This document shows, in pieces, positions 1-64,000 of a stretch of DNA of 64,000 nt. The notes beneath the pieces were generated by a model, which was given only the letters and a program-made list of their open reading frames with translations, did not search any database and was not told the DNA's origin. Position 1 is the stretch's first letter. Every line of letters begins with the position of its first letter. The stretch is taken from the NCBI RefSeq assembly GCF_018278905.1, contig NZ_CP046600.1, positions 4,650,001 through 4,714,000 on the forward strand, in the 5' to 3' direction. The stretch is from Mycobacterium spongiae (lineage in GTDB: Bacteria; Actinomycetota; Actinomycetes; Mycobacteriales; Mycobacteriaceae). The position numbers were made by a program, and so were the translations under genes.

Positions 1-88
1 CGAAAGATGGTTTATCCCAACCGCTTTCGCGTGATTCCTCGGCAAGCGCTCTCGCTTGCTCCTCGCTGACCTGCAATTGCTGTGCCAT
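1..88 (-). CDS. fadE10: Acyl-CoA dehydrogenase FadE10, N-terminal fragment (cut by window edge)
   Basis: Only the first 29 codons are inside the window. They read MAQQLQVSEEQARALAEES followed by RESGWDKPSF, which I recognise as the start of mycobacterial FadE10, an FAD-dependent acyl-CoA dehydrogenase of beta-oxidation. The ATG at 88 is preceded by a strong ribosome site (AAGGAGG at about 95-101 on the minus strand), which fixes the start. In M. tuberculosis fadE10 (Rv0873) also lies just beyond cspB on the same strand, so context agrees. No catalytic residue is visible in this fragment. Confidence 0.85.
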   Translation of the reverse strand, partial: MAQQLQVSEEQARALAEESRESGWDKPSF

Positions 89-326
89 CGCCGCCTCCTT
101 GCTCACGAATCGCTCACGAGTCCCACCGGAGATTGGGAGTACCCGGTGCCTGACCGAATACTACGTCGGAACGACGGGCAAAGTTACGCGCCGGTAGCTT
201 TGCGACACCGCGCGCCGGTTCGCCGCGCCCCACTGGCCAATCGCGGCGCATTGGTCGCAACCGTCACAGCCAACCCGAGCCGACCGGCGCACAAGGTGCC
301 CGCTGTTGTGGCAGCTCGTCGATCGG

Positions 327-734
327 CTAGGCGTCGAGTTCCCGAGCCACCGCCCTGACCACCTCGGAGACTCGCCGGGCGGTCTTGCGATCTGGGTAAC
401 GCCCCTTGCGTAATTCGGGCTGTACCGCACCCTCTAGCAAAGTGATCATGTCCTCGACCATGCCGTGCAGCTCATCGGGACTGTGCTTGTGCTCCACCGG
501 CGCCTCCCGACGCGTCCGGGAGAGGCTTGGTGGCGGATCGATGAGCTTGAGGCTGAGCGCCTGCGGCCCACGCCGCCCCGAGGCGACTCCGAATTCCACG
601 CGCTGCCCCGCTTTGAGCGCCTCTACACCCGTGGGCAATGCCGAGGAGCGCACGTAGACGTCCTCGCCGTCCTCCTGCGACAGGAAGCCGAACCCCTTGT
701 CGGAGTCGTACCACTTCACCTTGCCGGTCGGCAC
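327..734 (-). CDS. cspB: Cold-shock-like protein CspB
   Basis: Nucleic-acid-binding protein with an N-terminal cold-shock domain (about residues 1-65) and a charged C-terminal extension of about 70 residues, as in mycobacterial CspB (Rv0871, 135 aa). RNP1-type KGFGFL is at residues 13-18 and the RNP2 position reads DVYVRS at 25-30. Cold-shock proteins bind RNA or single-stranded DNA in the cytoplasm and act as RNA chaperones; a specific target cannot be inferred. I chose the GTG at 734 because AGGTGAG lies just upstream and the length then matches the family. An in-frame GTG at 743 would add three residues but lies inside that ribosome site. It is transcribed divergently from the YccF-like gene at 896. 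Confidence 0.92.
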
Positions 735-895
735 TGGTCTCACCTGCTTGTCTGACGGTGACTCGGATTGGCATCAGAAGACGCGTCCCACCTGTGCAGG
801 GCGCGATGACGATCTCAGATCCTACTCGGATGGTTGCCCGCCAAGCACCCCTGTTACTCGCTTGTCGGTAGGCTGACCCTACCGCTGGAGGAGAC

Positions 896-1294
896 ATGCG
901 CCTGATCCTGAACGTTATCTGGCTAGTTTTTGGTGGTCTCTGGTTGGCCCTCGGGTATCTGGTCGCGGCGCTTGTCTGTTTCCTGCTGATCGTCACCATC
1001 CCCTTCGGTTTCGCCGCGCTGCGCATCGCGTCGTACGCGTTCTGGCCGTTCGGAAGAACGGTCGTCGAAAAGCCGAACGCGGGGACGGGCACCCTCATCG
1101 GCAACGTCATCTGGGTATTGCTGTTCGGGATCTGGCTGGCAATCGGCCATCTGGTGAGCGCTGCAGCAATGGCGATCACCATCATCGGAATTCCGTTGGC
1201 ACTGGCCAACCTCAAACTCATCCCGGTGTCGTTGGTGCCCCTCGGCAAAGACATCGTTGCGGTGGACGCCACTTCCCCACGGGTGCCGGTGTGA
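896..1294 (+). CDS. YccF-family (DUF307) membrane protein, Rv0870c-like
   Basis: Small integral membrane protein of 132 residues with two related halves. Each half begins with a similar hydrophobic motif (LNVIWLVFGGLWLALGYLV at about 4-22 and GNVIWVLLFGIWLAIGHLV at about 69-87), followed by an IPFG or IPLA segment, which is the signature of the YccF/DUF307 inner-membrane domain. Its biochemical role is unknown. The start ATG follows GGAGGAG at about 886-893. Its stop overlaps the GTG start of moaA2 (GTGTGA), so it is probably cotranscribed and translationally coupled with moaA2 and moaD2. Confidence 0.85.
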   Translation: MRLILNVIWLVFGGLWLALGYLVAALVCFLLIVTIPFGFAALRIASYAFWPFGRTVVEKPNAGTGTLIGNVIWVLLFGIWLAIGHLVSAAAMAITIIGIPLALANLKLIPVSLVPLGKDIVAVDATSPRVPV

Positions 1295-2397
1295 CACTCA
1301 CCGCACTAGGGGTGCCGACGGTGCCCGGCCGAACAACGAGCCGGCCGGCCGGCTGCGCCGCGGCCGATGTATTACCCCGTCACCCCCCTTCGGGGGGGCC
1401 GTTGCTGGACACCTTCGGACGAGTGGCGACCGATCTACGCGTGTCGCTGACCGACCGGTGCAATCTGCGCTGCAGTTACTGCATGCCGGCGGAGGGCCTG
1501 CAGTGGCTACCCGGCGAGCAGCTACTGCGGCCCGAGGAGCTGACCAGACTCATCCGTATTGCCGTTGTCCGGCTCGGAGTGACCAGCGTGCGGTTTACCG
1601 GCGGCGAACCGCTGTTGGCGCCTCACCTCGAAGAGGTGGTCGCGGCAGCCGCCAGCCTGCGGCCCCGCCCCGAGATCTCGTTGACCACCAATGGTGTCGG
1701 GCTCGCACTACGAGCGGGCGCTCTGGCCGACGCCGGCTTGGATCGGGTGAATGTGTCGCTGGACAGCGTGAACCGGGAGCACTTTGCGGCGATCACCCGA
1801 CGGGACCGACTTGATGACGTGCTCGCAGGCTTGAGAGCCGCTGCGGCAGCAGGTCTGGCGCCGGTCAAGGTCAATGCGGTCCTGGACCCTGCCACCGGCC
1901 GCGAGCATGTCGTCGAGCTGTTGCGGTTCTGCCTCGAACTCGGCTACCAATTGCGGGTCATCGAGCAAATGCCCCTCGACGCGGGGCACCAGTGGCGCCG
2001 CAACGCCGCACTCAGCGCCGACGATGTGCTGGCAGCGCTGCGCGCCCACTTCCGGCTGCGGCCAGACCCGGCGCCGCGCGGTTCGGCTCCGGCCGAACTC
2101 TGGGTGGTGGACACCGGGCCAAACACAGCCTCGGGAAAGTTTGGCGTCATCGCGTCGGTCTCACACGCCTTCTGCTCCACCTGCGACCGCACCCGGTTGA
2201 CCGCCGACGGCCAGATCCGCAGCTGCCTGTTCTCCACCGAGGAAACCGACCTGCGCGCCCTGTTACGCAGCGGCGCGCACGACGACGCGATCGAGGCCGG
2301 GTGGCGCGCTGCGATGTGGGGCAAGCCGGCCGGCCATGGCATCAACAACCCCGACTTCGTCCAACCCGACCGCCCGATGAGCTCGATCGGTGGCTAA
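1291..2397 (+). CDS. moaA2: GTP 3',8-cyclase MoaA2
   Basis: Radical-SAM enzyme that with MoaC converts GTP to cyclic pyranopterin monophosphate, the first step of molybdenum cofactor synthesis. The N-terminal cluster motif CxxxCxxC is at Cys57, Cys61 and Cys64. The C-terminal cluster is formed by Cys295, Cys298 and Cys312. The protein ends SIGG, the C-terminal Gly-Gly that MoaA proteins insert in the active site. The glycine-rich TGGEPLL motif follows the first cluster. Length (368 aa) suits the family. The GTG start overlaps the preceding stop; the first ~38 residues are not conserved MoaA sequence, so an internal start near residue 38 cannot be excluded. Its stop overlaps the region of the moaD2 start, indicating one operon. 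Confidence 0.95.
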   Translation: MTLTALGVPTVPGRTTSRPAGCAAADVLPRHPPSGGPLLDTFGRVATDLRVSLTDRCNLRCSYCMPAEGLQWLPGEQLLRPEELTRLIRIAVVRLGVTSVRFTGGEPLLAPHLEEVVAAAASLRPRPEISLTTNGVGLALRAGALADAGLDRVNVSLDSVNREHFAAITRRDRLDDVLAGLRAAAAAGLAPVKVNAVLDPATGREHVVELLRFCLELGYQLRVIEQMPLDAGHQWRRNAALSADDVLAALRAHFRLRPDPAPRGSAPAELWVVDTGPNTASGKFGVIASVSHAFCSTCDRTRLTADGQIRSCLFSTEETDLRALLRSGAHDDAIEAGWRAAMWGKPAGHGINNPDFVQPDRPMSSIGG

Positions 2398-2401
2398 CCC
2401 G

Positions 2402-2680
2402 ATGACGCAAGCACCCAGCGAATCCGCCGGAATTCAGGTGACCGTCCGCTACTTCGCGGCGGCCCGGGCAGCGGCGGGTGCGGACTCGGAGGTGGTCGCG
2501 CTGCGGCCCGGCGCCACGGTCGCCGAGCTGGTGGATGGCCTGGCGTTGCGCGATGAGCGCCTCGCGGCGGTGCTGAGTCGATGCTCCTACCTCTGCGATG
2601 GGATTGCCGTGCGCAGCAATGACATAGCGCTGTCGGGGGGCGTCACGATCGATGTCCTGCCCCCCTTCGCAGGCGGCTGA
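2402..2680 (+). CDS. moaD2: Molybdopterin synthase small subunit MoaD2
   Basis: Ubiquitin-like sulfur carrier of 92 residues that forms molybdopterin synthase with MoaE. It ends in FAGG, the Gly-Gly tail that is thiocarboxylated. The VRYFAAARAAAG segment near the N-terminus and IDVLPPFAGG at the C-terminus are typical. I chose the ATG at 2402, which gives the usual mycobacterial length. An in-frame GTG at 2390 overlaps the moaA2 stop and would add four residues. Its partner moaE2 is on the opposite strand beyond rpfA, so the two subunits are not in one operon. Confidence 0.92.
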   Translation: MTQAPSESAGIQVTVRYFAAARAAAGADSEVVALRPGATVAELVDGLALRDERLAAVLSRCSYLCDGIAVRSNDIALSGGVTIDVLPPFAGG

Positions 2681-2894
2681 GCCCTGTGAAGTTCCCCACA
2701 TAACGGAACGATAACGGCTTGGGAACGCACGGGTTGCGGTGTCCTTTGAGCTGGGCAGATACCCGTGCTTCCTGGTGCTTTCGGGACCGTCTGTGGGAGA
2801 AACACCGAAAAAATCCGTACGTGACGCGAGCCTCAGTTGCCACTACCGTCTCGGGAGGCTCGTCAACCCAACCCAAGTGACGCGCCTCCTTCGC

Positions 2895-4393
<1,499 letters not shown>

Positions 4394-4401
4394 AACCGGG
4401 A

Positions 4402-4827
4402 TCAGGCCGAGCCCACCCATTCTTCGGTCCCGTCGGCGAAGAACTGATGCTTCCAGACCGGAAGCCGTGCCTTGATCGTCTCGACCAGTTGGGCACAGGT
4501 GGCAAAAGCGGCCTGCCGATGATCGGCGGCGACCGCAGCCACCAATGCGGCGTCGCCGATCGTCAGGACGCCGATGCGGTGGCTAGCCGCGACCGCACGG
4601 ACACCGTTGGACTCCGCGGCCACCTCGGCGACGACATCGGCGAGGACTTGAGCGGCGGTCGGGTGCGCGGAGTACTCCAGCCGCGAAACCTGGCGTCCGC
4701 CGTCGTGGTCGCGGATAGCGCCGACGAAGCCGACAATCGCACCGGCCGACTCATGGCTGACCAAGTCCTCGTGCTCGGCCAGAGAGATAGGCGCCTCGGT
4801 CACGGTTGCGCGCAGAACCCGTGTCAT
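4402..4827 (-). CDS. moaE2: Molybdopterin synthase large subunit MoaE2
   Basis: Catalytic subunit (141 aa) that transfers sulfur from thiocarboxylated MoaD onto precursor Z to make molybdopterin. The family motif [12 protein letters not shown] is at residues 119-130, with the catalytic lysines Lys119 and Lys126. The conserved HRIG is at 83-86. The ATG at 4827 overlaps the mog stop by four bases (4824-4827), so translation is coupled. An open frame upstream of this ATG is the mog gene in another frame and is not part of the protein. It is the last gene of the minus-strand run Rv0863-like-moaC2-mog-moaE2. Confidence 0.95.
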
Positions 4828-5306
4828 CGTTGGTGATCTTCTCCGGCGAGTTGCGCGAGAGCGTGGTCCAGTACATCGGCGAGCACTCCGAGACCGTCGC
4901 GGACCCCGCCCGGCGAACCCGGCAGATTGATGATCATGGTCCGGCCGGCCACGCCACACACCCCGCGCGACAGCACCGACGTCGGCACCTTCGGCAGACC
5001 CGACCTGCGGATCGCGTCGGCTAGCCCGGGGATCGTGTGGTCCAGCACCTCCATGGTCTGCTCCGGAGTGCGATCGGTGGGCGAGATGCCGGTACCGCCG
5101 GAGGTGATAACGACGTCGGATCGAGCATCTACCGCGTCGCGCAACGCCGCACCGACCGCTTCCCCGTCAGCGACCACCATGAGCTTGACAGGTGAGAACC
5201 CCCGCTCCTCGAGCCAGGCAGCGATGATGGGGCCGCAAACATCGGTGTAGACACCAGCCGATGCGCGGGTAGAGGCGATGACGATGCTGGCCGATCGGGT
5301 GCTCAT
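4824..5306 (-). CDS. mog: Molybdopterin adenylyltransferase Mog
   Basis: MoaB/Mog-family protein (160 aa) that adenylylates molybdopterin before molybdenum insertion. Visible motifs are the nucleotide-binding [11 protein letters not shown] at residues 68-78 and INLPGSPGG at 126-134, both hallmarks of the fold. The start overlaps the end of moaC2 (5303-5306) and the stop overlaps the start of moaE2, so the three cofactor genes form a tightly coupled unit. Confidence 0.93.
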
Positions 5307-5833
5307 CGCCGTGACCAGGTTCCGCTGCGGCCGCCCTCTTTGTGAAGTACCCGAATGTCGTCGATGCGCGCCGCCGCGTCGACCGCTTTGATCATGTCGT
5401 AGAGAGTCAAGGCCGCCACGCTCACGGCCGTCAGCGCCTCCATCTCAACGCCCGTTCGGTCGGTGCTGCGGACGGTCGCGGTGATCTCGATAGCGGCCTC
5501 CGCGACCTTGAAGTCGACGTCAACGCCGGTCAGCGCGAGCTGATGACACAGTGGAATCAAGTCGCTGGTGCGTTTGGCAGCGAGTATGCCCGCGACCCGT
5601 GCGGTAGCCAGCGCATCGCCTTTGGGCAATCCGCCAGTCGATATCAGCGAAACCACCTGGGCCGTGGTGCGTAACGCGCCCGCGGCAACGGCGGTGCGCT
5701 TTGTGGCCCCCTTCTCGGTGACATCAACCATGTGTGCGGCACCTCGCTCATCGAGGTGCGACAGCGCGCCCGGGCTCTGCTCGCCCGACTCACGCGCCCC
5801 CGGCGACTCGGATGCCCTGGAAGCCCTGGCCAT
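5303..5833 (-). CDS. moaC2: Cyclic pyranopterin monophosphate synthase MoaC2
   Basis: Works with MoaA in the first step of molybdenum cofactor synthesis. The family block [15 protein letters not shown] is at residues 87-101, the hallmark [20 protein letters not shown] is at 127-146, and the KEGGRSG tail is near the C-terminus. The 176-residue length includes about 30 residues before the MVDVTEK core, as in the M. tuberculosis protein. It lies 10 bp downstream of the small Rv0863-like gene and overlaps mog by four bases. Confidence 0.95.
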
Positions 5834-5843
5834 CCCCGCCGGC

Positions 5844-6053
5844 CTACCGATTGACGACCGTCACCGGATGGAGGTAGGGCAGGTCGTCGGAGGGCACCGG
5901 AAACTCTATTTCGCCGAAGGGCGACAACGCACCAGTGCGATCAGTCGCTAGTTCGCTTACCGCATGATCGTCCGGGTCGGTGGTCGGCCAGCCGTTATCC
6001 ACGTACCGGGTTTTGCGCACCTTGCCGCTTGCAGTGTCAGCCACGAGCTCCAT
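5844..6053 (-). CDS. Small conserved protein of unknown function, Rv0863-like
   Basis: A 69-residue acidic protein ([23 protein letters not shown] at its start, ending [10 protein letters not shown]) that I recognise as the conserved mycobacterial protein preceding moaC2. No catalytic motif or membrane segment is seen. I chose the ATG at 6053. The frame stays open to a TTG at 6116, but that extension overlaps the start of the divergent helicase-associated gene and looks non-conserved. Cotranscription with moaC2 suggests, but does not prove, a link to molybdenum cofactor metabolism. Confidence 0.7.
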
Positions 6054-6115
6054 TCTGACAGGTCTTGCACCCGCACGCGCTGGAAGGTCGCCGGTGCGGC
6101 CTACGCTGATCAGCA

Positions 6116-8377
6116 ATGACCGAACACACCCCGGATATCCCGCTGGGGTCCTGGCTGGCCGACTTGCCCGACGAGCGGCTCATCCGGCTATTGGAGCTGC
6201 GGCCGGACCTTGCCCAACCGCCGCCGGGAAGCATCGCCGCACTGGCGGCTCGCGCCCAGGCCCGGCAATCGGTCAAGGCTGCCACCGACGAGCTCGACTT
6301 TCTGCGCCTGGCGATCCTTGACGCACTGCTGGTGCTACAGGCCGATACCGCGCCGGTGCCGATCACCAAAGTGCTGTCGTTGGTGGGCGACCGCGCCGCC
6401 CACACCGACGTGATCGACGCGCTCGATGACCTCAAGCAACGAGCGCTGGCCTGGGGCGACGCGACCGTTCGGGTCGCCGCCGATGCAGGCACGGCGCTGC
6501 CGTGGCACCAGGGTCAAGTCACACTCGAGGAAAGTTCGCGCACCGCGGATCAGATCAACGAATTACTTGCCGCGCTGACGCAATCGCAGCGCGACGTGCT
6601 CGAGAAGTTGCTCGCGGGGTCCCCGATTGGCCGTACTCGCGACGCCGCGCCGGGCGCGCAACCGGACCGGCCGGTGCCGCAACTCTTGTCGATGGGCCTG
6701 CTGCGGCGGATCGACGCCGAGACCGTGATCCTGCCACGCCACGTCGGTCAGGTGCTGCGGGGCGAGCAACCTGGTCCGATGCAGCTGACGGCGCCCGACC
6801 CGGTAGTCTCCGCCACCACCGAAGCCGACGTCGATGCTGCCGCTGCCGGAGCCGCCATCGACCTGCTGCGCGAACTCGACGTGCTGTTCGACACTCTTGG
6901 CACCGCACCCGTTGCCGAACTGCGCAGCGGCGGACTCGGCGTTCGCGAAATCAAACGGCTGGCCAAGACGACCGGCATCGACGAGCCGCGCCTGGGTCTG
7001 ATCCTCGAGCTCGCGGCCGCGGCCGGATTGATCGCCGGCGGCATGCCGGACCCGGAACCGTCGCACGGCGAGGGGCCTTTTTGGGCACCAACCGTAACCG
7101 CCGATCGATTCACGGCAGCATCACCGGCCGAGCGGTGGCACTGGTTAGCCAGCACGTGGCTGGACCTTCCGGGCCGGCCGGCCTTGATCGGTAGTCGCGG
7201 CCCTGACGCCAAACCCTATGCCGCCCTGTCGGACTCGCTGTTCTCGACAGCAGCGCCGCTGGATCGTCGACTACTGCTGGGCATACTCGCCGAGTTGCCG
7301 GCCGGCTCCGGTGTTGATGCGCACCGGGCGTCGGCGGCGCTGATCTGGCGCCGCCCACGGTGGGCCCGCCGCCTCCAGCCGCGACCCGTCGCGGACCTCC
7401 TGGCCGAGGCCCACGCGCTGGGCTTGGTAGGACGGGGGGCGATCAGCACGCCCGGCCGCGCATTCCTGCGAGAAACGGCCGATCCCGCGGCCATCACTGC
7501 CGCGATGACCACAGCACTACCCAAACCGATCGACCACTTCCTGGTGCAGGCCGACCTCACCGTCGTGGTTCCAGGGCCGCTGGAGCGCGATCTCGCCGAA
7601 GACCTGGCCACCGTCGCGACTGTCGAATCGGCCGGCGCTGCGATGGTCTACCGGGTCAGCGAGCAATCCATCCGACATGGTCTCGATGTCGGAAAGACGC
7701 CCGACTGGATGCATACGTTTTTCACCAATCGTTCTAGGACCGCCGTGCCGCAGGGGCTTACGTACCTGATCGATGACGTAGCCCGTCGGCATGGCCAGCT
7801 GCGGATCGGCATGGCCGCGTCCTTTGTGCGATGCGAGGATCCGGCTCTACTGGCCCAGGCGGTGTCGGCGCCCGCGGCCGAAGAATTGCAGCTACGCACT
7901 CTGGCTCCCACGGTCGCAGTGTCTCCCGCACCGATCGGCGAAGTTCTTGCGGTGTTGCGGAGCGCGGGCCTTTCCCCGGCTGCCGAAGATTCCACGGGCG
8001 CCATCGTTGACGTCCGCACCCGCGGTGCCCGGGTGCCGCCGCCGCAGCAGCAGCGTCGGCCATATCGCACAACACCGCGCCCAAGCAACGAAACCCTGAA
8101 CGCAATCGTCGCTGTGCTGCGCACGGTGACCACCGCTCCGTTCGGCAACACCCGCGTCGATCCCACGGTCATCATGTCCTTGCTGCAACGCGCGGCGTCC
8201 GAACGGGCGACGCTGGTGGTCGGCTACCTCGACGCCGCCGGTGTGGCGACCCAGCGAGTGCTTTCCCCGGTCGCCGTCCGGGGTGGTCAGCTGGCGGCGT
8301 TCGATTCGGCATCCGGGCGGCTGCGTGACTTCGCGATACACCGCATCACGTCGGTGTCGTCGTTCGACGACCAATAA
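6116..8377 (+). CDS. Helicase-associated protein (XPB/Ssl2-like C-terminal domain), Rv0862c-like
   Basis: A 753-residue cytoplasmic protein that is conserved next to xpb in mycobacteria. It lacks Walker A and DEAD motifs, so it is not itself a helicase. A segment at about residues 470-600 ([35 protein letters not shown]) matches the helicase C-terminal XPB/Ssl2-like module found in stand-alone actinobacterial proteins. The C-terminal 80 residues ([20 protein letters not shown]) resemble a WYL-like beta domain. The stop is 24 bp before the xpb start, suggesting an operon and a joint role in DNA repair or transcription-coupled unwinding, which is inference. Confidence 0.82.
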
Positions 8378-8401
8378 TGGTGGGTTGAGGAGGTGCACTC
8401 T

Positions 8402-10051
8402 GTGACCGACGGACCGTTGATCGTGCAGTCTGACAAGACGGTGTTGCTTGAAGTGGATCACGAGCAAGCCGGTGCCGCGCGCGCGGCCATCGCGCCGTTC
8501 GCCGAGCTGGAGCGCGCGCCCGAGCACGTGCACACCTACCGCATCACGCCGCTGGCGCTGTGGAACGCACGCGCCGCCGGCCATGACGCCGAGCAAGTCG
8601 TCGACGCGCTGGTCTGTTTCTCCCGGTACGCGGTGCCGCAGCCACTGCTGGTTGACATCGTCGACACCATGGCCCGCTACGGCAGGCTGCAGTTGGTCAA
8701 GAATCCCGCGCACGGTCTGACGCTGGTGAGCCTGGACCGCGCGGTGCTCGAGGAGGTGTTGCGCAACAAGAAGATCGCGCCGATGCTCGGTGCCCGGATC
8801 GACACCGACACCGTCGTGGTCCACCCGAGCGAACGGGGCAGGGTCAAGCAGCTGCTGCTCAAGATCGGTTGGCCCGCTGAGGATATTGCTGGCTATGTCG
8901 ATGGCGAGGCACATCCGATCAGCCTGCGCCAGGATGATTGGCAGCTGCGCGACTACCAGCAGCTGGCGGCGGACTCGTTCTGGGCCGGCGGCTCCGGAGT
9001 AGTAGTGCTGCCCTGCGGGGCAGGTAAGACGCTGGTCGGCGCTGCCGCGATGGCCAAAGCCGGCGCAACAACCTTGATCCTGGTTACCAATATCGTCGCG
9101 GCCCGCCAATGGAAACGCGAGCTGGTGGCCCGCACCTCGCTGACCGAGGAAGAGATCGGCGAATTCTCGGGCGAGCGCAAGGAGATTCGGCCAGTCACCA
9201 TTTCGACCTACCAGATGATCACGCGTCGCACCAAGGGTGAGTACCGCCACCTGGAGCTCTTCGACAGCCGCGACTGGGGACTGATCATCTACGACGAGGT
9301 GCATCTGCTGCCGGCACCGGTGTTCCGCATGACCGCCGACCTGCAATCGAAACGACGGCTGGGACTTACGGCTACATTGATCCGCGAGGATGGGCGCGAG
9401 GGCGACGTGTTCTCCTTGATCGGCCCGAAGCGCTATGACGCTCCGTGGAAGGACATCGAGGCGCAGGGCTGGATCGCGCCGGCGGAGTGCGTCGAAGTCA
9501 GGGTGACGATGACCGACAACGAGCGGATGATGTACGCAACCGCCGAACCCGAGGAGCGCTACCGCCTGTGTTCGACCGTGCACACCAAAATTGCTGTGGT
9601 CAAGTCGATTCTGCAGAACCATCCCGGTGAGCAGACGCTGGTTATCGGCGCATACCTGGACCAACTCGACGAGCTGGGAGCGGAGTTGAACGCTCCGGTG
9701 ATTCAAGGGTCGACAAAAACCAAGGAGCGTGAGGCTCTGTTCGACGCGTTCCGTCGCGAGGAGGTGTCCACGCTCGTCGTGTCCAAGGTCGCAAACTTTT
9801 CCATCGACTTGCCGGAAGCAGCTGTAGCGGTGCAGGTTTCAGGAACCTTCGGTTCGCGTCAAGAGGAGGCACAACGGCTCGGCCGCTTGCTACGGCCCAA
9901 GGCCGATGGCGGCGGCGCCACCTTCTACTCCATCGTGGCCCGCGACAGCCTCGATGCCGAGTATGCCTCGCATCGGCAGCGATTCCTCGCCGAGCAAGGC
10001 TATGGCTACATTATCCGCGATGCCGACGACCTACTCGGCCCAGCGATCTAG
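8402..10051 (+). CDS. ercc3: DNA helicase XPB (ERCC3)
   Basis: Superfamily 2 ATP-dependent 3'-5' DNA helicase, the bacterial relative of eukaryotic XPB. Residues 1-180 are the N-terminal domain. Walker A (PCGAGKT) is at 204-210, the DEVH box at 298-301, TAT at 323-325, and the XPB-specific RED motif at 328-330. The motif VI region (EEAQRLGRLLRPK) is near 480. The length of 549 aa agrees with mycobacterial XPB. I chose the GTG at 8402, placed 8 bp after GAGGAGG. A GTG at 8393 overlaps that ribosome site. All key residues are intact, so the enzyme should be active. Confidence 0.96.
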   Translation: MTDGPLIVQSDKTVLLEVDHEQAGAARAAIAPFAELERAPEHVHTYRITPLALWNARAAGHDAEQVVDALVCFSRYAVPQPLLVDIVDTMARYGRLQLVKNPAHGLTLVSLDRAVLEEVLRNKKIAPMLGARIDTDTVVVHPSERGRVKQLLLKIGWPAEDIAGYVDGEAHPISLRQDDWQLRDYQQLAADSFWAGGSGVVVLPCGAGKTLVGAAAMAKAGATTLILVTNIVAARQWKRELVARTSLTEEEIGEFSGERKEIRPVTISTYQMITRRTKGEYRHLELFDSRDWGLIIYDEVHLLPAPVFRMTADLQSKRRLGLTATLIREDGREGDVFSLIGPKRYDAPWKDIEAQGWIAPAECVEVRVTMTDNERMMYATAEPEERYRLCSTVHTKIAVVKSILQNHPGEQTLVIGAYLDQLDELGAELNAPVIQGSTKTKEREALFDAFRREEVSTLVVSKVANFSIDLPEAAVAVQVSGTFGSRQEEAQRLGRLLRPKADGGGATFYSIVARDSLDAEYASHRQRFLAEQGYGYIIRDADDLLGPAI

Positions 10052-10146
10052 CGCCAAGGTTCTCGGCGGGCGGCTCATATTGGGTTGGCCCGGCTGAGCT
10101 ATCTTGGGACGCATTGAGATCGCCGCCCCCGATGCAAGGAGACGAC

Positions 10147-10440
10147 ATGCCGGTCACCGTGACCCTGGAACTCAGGATAAAGCCCGACGAGGTCTCCGCG
10201 GCTCGTGAAGTATTGGGCCGTGCACTGGTGGACACCCGGGCCTTCGCGGGGAACCTCAAGACCGACGTACTCGTCAACTCGGATGACGAAACGCACTGGC
10301 TCGTCTACGAACTCTGGGAATCGGTCGAGCACGACGAGGCCTACCGCAGATTTCGCGCCGGCGAAGGCCAGCTCACGGAGCTTCCGCCACTGCTAGCCGC
10401 GCCCCCCGTCAAGATCAGGTACGCCACCACCGACATCTGA
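10147..10440 (+). CDS. Antibiotic biosynthesis monooxygenase (ABM) domain protein
   Basis: A 97-residue protein with the small dimeric alpha-beta barrel pattern of the ABM family: a beta strand (VTVTLELRIKP), a helix with ARE, the NLKTDVLVNSDDETHWLVYELWES segment, and HDEAYRRF near the end. Relatives oxidise quinone-like substrates or act as haem-degrading or cofactor-free monooxygenases; the substrate here is unknown. The ATG at 10147 follows AAGGAG (10137-10142). An upstream in-frame ATG at 10114 lacks a good ribosome site. It follows xpb in the same direction and converges on the LLM oxidoreductase gene. It may belong with the next three redox genes. Confidence 0.85.
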   Translation: MPVTVTLELRIKPDEVSAAREVLGRALVDTRAFAGNLKTDVLVNSDDETHWLVYELWESVEHDEAYRRFRAGEGQLTELPPLLAAPPVKIRYATTDI

Positions 10441-10453
10441 CCGGCCTGTCCGG

Positions 10454-11443
10454 CTAGCTCAATGCCGGAATCACTTCACGTTCGAACAATTCGATGCCCG
10501 AGCGGTCGTAGGCGGCCTCCGGGAAGTAGCAGATCGCGTATTCGCAGCCGAGATCACGAATCTTGGTGATCCGCTCGATCACCTGTTCCACGGTGCCGGT
10601 GGCCGAGTCGGGGCCAGCGCCACCGGCGATCATGGCATCCGCCACCGCCTCGGGTACGTAGCCGACCATTCGGTCACGTACCCGCTGTAGCCGGTCTTTG
10701 ACGTCGGCTTCCGAAGTCCCGACGAGAGTGGTGAAATTGGCCGAGCGCACAATGGCGTCGAAGTCCGTGCCCTGCTCCTGGCAGTGCCGCGCCAGCACAT
10801 CCGACTTGTGGGCGAACGCGGTGGGCTCGGGCGCGAAGTTCGTGTATTGCGCGTACTTTGCCGCGATACGCAGCGTGACCTTCTCGCCGCCGCCGGCAAT
10901 CCACAGGGGAATGCCGCCGTCCTGCAACGGCTTCGGGGCAACGATCGCACCGTCCACTTGGTAGTGCTTACCGTCGAAGCTGACTTCGCCGTCGCGCCAG
11001 GCGGCGCGCATGATCTGCACACCTTCGTCCAGCCGGGCCAACCGCACCCCGGCCGACGGAAACCCGTAGCCATAGGCCCGCCACTCGTGTTCGTACCAGC
11101 CTCCGCCGATACCCATCTGGATCCGGCCGCCCGAGATGATCTCCGTGGTCGCTGCCACCTTGGCCAGGTAGACAGGGTTGCGGTAACTCATCGCCGTGCA
11201 CATCTGACCGAGCTTGATCCGCGATGTGGTCGCCGCGTACGCCGCCATCAGCGACCAGGCCTCGTGGGTGGCTTCGCTCGTCGGCACCGGCACGGTATGG
11301 AAATGGTCGTAAACCCACAGGGAGTCCCAGGCCCCTTGATCGGCGTAAGCAGCCAGGCCGCGCATCACGGCCCAGTGCTCCGCGGGCTCGATGCCAACGA
11401 GGTCCATTCGCCAGCCTTGCGGAATGAAGAGTCCAAATCGCAT
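10454..11443 (-). CDS. LLM-class (F420-dependent) oxidoreductase
   Basis: A 329-residue luciferase-like TIM-barrel enzyme. It starts MRFGLFIPQG, continues with WDSLWVYDHF (about 38-47), then TSRIKLGQMCTAMSYRNPVYLAK and GGRIQMGIGGGWYEHEW, the usual signature strands. It has the standard actinobacterial length. Many mycobacterial members use coenzyme F420, though FMN cannot be excluded. The ATG at 11443 lies 10 bp after the TetR stop, so both are likely one transcript. An open frame upstream of this ATG is the TetR gene in another frame. The substrate is unknown. Confidence 0.9.
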   Translation of the reverse strand: MRFGLFIPQGWRMDLVGIEPAEHWAVMRGLAAYADQGAWDSLWVYDHFHTVPVPTSEATHEAWSLMAAYAATTSRIKLGQMCTAMSYRNPVYLAKVAATTEIISGGRIQMGIGGGWYEHEWRAYGYGFPSAGVRLARLDEGVQIMRAAWRDGEVSFDGKHYQVDGAIVAPKPLQDGGIPLWIAGGGEKVTLRIAAKYAQYTNFAPEPTAFAHKSDVLARHCQEQGTDFDAIVRSANFTTLVGTSEADVKDRLQRVRDRMVGYVPEAVADAMIAGGAGPDSATGTVEQVIERITKIRDLGCEYAICYFPEAAYDRSGIELFEREVIPALS

Positions 11444-11453
11444 AGCTGGGACT

Positions 11454-12002
11454 CTAGCGCGGCGGCGACTCGCCCAACGCGCCGAGCGCGGCTTCCACCG
11501 AGCACGCCCGCAGCTCCTCGTACGGCGCGTCCGGAAACTGCACGCAACAGTCGTGCAAGCCGCCGAACGCGACCGCCGCCCGGGTGGCTTGGGCGAGAGT
11601 CGGCCGCGGGCCGAACAGCAACTTGCCAAGCCGGTCACGCCACGCCAGCACATTGTCGACCAGGCCGAGGTCGGCCAGCATTGTCGGTTCGGACAACACC
11701 AGCATGAGGTCCTGGCGGCGTCCGTAGAGGAAGTCGAAATAGCCCTCCAGCAACGCCCGGGAATCGGTATCCCCGAGGCTTTCCTGGTCGGCGACGAATC
11801 GCTCGCCTTCCTCGATCAGCGGCACCAGAGTGCTGCGCACCAAATCTTCCCGCGATGCGAAGTGGTAGTACAACGCCGGCTTGGTAATCCCCAGTTCATC
11901 AGCGATGTCCTGCAGGCTGGTGCGGTGCACGCCTTGACGCCAGAACAGCTCCCGCGCGACGTCTTGGATGCGGGTTCTGGTGTCTGACTTGGGTCTACTC
12001 AC
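11454..12002 (-). CDS. TetR-family transcriptional regulator
   Basis: A 182-residue repressor-type protein. The N-terminal helix-turn-helix reads RTSLQDIADELGITKPALYYHF (about residues 27-48), the classic TetR recognition helix. The C-terminal half is the variable ligand-binding domain. It is transcribed with the LLM oxidoreductase and divergently from the FAD monooxygenase, with palindromes in the 78-bp gap. It most likely represses both directions and responds to a substrate of these enzymes, which is inference from layout. Confidence 0.93.
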   Translation of the reverse strand: MSRPKSDTRTRIQDVARELFWRQGVHRTSLQDIADELGITKPALYYHFASREDLVRSTLVPLIEEGERFVADQESLGDTDSRALLEGYFDFLYGRRQDLMLVLSEPTMLADLGLVDNVLAWRDRLGKLLFGPRPTLAQATRAAVAFGGLHDCCVQFPDAPYEELRACSVEAALGALGESPPR

Positions 12003-12018
12003 ACCCCGAGCGTAACTG

Positions 12019-12068
12019 ACTTATCGATAAGTAAGCGTCTATGCTATGCTTACCGAACGTTAAGTAAG
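12019..12068. promoter_or_regulatory. Palindromic operator region between tetR and the FAD monooxygenase gene
   Basis: The perfect 14-bp palindrome ACTTATCGATAAGT occupies 12019-12032. A second, imperfect one (CTTA-N8-TAAG) spans about 12049-12064 and runs into a direct TAAGTAAGTA. Both share TTA/TAA arms, as expected for a TetR dimer site. The second lies just before the AGGAGG ribosome site (about 12070) of the + strand gene, where binding would block transcription. TATGCT repeats at about 12040-12050 could serve as a -10 box. Confidence 0.65.
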
Positions 12069-12080
12069 TAGGAGGTTCGC

Positions 12081-13292
12081 ATGCGGATTCTGATCTCCGG
12101 GGCCAGCATCGCCGGCCCCGTCCTGGCTTACTGGCTCACCCGGTACGGGTTCGATGTCACCGTCGTGGAACGCGCTCCGCAATTGCGCAAGACCGGTGGC
12201 CACGCCGTCGACCTGTTCCGGCCGGCCATGGAGATCACCAAAAAGATGGGCGTGCTGCCCCACGTCGAAGCCCTGGCCACCGGGACCACCCAGCTGACCA
12301 TCCATCGCGAAGGCAGCCAACGTGCATCGCAGGTCGACGTCACCAAATTGGTGGCCGTCACCTCCGACCGCCACGTGGAAGTGATGCGGGACGACCTCAG
12401 CGAGGTCTACTACTCTGCCGGCCGCGACGATGTCGAGTACCTGTTCGGGGACTCGATCACAGCCATCTCCCCCGACGGCGATGTCACCTTCGAGCGCGCT
12501 GCGCCATGCAGGTTCGACGTCGTGGTCGGTGCCGACGGACTGCATTCGAATGTGCGTCGGCTGGTGTTCGGCGAACACGCCGCGCGCACCCAGTACCTGG
12601 GCGGATACCTGGCCGTCCTGTCGGTGCCGAAAACGCTGGCGCGCGACGGAGCGTCCGTCACCCATATCGGCGTTGGCCGCTTGGCCATGGCCTACACCGC
12701 GCAACCCCTGGACGACGCCCGTGCGGCGTTCATGTTCCGCAGCAAAGACGAACTCCACTACCACTATCGAGATGTCCCGCGGCAGAAGGAATTACTGGGC
12801 GACGCAGTTGCCGGGATGCATCCGCAGGTGGACCGCTGGCTCGAAGAGATCGACCGCACACCGGCGTTCTACTTCGACTCGATCACCCAGCTGCAGATGG
12901 ACACCTGGTCGCGGGGGCGCGTCACCCTCGTCGGTGACGCCGGCTACTGCCCGGGGCCCGCGGTCGGCGGCAGCACCAGCCTCGCAGTGTTCGGCGCCTA
13001 CGTACTCGCCGGCGAACTGGCGCAAGCCGGTGGCGACTTTGCGCGTGCGTTCGCCGCCTACGAACGTCAGATGGCCGAGCCCGTGCTCCGTAGCCGCGCC
13101 TTTGCACGCACAATGGCCAAGCGCTGGGTCCCCGGCTCCACAGCCGGAGTCTGGGCGCTGACTCGTGGAGCACAGTTGATCTCGGTGCTACCCTCCGGGC
13201 TCTCCAGAGCGATCGCGAAGCAGAACGCCAAAGGTGTGCGCCCGTTCGACGCGATGCACGTCAAGGAGTACGGCACGCCAGTTGCTGGCTAG
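12081..13292 (+). CDS. FAD-dependent aromatic-type monooxygenase
   Basis: A 403-residue flavoprotein hydroxylase of the PHBH/TetX-like fold. The N-terminal dinucleotide site reads GASIAGPVLAYWL (about 7-19), with VVER ending strand 2. The DG motif (VVVGADGLHSNVR) is near 150-162, and the GD motif (GRVTLVGDAGYCPGPAVGG) lies near 280-298. Family members hydroxylate or inactivate aromatic compounds, including antibiotics such as tetracyclines and rifamycins; the substrate here is not predictable. It is divergent from tetR and preceded by a good ribosome site. It converges on fadB with about 20 bp between stops. Confidence 0.9.
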   Translation: MRILISGASIAGPVLAYWLTRYGFDVTVVERAPQLRKTGGHAVDLFRPAMEITKKMGVLPHVEALATGTTQLTIHREGSQRASQVDVTKLVAVTSDRHVEVMRDDLSEVYYSAGRDDVEYLFGDSITAISPDGDVTFERAAPCRFDVVVGADGLHSNVRRLVFGEHAARTQYLGGYLAVLSVPKTLARDGASVTHIGVGRLAMAYTAQPLDDARAAFMFRSKDELHYHYRDVPRQKELLGDAVAGMHPQVDRWLEEIDRTPAFYFDSITQLQMDTWSRGRVTLVGDAGYCPGPAVGGSTSLAVFGAYVLAGELAQAGGDFARAFAAYERQMAEPVLRSRAFARTMAKRWVPGSTAGVWALTRGAQLISVLPSGLSRAIAKQNAKGVRPFDAMHVKEYGTPVAG

Positions 13293-13312
13293 CGCGCGAG
13301 CAGTCGCACCAA

Positions 13313-15457
13313 CTAGAGCAGCGAGTCCGGCGGCAGGAAGCGGTCGCCGTACTTCGCCGCCAGCTCACGCGCGCGGGCTACGAAGGCTTCCTTACCGGTA
13401 CCACCCGGACCCTGATAGCCCACGATGTACTGCGCACTGCCACCGGTCCACGGCGGGAACCCAATACCCATGATCGATCCGATATTGGCGTCGGCGGTCG
13501 ACGTCAGCACGTTCTCGTCGAGGCACTTCTGCGTTTCCAGCGCCTCGGCGAACAGCATCCGCTCAATCATGTCCTGCAACGGGGGCTGCGAACTGCCGGA
13601 CTTGAACGTGTCCCGCAAGCCGGACCACAAACCGCTGCGCTTGCCGTCCGGGTATTCGTAGAAGCCGGCGCCCTTCAGTCGCCCGGACCGACCGACCTCG
13701 ATCATCTTCTCGACGACGGCTTCCGCCGGATGCGGCTCATAGGTGCCGCCGGCATCCTCGACGCCCTTGCGAGTCGCGACCGCGATCTTGTGCATCAGCT
13801 CGAGGTTGAGCTCATCAGACAACTGCAGCGGCGGTGCCGGGTAGCCGGCCTGCGAGCCGGCTTGCTCGATGCTGGCCGGTTCAACGCCCTCGCCGAGCAT
13901 CGCCAGCGCCTCATTGACGAAGGTGCCGATGACCCGAGAGGTGAAGAAACCGCGGCTGTCGTTGACCACAATCGGGGTCTTGCCGATCGCCAGGGTGTAG
14001 TCGAACACCCGGGCCAGGGCCTCGTCAGAAGTCTTCTCGCCCTTGATGATCTCGACCAACGGCATCTTGTCGACAGGCGAGAAGAAGTGGATCCCGATGA
14101 AGTCCTCCTGCCGCTTGACGCCGGTCGCCAAACCGGTGATCGGCAGCGTCGAGGTGTTGGACCCGAGGACCGCGTCAGGCTCAACCACGTCTTCGATCTC
14201 CTGGAAAACCTTGTGCTTGAGTTCCTGGTTCTCGAAGACCGCTTCGATGACGAAGTCCACGCCCTTGAAGTCGGCAGCGTCGGCGGTCGTGGTGATCCGG
14301 GCGAGCAGTGCCTTTGACTTCTCTTCGGTTGTCCGACCCCGCTCTAGCGCCTTGGCCTCCAGCTTCTCGGAGTAGCCCTTGCCTTTGGCGGCGGCTTCGG
14401 CGGTCACATCCTTGAGCACCACATCAAAGCCGGCCTTGGCCGAGACGTAGGCGATGCCGGCGCCCATCATGCCGGCCCCGAGTACGCCGATCTTCTTGAT
14501 CGGGGTTTTCTCAATGCCGTCCGGGCGCGAGCCCCCGGAGTTGATGTGCTGCAGGTCGAAGAAGAACGCCTGAATCATGTTCTTGGCGACCTGGCCGGTA
14601 ACCAGCGAGGCGAAATAGCGGCTCTCGATACGGGAGGCGGTGTCGAAGTCCACCTGCGCACCCTCGACCGCGGCGGCCAAGATGGCACGCGGCGCCGGCA
14701 TGGGCGCACCCTTGAGCTGCTTGCGCAGATTCGACGGGAAGGACGGCAGGATGGCCGCCAAGCTCGGCGACGACGGAGAACCGCCGGGCATCTTGTAGCC
14801 CTTCTTGTCCCACGGCTGCTCGTGTGCATCCGGATTCGCCTTGATCCAAGCCTTGGCGGCGGGCACCAACTCCTCGACGGTGGGCAATACCTCGTCGACG
14901 AGCCCGATGCCCTTGGCCTTGGCCGGCTTGAAGCGAGTGCCTTGCGCCAGCACGGACACGAAGGCGTTCTGAATACCCAGCATCCGCACGGTGCGAGTCA
15001 CCCCACCGCCGCCGGGCAACAGTCCCAGCGTCACCTCCGGCAGACCGAGCTGACTGCCCTTGACGTCGGCGGCGATGCGGTGGTGACAGGCCAGCGCAAT
15101 CTCCAGGCCGCCGCCGAGCGCGGCGCCGTTGATCGCTGCGACAGCCGGCTTGCCGAGCGTCTCCAGCGTGCGGAGCTGCTTCTTGACCGTCTCGACGGTG
15201 TCGAAGGACTCCCCGGCGTTCTCCGGGCCCGCCTCGATCATTTTGGTGAGGTCGCCACCCGCGAAGAAGGTCTTCTTCGCACTGGTAATCACCACACCGG
15301 TGATCGAATCTTTTTCGGCGACAAGGCGATCAACCGCCTTGCCCATCGACTCGATGTAGGCCTCATTCATGACGTTGGCCGACCCGGAGGGGTCATCCAT
15401 GGTCAGTGTGACAATGCCGTCGGCATCCTTGTCCCACTGGATTGTGTTGTCCGCCAT
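13313..15457 (-). CDS. fadB: Fatty-acid oxidation multifunctional protein FadB
   Basis: A 714-residue bifunctional enoyl-CoA hydratase and 3-hydroxyacyl-CoA dehydrogenase. The N-terminal hydratase domain has the oxyanion segment AAINGAALGGGLEIALA near 110-126. The dehydrogenase domain has the Rossmann motif IGVLGAGMMGAGIAYVSAKAGF near 332-353 and the catalytic region GIHFFSPVDKMPLVEII. Length matches mycobacterial FadB (about 720). It lies 42 bp downstream of fadA on the same strand, forming the classical fadA-fadB pair (trifunctional complex). Confidence 0.96.
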   Translation of the reverse strand: MADNTIQWDKDADGIVTLTMDDPSGSANVMNEAYIESMGKAVDRLVAEKDSITGVVITSAKKTFFAGGDLTKMIEAGPENAGESFDTVETVKKQLRTLETLGKPAVAAINGAALGGGLEIALACHHRIAADVKGSQLGLPEVTLGLLPGGGGVTRTVRMLGIQNAFVSVLAQGTRFKPAKAKGIGLVDEVLPTVEELVPAAKAWIKANPDAHEQPWDKKGYKMPGGSPSSPSLAAILPSFPSNLRKQLKGAPMPAPRAILAAAVEGAQVDFDTASRIESRYFASLVTGQVAKNMIQAFFFDLQHINSGGSRPDGIEKTPIKKIGVLGAGMMGAGIAYVSAKAGFDVVLKDVTAEAAAKGKGYSEKLEAKALERGRTTEEKSKALLARITTTADAADFKGVDFVIEAVFENQELKHKVFQEIEDVVEPDAVLGSNTSTLPITGLATGVKRQEDFIGIHFFSPVDKMPLVEIIKGEKTSDEALARVFDYTLAIGKTPIVVNDSRGFFTSRVIGTFVNEALAMLGEGVEPASIEQAGSQAGYPAPPLQLSDELNLELMHKIAVATRKGVEDAGGTYEPHPAEAVVEKMIEVGRSGRLKGAGFYEYPDGKRSGLWSGLRDTFKSGSSQPPLQDMIERMLFAEALETQKCLDENVLTSTADANIGSIMGIGFPPWTGGSAQYIVGYQGPGGTGKEAFVARARELAAKYGDRFLPPDSLL

Positions 15458-15499
15458 AGGTTTTCTCAGCTTCCCTTCCCGGAAAATGTCAGGCGATCC

Positions 15500-16711
<1,212 letters not shown>

Positions 16712-16798
16712 TTCGACTTCCTGTTCACAACAAAGGGGTTGGGTCCTTCTTAAGACACTAGGCCCACTATGAGCACACTAACAGGGCAGTCGGCCAAC

Positions 16799-16842
16799 CT
16801 GTTGGTTGGGCCGCATCGTCCTGTTGGTTGGGCCGCATCGTC
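16799..16842 (+). repeat. Tandem duplication of 22 bp upstream of dapC
   Basis: The unit CTGTTGGTTGGGCCGCATCG plus TC occurs twice back to back at 16799-16820 and 16821-16842 without mismatch. It ends 21 bp before the dapC ATG, so it changes spacing in the dapC leader or promoter. Confidence 0.95.
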
Positions 16843-16863
16843 ACCGTCTTAAGCTCGGGGACC

Positions 16864-18069
16864 ATGACCGTGTCGCGACTACAGCCGTACGCGACCACGG
16901 TGTTTGCCGAGATGTCGGCGTTGGCCGCGCGCATCGGCGCGGTCAACCTCGGCCAGGGCTTTCCCGACGAAGACGGACCACCAGCGATGCTGACTGCAGC
17001 GCAGGACGCCATCGCCAACGGCGTCAACCAGTATCCGCCGGGGTTGGGCATGGCACCGCTGCGGCAGGCCATCGCCGCCCAGCGGGAGCGGCATTTTGGG
17101 ATCAGATACGACCCGGACGCGGAGGTGCTCGTCACGGTCGGGGCCACCGAGGCCATTGCGGCAGCGGTGCTCGGCCTCGTCGAACCCGGCTCGGAGGTAT
17201 TGCTGATCGAGCCCTTCTACGACTCCTACTCGCCCGTGGTCGCGATGGCCGGCGCACACCGCGTCGCGGTACCCCTGGTCGCCGATGGCCGTGGGTTCAT
17301 CCTGGACACCGACGCCTTGCGACGAGCCGTCACGCCGCGAACTCGCGCATTGATCGTCAACTCCCCCCACAACCCGACCGGCGCGGTACTCAGTGAAACC
17401 GAGCTGTCGGCCATTGCCGAGGTAGCAGCGGCAGCAAACCTCTTGGTGATCACCGACGAGGTCTATGAGCACCTGGTGTTTGACAGCGCACGACACGTGC
17501 CACTGGCTAGTTTCGATGGGATGGCAGAGCGCACCATCACCATCTCCAGCGCCGCCAAGATGTTCAACTGCACCGGCTGGAAGATCGGATGGGCTTGCGG
17601 CCCGGCAAGACTCATCGCCGGCATGCGGGCAGCCAAACAGTATTTGAGCTACGTGGGCGGTGCACCGTTCCAGCCGGCGGTGGCGTTGGCGCTCAACACG
17701 CAGGATGCGTGGGTGGCGACGCTGCGGACCTCGTTGCAATCCAGACGCGACCGGCTGGCGACGGGACTATCCGACATCGGATTCGGGGTGCACGACAGCT
17801 ACGGCACCTATTTCCTGTGCGCTGATCCCCGGCCGCTGGGGTACCACGACAGCACGACGTTCTGTGCCGCGCTCCCAGAAAAGGTCGGCGTGGCCGCCAT
17901 CCCGATGTCGGCGTTCTGCGATCCGGCGCATGGCCGCGCGCGGCAGCGGGACCCTACCCCAGCCCTGGCATGGAATCACTTGGTGCGCTTCACATTCTGC
18001 AAACGAGACGACACACTGGACGAGGCGATTAGACGCCTAGCCGCGCTCAGCGACGGGCCCGCTACGTAG
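16864..18069 (+). CDS. dapC: N-succinyldiaminopimelate aminotransferase DapC
   Basis: PLP-dependent class I/II aminotransferase (401 aa) of the lysine and meso-diaminopimelate pathway. The PLP lysine is Lys232 in SSAAKMFNCTGWKIGW. The SPHNPTG segment is at 167-173 and TDEVY at 197-201. I recognise it as the Rv0858c orthologue, next to fadA as in M. tuberculosis. The ATG at 16864 gives the family length. An in-frame start at 16828 falls inside the duplicated 22-bp sequence and is unlikely. Its stop overlaps the convergent SRPBCC gene by eight bases. Confidence 0.93.
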   Translation: MTVSRLQPYATTVFAEMSALAARIGAVNLGQGFPDEDGPPAMLTAAQDAIANGVNQYPPGLGMAPLRQAIAAQRERHFGIRYDPDAEVLVTVGATEAIAAAVLGLVEPGSEVLLIEPFYDSYSPVVAMAGAHRVAVPLVADGRGFILDTDALRRAVTPRTRALIVNSPHNPTGAVLSETELSAIAEVAAAANLLVITDEVYEHLVFDSARHVPLASFDGMAERTITISSAAKMFNCTGWKIGWACGPARLIAGMRAAKQYLSYVGGAPFQPAVALALNTQDAWVATLRTSLQSRRDRLATGLSDIGFGVHDSYGTYFLCADPRPLGYHDSTTFCAALPEKVGVAAIPMSAFCDPAHGRARQRDPTPALAWNHLVRFTFCKRDDTLDEAIRRLAALSDGPAT

Positions 18070-18529
18070 GCTTGCCGGCAGGGCCCTGCGGACCTGAGTC
18101 CCTCATGACCCGATCGCGTAGCCCCTCCAGCGCGGAATGCATGATCTTCTTGCGCGCCCGATTGACCCAAAATTCCGGCAGCGGCGCGGATGGTTCGACC
18201 GTGATGCTGAATCGCACCAGGGTCTTGTCTTCAGCCTCGCGACGCAGGTTGTACTCGCCGTGCTGGCCACGTTGCTGGGAGGTCCTGTCGGCATCCCAGA
18301 CCATCCAGTCGGGACCCCAGTTATACTCGCGCATTTCGGTGTCGACGATTCCCGTTACTTTGACCGTGACTCGTACGTGGTGCGGTCGACCGTCGGGATG
18401 GGTATCAACGACTTCGATCTTCTTGTGAACAGACGACCATGTTGGCACCTGTTCCATGTCGGCGAGCGCCTCCATGATCACCTCAGGGGGCGCGTCAATA
18501 ACGATTTCACCCGACGCTTGTACGGCCAT
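18062..18529 (-). CDS. SRPBCC-family protein, Rv0857-like
   Basis: A 155-residue START-like (polyketide cyclase/lipid transport fold) protein. The start MAVQASGEIVIDAPPEVIMEALADMEQ is the typical first strand and helix, followed by TWSS and the DGRPHHVRVTVKVTGIVD strands. These proteins bind hydrophobic ligands in a deep cavity. It is one of three related genes here (with 18581-19033 and 20183-20623). I prefer the ATG at 18529 to an upstream TTG at 18538. The function is unknown, but the neighbours point to fatty acyl or isoprenoid lipids. Confidence 0.85.
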   Translation of the reverse strand: MAVQASGEIVIDAPPEVIMEALADMEQVPTWSSVHKKIEVVDTHPDGRPHHVRVTVKVTGIVDTEMREYNWGPDWMVWDADRTSQQRGQHGEYNLRREAEDKTLVRFSITVEPSAPLPEFWVNRARKKIMHSALEGLRDRVMRDSGPQGPAGKPT

Positions 18530-18580
18530 CGCTACCAAACTAGCAACCCTGATCGTGGACGCGGCGCAGTCGAAGCGAAG

Positions 18581-19033
18581 CTATTCCGCCTCGCCTGGAT
18601 TGTTACGACCGACCACCAGGTCGCGCAGCCCCTTCGCCGCGGCATCCAAGACATGCTCGCTTGCCTTCTTGACGATGAAGCCAGGTAGAACGCCCGCGTC
18701 CACGGTGATGTCGAAGCGCACTCGCGATTGATCGACACCCTCGGGTTTGACCGTGTACTCGATATGCTGTCCATGCTGTTGAAAAGTCTGGTCCGCATCC
18801 CAGCACACCCAGTCGGGGCCCCAGTGATATTCGAGAATCTCTTTATCGACGAGCCCCAAAATCTTGACGGTGGCCTGCACATGATGGGGCCGACCGTCCG
18901 GGTAGTAGTCGATCACTTCCATGCTTTTGTGCAGCGGTGACCAGGACGTGAGGGCGTCGACATCTGCCAGCGCCTCCATCACCACATCCGGAGGCGCGTC
19001 AACGACGAACTCTCGCGATGCCTTTACTGCCAC
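18581..19033 (-). CDS. SRPBCC-family protein, Rv0856-like
   Basis: A 150-residue paralogue of the adjacent SRPBCC protein. The beginning KASREFVVDAPPDVVMEALADVDALTSWSPLHKSMEV aligns residue by residue with its neighbour, as does the YYPDGRPHHVQATVKILGLVDKE block. The frame is open to 19111, but the upstream part overlaps the end of far. I take the GTG at 19033, which gives MAVKASRE, parallel to MAVQASGE in the neighbour. GTG at 19036 is equally possible. It probably belongs to an operon with far and the third SRPBCC gene. Confidence 0.8.
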   Translation of the reverse strand: MAVKASREFVVDAPPDVVMEALADVDALTSWSPLHKSMEVIDYYPDGRPHHVQATVKILGLVDKEILEYHWGPDWVCWDADQTFQQHGQHIEYTVKPEGVDQSRVRFDITVDAGVLPGFIVKKASEHVLDAAAKGLRDLVVGRNNPGEAE

Positions 19034-19091
19034 CACGTTCAAGCTAGCAACGCCGGCCTGGTCTCGAAACGTGTTCGGGGCAAATCGCCAA

Positions 19092-20171
19092 CTACCAGTT
19101 GATGTCGTCAATCGGTGTCGTGGCGGCCGGTGGCCGCCCGACCGATCCGGCCCCTGTTCGGGAGAAGCGGGGTGCGGGTGCGGCCTGCTGCAGGCCGTAG
19201 GCGGTGATCAGCGTCGATCGTGCTCTCAACTGATCATTGGAGGCGGCCTCATTCCATGTGAGCACCGGCGTCACACACGCATCGGTGCCGGCGAAAACCT
19301 CCGTCCATTCGTCACGGGTCCGGCTGGCAAATCGCTCAGCGAAGACCGCACGCATCCGCGGGTACTCGGCAATGTCGAGCTGACCTGGCAGCTCGGTGGC
19401 ATCGAGGCCGAGCCCGGCCAGCAACGCGGCGAAGAACTGTGGCTCGATGGCCCCGACCGCCATGTACTTGCCATCGGCAGTCTCATAGCAGCCATAGAAC
19501 GGAGAACCACCGTCGAGAAGAAAGGATTCGCGCTCATCACGGAGAGCGCCCGTTGCCTTCATGGTCCACATCATCTGGGCCAACACGCTTACCCCGTCGA
19601 CCATCGCGGCATCGACGACCTGGCCCTTGCCCGATTGTTCCCGTTCATACAAGGCAGCCACGATGCCCAACAGCACCAGCATCGAACCGCCACCGAAGTC
19701 GGCAACCAGATTCAACGGCGGCATAGGAGGCCGGTCTCGGTAGCCCAGCGCCGACAACGCACCCGTCTGCGACAAGTAGTTGATGTCGTGCCCGGCCGTC
19801 GCGGCGAGCGGGCCTTCCTGGCCCCACCCGGTGATCCGCGCAAAGATCAGTCGCGGGTTGACCGCGGCGCAGTGCTCGGGTCCGATGCCGAGTCGCTCGC
19901 AGGTGCCGGGCCGGAAGCAGTCCAACAGCACGTCGGCCTTGGCCACCAGCTCCAACAATGCTTGCGGCTGCGTCTTGACGTCGAGGTCGACAATTCGCTT
20001 TCCGCGGTGCAGCAGATCGCGGTCCTCGGACGGCATCGTCAGCCCGCCGGGGCGGCGCACCCGCACCACGTCAGCGCCCAAGTCGGACAGCACCATGCCC
20101 GCGTGCGGCCCCGGTCCGATGCCACCAAGTTCAATGACCTTTACCCCGGCCAGGGGCCCCCCATTGGTCAC
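19092..20171 (-). CDS. far: CoA-transferase/alpha-methylacyl-CoA racemase family protein Far
   Basis: A 359-residue family III CoA-transferase-fold enzyme related to alpha-methylacyl-CoA racemase, which interconverts 2-methyl-branched acyl-CoA epimers. The active-site AGHDINYL lies at 126-133 (His128, Asp129), and an Asp at 158 in VADFGGGS matches the second racemase catalytic aspartate, so racemase chemistry is plausible. It sits between SRPBCC genes in the order I know from Rv0854-Rv0857. In Mycobacterium a separate well-studied racemase (Mcr) exists elsewhere, so the specific substrate of this one is open. Confidence 0.9.
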
Positions 20172-20182
20172 CGGTCCGATCC

Positions 20183-20623
20183 CTAGCCCTTCTTCACCTT
20201 CAGCACGCGCTTGCGCAACTCATCGAGACCCGTCTCGACTGTGCCCTTAACGGCGCGCTTCAGGACGAATCCAGGCAACGGGACCAGCGGGTCAACGGCG
20301 ATCTCGAGCTTGACCTTGGTTTTCTCACCCTCGGGCGCCAACTCGTAGCTTCCCTCTTGGGAGCGCTGCTGGGTGGAGCTGACGAGCGTCCAGCGCACGG
20401 CATTGCCGCTCCACGTGTAGCCGACCACCTGCTCGTCGGTGATACCGGCGGTTTTGACTTTCATCTTCACTTGGCTGGGCCGACCGTCGTCTCCGGTCTC
20501 GAGCACCTCGGCGCTCTGATGGGGCGACGACCACCCAGGCATTGCTTCGAAGTCCGCGATGACGTCCAGAATCTCGTCAGGGCTGGCTTCAATGACTATG
20601 TCGCGGGATTCTTTGATTGCCAT
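20183..20623 (-). CDS. SRPBCC-family protein, Rv0854-like
   Basis: A 146-residue START-like protein, the third of the local set. It begins [31 protein letters not shown] and has the [21 protein letters not shown] strand pair. The C-terminal helix ([21 protein letters not shown]) closes the ligand cavity in this fold. The ATG at 20623 is supported by alignment with the two paralogues. The open frame further upstream lies antisense to the decarboxylase gene and is not coding. It is 11 bp upstream of far and probably first in that operon. Confidence 0.88.
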
Positions 20624-20671
20624 GGCCCGAACGATAGCGAAACGGCGTCGCGGCGGGAATAGTTTGTCTTC

Positions 20672-22390
20672 GTGACAGCTGATAAAGGCAACGCCACGAC
20701 CGATGCCACAGCGCGCCCCGCAGATCCTGCCTACACCGTCGGCGACTATCTGCTCGACCGCCTCGCGGAACTCGGGGTCACCGAGATCTTCGGTGTTCCC
20801 GGCGACTACAACCTGAAGTTCCTCGACCACATCGTGGCCCACCCCGACATTCGGTGGGTGGGCAGCGCCAACGAACTCAACGCTGGCTACGCTGCCGACG
20901 GGTACGGGCGATTGCGCGGAATGTCCGCTGTGGTAACGACGTTCGGCGTGGGAGAACTGTCGGCGGCTAACGCGATTGCCGGCAGCTATGCCGAGCACGT
21001 GCCCGTGGTGCACATCGTCGGCGGGCCTTCCAAAGACGCTCAGGGAACACGGCGTGCGCTGCACCATTCGCTGGGCGACGGCGACTTCGAGCATTTCTTC
21101 CGGATCAGCCGCGAAATTACCTGTGCCCAAGCCAATCTCATGCCCGCAACGGCGCCTCGGGAGATCGACCGGGTGCTCAGCGAGGTGCGGGAGCAGAAAC
21201 GACCGGGATACCTATTGATGTCGACGGACGTGGCGCGTTTTCCCACCGAACCGCCCAGCGCACCGCTACCCCGCTACACCGGCGGCACCAGCCCGCGGGC
21301 GCTGTCGCTCTTCGCCCAGGATGCGGCCAACCTCATCGCTGACCATCAACTGACGGTGCTCGCTGACGTGCTGGTCCACCGCCTACAAGCCGTCAAGGAA
21401 CTCGAGGCGTTGCTAGCGGCCGACGTAGTGCCGCACGCGACGCTGATGTGGGGTAAGAGTCTGCTCGACGAGAGCTCACCGAATTTCCTCGGAATCTACG
21501 CCGGGGCAGCTAGCGCGGAACGGGTGCGCACGGCCATCGAGCAGGCACCCGTGCTGGTCACCGCCGGGGTGGTGTTCACCGACATGGTCAGTGGCTTCTT
21601 CAGCCAGCGCGTCGACCCCGCCCGAACCATCGATATCGGGCAGCATCAGAGCAGCGTCGCCGGCCAGGTGTTCGCCCCATTGGAAATGAGCGCCGCACTC
21701 GAGGCGCTGGCCACGATCCTGGCGCGCCGCGGGATAGATTCGCCGCCCGTAGCATCGCCTCCGGCCCTCCCGCCGCCACCCACACCTCTGCGCAATCAGC
21801 CGGTAACCCAGGAAATGCTCTGGGACCGGCTGTGCTCGGCGCTGACACCCGGTAACGTAGTGTTGGCCGACCAGGGGACCTCCTTCTACGGCATGGCGGA
21901 TCACCGATTGCCGCAGGGAGTCACGTTTATCGGTCAACCTTTGTGGGGATCAATCGGCTACACCTTGCCCGCGGCGGTGGGAGCCGGCGTAGCACACCCG
22001 GACCGCAGGACGGTCTTGCTGATCGGCGATGGCGCCGCGCAACTGACCATCCAGGAACTGGGTACGTTCTTCCGCGAGGGGCTATCTCCGGTCATCGTCG
22101 TGGTCAACAACGACGGCTACACCGTCGAGCGCGCGATTCACGGAAAGACGGCTCCCTACAACGACATTGTCAGCTGGAGTTGGACCGACATCCCCAACGC
22201 GCTGGGGGTAGCCAATCACCTGGCTTTCCGAGCACACACCTACGGCGAACTCGACGACGCACTCACGGCGGCCGCGCAGCATCGGCACCGGATGGTGCTC
22301 GTCGAGGTTGTCTTGCCGCGGCTCGAGGTCCCTGCGCTGCTTGACCAGCTCGTCGGACCAATGTCGCCCCGAGGCGATGCCCCGCGCTGA
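20672..22390 (+). CDS. pdc: Thiamine-diphosphate-dependent alpha-keto-acid decarboxylase
   Basis: A 572-residue enzyme of the pyruvate/indolepyruvate decarboxylase family, the Rv0853c orthologue (also called kdc). The N-terminal domain has [15 protein letters not shown] and the cofactor-activating Glu68 in [13 protein letters not shown]. The thiamine-diphosphate motif begins at GDGAAQ near residue 450 and ends with VVNNDGYT near 478. It removes CO2 from alpha-keto acids (branched-chain or aromatic) in the cytoplasm. The GTG at 20672 is the only good start near the family N-terminus. It is divergent from the Rv0854-like gene. It is the last gene of the window that follows the M. tuberculosis order as I remember it. 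Confidence 0.93.
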
Positions 22391-22440
22391 GACAGGCGCC
22401 GAACCGGCGGTGCCTCAGTCCACCCAGCGCGACCGGCGTG

Positions 22441-23070
22441 CTACGTCGCCTCGATCCGCATCACGTCAAAGAACCGACCCACGAACAGCGGCGGGTAGGC
22501 GCCAACGCCCGCCGCGCTCAGCCATTCGGCGGCGGCATCCGGGTGGTCAATCCACTGCTGTGCGCGCTCCTCGTCGGGAAACTCCTGCAGGATCAGCACT
22601 TCGTGACTATCGTCGAAAGCCTGAAATACCCATGTTTTTCGGATGCCGGCACTGGTGAAGCGATCCATCGCCAACCGGACTTCCGCAGTCAGCGTTGCGA
22701 CGTCGTCGACCGACGCGATCGCCGCCACGACGACTCCCGGGGCCGCCGTGCCAGTCGCCTGAGGCGCCGGCACGAATCGGTCGATGATCTCGCCGGCGAA
22801 CACCGCCGGAATGTCGTCGACGCCGACCGCGTCGAACCAGTCGAAGAAGACCCGCGAACGCAGCAACTCCACGATCGGTTCGCGGCTACGTACCCCGATC
22901 ATCACGAAAACGCGACCGTAGTCGCGCGTCGACGTGTAGACCAGAACGTGGTGGGCGCCAATGCTAGCGAGAGCCGACTTACGGCGCTCAAGCAGAGGCC
23001 ACACCCGATTCGGATCCGGGACTCGGTAGTCAGAAGCAATCACCATAGAGTGAATGTCGCTACCCGTCAT
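22441..23070 (-). CDS. Unrecognised cytoplasmic protein with two related alpha-beta halves
   Basis: A 209-residue protein with no signal peptide or membrane segment. The two halves look alike: residues about 5-105 end in IPAVFAGEIIDRFVPA and residues 115-209 end in YPPLFVGRFFDVMRIEA. Both contain a strand with VFVMIGVRSREP or HEVLILQEFPDEE followed by a helix with a Trp. This suggests a tandem of ferredoxin-like (dimeric alpha-beta barrel, ABM/EthD-like) domains; that fold call is inference. I chose the ATG at 23070 because AAAGGCG lies upstream. A 37-codon open frame ends just before it. No function is assigned. Confidence 0.7.
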   Translation of the reverse strand: MTGSDIHSMVIASDYRVPDPNRVWPLLERRKSALASIGAHHVLVYTSTRDYGRVFVMIGVRSREPIVELLRSRVFFDWFDAVGVDDIPAVFAGEIIDRFVPAPQATGTAAPGVVVAAIASVDDVATLTAEVRLAMDRFTSAGIRKTWVFQAFDDSHEVLILQEFPDEERAQQWIDHPDAAAEWLSAAGVGAYPPLFVGRFFDVMRIEAT

Positions 23071-23083
23071 CGAAGTTCGCCTT

Positions 23084-23197
23084 TCACCGCTCCGCCGCGA
23101 CAAGGCGAAGGCCCGACCCACCTGAACGGTCGGAGAGGCGCTGAACCAGGCCAATCGCCTCCGCGGTGGCGACAGCGTCATCGAGATAGCCGTGCAT
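23084..23197 (-). CDS. Possible 37-codon upstream open frame
   Basis: A short frame (ATG at 23197, beginning MHGYLDDAVATAEAIGLVQR) ends 13 bp before the start of the 209-residue gene, next to its ribosome site. Codon third positions are GC-rich as in real genes here. The same frame is open further upstream (GTG at 23218). It could be a leader peptide, the remnant tail of a lost gene, or chance. No homologue is recognised. Confidence 0.3.
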   Translation of the reverse strand: MHGYLDDAVATAEAIGLVQRLSDRSGGSGLRLVAAER

Positions 23198-23439
23198 AAC
23201 ACTGTACCCGGGGATCACGATCGCCCGCCGGCTCGGCTCACCGACATGCCGGCCCAGGGCGCCGCAGCATCGAAATCCCTTCCGATCAAACTTTTTTCGA
23301 CCGCTGCCACTGGAGTCCCGCCGGGTGTGACGATGCTCGGGGAACGACCGGCTTTGCCGGTCACGAAAGCCGGATCCCGTGCCCTCGGAGCCGATGTTAT
23401 TCTCCCTCTACGAGAGGGCGAATATCGCAGGAGCCGCGC
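23198..23439. other. Non-coding gap with hairpins upstream of the enoyl-CoA hydratase-like gene
   Basis: With the short frame at 23084-23197, this makes a 369-bp stretch without a firm gene. It carries a perfect 7-bp stem (GACCGGC-TTT-GCCGGTC, 23346-23362) that could be an attenuator or protein site, and then the 27-bp palindrome described separately. Divergent promoters for the flanking genes are expected here. Confidence 0.5.
23398..23424. promoter_or_regulatory. Near-perfect 27-bp palindrome (candidate operator)
   Basis: TATTCTCCCTCT at 23398-23409 and AGAGGGCGAATA at 23413-23424 are inverted copies with one mismatch around a 3-bp ACG centre. The palindrome ends 15 bp before the ATG of the hydratase-like gene and just before its AGGAG ribosome site, an ideal place for repressor binding. 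It could also form an RNA hairpin near the start codon. No candidate regulator gene is adjacent. Confidence 0.65.
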
Positions 23440-24186
23440 ATGGTGGACTTGGAGTTCGACCAGGGACTGGCGGTCCTCACGATCGACCGTCCACATGCCC
23501 GCAATGCTATTTCGTTGGACACCATGGCGCAGCTGGAAGAGGCGCTCGACGCCGCTGACCGCGCACAAGCCTTGGCCCTTACCGGCGCCGGCGATCGCGC
23601 ATTCATCTCCGGTGGCGACCTCAAGGAACTCAGCGCCATCCGAACCGAGGACGAGGCCGCCGCGATGGCGTGGCGGATGCGGGCGATCTGCGATCGACTG
23701 TCCGGGTTTCCCGGCCCGGTCATCGCAGCACTCAACGGGCATGCCCTCGGCGGCGGCGCGGAGGTCGCAGTAGCTGCCGACATCCGGTTGGCCGCCGCCG
23801 ACATCAGGATCGGCTTCAACCAGGTGAGCCTTGCGATCATGCCGGCCTGGGGTGGCGCCGAACGTCTGGCCACCTTGGTGGGCCAGAGCAGGGCGCTGCT
23901 ACTGGCGGGCACGGGCACGGTACTCGATGCGGCCGAGGCGGAACGCATCGGGCTGGTCGACCGGGTGTTGCCACGGGCGTCCTTCGAGCAAGACTGGCGA
24001 AAGATCGCCCACGCGTTGGCTACTCGCGCAGCCGGCGACATCAAACATGTCATTCGGGGAGCCTCCACGGACGAGGCGGTCGCTCGGTTTGCCCGGTTGT
24101 GGGTTGACGATGCGCACTGGCAGGCGGCTGACCGGGTGATGAACCGGAACAAGGCCAGCCTCGAGGTCAGCCTCAAGGAATCTTGA
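23440..24186 (+). CDS. Enoyl-CoA hydratase/isomerase family protein
   Basis: A 248-residue crotonase-fold protein. The oxyanion-hole segment AFISGGDLKELS is near 57-68, and ALNGHALGGGAEVAVAADIRLA near 98-119 carries the first glutamate position. In the segment IRIGFNQVSLAIMPAWGGAERL the usual PE before LGI is replaced by NQ, so the second catalytic glutamate of classical hydratases appears absent. The enzyme may be a decarboxylase, isomerase or thioesterase-like member. The ATG follows AGGAG and lies just behind a 27-bp palindrome. The next gene starts 9 bp after its stop, so they form an operon. Confidence 0.85.
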   Translation: MVDLEFDQGLAVLTIDRPHARNAISLDTMAQLEEALDAADRAQALALTGAGDRAFISGGDLKELSAIRTEDEAAAMAWRMRAICDRLSGFPGPVIAALNGHALGGGAEVAVAADIRLAAADIRIGFNQVSLAIMPAWGGAERLATLVGQSRALLLAGTGTVLDAAEAERIGLVDRVLPRASFEQDWRKIAHALATRAAGDIKHVIRGASTDEAVARFARLWVDDAHWQAADRVMNRNKASLEVSLKES

Positions 24187-24194
24187 GGATCGCT

Positions 24195-24623
24195 ATGACT
24201 ACGGCCAGGGACGCGATCGCCGCGACATCGCTTCTCGTCGGGTTGTCCGCGCTATCGCTGACGACGGGCACCGCGGCATCACGTGCCGACGACCCGGTGA
24301 TGCATCACGTGACGTACACCGTCGCCGCGGCGAACCCGATCTATGCCGACATCTACTACCTGGACCAAGAGCCCCCCATCTTCTCCGACTACAGCCACAA
24401 CCCGTATCAGTTCGTTCCCAACGTGCGAGCCGATATCGGCCCCGACAGGCCATGGGTCTACGAGCTCGATCTGGCAAACCCCCACCAATGGGCCATGGTC
24501 TCGGCGAGCACCGGAACCGAACCGGGCGCGGCCCAGTTCCACTGCGACCTATCGGTAGACGGGGCTGTCGTCGTTTCGCAGGACGGCCCCACCGGCGTGC
24601 TCTGCTCACTGCGTCACTGGTAA
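24195..24623 (+). CDS. Secreted MmpS-like protein
   Basis: A 142-residue exported protein. The N-terminus (TTARDAIAATSLLVGLSALSLTTGTAASRA) is a signal peptide. The mature part has the pattern of the MmpS C-terminal domain: VTYTVAAANPIYADIYYLDQEPP, then PWVYELDL, and a CDLSVDGAVV...GPTGVLCSL pair with two cysteines. MmpS proteins are periplasmic partners of MmpL lipid exporters, but no mmpL is adjacent, so this could be a stand-alone relative. I chose the ATG at 24195 with GAGGA upstream; a TTG at 24183 overlaps the preceding stop. Confidence 0.7.
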   Translation: MTTARDAIAATSLLVGLSALSLTTGTAASRADDPVMHHVTYTVAAANPIYADIYYLDQEPPIFSDYSHNPYQFVPNVRADIGPDRPWVYELDLANPHQWAMVSASTGTEPGAAQFHCDLSVDGAVVVSQDGPTGVLCSLRHW

Positions 24624-24640
24624 CCGATCGCGAACGGCAG

Positions 24641-25018
24641 TTAGGTGTCCCCGCGGATCCACAGCGATTGGGCGTTCTGCGCGATGCAGGTCAAGAACAG
24701 CCCGTCGGGTGCTTGGGCAACATAGTTCTGGTACTGGATGCAGCTGGAGTTCTCGTCTTTGACTCCAGCCATCGGAGGTGAGCGGAACCACCGGGGCTCA
24801 TATCGTCGCGGCGAGCCGCAGAACACCAAGCGTCCCCAACTGGTGACCCCGAAAACGTAGTAGGTGGTGTTGTCACAGGGGGCTCCGAGAACAACGCCGG
24901 GCGCGATCCCCGGCGTGCAGTCCGGGTAGTCGCACACGGTCGGCCCGGCGGTGGCGGCAGGTGCCGCCCACCCACCGGCAGCCAGTAGTGCGGCGACCGC
25001 TGCCACGGTGAAGCGCAC
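24641..25018 (-). CDS. Small secreted cysteine-containing protein of unknown function
   Basis: A 125-residue exported protein. Residues 1-24 are a signal peptide (RFTVAAVAALLAAGGWAAPAATA). The mature part has six cysteines (29, 34, 48, 67, 93, 111), which suggests three disulfides, and aromatic motifs such as TTYYVFGVTSWGRLVFC. I do not recognise a function. The start is the GTG at 25018, which places the signal peptide at the N-terminus; the long open frame upstream is antisense to the next gene. It converges on the MmpS-like gene. Confidence 0.7.
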   Translation of the reverse strand: MRFTVAAVAALLAAGGWAAPAATAGPTVCDYPDCTPGIAPGVVLGAPCDNTTYYVFGVTSWGRLVFCGSPRRYEPRWFRSPPMAGVKDENSSCIQYQNYVAQAPDGLFLTCIAQNAQSLWIRGDT

Positions 25019-25200
25019 GCAATTACTGTGGCACAGTCTTGATACGGCTGAAAAGAGCCCGCTCGCGTTGGGCGAGGGTGGCCGCCAATCGACGGATACT
25101 CCCGCTCCCCGCCGCCACGCATCGACCGGGCGACACGCCAGGTACGCACCCCCGCAATCCCGGTTGGAATGCCGTTCGATCACCGAAATTGGCCCATGTG

Positions 25201-25252
25201 CAGGTGATAATGTGGTTCCCCGTGCCGGATCCGAAGCGTCCAGGAGGTCACC
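25201..25252 (+). promoter_or_regulatory. Possible promoter and leader of the Mce-associated pair
   Basis: TGATAAT at 25205-25211 resembles a SigA -10 box, about 40 bp before the GTG of the first Mce-associated gene. CAGGAGG immediately before the GTG is a strong ribosome site. No convincing -35 box at proper spacing was found, so the promoter call is weak. Confidence 0.3.
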
Positions 25253-26083
25253 GTGCCGTCGCGGCGGCGTCGACCGGAGGCGCTTGACGCAGGCCCTCGC
25301 GCGAATCCGGCGGAGCTGGCCGCGGCCGGCCCCCGCGAGGACGCACACGTTGCGGTGGCCGAAGCCGAGGACGAAGTCGCCCGGGCCGAAGTACGCGCCG
25401 AGGCAGCACGCGCCCGAGCAACGCGGTTGCGGCGCCAAGCCGTGGCCGCTTCCGCCACCGGAATGGGTCCGCGCGACAACGCACGCCTGAACTCTGAGCA
25501 TCCCAACACCACGGCAGTGCATGACGAGGCGAACGCCGCCGACGAGGTCGGGAGTCCACCGAAAGGTCGCCATCGCCGGTGGCTGCATTGGGTCCGGCGA
25601 CCGCGGTGGAAGGAATGCGCGGTCGTCGCGGCCATCGGGGTCATCACCGCATCGCTCGGTGCAAGCGGCTTCATCGAGTTGGAACACCGCAGCCTGCTGC
25701 GCAAACAGCGGCTCTCCGCGGAGTTCGCCGCGGCCGCCAGACGGGGGATCACGGCACTGCTGTCGATCGACGCCAACCACGCGCGACAGGACCTGCAACG
25801 CACCATCGACGAATCCACCGGCGGGCTCAAGGACCAACTCGAACTCACCGGGGTCGCGTTGGCTGAGCGGGTCGAACAATCGAAGATCAGTACCAGAGTC
25901 GCCGTGGATGCCGTGGCCGTCGAGTCGATGACCTTCGACTCGGCAGTGGTTCTGGTCGAGGCCAAGTCCGAAACCATCTACCCCGACAATGCGCAGCACC
26001 CGCTGAGCTCGTGGCGGATCAGTGTCAACCTCAGCCGTGACGACGGCCAGATCAAGATGTCGCAGGTCGACTTCCTCCGATGA
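25253..26083 (+). CDS. Mce-associated membrane protein (first of pair)
   Basis: A 276-residue protein of the Mas type. Residues 25-65 are an Ala/Glu/Arg-rich probable coiled coil (EDEVARAEVRAEAARARATRL), and a single membrane segment lies near 120-140 (CAVVAAIGVITASLGASGF). The extracytoplasmic domain is NTF2-like, with RGITALLSIDANHARQDLQRTIDES, the typical Mas sequence in which a substrate-binding cavity would form. Such proteins stabilise or assist Mce lipid transporters. The GTG start follows AGGAGG. The stop overlaps the ATG of the next Mas gene by four bases. Confidence 0.85.
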   Translation: MPSRRRRPEALDAGPRANPAELAAAGPREDAHVAVAEAEDEVARAEVRAEAARARATRLRRQAVAASATGMGPRDNARLNSEHPNTTAVHDEANAADEVGSPPKGRHRRWLHWVRRPRWKECAVVAAIGVITASLGASGFIELEHRSLLRKQRLSAEFAAAARRGITALLSIDANHARQDLQRTIDESTGGLKDQLELTGVALAERVEQSKISTRVAVDAVAVESMTFDSAVVLVEAKSETIYPDNAQHPLSSWRISVNLSRDDGQIKMSQVDFLR

Positions 26084-26709
26084 CTACCCAGCAACCCGAG
26101 AAGGTGCCTGCGGCCGACAACCCGAAACCGGGCGCCGGCGGCACACCAGGCGCGGGCTCCGGCGATCCGGTGCGCCCACAGACCCCAAACACCATCGCGA
26201 AAATCCAGAGTTGGGTCCGCAGGTTCATGGTGGCCTGGCGGCCAATCGCCCTGACAGCCTTGGTCGTTGGGTCACTGGGACTCGTGAGCTGCATGTATCT
26301 GTTTCGGTACAGCCCGGATCGGCAGGTCGCCGACGTGGCGGCGCAGCAGGCAATCCAGGCAGCGTCCGACGGTGCCACAGCCCTGCTGTCGTACAGCCCC
26401 GAAAGCCTGGACCGCGACTTCGCCAATGCCAGGTCACACCTCACCGGCGGCATCTTGGAGTACTACACCAAGCTCACCGAGCAGACCGTCGCTCCAACCG
26501 CAACGCGGCAGCACATCGTGATGAACACCAAGGTGATCCGCGCCGCCGTGTCGGAGTTGCACCGCAATTCGGCGGTCGTGCTGGTCTTCCTCAGCCAGAC
26601 CACAATGAGCAAGGACAAGCCCGACCCGACGACGACGTCCAGTAGCGTCCTGGTCACGCTGACAAAGGTCAAGGGTTCCTGGCTGATTACGAAGTTCGAC
26701 CGCCTATAG
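26080..26709 (+). CDS. Mce-associated membrane protein (second of pair)
   Basis: A 209-residue Mas protein. The first 45 residues are Pro/Gly-rich and cytoplasmic, one membrane segment is at about 56-75 (IALTALVVGSLGLVSCMYLF), and the outer domain is again NTF2-like (GATALLSYSPESLDRDFANARSHLTGGILEYYTKL). The ATGA overlap with the preceding gene shows translational coupling. Both genes converge on the mce operon at 27432 instead of continuing it, although a functional link with it is likely. Confidence 0.87.
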   Translation: MTTQQPEKVPAADNPKPGAGGTPGAGSGDPVRPQTPNTIAKIQSWVRRFMVAWRPIALTALVVGSLGLVSCMYLFRYSPDRQVADVAAQQAIQAASDGATALLSYSPESLDRDFANARSHLTGGILEYYTKLTEQTVAPTATRQHIVMNTKVIRAAVSELHRNSAVVLVFLSQTTMSKDKPDPTTTSSSVLVTLTKVKGSWLITKFDRL

Positions 26710-26817
26710 CAGCGACCGTATCGACCGGTGTGAGCTGGTGTTATTCTCATCGAGGATGCCGGTACCGGAGCCAGTCCGCTAGGGCATTGGCGGGTTTGAC
26801 GCGTCGAGGAGGACGCG

Positions 26818-27375
26818 ATGCTGACGCTGCGTGCGATGCGTGTGATGCTCCTCAAGGGCGCAATCGCCTTGGAAATCTTAGCGATTCTGTTGGCTGCAAA
26901 TATTGTCAGTGGATCGCGCACCTTGGCGCCGGGCCATGCCACCACCAAGGAAGACGTCGCCATCAATGGGACCTACCGTGCCACATCGATTGGTGATTGG
27001 GCCAAGACAAACGACAGCTACCACGACGAGGCAACGGTTGTCAGCATCTGGACAATCAGCTCGTCGTGCACCACGTTTCAGGAGTGCACCGGTACGGTGA
27101 GCAGTGACCAGGGGTGGACCGCCCCCACCTATACCCATGACGGGATAGCTTGGTACGTCAAGCATGATGTGCCGAATTGGGAGCCGTGCGACGACGGGAC
27201 AAGCTATACCGGGCGGCAGACGTTCTACTTCTATCCGGTCAACGACACCGGCATGCCAGAAATCGGGTCGCCGACATTCGCCGGCAAGGACAAGACGATC
27301 GGCCCGAGCGGCGCTTGCGGGGTCAACAAGTGGCTCCATATCGAGCTGCCGTTCCGGCTGGACAGGATCGGCTGA
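26818..27375 (+). CDS. Exported protein of unknown function beside the mce operon
   Basis: A 185-residue protein with an N-terminal hydrophobic segment (residues 13-30, KGAIALEILAILLAANIVSG) that is a signal anchor or uncleaved signal. The outer part has GTYRATSIGDWAKTNDSYHDEATVVSIWTI, cysteine pairs (SSCTTFQEC, then EPC and GAC), and many aromatic residues. I do not recognise a catalytic family, although similar exported proteins are widespread in mycobacteria. It lies 108 bp after the Mas pair and converges on mceF. Confidence 0.72.
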   Translation: MLTLRAMRVMLLKGAIALEILAILLAANIVSGSRTLAPGHATTKEDVAINGTYRATSIGDWAKTNDSYHDEATVVSIWTISSSCTTFQECTGTVSSDQGWTAPTYTHDGIAWYVKHDVPNWEPCDDGTSYTGRQTFYFYPVNDTGMPEIGSPTFAGKDKTIGPSGACGVNKWLHIELPFRLDRIG

Positions 27376-27393
27376 GCGAGTTCACCATTAGCG

Positions 27394-27416
27394 ACTCCGA
27401 GCCGTCGCGCCGGAGT
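27394..27416. terminator. Weak stem between convergent genes
   Basis: ACTCCG (27394-27399) and CGGAGT (27411-27416) form a perfect 6-bp stem with an 11-base loop in the 56-bp gap between the exported-protein gene and mceF. There is no U-run, so it is at best an intrinsic-terminator-like hairpin serving both directions. Confidence 0.3.
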
Positions 27417-27431
27417 GTCCGTCGACTAGCT

Positions 27432-29144
27432 TCACCGTGGCAGCATGTCTTGCCAACCCTTCGGTTCTGCGGAGGCGATCAGATCCGATTGCTGGTACAG
27501 ATGGCCATCGGGACCGACATAGCGTCCGGTATGCGGGTCGTATTGGGCGACCACCAGCGGCGATGCTGCGGCGGCCAGAGTTGGAGCCGCAGTTAAGGCT
27601 TCGCCCTCAACCGCACTTGCGGCGGCCTGAGGTTGTGGCAGTCCGCCGCCGGCCTCGCCGGGCGTTGGGGTTTCGGCTGATTCGGGGACGTCCAGCGGTG
27701 CGATGGACTCAATGTCGCCCGACTGGGTCGATAGGGAGGCCGCCGGTGGCGGCAGCGATCCCGGCGGCACACCTGGCGGCGCCACGATCGGCCATGGCGC
27801 CGGACCCGCAGGCGTGCCCCGCGGCACCGCCCCCGGCGGCAACGGCGTTCCTTCGATGGGTGCGTAGATTCTGTCGTTGAAGGTGATCCGATCATCGGGT
27901 GGGATGCCCTGCGAGAGCAGATTCGGATCCAGTGGGGCGGGACCGAGCACATGCTGCCTCATCGCCAGCGGCTGGTACGGCTGATCGCTGTCACAGATTT
28001 CGACCGTGGGCGCGCGCTTTCCGGGGTGCTCGATACAGGGATAGTTGCGTGCTCCGCGAACCGACAGCGGCGAGTCCTGCGGCAGCTTGCAGTACAAGCC
28101 ATCGGGCGTATCGATGGTGGTGGTGTCTGCCGGCGACCGCCATTGGCTCGGCGGTAGGAAACCGACCGTGCAAATGGGCGGATCGTCGATCGTGAGGGCA
28201 AAGTCGCCGATCGGCACCCCGTTTGGTCTGTTCTTGGACTCGGCTCCCTGCAGAGCGGCAACCACGGGCGGCAACAAGACGAACAGTTGCTCCAGCGCGG
28301 GGTTATAGGTCATGGCGATAGTGCCGACAGTAGTAAGGTTGGCCAGCAGCACCGGCAGCGTCGGCTTGAGTTGGTCGAGTAGCCGCGATGCTTCGTTGGC
28401 CGCCTCCGGGCCATTTTCCAGCACGGTGCGAACCTGGGAGTCGTCATTGGCCACCACGTCGGAGATGCCGGCGAGGCTGTGCGCCCAACGCCGAATCGAG
28501 TCGGTCGTCTGCGCTTGGGAATCCAACAGCGGTCCGAGGTCGTCGGTCAAGGTTCGGGCGCGGTCAGCCACACCGTTGACGTCCCCGGCGATCGCCGACG
28601 ACGAGTCGAAGAACGATCCCAGATCGTAACCGGAACCGTTGAAACCCTGGAACGCCTCGTCAAGCAACTGTCCGAGTTTGCCTTTGGGGATGCTCTCGAC
28701 CAAGGCACTGACCTGATCCAGCATGGGTCCCACGGGTTGCGGGATTGCGGTGTTGCGCTTGGGGATAACTGATCCATCGCGCAGGTATGGTGGCGAGTCG
28801 GTTCGCGGGCGTAGGTCCACGTAGCGTTCGCCGACCGCGGAGACGCTGCGCACCTGCGCCTCAAGGTCCGCCGGAATCTTGGAACTGCCGCTCAACGAAA
28901 GGGTCGCTGTCACACCGTCCGAGGTCAAGGAAACCGCGGTGACCGTACCGACCTGCACTCCCCGGTAGGTCACGTTGGAGAACCGGTAGAGACCGCCGGT
29001 GTCGGGCAGTTCCAGGGTGACCGTCATCCGCCCGATGCCCAGCAGAGTGGGCGCCTGCATGTAGTTGAAGGCCATCACGGCCACACCGATGATCGACGCA
29101 ATCGTGAAGATCGTGAGCTGGATGCGGATGAAACGCGTCAGCAT
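27432..29144 (-). CDS. mceF: Mce-family protein MceF
   Basis: Last subunit of the Mce complex (570 aa). The N-terminal membrane anchor (about 8-28) is followed by the MlaD/Mce domain (YRFSNVTYRGVQVGTVTAVSLTSDG near 53-77), then a helical region, and a long Pro/Ala-rich C-terminus from about residue 420 to the end. The final segment has PHTGRYVGPDGHLYQQSDL, a motif I also associate with other mycobacterial MceF proteins. Together the six Mce subunits form a periplasmic lipid channel. Its start abuts the mceE stop (29145). Confidence 0.92.
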   Translation of the reverse strand: MLTRFIRIQLTIFTIASIIGVAVMAFNYMQAPTLLGIGRMTVTLELPDTGGLYRFSNVTYRGVQVGTVTAVSLTSDGVTATLSLSGSSKIPADLEAQVRSVSAVGERYVDLRPRTDSPPYLRDGSVIPKRNTAIPQPVGPMLDQVSALVESIPKGKLGQLLDEAFQGFNGSGYDLGSFFDSSSAIAGDVNGVADRARTLTDDLGPLLDSQAQTTDSIRRWAHSLAGISDVVANDDSQVRTVLENGPEAANEASRLLDQLKPTLPVLLANLTTVGTIAMTYNPALEQLFVLLPPVVAALQGAESKNRPNGVPIGDFALTIDDPPICTVGFLPPSQWRSPADTTTIDTPDGLYCKLPQDSPLSVRGARNYPCIEHPGKRAPTVEICDSDQPYQPLAMRQHVLGPAPLDPNLLSQGIPPDDRITFNDRIYAPIEGTPLPPGAVPRGTPAGPAPWPIVAPPGVPPGSLPPPAASLSTQSGDIESIAPLDVPESAETPTPGEAGGGLPQPQAAASAVEGEALTAAPTLAAAASPLVVAQYDPHTGRYVGPDGHLYQQSDLIASAEPKGWQDMLPR

Positions 29145-30386
29145 CTACCCACCACCCTCGGGCTCCGGTGCCGTCCCCGACGGCGGATCGGGAACTCCAG
29201 CTTCTCTTGGTGGCCAGGGTGTTTCGGCGGGCGGCGGCGTGGCCGGTAACGGGCCGGACGACGGTGGCGAAACACCGGCACCGAGTGGGTCGTAGGTGTA
29301 GTGCAGGTAATAGGGCTCCCCCGGGGCGGGCGGCTCCGGGGCGTGGAGCTGTCCCCAGTGAGTCCCCAGCATCAAACCGCGCTTGAGTCGCGGAATTGTC
29401 AAGTCCAGCTGCGCCCACAGATTGAAGTAGTCTCCTCGGACACCTCGGTCGATGAGATTCTGCGGGAACGGAAACGAGAATGCGGCCGCAAGGCTGGCAT
29501 CGAGATCCGGCCCGATGTCGGCGAGCGCGCGAAGCGTTGGCTCGAGGTTGTTCAGGTTTGTCACCAGATCGGCCTGCGCGTCGTTGATGAGGCGGTGGGC
29601 CGTGTTGCTGAAAGCGCCAAGCTTCTCCAACGCGGTGGTGAGCCGCGGCCGCTCCCTTATCAGCACGTCGAGCGCCGGCGGTACCTTGCGTAGTGCCTCG
29701 GCGATGACATCGCGCTGTCCGGCCAGGGTGCCGGACAGCCGGTTTAGCGCTTCGATGGATGCGACGATGTTGTCGCGTTGATCGTCCAGCGTTCCGACGA
29801 ACGTGTCGAGGCGAATGAGCAAGTCGCGAATCGCACCTTCGCGCCCGGACAGGGCCGCGTTGAAATTGCGCACGACTTCGGCGACCTGACCCAGTCCCCC
29901 ACCGTTGACGACTGCCGACAGCGATGACAGTGTTCGCTCTGTCGAGGGAAACGTGAACGACTTGCTTTGCGGGATGGTGGCGCCCGCCGGCAATCGCCCC
30001 GTCGCGGGCCTGCCCAGCGGCGGGTTGAGTTCGACGTGCATCGACCCCAGAAGGCTGGTCTGGCCAATGCTGGCGACGGCGTTCGCAGGAATCGCCACGC
30101 CGGGCTCGACCGAGATCTCGACGTCGGCGTGCCAACCTTTCACCGTCAGTGCCCCGACGCTGCCAACCACCACGTCGTCAACCATGACGGGCGAATTCGA
30201 TTCCAACGTGCCGACGTTGGCGAATTCGATGTGATACGTCGTGGCTCCCGGACCGCGCCCCACCGCACCCGGAAGCGGCAACGAATTGACCCCGTGAAAA
30301 GTGCAGCCCGTCACGCCAAGCACCGCACACGACCCGATCGCGAGCATTCGCCGACACACCAACCAGGCCCGGTGGACCACAGTCAT
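29145..30386 (-). CDS. mceE: Mce-family lipoprotein MceE (LprN-like)
   Basis: A 413-residue lipoprotein. The signal sequence ends in the lipobox LGVTGC with the lipidated Cys28. The Mce domain follows (YHIEFANVGTLESNSPVMVDDVVVGSVGAL near 51-80), then a helical region and a Pro-rich tail. The lipid anchor would tie this subunit to the outer leaflet of the plasma membrane, as for LprK/LprN in other mce operons. The start overlaps the mceD stop by four bases (30383-30386). Confidence 0.93.
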   Translation of the reverse strand: MTVVHRAWLVCRRMLAIGSCAVLGVTGCTFHGVNSLPLPGAVGRGPGATTYHIEFANVGTLESNSPVMVDDVVVGSVGALTVKGWHADVEISVEPGVAIPANAVASIGQTSLLGSMHVELNPPLGRPATGRLPAGATIPQSKSFTFPSTERTLSSLSAVVNGGGLGQVAEVVRNFNAALSGREGAIRDLLIRLDTFVGTLDDQRDNIVASIEALNRLSGTLAGQRDVIAEALRKVPPALDVLIRERPRLTTALEKLGAFSNTAHRLINDAQADLVTNLNNLEPTLRALADIGPDLDASLAAAFSFPFPQNLIDRGVRGDYFNLWAQLDLTIPRLKRGLMLGTHWGQLHAPEPPAPGEPYYLHYTYDPLGAGVSPPSSGPLPATPPPAETPWPPREAGVPDPPSGTAPEPEGGG

Positions 30387-31780
30387 GGTTGCGCCCCTTC
30401 GGCAGGCAACAACATGTCCTGCAGGCTCGTCGGGGGCGGTGGCACCGGTGTGGACGGTGGCGGCTCGGGCATCGCCGCTCCCGGTATCCGTCCGGGCGGA
30501 GGCGGTGGTGGCGGCGCCGGGGGGGTATCGCCGGGCAGTCCGGTATAGGCGGACACGGCGGGCGGGATTTCCGGAGGTCCCGGCTTGGGACCCGCCCCAC
30601 CAGGGGCCAGGCGCGGCTCGCTGTACACGAGGTTCTCCGGGCGCGGCGCCGGCTGCAAGAACGGATCAAAGGGTATCGGCGTCTCATTGAAGTTGAGCAG
30701 CCGCAGTCCGGGGCCGAAGTATTGCGAGCACAGCTTGTTGGTTTCGCTCGACGTGACGTTCTCGACGGCGCCCATCGCCGAGCAGACGGAATAGACCGGA
30801 TTCGCGAAGTTGGGTACCCCAAACCCGCCGACAACGGTTCCGGTGTCGGGGTTGTAGTCGTTGTAGAAGTTCGCGAGCGCGTTCGGTGCCACGTGCAGCA
30901 CGTTTTTCAGGGCCATCTGTTTGTCGACGAGGACCTGGGTGACGTTGGCCAACCGCTGAATCTGCTCGCTGGTTTGGTTGCGGGTTCCGGCGATGAACCG
31001 CTGCACCTCGCCGACCGCCTCCGCGAGATTCGTCAGTGCCGCATCGACATCCGAGCGGCTGTCGTTGATCACGCTGGTCAGCGTGGCCAGCCGGTCGTTG
31101 AACTGGACCAGTTGAGTGTCGCTGTCGCGTAACGCGGTGACGAAGGTCTGCAGATTCTTGATGATGTCGACGATATTGCCGCTGCCGTTGGCAAGGATCC
31201 GACCCACGGCCGACAGCTGCGCCAGCGTCTGGCGCAGCTTGACGCCGTTGCCTTGCAGCGCGTCGGCGGCGCGATCGATGAACCGCGCGACCGAAGGCGT
31301 CGACACCTGGCTGTTAGGACCCAGTTCGGTTGCCAACCGCATCAATTGGTCCTTGACCTCGTCCCATTCCACGGGGACCGCGGTCCGGTCCCGCGGTATC
31401 ACGGCACCGTCGGGCATGGTCGGACCGCTGTCCCGATACGCCGGGGCGAGTTGCACATAGCGCGCCGCGACCAGATTCTGCGCGACGATCACCGCTTTGG
31501 CATCAGCCGGGATTGGCACGGTGCGGTTAACCTTCATGACCATCCGGGCCTGCGTGCCTTCAGGATGGATCGAATCGATGGTTCCTACTTTGACGCCCGC
31601 GACCCGCACCTCATCACCTGGATAGATCGCCGTGGCAGTGGTGAAATAGGCGGTGACCGTCTTGGGGCTGAAGAACTTGTCGTAGACGATGAAACCGGCG
31701 CCGGCGACGATGAGCCCTACCAAGGCGATTCCGAGCAGCGCCGAACGCCTGCGCCGGGTTGTGCCCGCATTCTCCGACAT
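30383..31780 (-). CDS. mceD: Mce-family protein MceD
   Basis: A 465-residue Mce subunit. Residues 1-12 are basic, and the membrane anchor is at about 14-35 (LLGIALVGLIVAGAGFIVYD). The Mce domain contains TATAIYPGDEVRVAGVKVGTIDSI near 48-71. The helical middle is followed by the CSAMGAVENV and LCSQYFGPG pair with two cysteines, and a C-terminal Pro-rich tail. The start overlaps the mceC stop by one base, so translation is coupled along the operon. Confidence 0.93.
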   Translation of the reverse strand: MSENAGTTRRRRSALLGIALVGLIVAGAGFIVYDKFFSPKTVTAYFTTATAIYPGDEVRVAGVKVGTIDSIHPEGTQARMVMKVNRTVPIPADAKAVIVAQNLVAARYVQLAPAYRDSGPTMPDGAVIPRDRTAVPVEWDEVKDQLMRLATELGPNSQVSTPSVARFIDRAADALQGNGVKLRQTLAQLSAVGRILANGSGNIVDIIKNLQTFVTALRDSDTQLVQFNDRLATLTSVINDSRSDVDAALTNLAEAVGEVQRFIAGTRNQTSEQIQRLANVTQVLVDKQMALKNVLHVAPNALANFYNDYNPDTGTVVGGFGVPNFANPVYSVCSAMGAVENVTSSETNKLCSQYFGPGLRLLNFNETPIPFDPFLQPAPRPENLVYSEPRLAPGGAGPKPGPPEIPPAVSAYTGLPGDTPPAPPPPPPPGRIPGAAMPEPPPSTPVPPPPTSLQDMLLPAEGAQP

Positions 31781-32856
31781 CAGTTCCCTCCCGGAATACC
31801 GTTGTACGGGAAGGGCACCAGTTGCCGAGGCCCGATGGTGTCCGGTGGCTCGCCGGGGGCTCCGAAACGGAATCCGAACAGACGGTCGAAGAACGGCTGC
31901 AAGATCTGCACGGTAACGAGGTTCGGGACGAACGCCTGATAGTAAAAGCCGCTGGAAACCGCCTCCCCCAGCGTGATCTGGTATTTCGCGAGCGCTGGCA
32001 GCGCCTTGCCGATATTGTCCCGGTTCTCTTCCAACATCGCGGTCACCGAATTCAGTCGTTCCAGTGTTGGCGCCAAGTCCTTTTCGTTGTCGTGTACCAG
32101 CCCGGTGAGCTGCTTGGCGACAGCCGCTGTGGCGGCCAACAGCTCGACGATCTCCTGACGCCGCGCCGCCAATACTGCAAGGAGGTCGTTGGCGTTGAGG
32201 ATGAGCGCGTTGACCTGTTGACTGCGCTCGGACAAGATTCCGGAGACATCGCTGGCGCGTGTGAGCAGCTCGCGCAGACTCTGATTGCGGCCGTTGAGAG
32301 TTCGCGATAGCCGAGTCAGCCCGTCGAAGGCGGGTCCCAATCGCGGTGCGATCTCATCGAGCGTCGTCGACAGTGTATCCAGCGACTGGTTCAGCGTCTC
32401 GGTGTTGGTACCGGCCGCGTTCGAGGTGAAGTCGCCGAGCACTGCTGTCAATGAATAGGGCGAAGACGTGCGAGAGACCGGGATGACGTCCATCGGACGC
32501 ATAGTTCCGCTGCCGGCGGACTCCAAAGTCAGCACGCGCTCGCCCAGCAGCGAGCCGGTGCGAATGTGGGCGGTAGTGTCCGAACCGAGAAGCACATTTG
32601 ACTTCAGGGAGAACGTCACCACGGCGTCGCCGCCGCGAAGCGCGATATCCGACACCGAGCCTACTTTGATTCCCGACACCGTGACGGCGTTGCCGGCGGC
32701 CAGCCCGCCAGCTTCGGAGAACAGCGCCTGATACCTGACCGACGTTGCCCAAGACAGCAGCCGATCCGGCGCCAGACCCACGGCGATGATCAAAGTGATC
32801 AGGACCACGCCGATGAATCCGGCCTTGACGAGTTCCGCTCCGCGATACTTCAGCAT
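31780..32856 (-). CDS. mceC: Mce-family protein MceC
   Basis: A 358-residue Mce subunit starting MLKYRGAELVKAGFIGVVLITLIIAVG with a membrane anchor at about 10-28. The Mce domain has EAGGLAAGNAVTVSGIKVGSVSDI near 50-73. The central helical part is followed by FYYQAFVPNLVTVQILQPFFDRLFGFRFG. The ATG at 32856 shares one base with the mceB stop (TAATG). The frame is open further upstream, but that part is the mceB tail read in another frame. Confidence 0.92.
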   Translation of the reverse strand: MLKYRGAELVKAGFIGVVLITLIIAVGLAPDRLLSWATSVRYQALFSEAGGLAAGNAVTVSGIKVGSVSDIALRGGDAVVTFSLKSNVLLGSDTTAHIRTGSLLGERVLTLESAGSGTMRPMDVIPVSRTSSPYSLTAVLGDFTSNAAGTNTETLNQSLDTLSTTLDEIAPRLGPAFDGLTRLSRTLNGRNQSLRELLTRASDVSGILSERSQQVNALILNANDLLAVLAARRQEIVELLAATAAVAKQLTGLVHDNEKDLAPTLERLNSVTAMLEENRDNIGKALPALAKYQITLGEAVSSGFYYQAFVPNLVTVQILQPFFDRLFGFRFGAPGEPPDTIGPRQLVPFPYNGIPGGN

Positions 32857-33884
32857 TACGGTTCCGAACACCTCCCCGCATCCGACCGGAACCAGGGCGC
32901 AATGACCGTTCGACCCTGAAGATCGGTGCCCCGAAGCCACAAACCACAGACGTAATACGGGATGGTGCTGCCGAAGACGCCAAGTCGCACCAGTTTGCGG
33001 TAGTTCTCCGGAGCCTTCTGCAGGGCGGCGTCGACGCGGTCCTTGTCCTCATCGAGCAGTGGGACCAACCGGGCCAACTGGGCGACGTCGCCGGCCAGTG
33101 GCGCGCGCGCCTGGGCGAGCAGATCCGCCAGGGAAGTGGTGCCGCTGCTCAATCCGTCGATCGCGGCTGCGATCACGTCGCGGTCGCCGGTCAGGCCAGT
33201 GACAAGGCGCTCGAAGCGATCGATTGCGCCGGAGAACTTCGCACCGTCCTTGGACAGGGTTGCGACAACGGTATTCAGGTTATCGATCAGCTGCTGCACG
33301 ACTTGGTCGTTGTCGGCCAAGGCATTCGAGAACGACGACGTTTTCGACAACAGATCGTCGAGGGTGCCGCCCTGGCCCTGGAAGATCTGAATCAGCGATG
33401 CCGTCAGCCCATTGACGTCGTGCGGGTTCAGGCTCTGGATAACCGGTTTGAGGCCACCGAGCAACAGGTCGAGGTCGAGGGCCGGTTCCGTTCGGTCCTC
33501 CGGGATCTGCGACCCCGGCGGCAGAATCTCCGACGATCCAGGCCCGTCGACAAGCTCGAGGTAGCGATCCCCGACCAAGTTGAGATACCGCACCGCGGCA
33601 CGGGTGCCGTTGGTGAGCCGGATGTGGCGGTCGGCATCGAAACTCACCAGCACCTGTTTGTTGGCCAGCAGCTCCACGCTGCTGACCGTGCCCACCCGGA
33701 TTCCGGCGACTCGCACGGTCTGTCCGGGAGTCAGACGGGACGCGTCGGTGAAGATCGCCGAGTATCCAACGGTGGAACCGGTCCGGTACTGACCGAAGAC
33801 GAAGAACAGGCATGCGGTCAGCAGCGCCATGACGACCGCAAAGACCGTGAACTTGGCAACAGTTGCGCCTCGTAGACCCCTCAT
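32856..33884 (-). CDS. mceB: Mce-family protein MceB
   Basis: A 342-residue Mce subunit. The anchor (TVFAVVMALLTACLFFVFGQY) is near 13-33. The Mce domain has IFTDASRLTPGQTVRVAGIRVGTVSSVELL near 44-73 and AAVRYLNLVGDRYLELV near 96-112. The C-terminal helical region ends in CGLWLRGTDLQGRTV with a cysteine pair typical of MceB. It overlaps mceA by four bases (33881-33884). Confidence 0.93.
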   Translation of the reverse strand: MRGLRGATVAKFTVFAVVMALLTACLFFVFGQYRTGSTVGYSAIFTDASRLTPGQTVRVAGIRVGTVSSVELLANKQVLVSFDADRHIRLTNGTRAAVRYLNLVGDRYLELVDGPGSSEILPPGSQIPEDRTEPALDLDLLLGGLKPVIQSLNPHDVNGLTASLIQIFQGQGGTLDDLLSKTSSFSNALADNDQVVQQLIDNLNTVVATLSKDGAKFSGAIDRFERLVTGLTGDRDVIAAAIDGLSSGTTSLADLLAQARAPLAGDVAQLARLVPLLDEDKDRVDAALQKAPENYRKLVRLGVFGSTIPYYVCGLWLRGTDLQGRTVIAPWFRSDAGRCSEP

Positions 33885-35101
33885 CCTGGTTGCCCGATCT
33901 GGGCCGAGTTGCGTGGCGGACCGGCGATCGGCCCATACAGCAGCTGTTTGAGAGCATCGGAGTTGATCAGCAGTTGCTGGTTTCCGTATTGCGCCGGGTT
34001 GGCACCCACGTCGGCAACCACGAACGGTTCAGCCGTGTCGAACGGTATGTTCGGCAGGTCCAGACACTGGGGGCCGCCGGTCGCCGCGACCTTGGGCAGA
34101 TTCGTTGGGTACCGGTACCGTTCGGCGCCCCACGTCAAGCTGGCCGATAGCCAGATCCCCGGTTCCTCCAGGGGAGGGCCATTGGCTATCTGGGCGAGAC
34201 CGGCTATTCCGCAGTAGATTCCCTCGGCGTACTCGTTGGTCAGATCCGTCGTCGGCACCAGCAGGTGCAAGACCTCGGTGAGCGGCTCGCGGTTGGTTCC
34301 CAGTACATCGTTGCCGATATCGGCGAGACCGATGGCGCTGATCAGCAACGCGTCAAGGTTGCGCTGCTCGTCGACAATCGTCGTACTGATTTGCGACGCG
34401 CTCCGCGCAGTAGAAACCAGATCCGGTGCCGCATCGGCGTAGGCATTGGCCACCTCGGCGGTGACGGCGATGTCGTGGCTCAGCGCCGGAAGGCTTGGCT
34501 CGATCGTCGCCAGAAACGAGTCCAGATCGGTGAGCGCCTGACCCAGCATCGCACCTCGGCCGCTGAATGCGCGCGCCAACGCACCAAGGGTCTCGTTGAG
34601 TTTCTCGGGTTCGATCTTCGCCAGCACCGACGTCAGTTCTTGGAACACGGTATTGATTTCCACGGTGACGTGCTTGCCGGCGAGCACCGCTTGGGGTTGC
34701 AGGTGCTGCTCGGACGGAGCATCCGGGGGTACCAATTCGACGTATTTCGCGCCGAACACCGTTGTCGATGCGATGTCGACGAGCACATTGGACGGGATAA
34801 GACGCATCTGGGACGGATCCATCGCAAGGTGCAGGGCGGCTTGACCGTTGGGCAATAGCTCGATCGAATCGACCTTGCCGACCTGTACGCCGCGCATCTT
34901 CACCTTGGCATCCGGGTTCAACACCAGACCGGCGCGCGGGGACACCACGGTCACCGGCACCGATTCGGTGAAGCCACCCTGAAATAGCGTTGCCGCCAGG
35001 GCAACAACCGCGCCGATGACGAGTACGGTCAGCATCCCCAGGAGGGGGCGGACGTAGTTGCCGCTCCCGCCCGAGCCACGCTTCGGCGCATTCTGCGTCA
35101 C
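33881..35101 (-). CDS. mceA: Mce-family protein MceA
   Basis: The 406-residue first Mce subunit, whose orthologues form the outer tip of the transport tube. A short Gly/Ser-rich cytoplasmic part is followed by a membrane anchor at about 21-43 (GMLTVLVIGAVVALAATLF). The Mce domain reads LVLNPDAKVKMRGVQVGKVDSI near 58-79 and STTVFGAKYVELVPP near 112-126. The start lies 30 bp after yrbEB. The paralogue number within the mce family cannot be assigned by eye. Confidence 0.93.
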   Translation of the reverse strand: MTQNAPKRGSGGSGNYVRPLLGMLTVLVIGAVVALAATLFQGGFTESVPVTVVSPRAGLVLNPDAKVKMRGVQVGKVDSIELLPNGQAALHLAMDPSQMRLIPSNVLVDIASTTVFGAKYVELVPPDAPSEQHLQPQAVLAGKHVTVEINTVFQELTSVLAKIEPEKLNETLGALARAFSGRGAMLGQALTDLDSFLATIEPSLPALSHDIAVTAEVANAYADAAPDLVSTARSASQISTTIVDEQRNLDALLISAIGLADIGNDVLGTNREPLTEVLHLLVPTTDLTNEYAEGIYCGIAGLAQIANGPPLEEPGIWLSASLTWGAERYRYPTNLPKVAATGGPQCLDLPNIPFDTAEPFVVADVGANPAQYGNQQLLINSDALKQLLYGPIAGPPRNSAQIGQPG

Positions 35102-35131
35102 TGGACCGTTTTCACCTCCCTGCCTCTGCCA

Positions 35132-35977
35132 CTACCCCGACAGGTTGAAGTTGCCGTTAGAACCGTAGATCGACAGCGAGACCAGCAGAGTCACCGACAC
35201 CACGACGATGAGCGAGGTACGCACCGCATTGCCCGTTGCGTTGCCGACACCCGATGGTCCCCCCGAGGCGAAAAAACCGAAATAGGTATGGATCAGCAGG
35301 ATCGTGAGCGCCATCAGGATGGCTTGCAGAAATGACCACAGCAGGTCGATCGGGTTGAGGAAGGTCGTGAAGTAGTGCTCGTACAGACCGGCCGACTGTC
35401 CGAACAGAAACACCGTGGTGAACCGGCTGGCGACGAACGACAGGATGACCGCAATGCTGTACAACGGCGCGATCGCCAGCATCCCGGCCAGGATTCGGGT
35501 GCTCACCAAGTACGAAATCGGCCGAATCGCCATGCTTTCCAACGCGTCAATTTCTTCGTTGATGCGCATCGCGCCCAGCTGCGCCGTCACGCCGGCACCA
35601 AATGTGGCGGCCAGACCGATCCCGGCGACCACCGGGGCCGAGATCCGCACATTGATGAAGGCCGCCAAGAAACCGGTCAGCGCCTCGATACCGATGTTGC
35701 CCAGCGAACTGTATCCCTGAACCGCGAGCGTGCCGCCGGCGGCCAGCGTCAGGAACCCGACGATCACCACGGTTCCGCCGATCATCGCTAAAGTTCCAGC
35801 GCCCATGCTGATTTCGGCGATGAGACGAATGACCTCGCGACGGTAGTGGGTTGCCGCGAAGGGAACCCCGGCCAACGCTCTGCCGTAGAACGCGGTGTGG
35901 TCCCCGATGCGTCCCAGAGTGGCGATCGGCTTATCCAGCTGCCGCGCAATTCGCGGGTAAGCGGCTCGCAGCGTCAC
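35132..35977 (-). CDS. yrbEB: YrbE-type permease subunit YrbEB
   Basis: A 281-residue ABC-type permease (MlaE family) with about five hydrophobic segments. The conserved MlaE block reads GAMRINEEIDALESMAIRPISYLVSTRI near 135-162, including the EIDALE motif that couples to the ATPase. It pairs with YrbEA to form the membrane channel below the Mce tube. No ATPase gene is in the window; mycobacterial Mce systems use an unlinked MceG. It is 12 bp downstream of yrbEA. Confidence 0.94.
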   Translation of the reverse strand: MTLRAAYPRIARQLDKPIATLGRIGDHTAFYGRALAGVPFAATHYRREVIRLIAEISMGAGTLAMIGGTVVIVGFLTLAAGGTLAVQGYSSLGNIGIEALTGFLAAFINVRISAPVVAGIGLAATFGAGVTAQLGAMRINEEIDALESMAIRPISYLVSTRILAGMLAIAPLYSIAVILSFVASRFTTVFLFGQSAGLYEHYFTTFLNPIDLLWSFLQAILMALTILLIHTYFGFFASGGPSGVGNATGNAVRTSLIVVVSVTLLVSLSIYGSNGNFNLSG

Positions 35978-35989
35978 CGGGCCGCCTCC

Positions 35990-36802
35990 CTACTTCACCG
36001 TCATCTTGATGCCGATGGCGGTAACGACCACATTGACAACGAACAGGGACATAAAGGCGTACACAACGGTCTCGTTCACCGCGTTGCCAACCGCTTTGGC
36101 ACCACCACTGGATATCGCCAGACCGCGATAGCAGGCCACGAGCCCGGCGATCAGGCCGAAAAGCAGTGCCTTGACACACGAAATGATGACCTCGGGCACG
36201 CCGGTCAGCAGCGTGATGCCCGCCGCGAACGCACCGGGGTTAACGTCTTGCACAAACACCGAGAAGGTGTATCCGCCCAAGATGCCGATGATGCACACCA
36301 GACTGTTCAGCAAGAAGGCAACCAGCCCGGAAGCCAGCATGCGCGGTGTAACCAACCGCTGCACCGGGTTGATGCCCAGCACCTCCATCGCGTCGATTTC
36401 TTCACGTATCGTCCGGGAGCCCAGGTCGGCGCACATCGCCGTGGCGCCGGCGCCCGCGACAATCAAAACGGTCACGAGCGGGCCAACCTGAGTGACGGCA
36501 CCAAACGCGGCACCCGCACCGGACAGGTCCGCGGCGCCCAGTTCCCGCAGCAGAATATTGAGCGTGAAGCTGACCAGGACCGTGAACGGGATGGCCACCA
36601 AGAGTGTGGGAGCCAGCGAGACGCGCGCGACAAACCAAGACTGTTCGACGAATTCACGCGCCTGGAAGGGCCGGCGGAAGGCGAACTTGACCGCGTCGGC
36701 GGACATTGCGAACAAGCCGCCGACCGCCTGCATGGCCCCGGAGAAGTTCCCAATGGGCAGCGATATTCCGGGAGACCAGCGATTCGGATCCTTGTTCGCC
36801 AT
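35990..36802 (-). CDS. yrbEA: YrbE-type permease subunit YrbEA
   Basis: A 270-residue MlaE-family permease, first of the pair. The conserved block SRTIREEIDAMEVLGINPVQRLVTPRM and the following hydrophobic segments are intact, as are GNAVNETVVYAFMSLFVVN near the end. I prefer the ATG at about 36802 (MANKDPNRW). An upstream in-frame GTG at 36835 would add eleven residues but has a weaker ribosome site. It is 175 bp downstream of the CoA-transferase gene, with a short tandem repeat in that gap, and is probably cotranscribed with it. Confidence 0.92.
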   Translation of the reverse strand: MANKDPNRWSPGISLPIGNFSGAMQAVGGLFAMSADAVKFAFRRPFQAREFVEQSWFVARVSLAPTLLVAIPFTVLVSFTLNILLRELGAADLSGAGAAFGAVTQVGPLVTVLIVAGAGATAMCADLGSRTIREEIDAMEVLGINPVQRLVTPRMLASGLVAFLLNSLVCIIGILGGYTFSVFVQDVNPGAFAAGITLLTGVPEVIISCVKALLFGLIAGLVACYRGLAISSGGAKAVGNAVNETVVYAFMSLFVVNVVVTAIGIKMTVK

Positions 36803-36871
36803 CCGGCTCAGGCCCCTCTTGCGTGGTGCAGCCACGCCCGTGCCTGCCAGGCCAGCGTTGTCAGGCCGTGT

Positions 36872-36925
36872 CGAATTACCCGAGGCTGCCGAATTACCCG
36901 AGGCTGTCGAACTACCCGAGGCGGT
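36872..36925 (-). repeat. Three tandem 18-bp copies between the CoA-transferase gene and yrbEA
   Basis: The unit CGAATTACCCGAGGCTGC (+ strand) occurs at 36872-36889, 36890-36907 and 36908-36925. The second and third copies differ at one and three or four bases. It lies in the non-coding gap inside the probable operon and could alter the leader of yrbEA or mark an mRNA-processing site. Confidence 0.9.
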
Positions 36926-36977
36926 TGAGTCGCACCCAACGCGATGTTTGGCGTGAGCATTCGGGGCCGCATCGGTC

Positions 36978-38225
36978 CTAGGTCACCGCGCCGGAGGTCT
37001 TCAGGTCGATGATTCGGTCCCAGTCGAATCCGAGTTCGGTCAATATCTCGTCGGTCTGCTCGGCAAAGGCGGGTGCCGGTCCGGCCTGCGGCGCGGCGAC
37101 GTCGAATTGCACCGGATTGGCTACGAGTTCGAGTTCGCCTGCGCGCACGACATATTCGTTGGCGCGGATCTGCGCATCGTCGGCTGCCTGCAATGTGTCC
37201 TGCACCGGCGCCCAAGGTCCTGCGAGCGTCGCAAAGCGTTCGCTCCACTCGGCAAGCGTGCGTGTTGAGATGACTTTGGTCAAGATCTCGACGGCATCGG
37301 CCGTGTTGGCGGCGATCTTCTCGGTGGTGGCGAACCGGGGATCGTCTGCCAGTTCGGGCCGGTCGATGTGGCGACATACGTCGGCCCAGAACTTGGTCGG
37401 CTGCAACATCACCAAGGAGATGTACCGGCCATCCGACGTCGGGTACACCCCGACAAGCGGGTTGACCGGTGAGCCGTGTATTCCGGGCGGCGGCGCCACC
37501 ATGAGCTGACCAAGATGTTTGGTCAACGCCACCGTGTGGCCCAGCGACCACAGTCCGCTGCCCAACAGCGACACATCGACCACGCAGGGTTCGCCGGTGC
37601 GTTCGCGCTGGAGCAATGCCGCCGCAATACCACCGGCCAGGTTGGTGCCGGAGATGGTGTCACCGAAGGCGGGACCAGGCGGGTTGATCATCCCGTCGTA
37701 GCCCATCGGAGTGAGGGTGGCAGCGGTCCCGGCACGGCACCAGAAGGCGGTCATGTCGTAGCCGCCTTTGGTGGCCTCAGCGCCGCGGGGACCAAGCGCA
37801 CTACCGCGCGCGTAAATGATCGACGGGTTCACGGCCCGGATGTCGTCGACATCGATGCCGAATTTCTGACGCGCGCCCGGCAGGAAGCTAGTGAGGAACA
37901 CATCGGACCGGCGGGCCAGCTCATAGAGGACTTCTCTGCCCTCGGGCAGCGACATGTCCAACCCGAGGCTGCGTTTGCCGCGGTTGGCGTGCTCGATGTT
38001 GGGGTTGGGGTCGCCTTCGACGCGAAGCATGCCGGTCTGCCGGAGTCCGCGCTGGGGGTCGCCGGTCACCGCATGCTCGACTTTGATCACCTCGGCCCCC
38101 CATTCGACCAAGACCGCGCCCGCCGACGGGACGAACCCGTACATCGCGACTTCCAGCACACGGATGCCGTCCATCGGCCTTGAGTGCGCATCACCGGCAA
38201 CCGAGGCTGTGCCCTGGGATGACAT
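36978..38225 (-). CDS. CaiB/BaiF family III CoA-transferase leading the mce operon
   Basis: A 415-residue CoA-transferase. The start contains MDGIRVLEVAMYGFVPSAGAVLVEWGAEVIKVEH (about 18-51), the family first motif. The catalytic aspartate is expected at Asp157 in KGGYDMTAFW. The family moves CoA between carboxylic acids or, in the racemase branch, epimerises 2-methyl acyl-CoAs. It has no racemase His-Asp pair visible, so transferase activity is the better guess. Position ahead of yrbEA in the same direction suggests it activates or modifies the lipid carried by this Mce system. The ATG at 38225 is the first after a probable operator. Confidence 0.87.
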   Translation of the reverse strand: MSSQGTASVAGDAHSRPMDGIRVLEVAMYGFVPSAGAVLVEWGAEVIKVEHAVTGDPQRGLRQTGMLRVEGDPNPNIEHANRGKRSLGLDMSLPEGREVLYELARRSDVFLTSFLPGARQKFGIDVDDIRAVNPSIIYARGSALGPRGAEATKGGYDMTAFWCRAGTAATLTPMGYDGMINPPGPAFGDTISGTNLAGGIAAALLQRERTGEPCVVDVSLLGSGLWSLGHTVALTKHLGQLMVAPPPGIHGSPVNPLVGVYPTSDGRYISLVMLQPTKFWADVCRHIDRPELADDPRFATTEKIAANTADAVEILTKVISTRTLAEWSERFATLAGPWAPVQDTLQAADDAQIRANEYVVRAGELELVANPVQFDVAAPQAGPAPAFAEQTDEILTELGFDWDRIIDLKTSGAVT

Positions 38226-38631
38226 TGCGGCCCTTTCTGACGGTGACAGGGACGGTGACAGTCACGGTAATTTCATTCTCCTTATCGGCGAATCTTACAT
38301 TCGCCAGGCGAGCATTCAAGGAAGTCTGGCGACCCGAGCGACCTGATGACCAGGTAAGACCATCGTTGGGCATCCCGGCCCCGGCTGGGCGGATCCGGCA
38401 TCGGCGTGACCATCGCTAATCGCCTGCGGTCGGGCATCGAATGCGGCTCCACGGCGTCGCGGGAGCGATAAAGCGACCGGAAAAACCTCGGTGAGCTCTA
38501 GGTATCTTGAGCGGGTGCATAATAGGGAGTGGATGTTTCAACCATGTAAATGCTGGATACACATGGTGTTGCGTTCTCCTCTCCGTGCAGCGCGCACGGT
38601 GGGGGTCGCGGAGGCGGAAAGGGGTCGCAGC
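38226..38631. promoter_or_regulatory. Divergent promoter region of the CoA-transferase-mce operon, with inverted repeat
   Basis: This 406-bp gap separates the operon from the DUF4189 gene on +. It holds the perfect inverted repeat GGCGAAT (38287-38293) and ATTCGCC (38299-38305) around CTTAC, 62 bp before the operon start, a likely repressor site. Nearer the gene, GACGGTGACAGGGACGGTGACAG at about 38240-38262 is a short imperfect direct repeat. The rest (about 38340-38600) shows no convincing gene; an open frame from 38491 is the upstream extension of the DUF4189 gene. Confidence 0.55.
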
Positions 38632-39075
38632 ATGAGGACAAAGGTTTGGCGAAAAGTGTCGCTTGCCGTTGGCGGTGCGGTGGCCGCAGCTGCGATGATC
38701 GTCGCGCTGGTTCATCCCTTTGACGCCCAGACCCACCGGGCGGTGGCACATAACCCAACAGGTTCCAGCCTCGCCATGCGGCCCGTTCCTCCGGTCCCTC
38801 CCAATACGCCCATCTATGGTGCGATCGCCGTGGCCGACAACGGCGCGGCGGGCAAGTCGTGGGGCCACCGAACTCGAGCAAATGCCGAGATAGCCGCATT
38901 GCAGATGTGCAACCATCCCACCTGCAAAGTGCTGAGCGTGTTCACTCGGTGCGGCGCCATAGCTCATGACGGATCGGAATACCACGGCGGAATCGGCCGC
39001 ACGCGCGATGTTGCAGAACGCGATGCCAAGGCAAGGCTCGGCGGCGGGTGGATCCTGACCTCGGTGTGCCACTGA
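38632..39075 (+). CDS. Secreted DUF4189-domain protein
   Basis: A 147-residue exported protein. A basic start and hydrophobic segment at about 10-26 (KVSLAVGGAVAAAAMIVALVHP) form a signal. The mature domain has the DUF4189 pattern YGAIAVADNGAAGKSWGHRTRANAEIAALQMC, then CKVLSVFTRCGAIAHD and GIGRTRDVAERDAKARLGGG, with four or five cysteines likely in disulfides. The role of the domain is unknown. I chose the ATG at 38632 after GAAAGGGG; the frame is open from 38491 but that part lacks conserved character. It ends 23 bp before the convergent stop of the giant PPE gene. Confidence 0.82.
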   Translation: MRTKVWRKVSLAVGGAVAAAAMIVALVHPFDAQTHRAVAHNPTGSSLAMRPVPPVPPNTPIYGAIAVADNGAAGKSWGHRTRANAEIAALQMCNHPTCKVLSVFTRCGAIAHDGSEYHGGIGRTRDVAERDAKARLGGGWILTSVCH

Positions 39076-39098
39076 GGTCATGAGCGGCCCGGGGTTGG

Positions 39099-42000
39099 TC
39101 ACGGTCCGGTGCCGGTGGTGAGCAGACCCGAGAGGCGCTCGCCGATGTTGCCCAACCCGGAGGTGAAAGCCTCGGTGATCGGGCCCAGTGTGCCAATGTT
39201 GTACACGCCCGAGAGGCCGGCTCCGCGGTTGAGGATGCCGGAGAGCTCGGTGCCGAAGTTGGCGAAACCCGAGGCTGACCCGAGCGTGGGATCTGCGATG
39301 GCGTTGAGCCAGCCCGACATCTCCGAGCCGACGTTGTAGAAGCCCGAGCCGCCGCCACCGCCGGTGTTGAAGAAGCCCGACGACGGCGCGCTGGTGTCGT
39401 TGCCAAAGCCGGGGGTCCCGCCAAAGCCGGCAATCGGGATGCCGATGGCGCCGATGCTGGAATTGGCGTTCACGTTCAGCGGGATCCGGTCGATGACGGC
39501 TGACGGGAGGTCGAACGCGGGGGTGCCTCCCGCCAGCCCGAGGCCCAGCGGCAGCTGCGGAATCAAGGAGCCGCCCACCGGGATGGTCGAGCCCGCGAGG
39601 GTCAGCGACACCGGCAGACCAAGGTGGATTGGCCCGGTGGGGATGGTGAATCCCGGGAAGCTTAAGACCGTGGTGGAGAAGATGATGGGCGCGATCTCGA
39701 AACCCTGGAGCACTGAAAGCTCTCCACCACTGCTTCCCAAGCTCACCGGGAACGTTCCCAAGCTCAGCGGGAACGGGAGGATAGCTAAACCGGGGATGTC
39801 GACTTTGACCCACAAGCTTGAGGAGCTTCCGGACTTCACGTTGACATCCGCGACGGCGACATTGACGTCAAGTCGCGGGGTGACCAGGGTGATGGGGTCG
39901 ATGGTGAGGGTGCCGACGTCGACGGTGGGGGCGAGGTCCAGGTGGATGGAGGGGAGGGGGATGTCCGGGATGGTGATGGGGCCGATGTCGCCGAGTGCGG
40001 TGAAGCCCAGCGGAATCGCCGGGATATGGATGGTTGGCAGCACGGTGGTCGGGCCCAGGCCGCCGGTGACGTCGGCGCCCACAACGGGGAATTGGGGAAT
40101 GGTGTAGGCCAGCTCGAAGCCGGCCAGGCCCTGGAAGTTGCCCCGCCACAGCGTGCCGTTGCTGTAGTTGCCGGCGATGAACGCTCCGGTGTTGACATCG
40201 CCAGAGTTGGCCGCTCCGGTGTTGGCGTGCCCAGTGTTGAACCAGCCGGTGTTGAGGCTGCCGGGGTTGAAGTCGCCGGTGTTGGTGTCACCGACATTGA
40301 AACTGCCGGTGTTGTAGGAACCGGGATTGGCCACACCGGTGTTGAAATCACCGGAGTTGAACAACCCGGTGCTGGCGATCCCGGAGTTCCCGATCCCGGT
40401 GTTGTAGCTGCCGGAGTTGAACACCCCGAAGTTGCCGGTGCCGGTGTTGAAGAACCCGACATTGCCGGTGCCGGAGTTGAACAACCCGACATTGCCGCTA
40501 CCGGAGTTCCAACCACCGAACCCGACCTGGTTATCCCCGACCAGCCCGATCCCGACGTTGTTGTTGCCGGTATTGGCGAACCCGATATTGCCCACACCCA
40601 GGTTGGCGAAGCCGTGGTTGTTGCTGCCGGCATTGCCGAGCCCGATGTTGCCCACCCCGGCCAGGCTCGCGGCCAGACCCGAGTTACCCAACCCGAAGTT
40701 GCCGTCGCCGATGTTGCCGAACCCGACGTTGCCGTCCCCGAGGTTGCCCAACCCCACGTTGTGGTCACCGATATTGCCCGCACCCAGGTTCAAGTTGCCG
40801 ACGTTGCCGAACCCGAAGTCGTTGTTGCCGATGTTGGCCAACCCCGGGTTGACAATCAGGGTCTGGTTCAGCGCCGTACCCACGGCCGACAACCCCGCGA
40901 GATGATCGCCGACGACGTTGATGCCCGAGACCACCGCCGGCGTCCCCGGCGCCACGGTGCTGGTGTTGAAGAAGCCCGACAGCCCCGAACCCAAGTTCGC
41001 CACGCCCGAGCCCAGCGAGCCGACGTTGAGGAAGCCCGAGCCCGCCCCCACCAGCGCGTCGTGGGCCTGGTTCCACCAGCCCGACATGTTCGCACCGAAG
41101 TTGGCGAACCCCGATCCACCACCCGCGCCGGAGTTGAAGAAACCCGACGACGGAGCGGTGGTCGTGTTCCCGATGCCCGGAGTCGCCGGGATGTCGATGA
41201 GCCCGACGTTGCTTCCAATGACGAAGACCGTGCCGTCGACGTTGGCCGGGATCTCCGGGAAGACGATGGCCGGGATGTCCACACCGCCGCCAAATGCGGT
41301 CACATCCAGGTTCAACAACGAGTTCGCCGGGAACGTCAACCCACCCGGGAAAATCGTGATCGGGTCGATGCTGCCGGGCACACCGAAGCGAAGCGAAGTC
41401 GGATGAATATTGAGCCCCGGAGTGTTGAAGGCATGGGCGAGCACATTGATTTCGGCATGCATTGGTCCGGTCTGCGCTGGAGTCGGGGAACCAGAGATGA
41501 CATTGCCGCCCGGGAATGTGTCAACGATTGGAATTGGGAAGTTCCGCCCGAGGGCGACCCAATTCGTGCCGGTCAAGAAGTTGCCCGAATTCCAAAGGAT
41601 GAAGGGCTCTAGCTGCGTTTCCGACCCGAGCGACGCGGCATAATCGAGGACCACTCCGAAGTGGTTAATGCTGGGAATAGTGACGGACGGGACTGCGATC
41701 TGGCCGATGTTCACGCTTCCCGTAATGTCGGGTTTGAGTTCGGGGATGTCGATTTGCGGGATGGTGAACGAGCCCATCGCGATGTTGCCACCCAGGTGCC
41801 CGTTGACTTCCGGAATCGGGATGGGCGGGATGACGACCGGGCCGAAGTTGGCGGTTCCGTGCATGTCCAGGATGGGGATCCTGGGCACGTCTAACTGGTA
41901 GGACAGGCCGAACAGCCCCTGATAGTCGCCCCGCCACAGGATGCCGTTGCTGGCGTTGCCCGACATGAACGCCCCGGTGCCGAGGTTGCCCGAGTTGGCG

Positions 42001-45000
42001 ATGCCGGTATTGACGTGACCGGTGTTGAACCAGCCGGTGTTGAGGCTGCCCGGGTTGACATCACCCGTGTTGGTGTCACCGGCGTTGAAGCTACCGGTGT
42101 TGTAGTGTCCGGGATTGGCCACACCGGTGTTGAAATTGCCGGCGTTGAACAACCCGGTCGAGGCGACACCGGAGTTCCCGATCCCGGTGTTGTAGTCCCC
42201 GGAGTTTCCGATCCCGAAGTTGCCGGTACCGGTGTTGAAGAACCCGACATTGCCATCACCGGAGTTGAACAACCCGACATTGCCACTACCGGAGTTCCAG
42301 CCACCGAACCCGACCTGGTTATCCCCGACCAACCCGATTCCGACGTTGTTGTTGCCGGTATTGCCGAACCCGATATTGCCCACACCCAGATTCGCCAGTC
42401 CGTAGTTGTCGCTGCCCGCATTACCGAACCCGATATTGCCCACACCCGCCAGACCTGCCCCCAGACCCGACCCCAGACCAGAGTTGCCGAACCCGATGTT
42501 TCCGCTGCCAATGTTGGCGAACCCAAGGTTGGCGTCGCCGATGTTGCCCAACCCCAGGTTGTGCCCGCCGAGGTTGGCGGCACCGGAGTTGAAGTCCCCG
42601 ACATTGCCCAACCCCAGGTTGAAGGCACCCACATTGCCTAGCCCGAGGTTGACGATGACGGCCTGGTTCAGTGCGGTCCCCGCGACCGAGAGCCCCGACA
42701 GTTGCTGGCCCACGTTCCCCAGGCCCGACAGCAACGCCGGCGTGCCCAGCGGCAGCGTGCTGGTGTTGTACAGCCCCGACACCCCCGAGCCGACGTTGAG
42801 CACCCCCGAGCCCAACGTGCCGACGTTGAGCACACCCGAACTCGCCCCGACCACCGCGTCGTGGGCCTGGTTCCACCAACCGGAGGAGCCCGCACCGAAA
42901 TTGCCGAAACCCGATGTCCCGCCAGTACCGGAGTTGAAGAACCCCGACGACGGGGTCGGTGTCGTGTTGCCGAAGCCCGGGCTCGCCGGAATATCGATGA
43001 GCGGGATGCTGATATCGGGCATCGTGATGTTCAGGGCGGCGTTCAACGGCAATGGGTCGATCGTCAAACCGCCCGGGAGAATCGTGATCGGATCCAGCCC
43101 TCCGGACGCATCGATCGTCAAGGGAATCGGGTTTTCCGGAATCGACAACCCGCCCGGGAACAACGTAAACGCCGGTAGCCCACCCGACACATCGATATTC
43201 AACGGAATACTCGACGTCGCGATCTCCGGGATGATGATGCGCGGGAGGCTTATCACCATGTTCCCGGTGCTTGGTTTGCTTGGGCCGGAAATGATCGTGA
43301 AGCCCTTCGTGGGTTCCGTGACCTCGAAAAATGGCAGGGAGAACCCGGTTGAGGCGGACGTACCAAGTACCCAATCGAAGCCGAGCGCAGTCAGGCGGAT
43401 CAGCGGAAGCGTGAAGCTACTCGACTCGGTTGTCCCGGGGCTGTCGAGAGGGACCGTGATCTCCTGAGCGGGAATGTCAATGCCCGCGAACAAGACGATG
43501 GGATCGATCACCATCGATTCGTGGATGTCCACCGGTATTCCGGGAACGTCGATCTGCGGGATGGCCAACGGCGCGATCTCGATGAGTTCGTTGAGGCCGA
43601 ACGACATGCCGGGAATATCGATCTGATCGATGACGATCGGCCCGAAGTTGACCGTTTCGGTGAAATCCACCACGGTGCTGCCGTCGATCTCGATGGTGTA
43701 GGAGAAACCCGGCACGCCGTGGAAGTCACCGGTCCACAGCGCCCCGTTGTTGAAATTCCCGGAATTGAACGCACCGGTGTTGACATCACCGGTGTTGAGA
43801 ATCCCAGTGTTGGTGTCGCCGACGTTGAACCAGCCGGTGTTGACATCGCCGGGGTTGAAGTCGCCGGTATTGAAGCTCCCCACGTTGAAGCTGCCCGTGT
43901 TGTGGTCCCCGGGATTGGCCACACCGGTGTTGAAACCACCGGCATTGAACAACCCGGTCGAGGCCATCCCCGCATTCCCGACGCCGGTGTTGTAGTCCCC
44001 CGAGTTGCCGATACCGAAGTTGCCGGTGCCGGTGTTGAAGAACCCGATGTTGCCGGTCCCGGAGTTGAACAACCCGACATTGCCGGCACCGGAGTTCCAG
44101 CCCCCGAACCCGACCAATCCGTCCCCGACCAACCCAATACCGACATTGCCATTGCCGGTGTTGGCGAATCCGATGTTGTAAGCGCCGGCGTTGGCGAATC
44201 CGATGTTGTAGTAGCCGGCATTGCCGACGCCGATGTTATTGAAGCCCGCAGTCAGCCCAGGACCCGCGTTGGCGAATCCGAAGTTGAACTCACCGATGTT
44301 GCCGAACCCAACGTTGCTGTCCCCGAGATTGCCCAACCCCAGGTTCTGCACACCGAAGTTGCCACCACCGAAATTGCCGACCCCGACGTTACCGCCACCC
44401 AGGTTGGACTCGCCGACGTTGCCGAAGCCGAGGTTGACTCCGCCGACGTTGCCCAAGTCAAACAGGTTCTGGATGTTGAGGTACCCCAGCTCGGCGAGGG
44501 CCACGTCGATGAGGCTGGGTTCCCCGGCGCCACCGCCGCCGCTATCGCCGGAGCCGCTGTCGAGCATCGCGCTCAGCCCATCGAGGGACAACCCCGAGAG
44601 GCGATCACCCAGGTTGCCCAGGCCCGAGATCAGCGCCGGGGTCCCCACATCGAGCGTGCTGACATTGAACAACCCCGACAGGCCGGTGCCCGAATTCAAC
44701 AACCCCGACGCCAGCGTGCCGGCGTTGCCCAGACCCGACAGCGCTCCCAGCACCGAGCCCTCGGCGGCCTGGTTCAACCAGCCCGACACCCCCGCACCGA
44801 CGTTGCCGAGACCCGATCCGCCGCCACCGCCGGAGTTGAAGAAGCCCGACGACGCAAGCTCGGTCGAGTTCCCAAGGCCCGGTGTGGGCGCAATGTCGAG
44901 GATCGAGATGTCGAGTGGGCCCGCGCTGGTGAGGATGTCGAAATCCAGCGGGAACGGGTCAATGGTGATACCCGGGATGGTGACCGCTGGAATATCCACC

Positions 45001-48000
45001 GACACATCAATCGGAATGACCTCGGACATCGAGATCCCCTCGATGAGCGAGGCCGGGATATCAACCGGCGGAATCTCGATGGGAATCGACGCACGGATCG
45101 AGATTGCGTTCAGGGCAATGGGCGCGATGTTGAAGTCGAGCGGCACAGTGGTGTCGGGGAGAATGGTAATTGGATCGATACGGATCGCCCCAACCTCACC
45201 CGTTAGGGAACCAATCCCTACGTCAACGCGATAAGGAAATTTGTTGGCAAAGATATTCGTGAGTGTGATGGGGAATGCATGTAGCTCACTCCCAGTTGCC
45301 GGCGCGGACAACGCCGACGTCAGGGTGGTTGCCGGGGCGGTGAAGCCGACGTTGGCGGCGCCGTCGATGCCGAAGTGGATTGCCGGAATGGGGATGTCGG
45401 GCACCGCGAAGCCGTAGTTCGCGGCGCCGCCGATGCCCAGGTGCAGCGGGGGCAACAGCTCGATGTCGGGGATGACGATGGGGGGCAACCCACCGGTGAC
45501 AGTGATCTGGATCGGGAACTCAGGAATCGAAATGCCCAGCGACAGGCCGAACAGGCCCGCATAGTCGCCGCGCCACAGGATGCCGTTGCTGGCGTTGCCC
45601 GACAGGAACGCCCCGGTGCCCAGTGTGCCGGTATTCAGCACGCCGGTATTGGCGTGGCCGGTGTTGAACCAGCCGGTGTTGAGGCTGCCCGGGTTGACAT
45701 CACCGGTGTTGGTGTCCCCGGCGTTGAAGCTGCCCGTGTTGTAGTGGCCGGGATTGGCCACACCGGTGTTGAAGTTACCGGCGTTGAACAACCCGGTGCT
45801 CGCGATCCCGGAGTTGCCGATCCCGGTGTTGTAGCTGCCCGAGTTGGCGATCCCGAAGTTGCCGGTGCCGGTGTTGAAGAACCCGACATTGCCATCACCG
45901 GAGTTGAACAACCCGACATTGCCACTACCGGAGTTCCAGCCCCCGAACCCGACCCGGTTATCCCCGACCAACCCGATCCCGATATTGCCGGTGCCGGCGT
46001 TGGCCAACCCGATATTGCCCAGACCCAGGTTGGCGAAACCGTAGTTGTCGCTGCCCGCGTTGCCGAACCCGATATTGCCCACACCCGCCAGACCGGCCCC
46101 CGGACCCGACCCCGGACCAGAGTTGCCGAACCCGATGTTTCCGCTACCGATGTTGGCGAACCCGAGGTTGGCGTCGCCGATGTTGCCCAACCCCAGGTTG
46201 TGCCCACCGAGGTTGGCCCCACCCACGTTGAGTTCCCCGACATTGCCCCACCCCAGGTTGAAGCTGCCCACCTCGGCCAACCCCAGGTTGACGATGCTGC
46301 TGCCCTGATTGAGCGCCGTGCCCGCCGCGAACAACCCCGACAACTGCTCGCCGATGCTGCCCACACCGGAGAGCACCGCCGGCGTTCCCGCCCCCAGCGT
46401 GCTGGTGTTGTACAGCCCCGACACCCCCGAGCCAACGTTGAGCACCCCCGAGCCCAGCGCGCCGACATTGAACACACCCGAACCCGCGCCCGCCACCGCG
46501 TCGAGGGCCTGGTTCCATAGGCCCGACACCCCGGCACCGACGTTGCCGACACCCGATCCCCCACCGTCGCCGGCGTTGAAAAACCCCGACGACGGAACCG
46601 CGGTGGCGTTGCCGAAACCCGGCACCGCCGGAACATCGATGATCGGGAGCTTGATCGGGCCGATGGTGGCGATCCCGTCCACGGTCGCCGGGACCGTGTC
46701 GATCGTGAACCCGTTGGGCAACAAGGTGAACGCGTCCAGGCCCCCGGACAGGTTGGTGATTCCCGCGGAGGCCTGCGGGAAGGTCAACCCACCCGGGAAG
46801 AACGTGAACGCGTCATTGCCGCCGGACATCCCCAGGCTCACCGGCGTTTGCGCGGGAATGGTGAAACCATCCGGGAACGCGATCCAGGGATTGAGGTCGA
46901 GGGTGCTAGACAGAACCATTTGTTGGTTAAAGGGACCCTCCAGCCTGGGGCCGTCGACGTGGATCCGCCCTGTTTGAATCGGGGGCAAGGTGAGTTGTTC
47001 AACTAAGGCAACCGGGGTGTTGAAGCTGATGGGTCCGAACTGGGTGAACAGCTTGAAGCGGCTGCCGAGGTCAAGAATGGGAGCGGCCGAGATGGCGTTC
47101 TCCCCCAGGCCCACCGATCCGATGACGTGGACCGGGATCGCTGGAACGGTGATTTCCGGGATGGTGAACGGACCCAGGCCCACCGACGCGCTGGTGATGT
47201 CGAAGTGCAGGGCGGGAATCGGGACCGGCGCCGCATACACGGGCCCCAGCCCGGCGCCGACGTGGGTGGTGATCGGGAACTCCGAAATCGTGGGCACGAG
47301 GTGTGCCCCGACCAGGCCCTGATAGTCGCCCCGCCACAACAGCCCGTTGCTGTAGTTTCCCGAGAGGAACGCCCCGGTGCCCACCGCGCCCGAGTTCGCC
47401 AGACCGGTGTTGGCCTGACCCGTGTTGAACCAGCCCGTGTTGAGGCCACCCGGGTTGAAATCACCGGTGTTGGTGTCACCGGCATTGAAACTGCCCGTGT
47501 TGTAGTGGCCGGGATTGGCCACACCGGTGTTGAAGTTCCCAGAGTTGAAAACCCCGGTCGAGGCGATACCGGTGTTGCCGATCCCGGTGTTGAAGTCCCC
47601 GGAGTTCCCGATCCCGAAGTTGCCGGTGCCGCTGTTGAAGAACCCGATGTTGCCGGTACCGGAGTTGAACAACCCGACATTGCCGACACCGGAGTTCCAG
47701 CCGCCGAACCCGCTCAGGTTGTCCCCGACCAGCCCGATGCCCATATTGTTAGTGCCGGTGTTGGCCAACCCGATATTGCCCACACCCAGGTTGGCGAAAC
47801 CGTAGTTGTCGCTGCCGGCATTGCCCCACCCGATATTGCCCACACCTGCCAGACCCGGCCCCGGACCAGAATTACCCAATCCAACGTTGCCCTGCCCGAG
47901 GTTGCCGAACCCGACGTTTCCGTCGCCAAGATTGCCCAGCCCCACGTTGAAATCACCGAGGTTGGCGCCACCCAGGTTGACGTCGCCGACATTGCCCAAC

Positions 48001-50357
48001 CCGAGGTTGACGTTGCCGACGTTGGCCCACCCGAGGTTGGCGATCAGGGTCTGGTTGAGCGCGGTGCCCGCCGACGACACCCCCGACAACTGCTCGCCGA
48101 GATTGCCCACACCCGACACCACCGCCGGCGTCACCAGACCCAGCGCGCTGGTGTTGTACAGCCCCGACAATCCCGCACCCACATTCAGCGCACCGGAACC
48201 CAACGCGCCGATGTTCAGCACACCCGAACCCGCCCCCGCCAACGCACTGGGTGCGACGTTCCACCACCCCGAGCCGCCGGAACCGAAGTTGCCGAAACCC
48301 GACGTCCCGCCGGCACCAGTGTTGAAGAAACCCGACGACGGAGCGGTGGTCGTGTTCCCCACGCCTGGACCCGCCGCCGGAATGTTGAGGCCCTGAATCG
48401 GGATGGGACCGATATTCACCCCGGCCCCGACGTCAATGGGGATGCGGTCAATCGTGATCGCCGGGGTGCGAAAACCATCAATGCGGCCGTCGATGTCGAT
48501 CGTCAACGGCAACGGCTGCGCCGGAAGACTAAAACCCGGAATCGTGAAACCCGGAGTCCCGATCGACACACCGGCCAGCAACGCCAACGGACTATCGGGA
48601 ACACTCAAGCCCTCCGGGAAGACCGTGATAGCGGGGCTGGCCCAGGAAAGAGTTAGGGGGAATTGCCGAATAGTGGTGTCAACCGTAATGGGGCCGACAT
48701 CGACGCCGAAAACTCCGTTTCGAGGAATATCGATCTTGCCCAGTCCCAAAGGCCCGACAGATGGAAAATAATTGAAATCTTGTTCGGGAAACAGGGTGAT
48801 GGGTGAGATGGTCAGGGGACCGATATTGATCGATATGCCCGGACCCCCACCGAACCCGGGAATCACGATGTCCGGAACGACCAGCGGACCGAAGTTGATG
48901 GTCTGGTGAATATTGATCGGGATGTCGGGGAGGATCTGGATCGGCTCGAGGGTGATGGGGCCGATGCCGCTGTCGAGGCCAAAGCCGATGGGGATCTGGG
49001 GAATGGAGACGGTTCCGTCCACCGCGCCGAAGAGCCCCTGGTTATCACCCACCCAGAACGCGCCGTTGTTGAAGTTGCCCGCGATGAAGGCGCCGGTGTT
49101 GACATGACCGGAGTTCGCCAGGCCCGTGTTGATGCTGCCGGTGTTCAGCCAGCCGGTGTTGATGCTGCCCGGATTGACATCACCGGTGTTGGTGTCACCG
49201 GCGTTGAAGCTCCCCGTGTTGTAATGACCCGTATTGGCGATGCCGGTGTTGAAATTCCCGGCGTTGAACAGTCCCGTGCTGGCCATCCCGGAGTTCCCGA
49301 TACCGGTGTTGTAGGCCCCCGAGTTCCCGATACCGAAGTTCCCGGTGCCGGTGTTGAAGAACCCGACATTGCCGGTGCCGGAGTTGAACAACCCGAGATT
49401 GCCGGTCCCGGAGTTCCAGCCCCCGAACCCGGTTAAATTGTCGCCGACCAAGCCGATCCCGGTGTTGTTGTTCCCGGTGTTGGCCAACCCGATGTTGCCT
49501 ACACCCAGGTTTCCGAAACCAACGTTGCTGCTGCCGGCGTTGCCCCACCCAACATTGCCGATACCCGGGACCAAGCCCAAAGCAGAATTACCGAACCCGA
49601 CGTTCCCGGAGCCGATATTGCCGAACCCGACGTTACCGCGACCGACGTTGGCTGCGCCCCAATTCTGGCCACCGATATTTGCCCCGCCGAGGTTGAGCTC
49701 CCCGACGTTACCCACGCCGATGTTGTAATTGCCCACGTTCGCCGCACCCGCATTCAGCGTCAGCACACTGCCGGGATTGGCGACCAGAGCCGCGGCGAAG
49801 GTGCTGACACCTGCCAGAGGAGCCAACCCCCGCAGCGCCTGAGCTGGCGCGCCAAACACCGGCAACGCCGACATCGCGGCCGAGGCGCCCGTGTGATAGC
49901 CGACCAGCGCCGCCACATCCTGCGCCCACATCAGCTCGTAGTCGGCCTCCGCGGCCGCGATCAACGCCGTGTTCTGCCCGAACAGGTTCGACAGCGCCAG
50001 CGCTCGCATCATCGCGCGGTTGGCCGCGATCACCACCGGATCCACCGTGGCCGCCAACGCCGCCTCAAACGCCCCCGCAACTACCCGCGCCTGCCCCGCC
50101 GCCTCCTGCGCCTGGGCCGCAGTGACACTCAGCCACCCCGCATACGGGGCCGCCGTGCCAGCCATCGCTGCCGCCGCCGCGCCGTGCCAGGAATCGTCCA
50201 CCAACCCTGTGGTGACCGACCCGAACGCAACTGCCGCCGACCCCAACTCGACAGCCAGTCCCTCCCACGCCGCTGCCGCCGCCAACAACGGCCCCGGCCC
50301 CGGCCCGCCATACATCAATGCGGAATTGATTTCCGGCGCCAATACCGGAAAGTCCAT
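39099..50357 (-). CDS. Giant PPE-MPTR protein (3752 aa)
   Basis: PPE-family surface or secreted protein of the major polymorphic tandem repeat class. Residues 1-180 form the PPE domain, with WxG at Trp57-Gly59 (DDSWHG). The eponymous motif reads APE at 7-9 in place of PPE. The rest is six supermodules of about 1.7-1.85 kb. Each combines pentapeptide repeats (NxGxGNxG, as in FNTGxxNTG) with a beta-rich hydrophobic segment (IPxIxIPxI type). Each supermodule has a SGFFN(S/T)G block, for example near 39350, 41140, 42940, 44830, 46560 and 48320. Such proteins are usually exported by ESX-5; function is largely unknown. The stop is TGA at 39099. No PE partner is adjacent. It is a colinear paralogue of the gene starting at 57513. 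Confidence 0.93.
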   Translation of the reverse strand: MDFPVLAPEINSALMYGGPGPGPLLAAAAAWEGLAVELGSAAVAFGSVTTGLVDDSWHGAAAAAMAGTAAPYAGWLSVTAAQAQEAAGQARVVAGAFEAALAATVDPVVIAANRAMMRALALSNLFGQNTALIAAAEADYELMWAQDVAALVGYHTGASAAMSALPVFGAPAQALRGLAPLAGVSTFAAALVANPGSVLTLNAGAANVGNYNIGVGNVGELNLGGANIGGQNWGAANVGRGNVGFGNIGSGNVGFGNSALGLVPGIGNVGWGNAGSSNVGFGNLGVGNIGLANTGNNNTGIGLVGDNLTGFGGWNSGTGNLGLFNSGTGNVGFFNTGTGNFGIGNSGAYNTGIGNSGMASTGLFNAGNFNTGIANTGHYNTGSFNAGDTNTGDVNPGSINTGWLNTGSINTGLANSGHVNTGAFIAGNFNNGAFWVGDNQGLFGAVDGTVSIPQIPIGFGLDSGIGPITLEPIQILPDIPINIHQTINFGPLVVPDIVIPGFGGGPGISINIGPLTISPITLFPEQDFNYFPSVGPLGLGKIDIPRNGVFGVDVGPITVDTTIRQFPLTLSWASPAITVFPEGLSVPDSPLALLAGVSIGTPGFTIPGFSLPAQPLPLTIDIDGRIDGFRTPAITIDRIPIDVGAGVNIGPIPIQGLNIPAAGPGVGNTTTAPSSGFFNTGAGGTSGFGNFGSGGSGWWNVAPSALAGAGSGVLNIGALGSGALNVGAGLSGLYNTSALGLVTPAVVSGVGNLGEQLSGVSSAGTALNQTLIANLGWANVGNVNLGLGNVGDVNLGGANLGDFNVGLGNLGDGNVGFGNLGQGNVGLGNSGPGPGLAGVGNIGWGNAGSDNYGFANLGVGNIGLANTGTNNMGIGLVGDNLSGFGGWNSGVGNVGLFNSGTGNIGFFNSGTGNFGIGNSGDFNTGIGNTGIASTGVFNSGNFNTGVANPGHYNTGSFNAGDTNTGDFNPGGLNTGWFNTGQANTGLANSGAVGTGAFLSGNYSNGLLWRGDYQGLVGAHLVPTISEFPITTHVGAGLGPVYAAPVPIPALHFDITSASVGLGPFTIPEITVPAIPVHVIGSVGLGENAISAAPILDLGSRFKLFTQFGPISFNTPVALVEQLTLPPIQTGRIHVDGPRLEGPFNQQMVLSSTLDLNPWIAFPDGFTIPAQTPVSLGMSGGNDAFTFFPGGLTFPQASAGITNLSGGLDAFTLLPNGFTIDTVPATVDGIATIGPIKLPIIDVPAVPGFGNATAVPSSGFFNAGDGGGSGVGNVGAGVSGLWNQALDAVAGAGSGVFNVGALGSGVLNVGSGVSGLYNTSTLGAGTPAVLSGVGSIGEQLSGLFAAGTALNQGSSIVNLGLAEVGSFNLGWGNVGELNVGGANLGGHNLGLGNIGDANLGFANIGSGNIGFGNSGPGSGPGAGLAGVGNIGFGNAGSDNYGFANLGLGNIGLANAGTGNIGIGLVGDNRVGFGGWNSGSGNVGLFNSGDGNVGFFNTGTGNFGIANSGSYNTGIGNSGIASTGLFNAGNFNTGVANPGHYNTGSFNAGDTNTGDVNPGSLNTGWFNTGHANTGVLNTGTLGTGAFLSGNASNGILWRGDYAGLFGLSLGISIPEFPIQITVTGGLPPIVIPDIELLPPLHLGIGGAANYGFAVPDIPIPAIHFGIDGAANVGFTAPATTLTSALSAPATGSELHAFPITLTNIFANKFPYRVDVGIGSLTGEVGAIRIDPITILPDTTVPLDFNIAPIALNAISIRASIPIEIPPVDIPASLIEGISMSEVIPIDVSVDIPAVTIPGITIDPFPLDFDILTSAGPLDISILDIAPTPGLGNSTELASSGFFNSGGGGGSGLGNVGAGVSGWLNQAAEGSVLGALSGLGNAGTLASGLLNSGTGLSGLFNVSTLDVGTPALISGLGNLGDRLSGLSLDGLSAMLDSGSGDSGGGGAGEPSLIDVALAELGYLNIQNLFDLGNVGGVNLGFGNVGESNLGGGNVGVGNFGGGNFGVQNLGLGNLGDSNVGFGNIGEFNFGFANAGPGLTAGFNNIGVGNAGYYNIGFANAGAYNIGFANTGNGNVGIGLVGDGLVGFGGWNSGAGNVGLFNSGTGNIGFFNTGTGNFGIGNSGDYNTGVGNAGMASTGLFNAGGFNTGVANPGDHNTGSFNVGSFNTGDFNPGDVNTGWFNVGDTNTGILNTGDVNTGAFNSGNFNNGALWTGDFHGVPGFSYTIEIDGSTVVDFTETVNFGPIVIDQIDIPGMSFGLNELIEIAPLAIPQIDVPGIPVDIHESMVIDPIVLFAGIDIPAQEITVPLDSPGTTESSSFTLPLIRLTALGFDWVLGTSASTGFSLPFFEVTEPTKGFTIISGPSKPSTGNMVISLPRIIIPEIATSSIPLNIDVSGGLPAFTLFPGGLSIPENPIPLTIDASGGLDPITILPGGLTIDPLPLNAALNITMPDISIPLIDIPASPGFGNTTPTPSSGFFNSGTGGTSGFGNFGAGSSGWWNQAHDAVVGASSGVLNVGTLGSGVLNVGSGVSGLYNTSTLPLGTPALLSGLGNVGQQLSGLSVAGTALNQAVIVNLGLGNVGAFNLGLGNVGDFNSGAANLGGHNLGLGNIGDANLGFANIGSGNIGFGNSGLGSGLGAGLAGVGNIGFGNAGSDNYGLANLGVGNIGFGNTGNNNVGIGLVGDNQVGFGGWNSGSGNVGLFNSGDGNVGFFNTGTGNFGIGNSGDYNTGIGNSGVASTGLFNAGNFNTGVANPGHYNTGSFNAGDTNTGDVNPGSLNTGWFNTGHVNTGIANSGNLGTGAFMSGNASNGILWRGDYQGLFGLSYQLDVPRIPILDMHGTANFGPVVIPPIPIPEVNGHLGGNIAMGSFTIPQIDIPELKPDITGSVNIGQIAVPSVTIPSINHFGVVLDYAASLGSETQLEPFILWNSGNFLTGTNWVALGRNFPIPIVDTFPGGNVISGSPTPAQTGPMHAEINVLAHAFNTPGLNIHPTSLRFGVPGSIDPITIFPGGLTFPANSLLNLDVTAFGGGVDIPAIVFPEIPANVDGTVFVIGSNVGLIDIPATPGIGNTTTAPSSGFFNSGAGGGSGFANFGANMSGWWNQAHDALVGAGSGFLNVGSLGSGVANLGSGLSGFFNTSTVAPGTPAVVSGINVVGDHLAGLSAVGTALNQTLIVNPGLANIGNNDFGFGNVGNLNLGAGNIGDHNVGLGNLGDGNVGFGNIGDGNFGLGNSGLAASLAGVGNIGLGNAGSNNHGFANLGVGNIGFANTGNNNVGIGLVGDNQVGFGGWNSGSGNVGLFNSGTGNVGFFNTGTGNFGVFNSGSYNTGIGNSGIASTGLFNSGDFNTGVANPGSYNTGSFNVGDTNTGDFNPGSLNTGWFNTGHANTGAANSGDVNTGAFIAGNYSNGTLWRGNFQGLAGFELAYTIPQFPVVGADVTGGLGPTTVLPTIHIPAIPLGFTALGDIGPITIPDIPLPSIHLDLAPTVDVGTLTIDPITLVTPRLDVNVAVADVNVKSGSSSSLWVKVDIPGLAILPFPLSLGTFPVSLGSSGGELSVLQGFEIAPIIFSTTVLSFPGFTIPTGPIHLGLPVSLTLAGSTIPVGGSLIPQLPLGLGLAGGTPAFDLPSAVIDRIPLNVNANSSIGAIGIPIAGFGGTPGFGNDTSAPSSGFFNTGGGGGSGFYNVGSEMSGWLNAIADPTLGSASGFANFGTELSGILNRGAGLSGVYNIGTLGPITEAFTSGLGNIGERLSGLLTTGTGP

Positions 50358-51139
50358 CGTCCCAGGCCCCTCTCAGCCGATCGACACCACAAGCGGTCCT
50401 GGACTAACCCCGTCGATACAGCCCGAATAACCGTCAGTTCCTCGTTGCTGAGCTACTCCATATGCGCGCTTCAGGACGCGTCATCAGAATATACAGCGAA
50501 CACCGCTAGCTCACTGAAGTTTGGAAATAGTTTTTCTGGCAAGCAATTGGTCGCCGCACCACCCCGACCGGGTTGCCGGTATCGATGTTTGCTGAAAGCG
50601 CGACCATTCCGCCCTGACGAAACCCGCGTTGAACAAGCCCGCACCCACCATCGACCGCGGCAACGCCGGTGTGCGCCCTGCGCTGACTCGCAAGCCACTC
50701 AGGCGCGCGGCCACGCTCGCGGGCCAACACGACCGATCCGAGCCTCGCCGGCCCGAGCTGCCCAAACTCAAGCGCGCTGCAGTCAGCGATCCCGACCGCA
50801 CCATCACCGACCGCACCAATTTCAGCGCTCACGGCCCCGCCGGCACGGGCGACCGACGCAGGTTGCCGCACCCGACGACACGAAGTGGGCGCAATCTCCG
50901 AACCATGTCGGACACGCCGAGGTCCAACAACCCCGCCCACCGCAAACCCTTCGCTAAACCACGAGCCGGCCACAGGTTGAGCGGGTTTGAGTCGCATTGG
51001 CGCCAACGTTGACGCAGCCCAAAATGCACGGCGTTATGCGGCGTTGGCGCCTCACCGCGGAGCCGCTATCGCCGGGATTGCCACCGTGGGAAGAATCGTC
51101 AACTTTCACGCCACCCCGGACTCACGCGGGCGAAACCGA
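50358..51139. other. Non-coding gap between the PPE and PE_PGRS genes
   Basis: This 782-bp stretch lies upstream of the giant PPE gene and downstream of the PE_PGRS gene. Several frames of 100-170 codons are open on both strands, but none shows a signal peptide, a recognisable motif or a convincing ribosome site. The PPE promoter should lie near 50360-50560, where the sequence is less GC-rich. I see no gene in it. Confidence 0.6.
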
Positions 51140-54100
51140 TCAGGGTGCGCCGGTCCCGCCCTGCCCGCCGGTCCCGCCGGTCCCGCCCGTCCCGGCGATC
51201 GTTCCATTGCGCGATCCGCCGATGTCGCCGGGGCCGCCGGGGCCACCCGGGTTCGTGCTGCCGGTGCCGCCGACGCCGCCGTCACCGCCCTTGCCGCCAT
51301 TGCCACCGAAACCGCTGTTGATGCCGCCGGCGCCATTGCCTCCCGTGCCGCCAGTACCACCGACACCGCCCATGCCGCCGGTGCCGGTGCCACTCTGACC
51401 GCCCATGCCGCCGTCGCCGCCGGTGGCGCCGTTGCCGCCGTTGCCACCGGACGAGCCGACGCGCGCGCCGTCGCCGCCATTGCCGCCGGAACCGCCGGAA
51501 CCGCCGGAACCGCCGGTGCCGGTGCCAGTGCTTCCGCCGGGGCCACCCTTGCCGCCGGAGCCGCCGGGTCCACCGTTCTGGCTCGTACCAACCCTGCCGG
51601 GGGCGCCGTCGGAACCGTCGCCGCCGGCACCGCCGTCGCCGCCGGCACCGGTGCCGCTGGCACCGCCGGCACCGCCGGCACCGCCGCGGCTACCGGCACC
51701 GGGCGGGCCACCAGCGATGGCGGCGGCGCCGCCGCGACCACCGGCACCGCCGGCACCGCCGTCGCCGCTGGTACTGGCGCCGCCGGCTCCACCCGTGCCG
51801 CCGACGCCGGCGCCGGCGCCGGTCACGCTGGTGCCGCCGATGCCGCCCACTCCACCGATGCCGCCGTTGCCGCTGATGCTGGTGCCGCCGATGCCGCCGG
51901 CTCCACCAATGCCGCCCACGAGGCCCAAGCTGCCGTCGCCGCCGCGGCCGCCGGCACCCCCGGCTCCGCCGGTGCCGGTGCCGCTGTCGCCACCGGCGCC
52001 GCCGGCTCCGCCCATGCCAGCCGGGATGTTGGGGCCTGACAAATCGCGGACGGCGCTGCCGCCGTTGCCGCCGCGGCCGCCGTTGCCGCCGTCACCCGCC
52101 AGCCCGCCGCTACCGCCGGCCCCGCCGGTGCCCCCTTCGCCACCGTCGAAACCCCAGCCACCGTCGCCGCCTGAGCCACCCTTGGAGGTGGCCCCGGTCG
52201 CGCCCGCTTGACCCGCGGTGGACCCGGCCCCGCCGACCCCACCCGCGCCGCCGTCACCGGAGCGGCCGCCACTGCCCCCGTTGCCGCCGTCATTGCCGTT
52301 TCCGGTGGCATCGGCACCGCGCCCACCATTACCGGGGGTGCCACCGTCACCGCCGGCACCACCGTCACCGCCAACACCATCGACGCCGGCCACCGCGGTC
52401 CCCCCGGCTCCACCCGCGCCACCAGCTCCACCGTTCCCGCCGCGACCGCCGTCCTGACCATTGGCACCGGGGTCAGTCGCGGTCGCCCCGTTGGCTCCGT
52501 CGCCACCGTGGCCGCCGCGCCCGCCAGTGCCGCCTGCCCCGCCGTTACCGCCTTGGCTACCGCCGGCTCCCCCGGTTCCGCCAGCACCACCGTTGCCGGC
52601 CTGCTGTCCCACGTCACCCGGGTCCATCGCGTTCACCCCGCCACCGCCATTGCCCCCACGGCCACCGGTGCCGCCGTCACCGAGCAGCCCGCCAGCACCG
52701 CCTTCACCGCCGGTTCCGCCGGAGCCGCCAGCAACGCCGGCGAAGCCGGCCGAACCCCAGCCACCGTCGCCGCCTGTACCACCCTTGGAGGTGGCCCCGG
52801 TCGCGCCCGCTTGACCCGCGGTGGACCCGGCCCCGCCGACCCCACCCGCGCCGCCGTCACCGGAGCGGCCGCCACTGCCCCCGTTGCCGCCGTCATTGCC
52901 GTTTCCGGTGGCATCGGCACCGCGCCCACCATTACCGGGGGTGCCACCGTCACCGCCGGCACCACCGTCACCGCCAACACCATCGACGCCGGCCACCGCG
53001 GTCCCCCCGGCTCCACCCGCGCCACCAGCTCCACCGTTCCCGCCGCGACCGCCGTCCTGACCATTGGCACCGGGGTCAGTCGCGGTCGCCCCGTTGGCTC
53101 CGTCGCCACCGTGGCCGCCGCGCCCGCCAGTGCCGCCTGCCCCGCCGTTACCGCCTTGGCTACCGCCGGCTCCCCCGGTTCCGCCAGCACCACCGTTGCC
53201 GGCCTGCTGTCCCACGTCACCCGGGTCCATCGCGTTCACCCCGCCACCGCCATTGCCCCCACGGCCACCGGTGCCGCCGTCACCGAGCAGCCCGCCAGCA
53301 CCGCCTTCACCGCCGGTTCCGCCGGAGCCGCCAGCAACGCCGGCGAAGCCGGCCGAACCCCAGCCACCGTCGCCGCCTGTACCACCCTTGGAGGTGGCCC
53401 CGGTCGCGCCCGCTTGACCCGCGGTGGACCCGGCCCCGCCGACCCCACCCGCGCCGCCGTCACCGGAGCGGCCGCCACTGCCCCCGTTGCCGCCGTCATT
53501 GCCGTTTCCGGTGGCATCGGCACCGCGCCCACCATTACCGGGGGTGCCACCGTCACCGCCGGCACCACCGTCACCGCCAACACCATCGACGCCGGCCACC
53601 GCGGTCCCCCCGGCTCCACCCGCGCCACCAGCTCCACCGTTCCCGCCGCGACCGCCGTCCTGACCATTGGCACCGGGGTCAGTCGCGGTCGCCCCGTTGG
53701 CTCCGTCGCCACCGTGGCCGCCGCGCCCGCCAGTGCCGCCTGCCCCGCCGTTACCGCCTTGGATACCGCCGGCTCCCCCGGTTCCGCCAGCACCACCGTT
53801 GCCGGCCTGCTGTCCCACGTCACCCGGGTCCATCGCGTTCACCCCGCCACCGCCATTGCCCCCACGGCCACCGGTGCCGCCGTCACCGAGCAGCCCGCCA
53901 GCACCGCCTTCACCGCCGGTTCCGCCGGAGCCGCCAGCAACGCCGGCGAAGCCGGCCGAACCCCAGCCACCGTCGCCGCCTGTACCACCCTTGGAGGTGG
54001 CCCCGGTCGCGCCCGCTTGACCCGCGGTGGACCCGGCCCCGCCGACCCCACCCGCGCCGCCGTCACCGGAGCGGCCGCCACTGCCCCCGTTGCCGCCGTC

Positions 54101-55192
54101 ATTGCCGTTTCCGGTGGCATCGGCACCGCGCCCACCATTACCGGGGGTGCCACCGTCACCGCCGGCACCACCGTCACCGCCAACACCATCGACGCCGTCA
54201 GCACCGAAGAAGAACCCGCCCTTGCCGCTGGCCCCGGCGTTGCCGCCGCCGCCGCCCTGGCCACCGGCACCGCCGTGACCGCCGTGCTGACCATTGGTGC
54301 CCGGGTCCATCGCGGCGGCGCCGGCGGCGCCTGCCCCGCCGGCACCACCGGCCCCGCCGGCCCCTCCCATACCGCCGGCTCCGCCGTTGCCGAACAACAA
54401 CCCGCCGTTACCGGCGACTCCACCTTGCCCGCCGGTACCGCCGCTACCACCGAGACCGCCGTCCGGCGCACTCATGGTGCCCGCGGTGCCGAGGGTGCCG
54501 GCGGCGCCTGCCCCGCCGGCACCGCCGGCACCACCGTTGCCGAACAACAATGCGCTGCCGCCGACACCGCCGGCCCCACCTCCGACCCCGCCGGTGCCGC
54601 CGGCCCCGCCGTGGCCGAACAACAACCCCCCGGTACGACCTATCCCGCCGGCCGCACCGGCCCCGCCCATCCCCCCGGAACCACCGTTGCCAATCAGCCC
54701 CGCGGCGCCACCGGCCCCACCGGCCTGGCCCGGCGCACCCGACCCGCCGGCCCCGCCGCTACCCCACAGAATCCCGCCATCGCCGCCCCTAGCCCCGGTT
54801 CCTGGCGCCGCGTTGGCGCCGTCGCCGATCAACGGGCGCCCGAACAGCACCTGGGTGGGTGCATTGATCACACCCAGAACCTCGCGCTCAAGGGCCTGCA
54901 GCGGCGAGGCATTGGCCGCCTCAGCGGCCGCATACGCACCCCCCGCACTGGTCAATGCCTGCACGAACTGGGCATGAAAGGCCGCTGTCTGCGCGCCGAG
55001 CGCCTGATAATCGCGGCCAAAACCAGAAAACAACGCCGCGATAGCCGCCGACACCTCATCCGCGCCGGCGGCCAAGACCGCCGTGGTCGGCACGGCGGCT
55101 GCCGCATTGGCCGCCCCCAGCGCCGAACCGATGCTTTGCACTTCGGCGGCGGCCGATACCACGATTTCCGGTGTTGCACTGAGATACGACAT
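51140..55192 (-). CDS. PE_PGRS family protein (1350 aa)
   Basis: Residues 1-95 are the PE domain, starting [25 protein letters not shown] with Pro8-Glu9 and the helical A-rich run. The linker contains the conserved [14 protein letters not shown] near 130. The rest is the glycine-rich PGRS region (GGAGG, GGNGG units), with a 603-bp tandem array in the middle. It ends [12 protein letters not shown] without a separate C-terminal domain. I chose the ATG at 55192, with GGAG upstream, because it gives the family N-terminus; the frame is open to 55249. PE_PGRS proteins are ESX-5-exported and cell-surface associated. Direction is the same as the giant PPE gene. Confidence 0.93.
52176..54197 (-). repeat. 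603-bp tandem repeat array in the PE_PGRS gene (about 3.35 copies)
   Basis: Identical blocks recur with a period of exactly 603 bp: CCACCCTTGGAGG begins at 52176, 52779, 53382 and 53985, and the last copy stops matching after about 54197. Each copy encodes 201 residues. By eye the copies differ in almost nothing; one visible change is GGCTACC to GGATACC near 53761, a Ser to Ile codon. Confidence 0.93.
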
Positions 55193-56255
55193 CGCCGCTC
55201 CGATCAGGTCATCGATGAAATATGCGCTGTGCGCCAGAATTGGTGCCAAATATTAGCGCGGCGCCGACCCGCAATTCCGCGATTCGGTGAGATTATGCTC
55301 TCGGCCGTTGCCTCAAATGGATATGCCCGCAAAATTGGTTCGGAAGGCGTGCATTCAGATGCCATTGGCGGATACCGGGTAGTGCCATCGGGTTCGCGAA
55401 AAAGGTCATCAGCATCACCCAGGCCGGACGGTGCGAGATCGCTCCGACCCGCTGGCCACCCCAGAAGAGGAACCACCGGGCCGCCATCGAGTCGAAGGTG
55501 AACCACCTGGTGAACGTGCGAGCCAGGCGAATCGCTCTGCTGGGTGTTGTGTTGGCGCTCAACCACCGACCAATACTCTCGAATAATAAAGGTGCAGAAG
55601 CGATTTCGTGGGTATCCTGAATCTTGCGCGGCGGGTGCGGCAGTGGCGGGAGTGTGGCCGAGGGGACTTTCCCATGAATCGAGTCCCTACCTTCGCGCGT
55701 CAGCGCATGGCGACACCGCGATTCGAACCCCGTGGCCGCCCGCGAGCTCCTCGGCGTGTCGAACATGCGATCCAGGACCCTGGTCCCTGCCCAAAGACTA
55801 TTCCTAGGCTTTGGCAACATTTGGTGGTAATTACCGCCCGAATGCGTTAGCGAAGACCCGCCAGCCAGGATTCGCGACACGATCATTTCGCGGGCATTCA
55901 TAATCGAGGCAACGAGCTAAATGCCGGGCATTCTTAGTGATGCAACCCGGTGTTGCAGGCAGATACACTGACCGGTTTACACCGCCGCGCCAACAAAACA
56001 CCCGCCGACAAGCCAAATTAGTTGCCCCGAACCACTGAGCCAGCGCGTGGCCGTGGCCCAAGTTCCGCAGCAACGCTACGCCACGTGCAATGACCCAAGC
56101 CCCATCGAGACATCACCTACCAAGTACTCCAACGCACCCGACTGGTGTCGATAGCCCCCGGGACCATAACCAGCCACAACGACACAGCGAGAAGACCGCC
56201 AACGCAACAGGACAAGCGGCCGATCCTCAGCACAGACGAGACCAGCTGGCTCTTG
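55193..56255. other. Non-coding gap between the PE_PGRS gene and the transposase remnant
   Basis: This 1063-bp stretch is lower in GC than its neighbours, and no gene could be supported. A minus-strand frame of about 200 codons (55293-55901) shows no motif or ribosome site. The 5' end (55193-55260) must hold the PE_PGRS leader. Irregular base composition and broken frames suggest decayed or foreign DNA brought in around the insertion sequence. Confidence 0.5.
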
Positions 56256-57516
56256 TCAGACCGCCCGCGTCGATCGTGTCCTCGACGCATCCGCGGACGG
56301 TGACGTGTAAAGCACGGAGATGACGGTCTTGATCTTGGGTGTGCTCTTGCTGACGGCGAAGGTGGGCAGCTGGGCGGTGTGGGCCGCTATCTGGTGCCGG
56401 ATGGCGGCGGGGTTAATGCGGGCGCAGGTGTCAGCCGGGATCGTCTTGTCCTCATCGGTGACGTTCTGGTGGGCTTCGGCGCGACGGTGCGGGTTTGCGG
56501 TGTCATATTCCTTGCTGACCTTGGCGCCGACACGAACTTTGGACATCAGCTATTGCTGAGGAGCAAATAGTTGACCAGCGTCGTCTGCAATGCCCAGATC
56601 TTGTTGAGCAGCAGTAGTTCTGTTTCGTTGTCGTAGCGACGGTAGCCGCCCACGGTGTGCACGATGGCCCAGTTCCTGTGTTCGACGTGGCTGCCGTCGT
56701 TGCTGTTACCCCGCTGCAAACGGATGAGGGTGATCTGGCGTTGCTCACACCAGATGAGCAGCTGGTGGTCGAGGAATTTCGATCCGCTGCCGGCGTCGAT
56801 GCCAAGTACCGAGAACGGCATCGAGCGAGCGAGGTCATCCAGGGCAGCAAGTACCGACGTGTGGGTCTTATTAGCCAGGCTGCGGTTCTCCGTCCAGCCG
56901 GTGGAGATATCGGTGACGATCAGGGTCCAGGCGTGCTTGCCGCCGGGGTTACCGCCGTCGTGGGCGACTTGGTCGAGCTCGACCAACCCGGGCACCGCCG
57001 CGTCCCACTCGGCCCAGATCCGAGCCGGGGTCAGCCTCTCCCGCGGCGATCCCGGCGTGGTGGGCCAGCGAACCCGGAACTCGCTCATGTTGCGTTGGCC
57101 GGCCAGGCGCCGGTCGATGGTTGCTGCCGACATGCCGGCCAATAGTGTCGCGGTGCGATCGTCGATGTCCAACTCGCCGAACGCTTGTAGGATCGGCACC
57201 AGCTCGGGCAGGATCGGGGCGAGTCCCTTGCCCGCCTGCCTGCCCAACACCTCCCAGCAGAAGCTCAGTGCCGCGATCAGCTTTGGCCCGTATTTTGGGG
57301 GGCGCATGGCGCGGTATTGACGACGCTTGGCCGCAACGCGTTTCGCAGCGCCTTGCGGGCATGGTCACGATGCCATCCGGTGAGTGCACACAACTCATCG
57401 AGGATCTTCTGCTTGGCCGCCTTTGGCCGCACTCGGCAACAGCTCAGCGCAGCCTTCGCGCTTGCCGAAGTTGGCATCCTCCCAGTCGTCGAGTGGGCCG
57501 CGCCCTTGGGGCTCAT
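56256..57516 (-). pseudogene. Broken insertion-sequence transposase (integrase-core type)
   Basis: Three pieces of one transposase lie in different frames. The N-terminal part (57516 down to about 57310) has KILDELCALTGWHRDHARKALRNAL, a DNA-binding segment. The middle part (57307-56546) carries the catalytic region with VELDQVAHDGG, then TLIVTDISTGWTENR, and VLGIDAGSGSKFLDHQL. The C-terminal part (56546-56256) starts SKVRVGAKVSKEYDT. A frameshift lies at a six-C tract near 57299-57304 (minus strand), a second shift near 56555-56570, and an in-frame TAG at 56550-56552. It is therefore inactive unless frameshifting occurs. Terminal inverted repeats were not located. The first ATG (57516) overlaps the stop of the neighbouring PPE gene. 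Confidence 0.85.
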
Positions 57517-60500
57517 CCCGACGTCGGCCATGGTCCGGTGCCGGTGGTCAGCAGGCCCGCGAGGCCCTGGCCAATGTTGCCGAATCCGGAGTTGAAGGCC
57601 GCCGTGATCAGGCCAAGTGTGCCAGTGTTGGACACACCCGACAGGCCCGCTCCGCGATTGAGAATGCCGGAGAGTTCGGTGCCGAAGTTGGCGAAGCCCG
57701 AGGCGGATCCGAGCGTCGGATCTGAGATGGCATTGAGCCAGCCCGACATGGCCGAGCCGGCGTTGGAGAAGCCCGAGCCGCCGCCACCGCCGGTGTTGAA
57801 GAAGCCCGACGACGGCGCGGCGGTTGTGTTGCCGAAGCCCGGGGTTCCGCCGAACCCGGCGATCGGGATGTTGATGGCGCCGATGCTGGAATTGGCGTTC
57901 ACGTTCAGCGGGATGCGGTCGAAGACAATCGACGGCAGGTCGAAGGCCGGGATGCCACCCGACAACCCGAGGCCCAGCGGCAGCTCGGGAAGCAGCGAGC
58001 CACCTTGGATGGTGAAGCCCAGAGTGCTCAGCGACACCGGCAGGCCGATGTTGATGGGGCCAGTTGGGAAGGTGAGTCCGGGCAGGTGGAACGTTGCGGT
58101 GGGGTAGGGCAACCATGCCACACTGAATCCCTGGAGCACCGACACGCTTCCTCCGGGGCTGCCCGCAATCGGGTACGCGGCGAGAGAGGCAATCAAGCTG
58201 CTGGCAATCACCATCGGCGAGCTGCTGCCGGACGTCATGGTGATATCCGAAACGCTGGGGAACAGCCCGAATCCGGGGATGGTGAGCGTCACGGGGTCGA
58301 TGGTGGCGGTGCCAATGTCGACGGTGGGGGTGAGGCTCAGGCTGATGGTGGGGATGGGGATCTCCGGGATGACCACGGGACCGACGCCGCCGAGTGCGAT
58401 GAAGCCCAGCGGAATCGACGGGATATGGATGGTCGGCAGCACGGTGATCGGGCCCAACCCGCCGGTGACCTCACCACCCACGGCGGGGAATTGGGGAATG
58501 GTGTATCCGAGTTCGAAGCCGGCCAGGCCTTGGAAGTTGCCCCGCCACAGCGTGCCGTTACTGTAGTTGCCCGCGATGAACGCGCCGGTGTTGACACTGC
58601 CAGAGTTGGCCACTCCGGTGTTGGCGTGGCCGGTGTTCAACCAGCCGGTGTTGATGCTGCCCGGGTTGACATCACCGGTGTTGGTGTCCCCGACATTGAA
58701 ACTGCCCGTGTTGTAACTACCGGGATTGGCCACACCCGTGTTGAAACTCCCAGCGTTGAACAACCCAGTCGAGGCGACACCGGAGTTGCCGATCCCGGTG
58801 TTGAAGTCGCCCGAGTTTCCAACACCGAAATTGCCGGTGCCGGTGTTGAAGAACCCGACATTGCCGGTACCGGAATTGAACAACCCGACATTGCCACTAC
58901 CGGAGTTCCAGCCCCCGAACCCAACCCGGTTATCCCCAACCAACCCAATCCCGATATTGCCGTTGCCGGAATTACCGAACCCAACATTGCCCACACCCAG
59001 GTTCGCGAAACCGTAGTTGTCGCTACCGGCGTTGCCCCACCCGACATTGCCCCCCACCACACCGGCCCGCAGACCCGAATTGCCGAACCCGATGTTGCCG
59101 GCACCGATGTTGCCGAACCCGACGTTGCCACCACCGACATTGCCCAACCCCAGGTTGTGGTCGCCGAGATTGGCCGCACCCAGGTTGACATCCCCGACAT
59201 TGCCCAACCCCAGATTGAGGTCGCCGACGTTGGCCAATCCGAGGCTAGCGATCAGGGTCCGGTTCACCGCAGTGCCCGCCGCGAACACCCCCGACAGCTG
59301 CTGGCCGATGCCGCCCACACCGGAGAGCACCGCCGGGGTGCCCACAGGCACGGTGGCGGTGTTGTACAGCCCCGAGATCCCCGAGCCGACGTTGAGCACA
59401 CCCGAACCCAGCGTGGCGGCATTGAGCACACCCGAACCCGCACCCACCAACGCGTCATGGGCCTGGTTCCACACGCCCGACATGCCCGCACCGACATTGC
59501 CGAAACCCGATCCCCCACCCGCACCGGAGTTGAAGAACCCCGACGACGGAGTCGATGTCGCGTTGCCAAAGCCCGGAGTCGCCGGAATATCGATCAACGG
59601 GATGCTGCTCGGGATCACATACAACGTGCCGTCGACGTTGGCCGGGATCTTCGGGAACACGATGGCTGGGACGCCAACGCCGCCGCCGAAAGCGGTCACA
59701 TCCAGGTTCAACAACGAGTTTCCGGGGAACGTCAGACCACCCGGGAAAATCGTGGCCGCGTCGATGATGCCGGGCACACCGAAGCCCGCGGAAATCTGAT
59801 GAACACTGAGCGCCGGAGTGTCGAAGCCGTCGGTAAACGCACCGAGTGTGGCATGGATTGGTCCGGTCGTGCTGAGCATTGTGAGACCTGACTCGATATT
59901 TCCGAACGGAGGTGCGCCTATACCCGGAAAGAATGCCGCGCCGACACCGATCCAATCCGGTACCAGGCCGAAGATTCCTCCGGGGCGCGTATTCCACACG
60001 AGGATCGGCTCCATCGCCGAGGTCGACCCAACCGACGCGTCCAGACTTAGGGAAATCAGCCTATTGAACGTAATTTCCGGAATGTGGACGGACGCGACGG
60101 AGACGGGACCGAAGCTCACCCTTCCGGTGATGTCCGGGCTGATGGCGGGGATGTCGATTTGCGGGATGGTGAACGAGCCCAGCTCGACGCTACCGCCCAG
60201 GTGGGTGTTGACCGCCGGAATTGGGATGGGCGGGATGACCACCGGGCCGAAGTTGGCGGCTCCGTCCATGTCCAGGAGGGGAATCCTGGGCACGTCGAAT
60301 TCGGCGGACAGGCCGAACAGGCCCTGGTAGTCGCCGCGCCACAGGATGCCGTTGCTGGCGTTGCCCGACAAGAACGCCCCGGTGCCCAACGAGCCGGTAT
60401 TGAGCATGCCGGTGTTGGCGTGGCCGGTGTTCAACCAGCCGGTGTTGATACTGCCCGGGTTGACGTCGCCGGTGTTGGTGTCCCCGACATTGAAACTGCC

Positions 60501-63500
60501 CGTGTTGTAACTACCGGGATTGGCCACACCCGTGTTGAAACTCCCAGCGTTGAACAACCCAGTCGAGGCGACACCGGAGTTGCCGATCCCGGTGTTGAAG
60601 TCGCCCGAGTTTCCAACACCGAAATTGCCGGTGCCGGTGTTGAAGAACCCGACATTGCCGGTACCGGAATTGAACAACCCGACATTGCCACTACCGGAGT
60701 TCCAGCCCCCGAACCCAACCCGGTTATCCCCAACCAACCCAATCCCGATATTGCCGTTGCCGGAATTACCGAACCCAACATTGCCCACACCCAGGTTCGC
60801 GAAACCGTAGTTGTCGCTACCGGCGTTGCCCCACCCGACATTGCCCAGGCCCACCACACCGGCCCGCAGACCCGAATTGCCGAACCCGATGTTGCCGGCA
60901 CCGATGTTGCCGAACCCGACGTTGCCACCACCGACATTGCCCAACCCCAGGTTGTGGTCGCCGAGATTGGCCGCACCCAGGTTGACATCCCCGACATTGC
61001 CCAACCCCAGATTGAGGTCGCCGACGTTGGCCAATCCGAGGCTAGCGATCAGGGTCCGGTTCACCGCAGTGCCCGCCGCGAACACCCCCGACAGCTGCTG
61101 GCCGATGCCGCCCACACCGGAGAGCACCGCCGGGGTGCCCACAGGCACGGTGGCGGTGTTGTACAGCCCCGAGATCCCCGAGCCGACGTTGAGCACACCC
61201 GAACCCAGCGTGGCGGCATTGAGCACACCCGAACCCGCACCCACCAACGCGTCATGGGCCTGGTTCCACACGCCCGACATGCCCGCACCGACATTGCCGA
61301 AACCCGATCCCCCACCCGCACCGGAGTTGAAGAACCCCGACGACGGAGTCGATGTCGCGTTGCCAAAGCCCGGAGTCGCCGGAATATCGATCAACGGGAT
61401 GCTGATGTCGGGCACCGTGATGTTCAGGGCGGTGTTCAGCGGCAATGGGTCGATCGTCAAACCGCCCGGGAAAATCGTGATCGGATCCAGCACGCCCGAC
61501 ACATCGATCGTCAATGGAATCGGGTTTTGCGGAATCGACAGCCCACCTGGGAACAACGTAAATCCCGGCCACCCACCGGAAACGTCAATAGTCAACGGAA
61601 TACTCGAGGTAGCGATCTCCGGGATAGCGATTTCCGGGAGAGAAATCACCAGGCTACCGGTGCTTGCAAGAGTGGGACCGGAATGGATGGTGATGCCCTT
61701 GGTGGGTGCGCTCGGCTCGGTTAGGACTGCGATGCTAGTACCGATGACAAACTGCGTGCGGAGGGCAGTCAAAGTGATGAGGGGAAGCGTCAGCGTTGAT
61801 GGGGGTCCGGGTTCACTGTCGAGGGGGATCGTAATGTCTTGGGCGGCAATCGTGGTGGCCGGGAATAACACGATGGGGTCGATCACGATCGATTCGTTGA
61901 TGTCCAGACCTATCGGGAGAACATCGATCTGCGGGATGGCGAACGGCGCGATCTCGATGAGTTCGTTAATGTCGAACAGCGAGATACCGGCGATATCGAT
62001 CTGATCGATGACGATCGGGCCGAAGTTGAACGTTTCGTCGAAGTCCACCAGCGTGCTGCCGTCGATCTCGATGCTGTAGGAGAAGGCCGGCACGCCGTGG
62101 AAGTCACCCGTCCACAGCGCCCCGTTGTTGAAATTGCCGGAATTGAACGCACCGGTGTTGAGATCACCGGTGTTGAACCAGCCGGTGTTGACATCACCGG
62201 TGTTGAACCAGCCGGTGTTGACATCGCCGGGGTTGAAGTCACCGGTGTTGAAGCTGCCCACGTTGCCGCTGCCCGTGTTGTAGCCACCGGCGTTGGCCAC
62301 ACCGGTGCTGAAACTGCCAACGTTGAATAGTCCGGTCGAGGCTGTCCCAGAGTTTCCGATGCCGGTGTTGTAGTCCCCCGAATTCCCAATCCCCCAGTTG
62401 CCGGTGCCGGTGTTGAAGAAGCCGATGTTGCCGGTCCCGGAGTTGAACAACCCGACATTGGCCGTCCCGGAGTTCCAGCCCCCGAACCCGACTAGGTTGT
62501 CCCCGACCAGCCCGATACCGATATTGCCGGTGCCGGTGTTGGCCAAGCCGATGTTGCCCACACCCAGGTTCGCGAAACCATAGTTGTCGCTGCCGGCATT
62601 ACCCCACCCGATGTTGCCCAGACCCACCAAATCGGCCCGCAGACCAGAGTTGCCGAATCCGACGTTGCCGTCGCCGAGGTTGCCGAACCCGACGTTGCCG
62701 TTCCCGAGGTTGCCGAAGCCGAGGTTGTTTCCACCATTGTTGCCGCCCCCGAGATTGCCGTGCCCGACATTGCCCGCGCCCACGTTGAACTCGCCGATGT
62801 TGCCGAAGCCGAGGTTGATCCCGCCGAGGTTGCCCAAATCGAACAGGTTCTGGATGTTCAGGTGCCAGAGCTCGGCAAGCGCCACGTCGATGATGCTGGG
62901 GTCGCCGGAGCCACCGCCGCCGCTATCGCCGGAGGGGCTGTCCAGCATTGCGCTTAGCCCGTCGAGGGACAAACCCGAGAGGTGATCACCCAGGTTGCCC
63001 AGACCCGAGATCAGCGCCGGCGTCCCAACGTCGAGCGTGCTCACGTTGAACGACCCGGAAATGCCGGTGCCCGAGTTCAGCACACCCGAGGCCAGCGTGC
63101 CGGCGTTGCCCAGACCCGACAACACCCCGAGTACCGAGGCCTCGGCGGCTTGGTTGAACCAGCCCGATACGCCCGCACCGATGTTGCCGATGCCCGATCC
63201 GCCGCCAGCGCCGGAGTTGAAGAAGCCCGACGACGCCAGCTCGGTCGAGTTCCCAAAGCCCGGTACCGCCGGGATGTCGAGGATCGAGATGTCGATGGGA
63301 CCGGCGCCCGTGAGAAGGTCGAAATCCAGCGGGATCGGGTCAAGCGTGACACCCGGCACAGTGACCGCGGGAATATCCACCGACACATCAATCGGCAAGA
63401 CCTCGCTCATCGATATCCCCTCGATGAGCGAGGCGGGGATATTCATTGGCGAAATCGCTATAGGAATCGACTCGCTGATCGAGATTGCGTCCAGACCAAT

Positions 63501-64000
63501 ACGATCCACGCCGAATAGTAGCGGCTCATTGAAGGCGGAGACAATCGTAATCGGAGCGAGACCGATGGGCCCAATTATTCCCGATAACCCAACAATTGGA
63601 AGATCCACTCCATAAAGGAATGGGTCGAGAGAGATATTCGAGAGTGTGATTGTGGGACCACTCAGACCCCCATTGAATGGCAACGCGGACAGCAGGGTGG
63701 TGGCCGGGGCGGTGAAGTCGGCGTTGGCGGCACCGTCGATGCCGATGTGGATTGCCGGGATGGGGATGTCGGGCACCGCGAAGCCGTAATTCACTGCGCC
63801 GCCGATACCGAGGTGCAGCGGGGGAACGAGCTCGATATCGGGGATGACGATGGGAGGCACCCCACCGGTGACGGTGATCTGGATTGGGAACTCAGGAATC
63901 GAAATGCCCAACGACAGGCCGAACAGGCCCTGGTAGTCGCCGCGCCACAGGATGCCGTTGCTGGCGTTGCCCGACAAGAACGCCCCGGTGCCCAACGAGC
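57513..64000 (-). CDS. Second PPE-MPTR protein, C-terminal 2160 residues (cut by window edge)
   Basis: This frame is open to the end of the window, so the start and the PPE domain are missing here. It has the same supermodules as the giant PPE gene: pentapeptide repeats (FNTGxxNTG) joined by beta-rich segments. Its C-terminus reads [16 protein letters not shown], whereas the first gene ends [11 protein letters not shown] with a TGA at the Trp position. Recognisable unit boundaries fall near 58560, 60350, 62125 and 63955. Its modules match those of the first gene in the same order from the C-terminus. No frameshift is seen in the visible part. The role is unknown. Confidence 0.92.
58679..59606 (-). 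repeat. Copy 1 of a ~930-bp near-identical repeat in the second PPE-MPTR gene
   Basis: This segment matches 60473-61403 almost base for base. The single difference I saw is a 3-bp deletion near 59048-59055 (TTGCCCCCCACC against TTGCCCAGGCCCACC), removing one Leu codon. Outside these limits the two supermodules diverge strongly. Confidence 0.85.
60473..61403 (-). repeat. Copy 2 of the ~930-bp near-identical repeat in the second PPE-MPTR gene
   Basis: Matching copy of 58679-59606, offset by 1794 bp, or 1797 bp after the 3-bp indel. Upstream and downstream of it the modules differ in sequence, so the identity is a local event and not simply the general repeat pattern. Confidence 0.85.

Follow-up and report, generated by a model that had tools for sequence, protein, structure and literature searches.

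A duplicated pair of giant PPE-MPTR genes in Mycobacterium spongiae carries six non-repeat modules in an old, fixed order

Introduction

What does the shared layout of two giant, neighboring PPE-MPTR genes say about their origin, and which of their parts are held constant? The question is raised by a 64,000-nucleotide stretch of DNA (here called the window) from the 5.58-Mb, single-contig genome of Mycobacterium spongiae, in which the following two genes were delimited:

39099 to 50357, minus strand: gene A, a PPE-MPTR gene of 3752 aa, with a PF00823 match (200.1 bits) and 37 PF01469 stretches
57513 to 68774 (57513 to 64000 inside the window), minus strand: gene B, 3753 aa, which extends 4.8 kb beyond the window

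A similar layout is known from the PPE54-PE_PGRS-PPE55-IS-PPE56 region of M. tuberculosis, where giant PPE-MPTR genes lie beside PE_PGRS genes and an insertion sequence (IS) fragment; the likeness is one of arrangement. Warholm and Light (2016; PMC4858275) describe PPE_MPTR proteins as secreted through ESX-5 and surface exposed, with spacers about 100 or 220 aa long that resemble one another poorly, and attribute the periodic cassettes of one long protein to recent expansion. Passages of Gey van Pittius (2006; PMC1660551) place the expansion of the PPE-MPTR subfamily after the split of the M. avium complex and before the divergence of M. marinum.

Results

Two colinear members of the PPE-MPTR subfamily

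Gene A has an N-terminal PPE domain (PF00823, residues 2 to 166), and the first 180 residues of gene B, the 5' end of which lies beyond the window, are 87.8% identical to those of A, an alignment that points to a PPE domain in B as well. Pentapeptide repeats of the NxGxGNxG type (PF01469) account for 37 stretches in A and, in the part of B inside the window, for 18. With a PPE domain at the N terminus and numerous pentapeptide stretches, the genes share the features of the PPE-MPTR subfamily (PF00823 plus PF01469). By blastn, the two genes form a single end-to-end alignment of 11,366 columns with 82.5% DNA identity. All four motif pairs that an earlier note on this DNA had listed in the same order, at an offset of about 18.4 kb, were found, with each string occurring once per gene (at 40106, 41891, 43724, and 45533 in A and at 58505, 60296, 62102, and 63905 in B; offsets of 18399, 18405, 18378, and 18372 bases, respectively).

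Six beta modules in one order

A, B, and a paralogue in the same genome, C (genome positions 1234203 to 1245446), were divided into MPTR blocks (m0 to m6) and non-pentapeptide beta segments (b0 to b5). In the window, the beta segments are as follows:

48369 to 49034, minus strand: A b0, residues 442-663
46623 to 47315, minus strand: A b1, residues 1015-1245
44883 to 45554, minus strand: A b2, residues 1602-1825
42981 to 43715, minus strand: A b3, residues 2215-2459
41181 to 41915, minus strand: A b4, residues 2815-3059
39414 to 40127, minus strand: A b5, residues 3411-3648
63264 to 63926, minus strand: B b2, residues 1617-1837
61374 to 62093, minus strand: B b3, residues 2228-2467
59577 to 60320, minus strand: B b4, residues 2819-3066
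57843 to 58526, minus strand: B b5, residues 3417-3644

Past position 64000, gene B goes on with b1 and then b0, as expected from A. In A, B, and C, these segments measure 221 to 253 aa, which fits the peak at about 220 aa among the spacers described in PMC4858275, likewise non-pentapeptide sequences between pentapeptide blocks. No Pfam family scored above its cutoff when two of the beta segments of A were scanned singly. Between A and B, segments at the same position have protein identities of 82, 74, 72, 75, 60, and 65% (b0 to b5), and those of A or B are 52 to 69% identical to their counterparts in C, whereas all pairs from different positions among the three genes are only 24 to 40% identical (43 to 54% in DNA). 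It is by these six position-specific, non-pentapeptide modules that the type represented by A, B, and C is distinguished within the PPE-MPTR subfamily.

Profile searches recovered the order b0-b1-b2-b3-b4-b5 in 13/13 complete long genes, a complete gene being an open frame with both stops within the fetched stretch. Profiles built from A and B led to 11 of these (A, B, C, two G104 genes, and those of AWTP1, G006, gordonae DSM 44160 and CTRI 14-8773, intermedium, and asiaticum 1081914.2), with A and B matching their own profiles by construction; profiles from nine of the 11 led to the remaining two (G184 and G251). The same order is present in genes of a shorter type (G104, 3216 aa; G063, 3169 aa), in which b1 and b2 are 12 to 13 aa apart, and in four compact genes (frames of 1776 to 1831 aa), in which the beta segments abut and a single internal MPTR block lies between b2 and b3; in two of these four, the profile missed b2, which the b2 search had detected there. 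Genes that are cut by contig ends or split (AWTP2, simulans, asiaticum 1275241.6 and DSM 44297, a metagenome-assembled genome [MAG], G226, and a 1577-aa frame of G023) likewise have all their modules in order, and no permutation was found among the long, short, compact, cut, or split genes examined.

The gene type is uncommon: b2 was matched in 11 of 148 genus genomes and b3 in 17 of 396, counts that include the M. spongiae genome itself and weak partial matches. Six further giant PPE genes in the M. spongiae genome lack every one of b0 to b5 at an E value of 1e-3 (0/6). A fifth compact gene was seen in G226. The six-module gene is split into three open frames in G226 and into two in asiaticum DSM 44297, its modules still ordered, by either decay or sequencing errors. 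Finally, a 3317-base contig labeled Bacillus subtilis SK7B5 (L033) encodes a PPE-type b0-b1-b2 series and is probably mislabeled or contaminating mycobacterial DNA.

Since paralogue C and genes of other genomes share the order of the modules, this order is older than the duplication that gave rise to A and B, and colinearity by itself is thus no evidence of that duplication. The earlier note had taken the module order as its sign, an argument that has to be given up.

Trees of the beta modules

What does speak for a duplication is phylogeny. When 97 beta segments taken from 18 genes were placed in one tree, built independently of the position labels (which came from the profiles), every position formed one clade (support of 100/99 for b0, 100/98 for b1, 100/100 for b2, 100/99 for b3, 97/97 for b4, and 97/89 for b5), and 0/97 segments fell outside the clade of their own position, the placement of G063short_b4, on a long branch, being unsure. 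Cross-gene positional pairs are present throughout, with A being the sister of B at all six positions (bootstrap, 100). A tree of the concatenated beta segments also united A and B (100/100) and joined C to asiaticum and the gordonae group (100/99); A and B did not group with their own paralogue C, and the tree leaves their point of attachment without resolution. On the basis of their sister relationship at all six positions and in the concatenated tree, A and B are duplicates. The six beta classes match one another in profile-profile comparisons (probability, 91 to 99%) and, on that account, may all descend from one ancient module, although their biased composition makes this a tentative suggestion.

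The duplicated unit includes a PE_PGRS gene

Three further features lie between A and B:

50442 to 50974, no strand assigned: leader upstream of A, about 73% identical to copies at 68947 to 69481 (upstream of B) and 71593 to 72109
51140 to 55249, minus strand: PE_PGRS gene, the partner of A in the unit (PF00934, 111.3 bits; PF21526, 42.1 bits)
56191 to 57423, minus strand: rve-like IS remnant where the two units join, with 84.5% identity to 69757 to 70991

The homologous stretch of the two PPE genes (39088 to 50427 versus 57517 to 68844) is followed upstream by homology of the leaders (50442 to 50974 versus 68947 to 69481; 73% identity) and of the 5' part of the PE_PGRS genes (54659 to 55737 versus 75024 to 76093, 76.7% identity; 55925 to 56034 versus 76281 to 76389, 77.5% identity), while none was found on the downstream side, 3' of the two PPE genes. 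The gene at 51140 to 55249 encodes a PE domain followed by PGRS repeats, matching PF00934 and PF21526, and the corresponding partner of B is located at 73 to 76 kb. Because the upstream homology runs through the leader into the PE_PGRS gene, the duplicated unit, judged by homology, is a PE_PGRS gene, a leader, and a PPE-MPTR gene rather than one gene. The earlier proposal of a whole-gene duplication was therefore right as to the event and too narrow as to its extent; similarly, the PE_PGRS gene and the IS remnant do lie between the copies, as had been remarked, but the former belongs to A, and B has its own. Within this PE_PGRS gene, reading-frame units exactly 603 bases apart (52633 to 54471) form a large internal tandem repeat.

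Matches of the IS remnant and of its second copy (69757 to 70991), which has a longer frame, to PF00665 (the rve integrase-core domain) score 17.5 and 21.7 bits, respectively, both below the cutoff of 32.6. Beside the rve-like copy, a further PPE 5' end was found (71405 to 71495), consisting of a promoter-proximal stretch, a start codon, and 12 bases, after which the sequence is unrelated; its leader is 83.7% identical to that of B and 73.4% identical to that of A. We read this element as the putative remainder of a further copy, with a short 5' duplication as the alternative. A fourth copy of the leader (76% identity), 0.92 Mb away at genome positions 3783808 to 3784371 (L045:9808-10371), lies directly upstream of a PE_PGRS-like gene, which led us to reject the idea that the leader is exclusive to PPE genes: one leader serves both families.

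Paralogue C occupies the shared neighborhood

Of 15 flanks of the genes of relatives that were tested, 14 match the neighborhood of C and none matches those of A and B; the remaining one, on the downstream side in intermedium and 171 bases long, is without any match. For asiaticum and G184, both sides of the gene match the two sides of C; in G251 and the gordonae group, the two flanks correspond to a site a few kilobases upstream of C. Since the flanks of relatives match the surroundings of C and not those of A and B, C, by this comparison, sits in a neighborhood common to other species and A and B do not, with exact placement applying only to asiaticum and G184. We also considered whether C has the same leader and a PE_PGRS partner, and discarded this because the sequence upstream of A has no match within 20 kb upstream of C, the leader thus being absent there; a crude filter revealed no glycine-rich or PE-like frame in those 20 kb or in the 4.5 kb after C.

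MPTR blocks have been homogenized

The behavior of the pentapeptide blocks is different, and the earlier description of the genes as built from supermodules does not hold in this respect: whereas the beta segments keep their positions, blocks m1, m2, m4, and m5 do not form clades by position. A tree built from 60 MPTR blocks of 10 genes gave position clades for m0 (94/92) and m3 (100/99) alone, although some positional signal is left in the others (7, 5, 7, and 6 changes, respectively, versus a shuffled mean of 9.4). Blocks of A and B pair up at m0, m1, and m3 and not at m2, m4, and m5. Sister blocks belonging to a single gene are found in A (m2 and m4), in B (m2, m4, and m5), in both long G104 genes, and in asiaticum; overall, grouping by gene is unclean (40 changes versus a shuffled mean of 45). 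The internal block of the compact genes occupies the place of m3, between b2 and b3, but was not accepted as such, since it fits the m0 profile best in 4/4 genes and the m3 profile worst in 3/4, with small differences in score. The following stretches are nearly identical to others:

60321 to 61373, minus strand: B m4, homogenized with m2 and m5 (95.5 to 97.8% identity)
58527 to 59576, minus strand: B m5, homogenized with m2 and m4 (95.5 to 97.8% identity)
48780 to 50357, minus strand: first 1578 nt of gene A, a probable A-B conversion tract, 94.4% identical to gene B

The mutual identity of m2, m4, and m5 of B, as read from one assembly, extends over 1.09 to 1.11 kb and ends within about 40 nt or less of the MPTR limits, with 16 to 38 mismatches, comprising substitutions and indels, between blocks. 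No internal repeat pairs at 93% were found in A or C, and the homogenized pairs excepted, blocks m0 to m5 are 68 to 88% identical in DNA. Between A and B, fourfold-degenerate sites are 97.9% identical in m0 (n = 144) and 70 to 80% identical in m1 to m5 (Fisher P = 5e-14, from rounded counts). We infer that these near-identical stretches are conversion tracts, any of which may be older or of composite origin. For M. tuberculosis, PMC13061034 reports gene conversion at loci that include ppe54, ppe55, and ppe56.

Repeats were also observed in other giant PPE genes of this genome. One of these, with a 3629-aa frame (L007:5904-13554; genome positions 3647904 to 3655554), contains two tandem 3820-bp stretches with 99.9% identity, which would be either a very recent internal duplication or an effect of assembly; another (L008:8722-12722) contains an internal 1234-bp repeat with 97.2% identity.

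Variable centers and substitution rates

A survey of the beta segments of gene A (window positions 39414 to 49034) showed that each has a poorly conserved center of 24 to 50 alignment columns (about 18 to 43 residues in A) between conserved shoulders, column conservation being 0.41 to 0.55 in the cores and 0.67 to 0.82 in the shoulders. By the Nei-Gojobori method, shoulder dN/dS was 0.09, 0.10, and 0.13 for pairs within the gordonae group, 0.14 for asiaticum, 0.47 for A-B, and 0.44 for A-C; in the cores, the alignments of which are uncertain, the values were 0.09, 0.09, and 0.19 (gordonae group), 0.37 (asiaticum), 0.91 (A-B), and 0.95 (A-C). Such rates fit a picture of orthologues under constraint and of paralogues that diverge faster. 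Positive selection on the cores is not claimed, since their dN/dS never exceeds 1 (maximum, 0.95). Two AlphaFold predictions (mean pLDDT, 32.3 and 36.6) gave no usable model.

Discussion

The best explanation of these observations, to which we assign a probability of about 0.78, is that an old gene type with six modules was duplicated in tandem as part of a larger unit, with the beta modules remaining fixed and the MPTR blocks undergoing conversion. The ancestral type would have consisted of a PPE domain followed by b0 to b5 in fixed order, with MPTR blocks in between. While C would have remained in the neighborhood where other species carry their gene, the unit of PE_PGRS gene, leader, and PPE-MPTR gene would have been tandemly duplicated at a separate locus, with a truncated 5' end as the sole trace of at least one additional copy. 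Beta modules that stand at different positions (43 to 54% identical in DNA) are probably too dissimilar to recombine with one another and would thereby keep their places, whereas MPTR blocks (68 to 88%) are similar enough that they may have been copied over each other by gene conversion, both inside single genes and across the A-B pair; in this way the order would be locked. Genes that lose a module are presumably eliminated by selection.

This reading differs from the one published for PPE-MPTR proteins in PMC4858275: here, the spacers are old and specific to their positions, and signs of recent copying are confined to the MPTR blocks. Following the published view, each giant gene would have expanded separately by recent duplication of cassettes of MPTR block plus spacer, with the order of modules being incidental. 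MPTR blocks of a single gene can indeed be nearly identical, as in B, but the different beta modules of one gene share merely 24 to 40% of their residues and each position forms one clade across genes and species, so that cassette growth is contradicted for this gene type and retains hardly any probability. The near-identical stretches themselves (m2, m4, and m5 of B and the first 1.6 kb of A and B) might be products of assembly error, given that long, near-identical repeats are readily misassembled and that another PPE gene of this genome contains the 3820-bp repeat at 99.9%; the substitutions and indels (16 to 38 mismatches) that separate the three B blocks argue against this, as does the recurrence of within-gene sister blocks in other genomes, and we consider it improbable. 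It is likewise improbable that purifying selection, instead of conversion, accounts for the likeness of A and B over their first 1.6 kb. PPE domains are in general under functional constraint; the identity peaks in m0, however, and extends there to fourfold sites (97.9% versus 70 to 80% in m1 to m5).

An unlikely scenario, but one with some weight, is that the A/B unit, single or already doubled, was acquired horizontally from another species and is not a local duplicate of the old paralogue. The separation of A and B from their own C, which groups with asiaticum and gordonae, is consistent with such a transfer, as are the lack of matches between the flanks of A and B and those of relatives and the rve-like remnant at the junction of the units. 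On the other hand, no close donor appeared among the 396 genus genomes, a partial sample of the genus, covered by the b3 search, in which the best outside match was 63% identical.

Giant PPE-MPTR genes are usually characterized by their repeats. For the gene type that we describe here, under the preferred reading of an old six-module gene with converted MPTR blocks, the data suggest that the beta modules, not the repeats, are the constrained part, given the single order across species, the dN/dS of about 0.1 between gordonae-group orthologues, and the absence of any segment (0/97) from its position clade. No paper on position-specific PPE spacers was found in a search confined to the open-licence literature. 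Like other members of the PPE-MPTR subfamily, the proteins may be exported to the surface; the MPTR blocks may act there as spacers that can replace one another, and the six beta modules, each with a variable center, may be the distinct working or exposed parts. Tentatively, and at somewhat below even odds, we picture a predicted surface protein with six fixed heads, these being old, distinct beta modules ordered by selection, and with replaceable spacers of MPTR repeats homogenized by conversion.

In practical terms, b0 to b5 offer a coordinate system for aligning and comparing such genes and indicate which parts to express for structure determination. We predict that, at the strain level, conversion and length change will be found in the MPTR blocks, with the beta modules spared. 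If the picture of six fixed heads is true, the reported "recent cassette expansions" would, at least for this gene type, be homogenized spacers between old modules.
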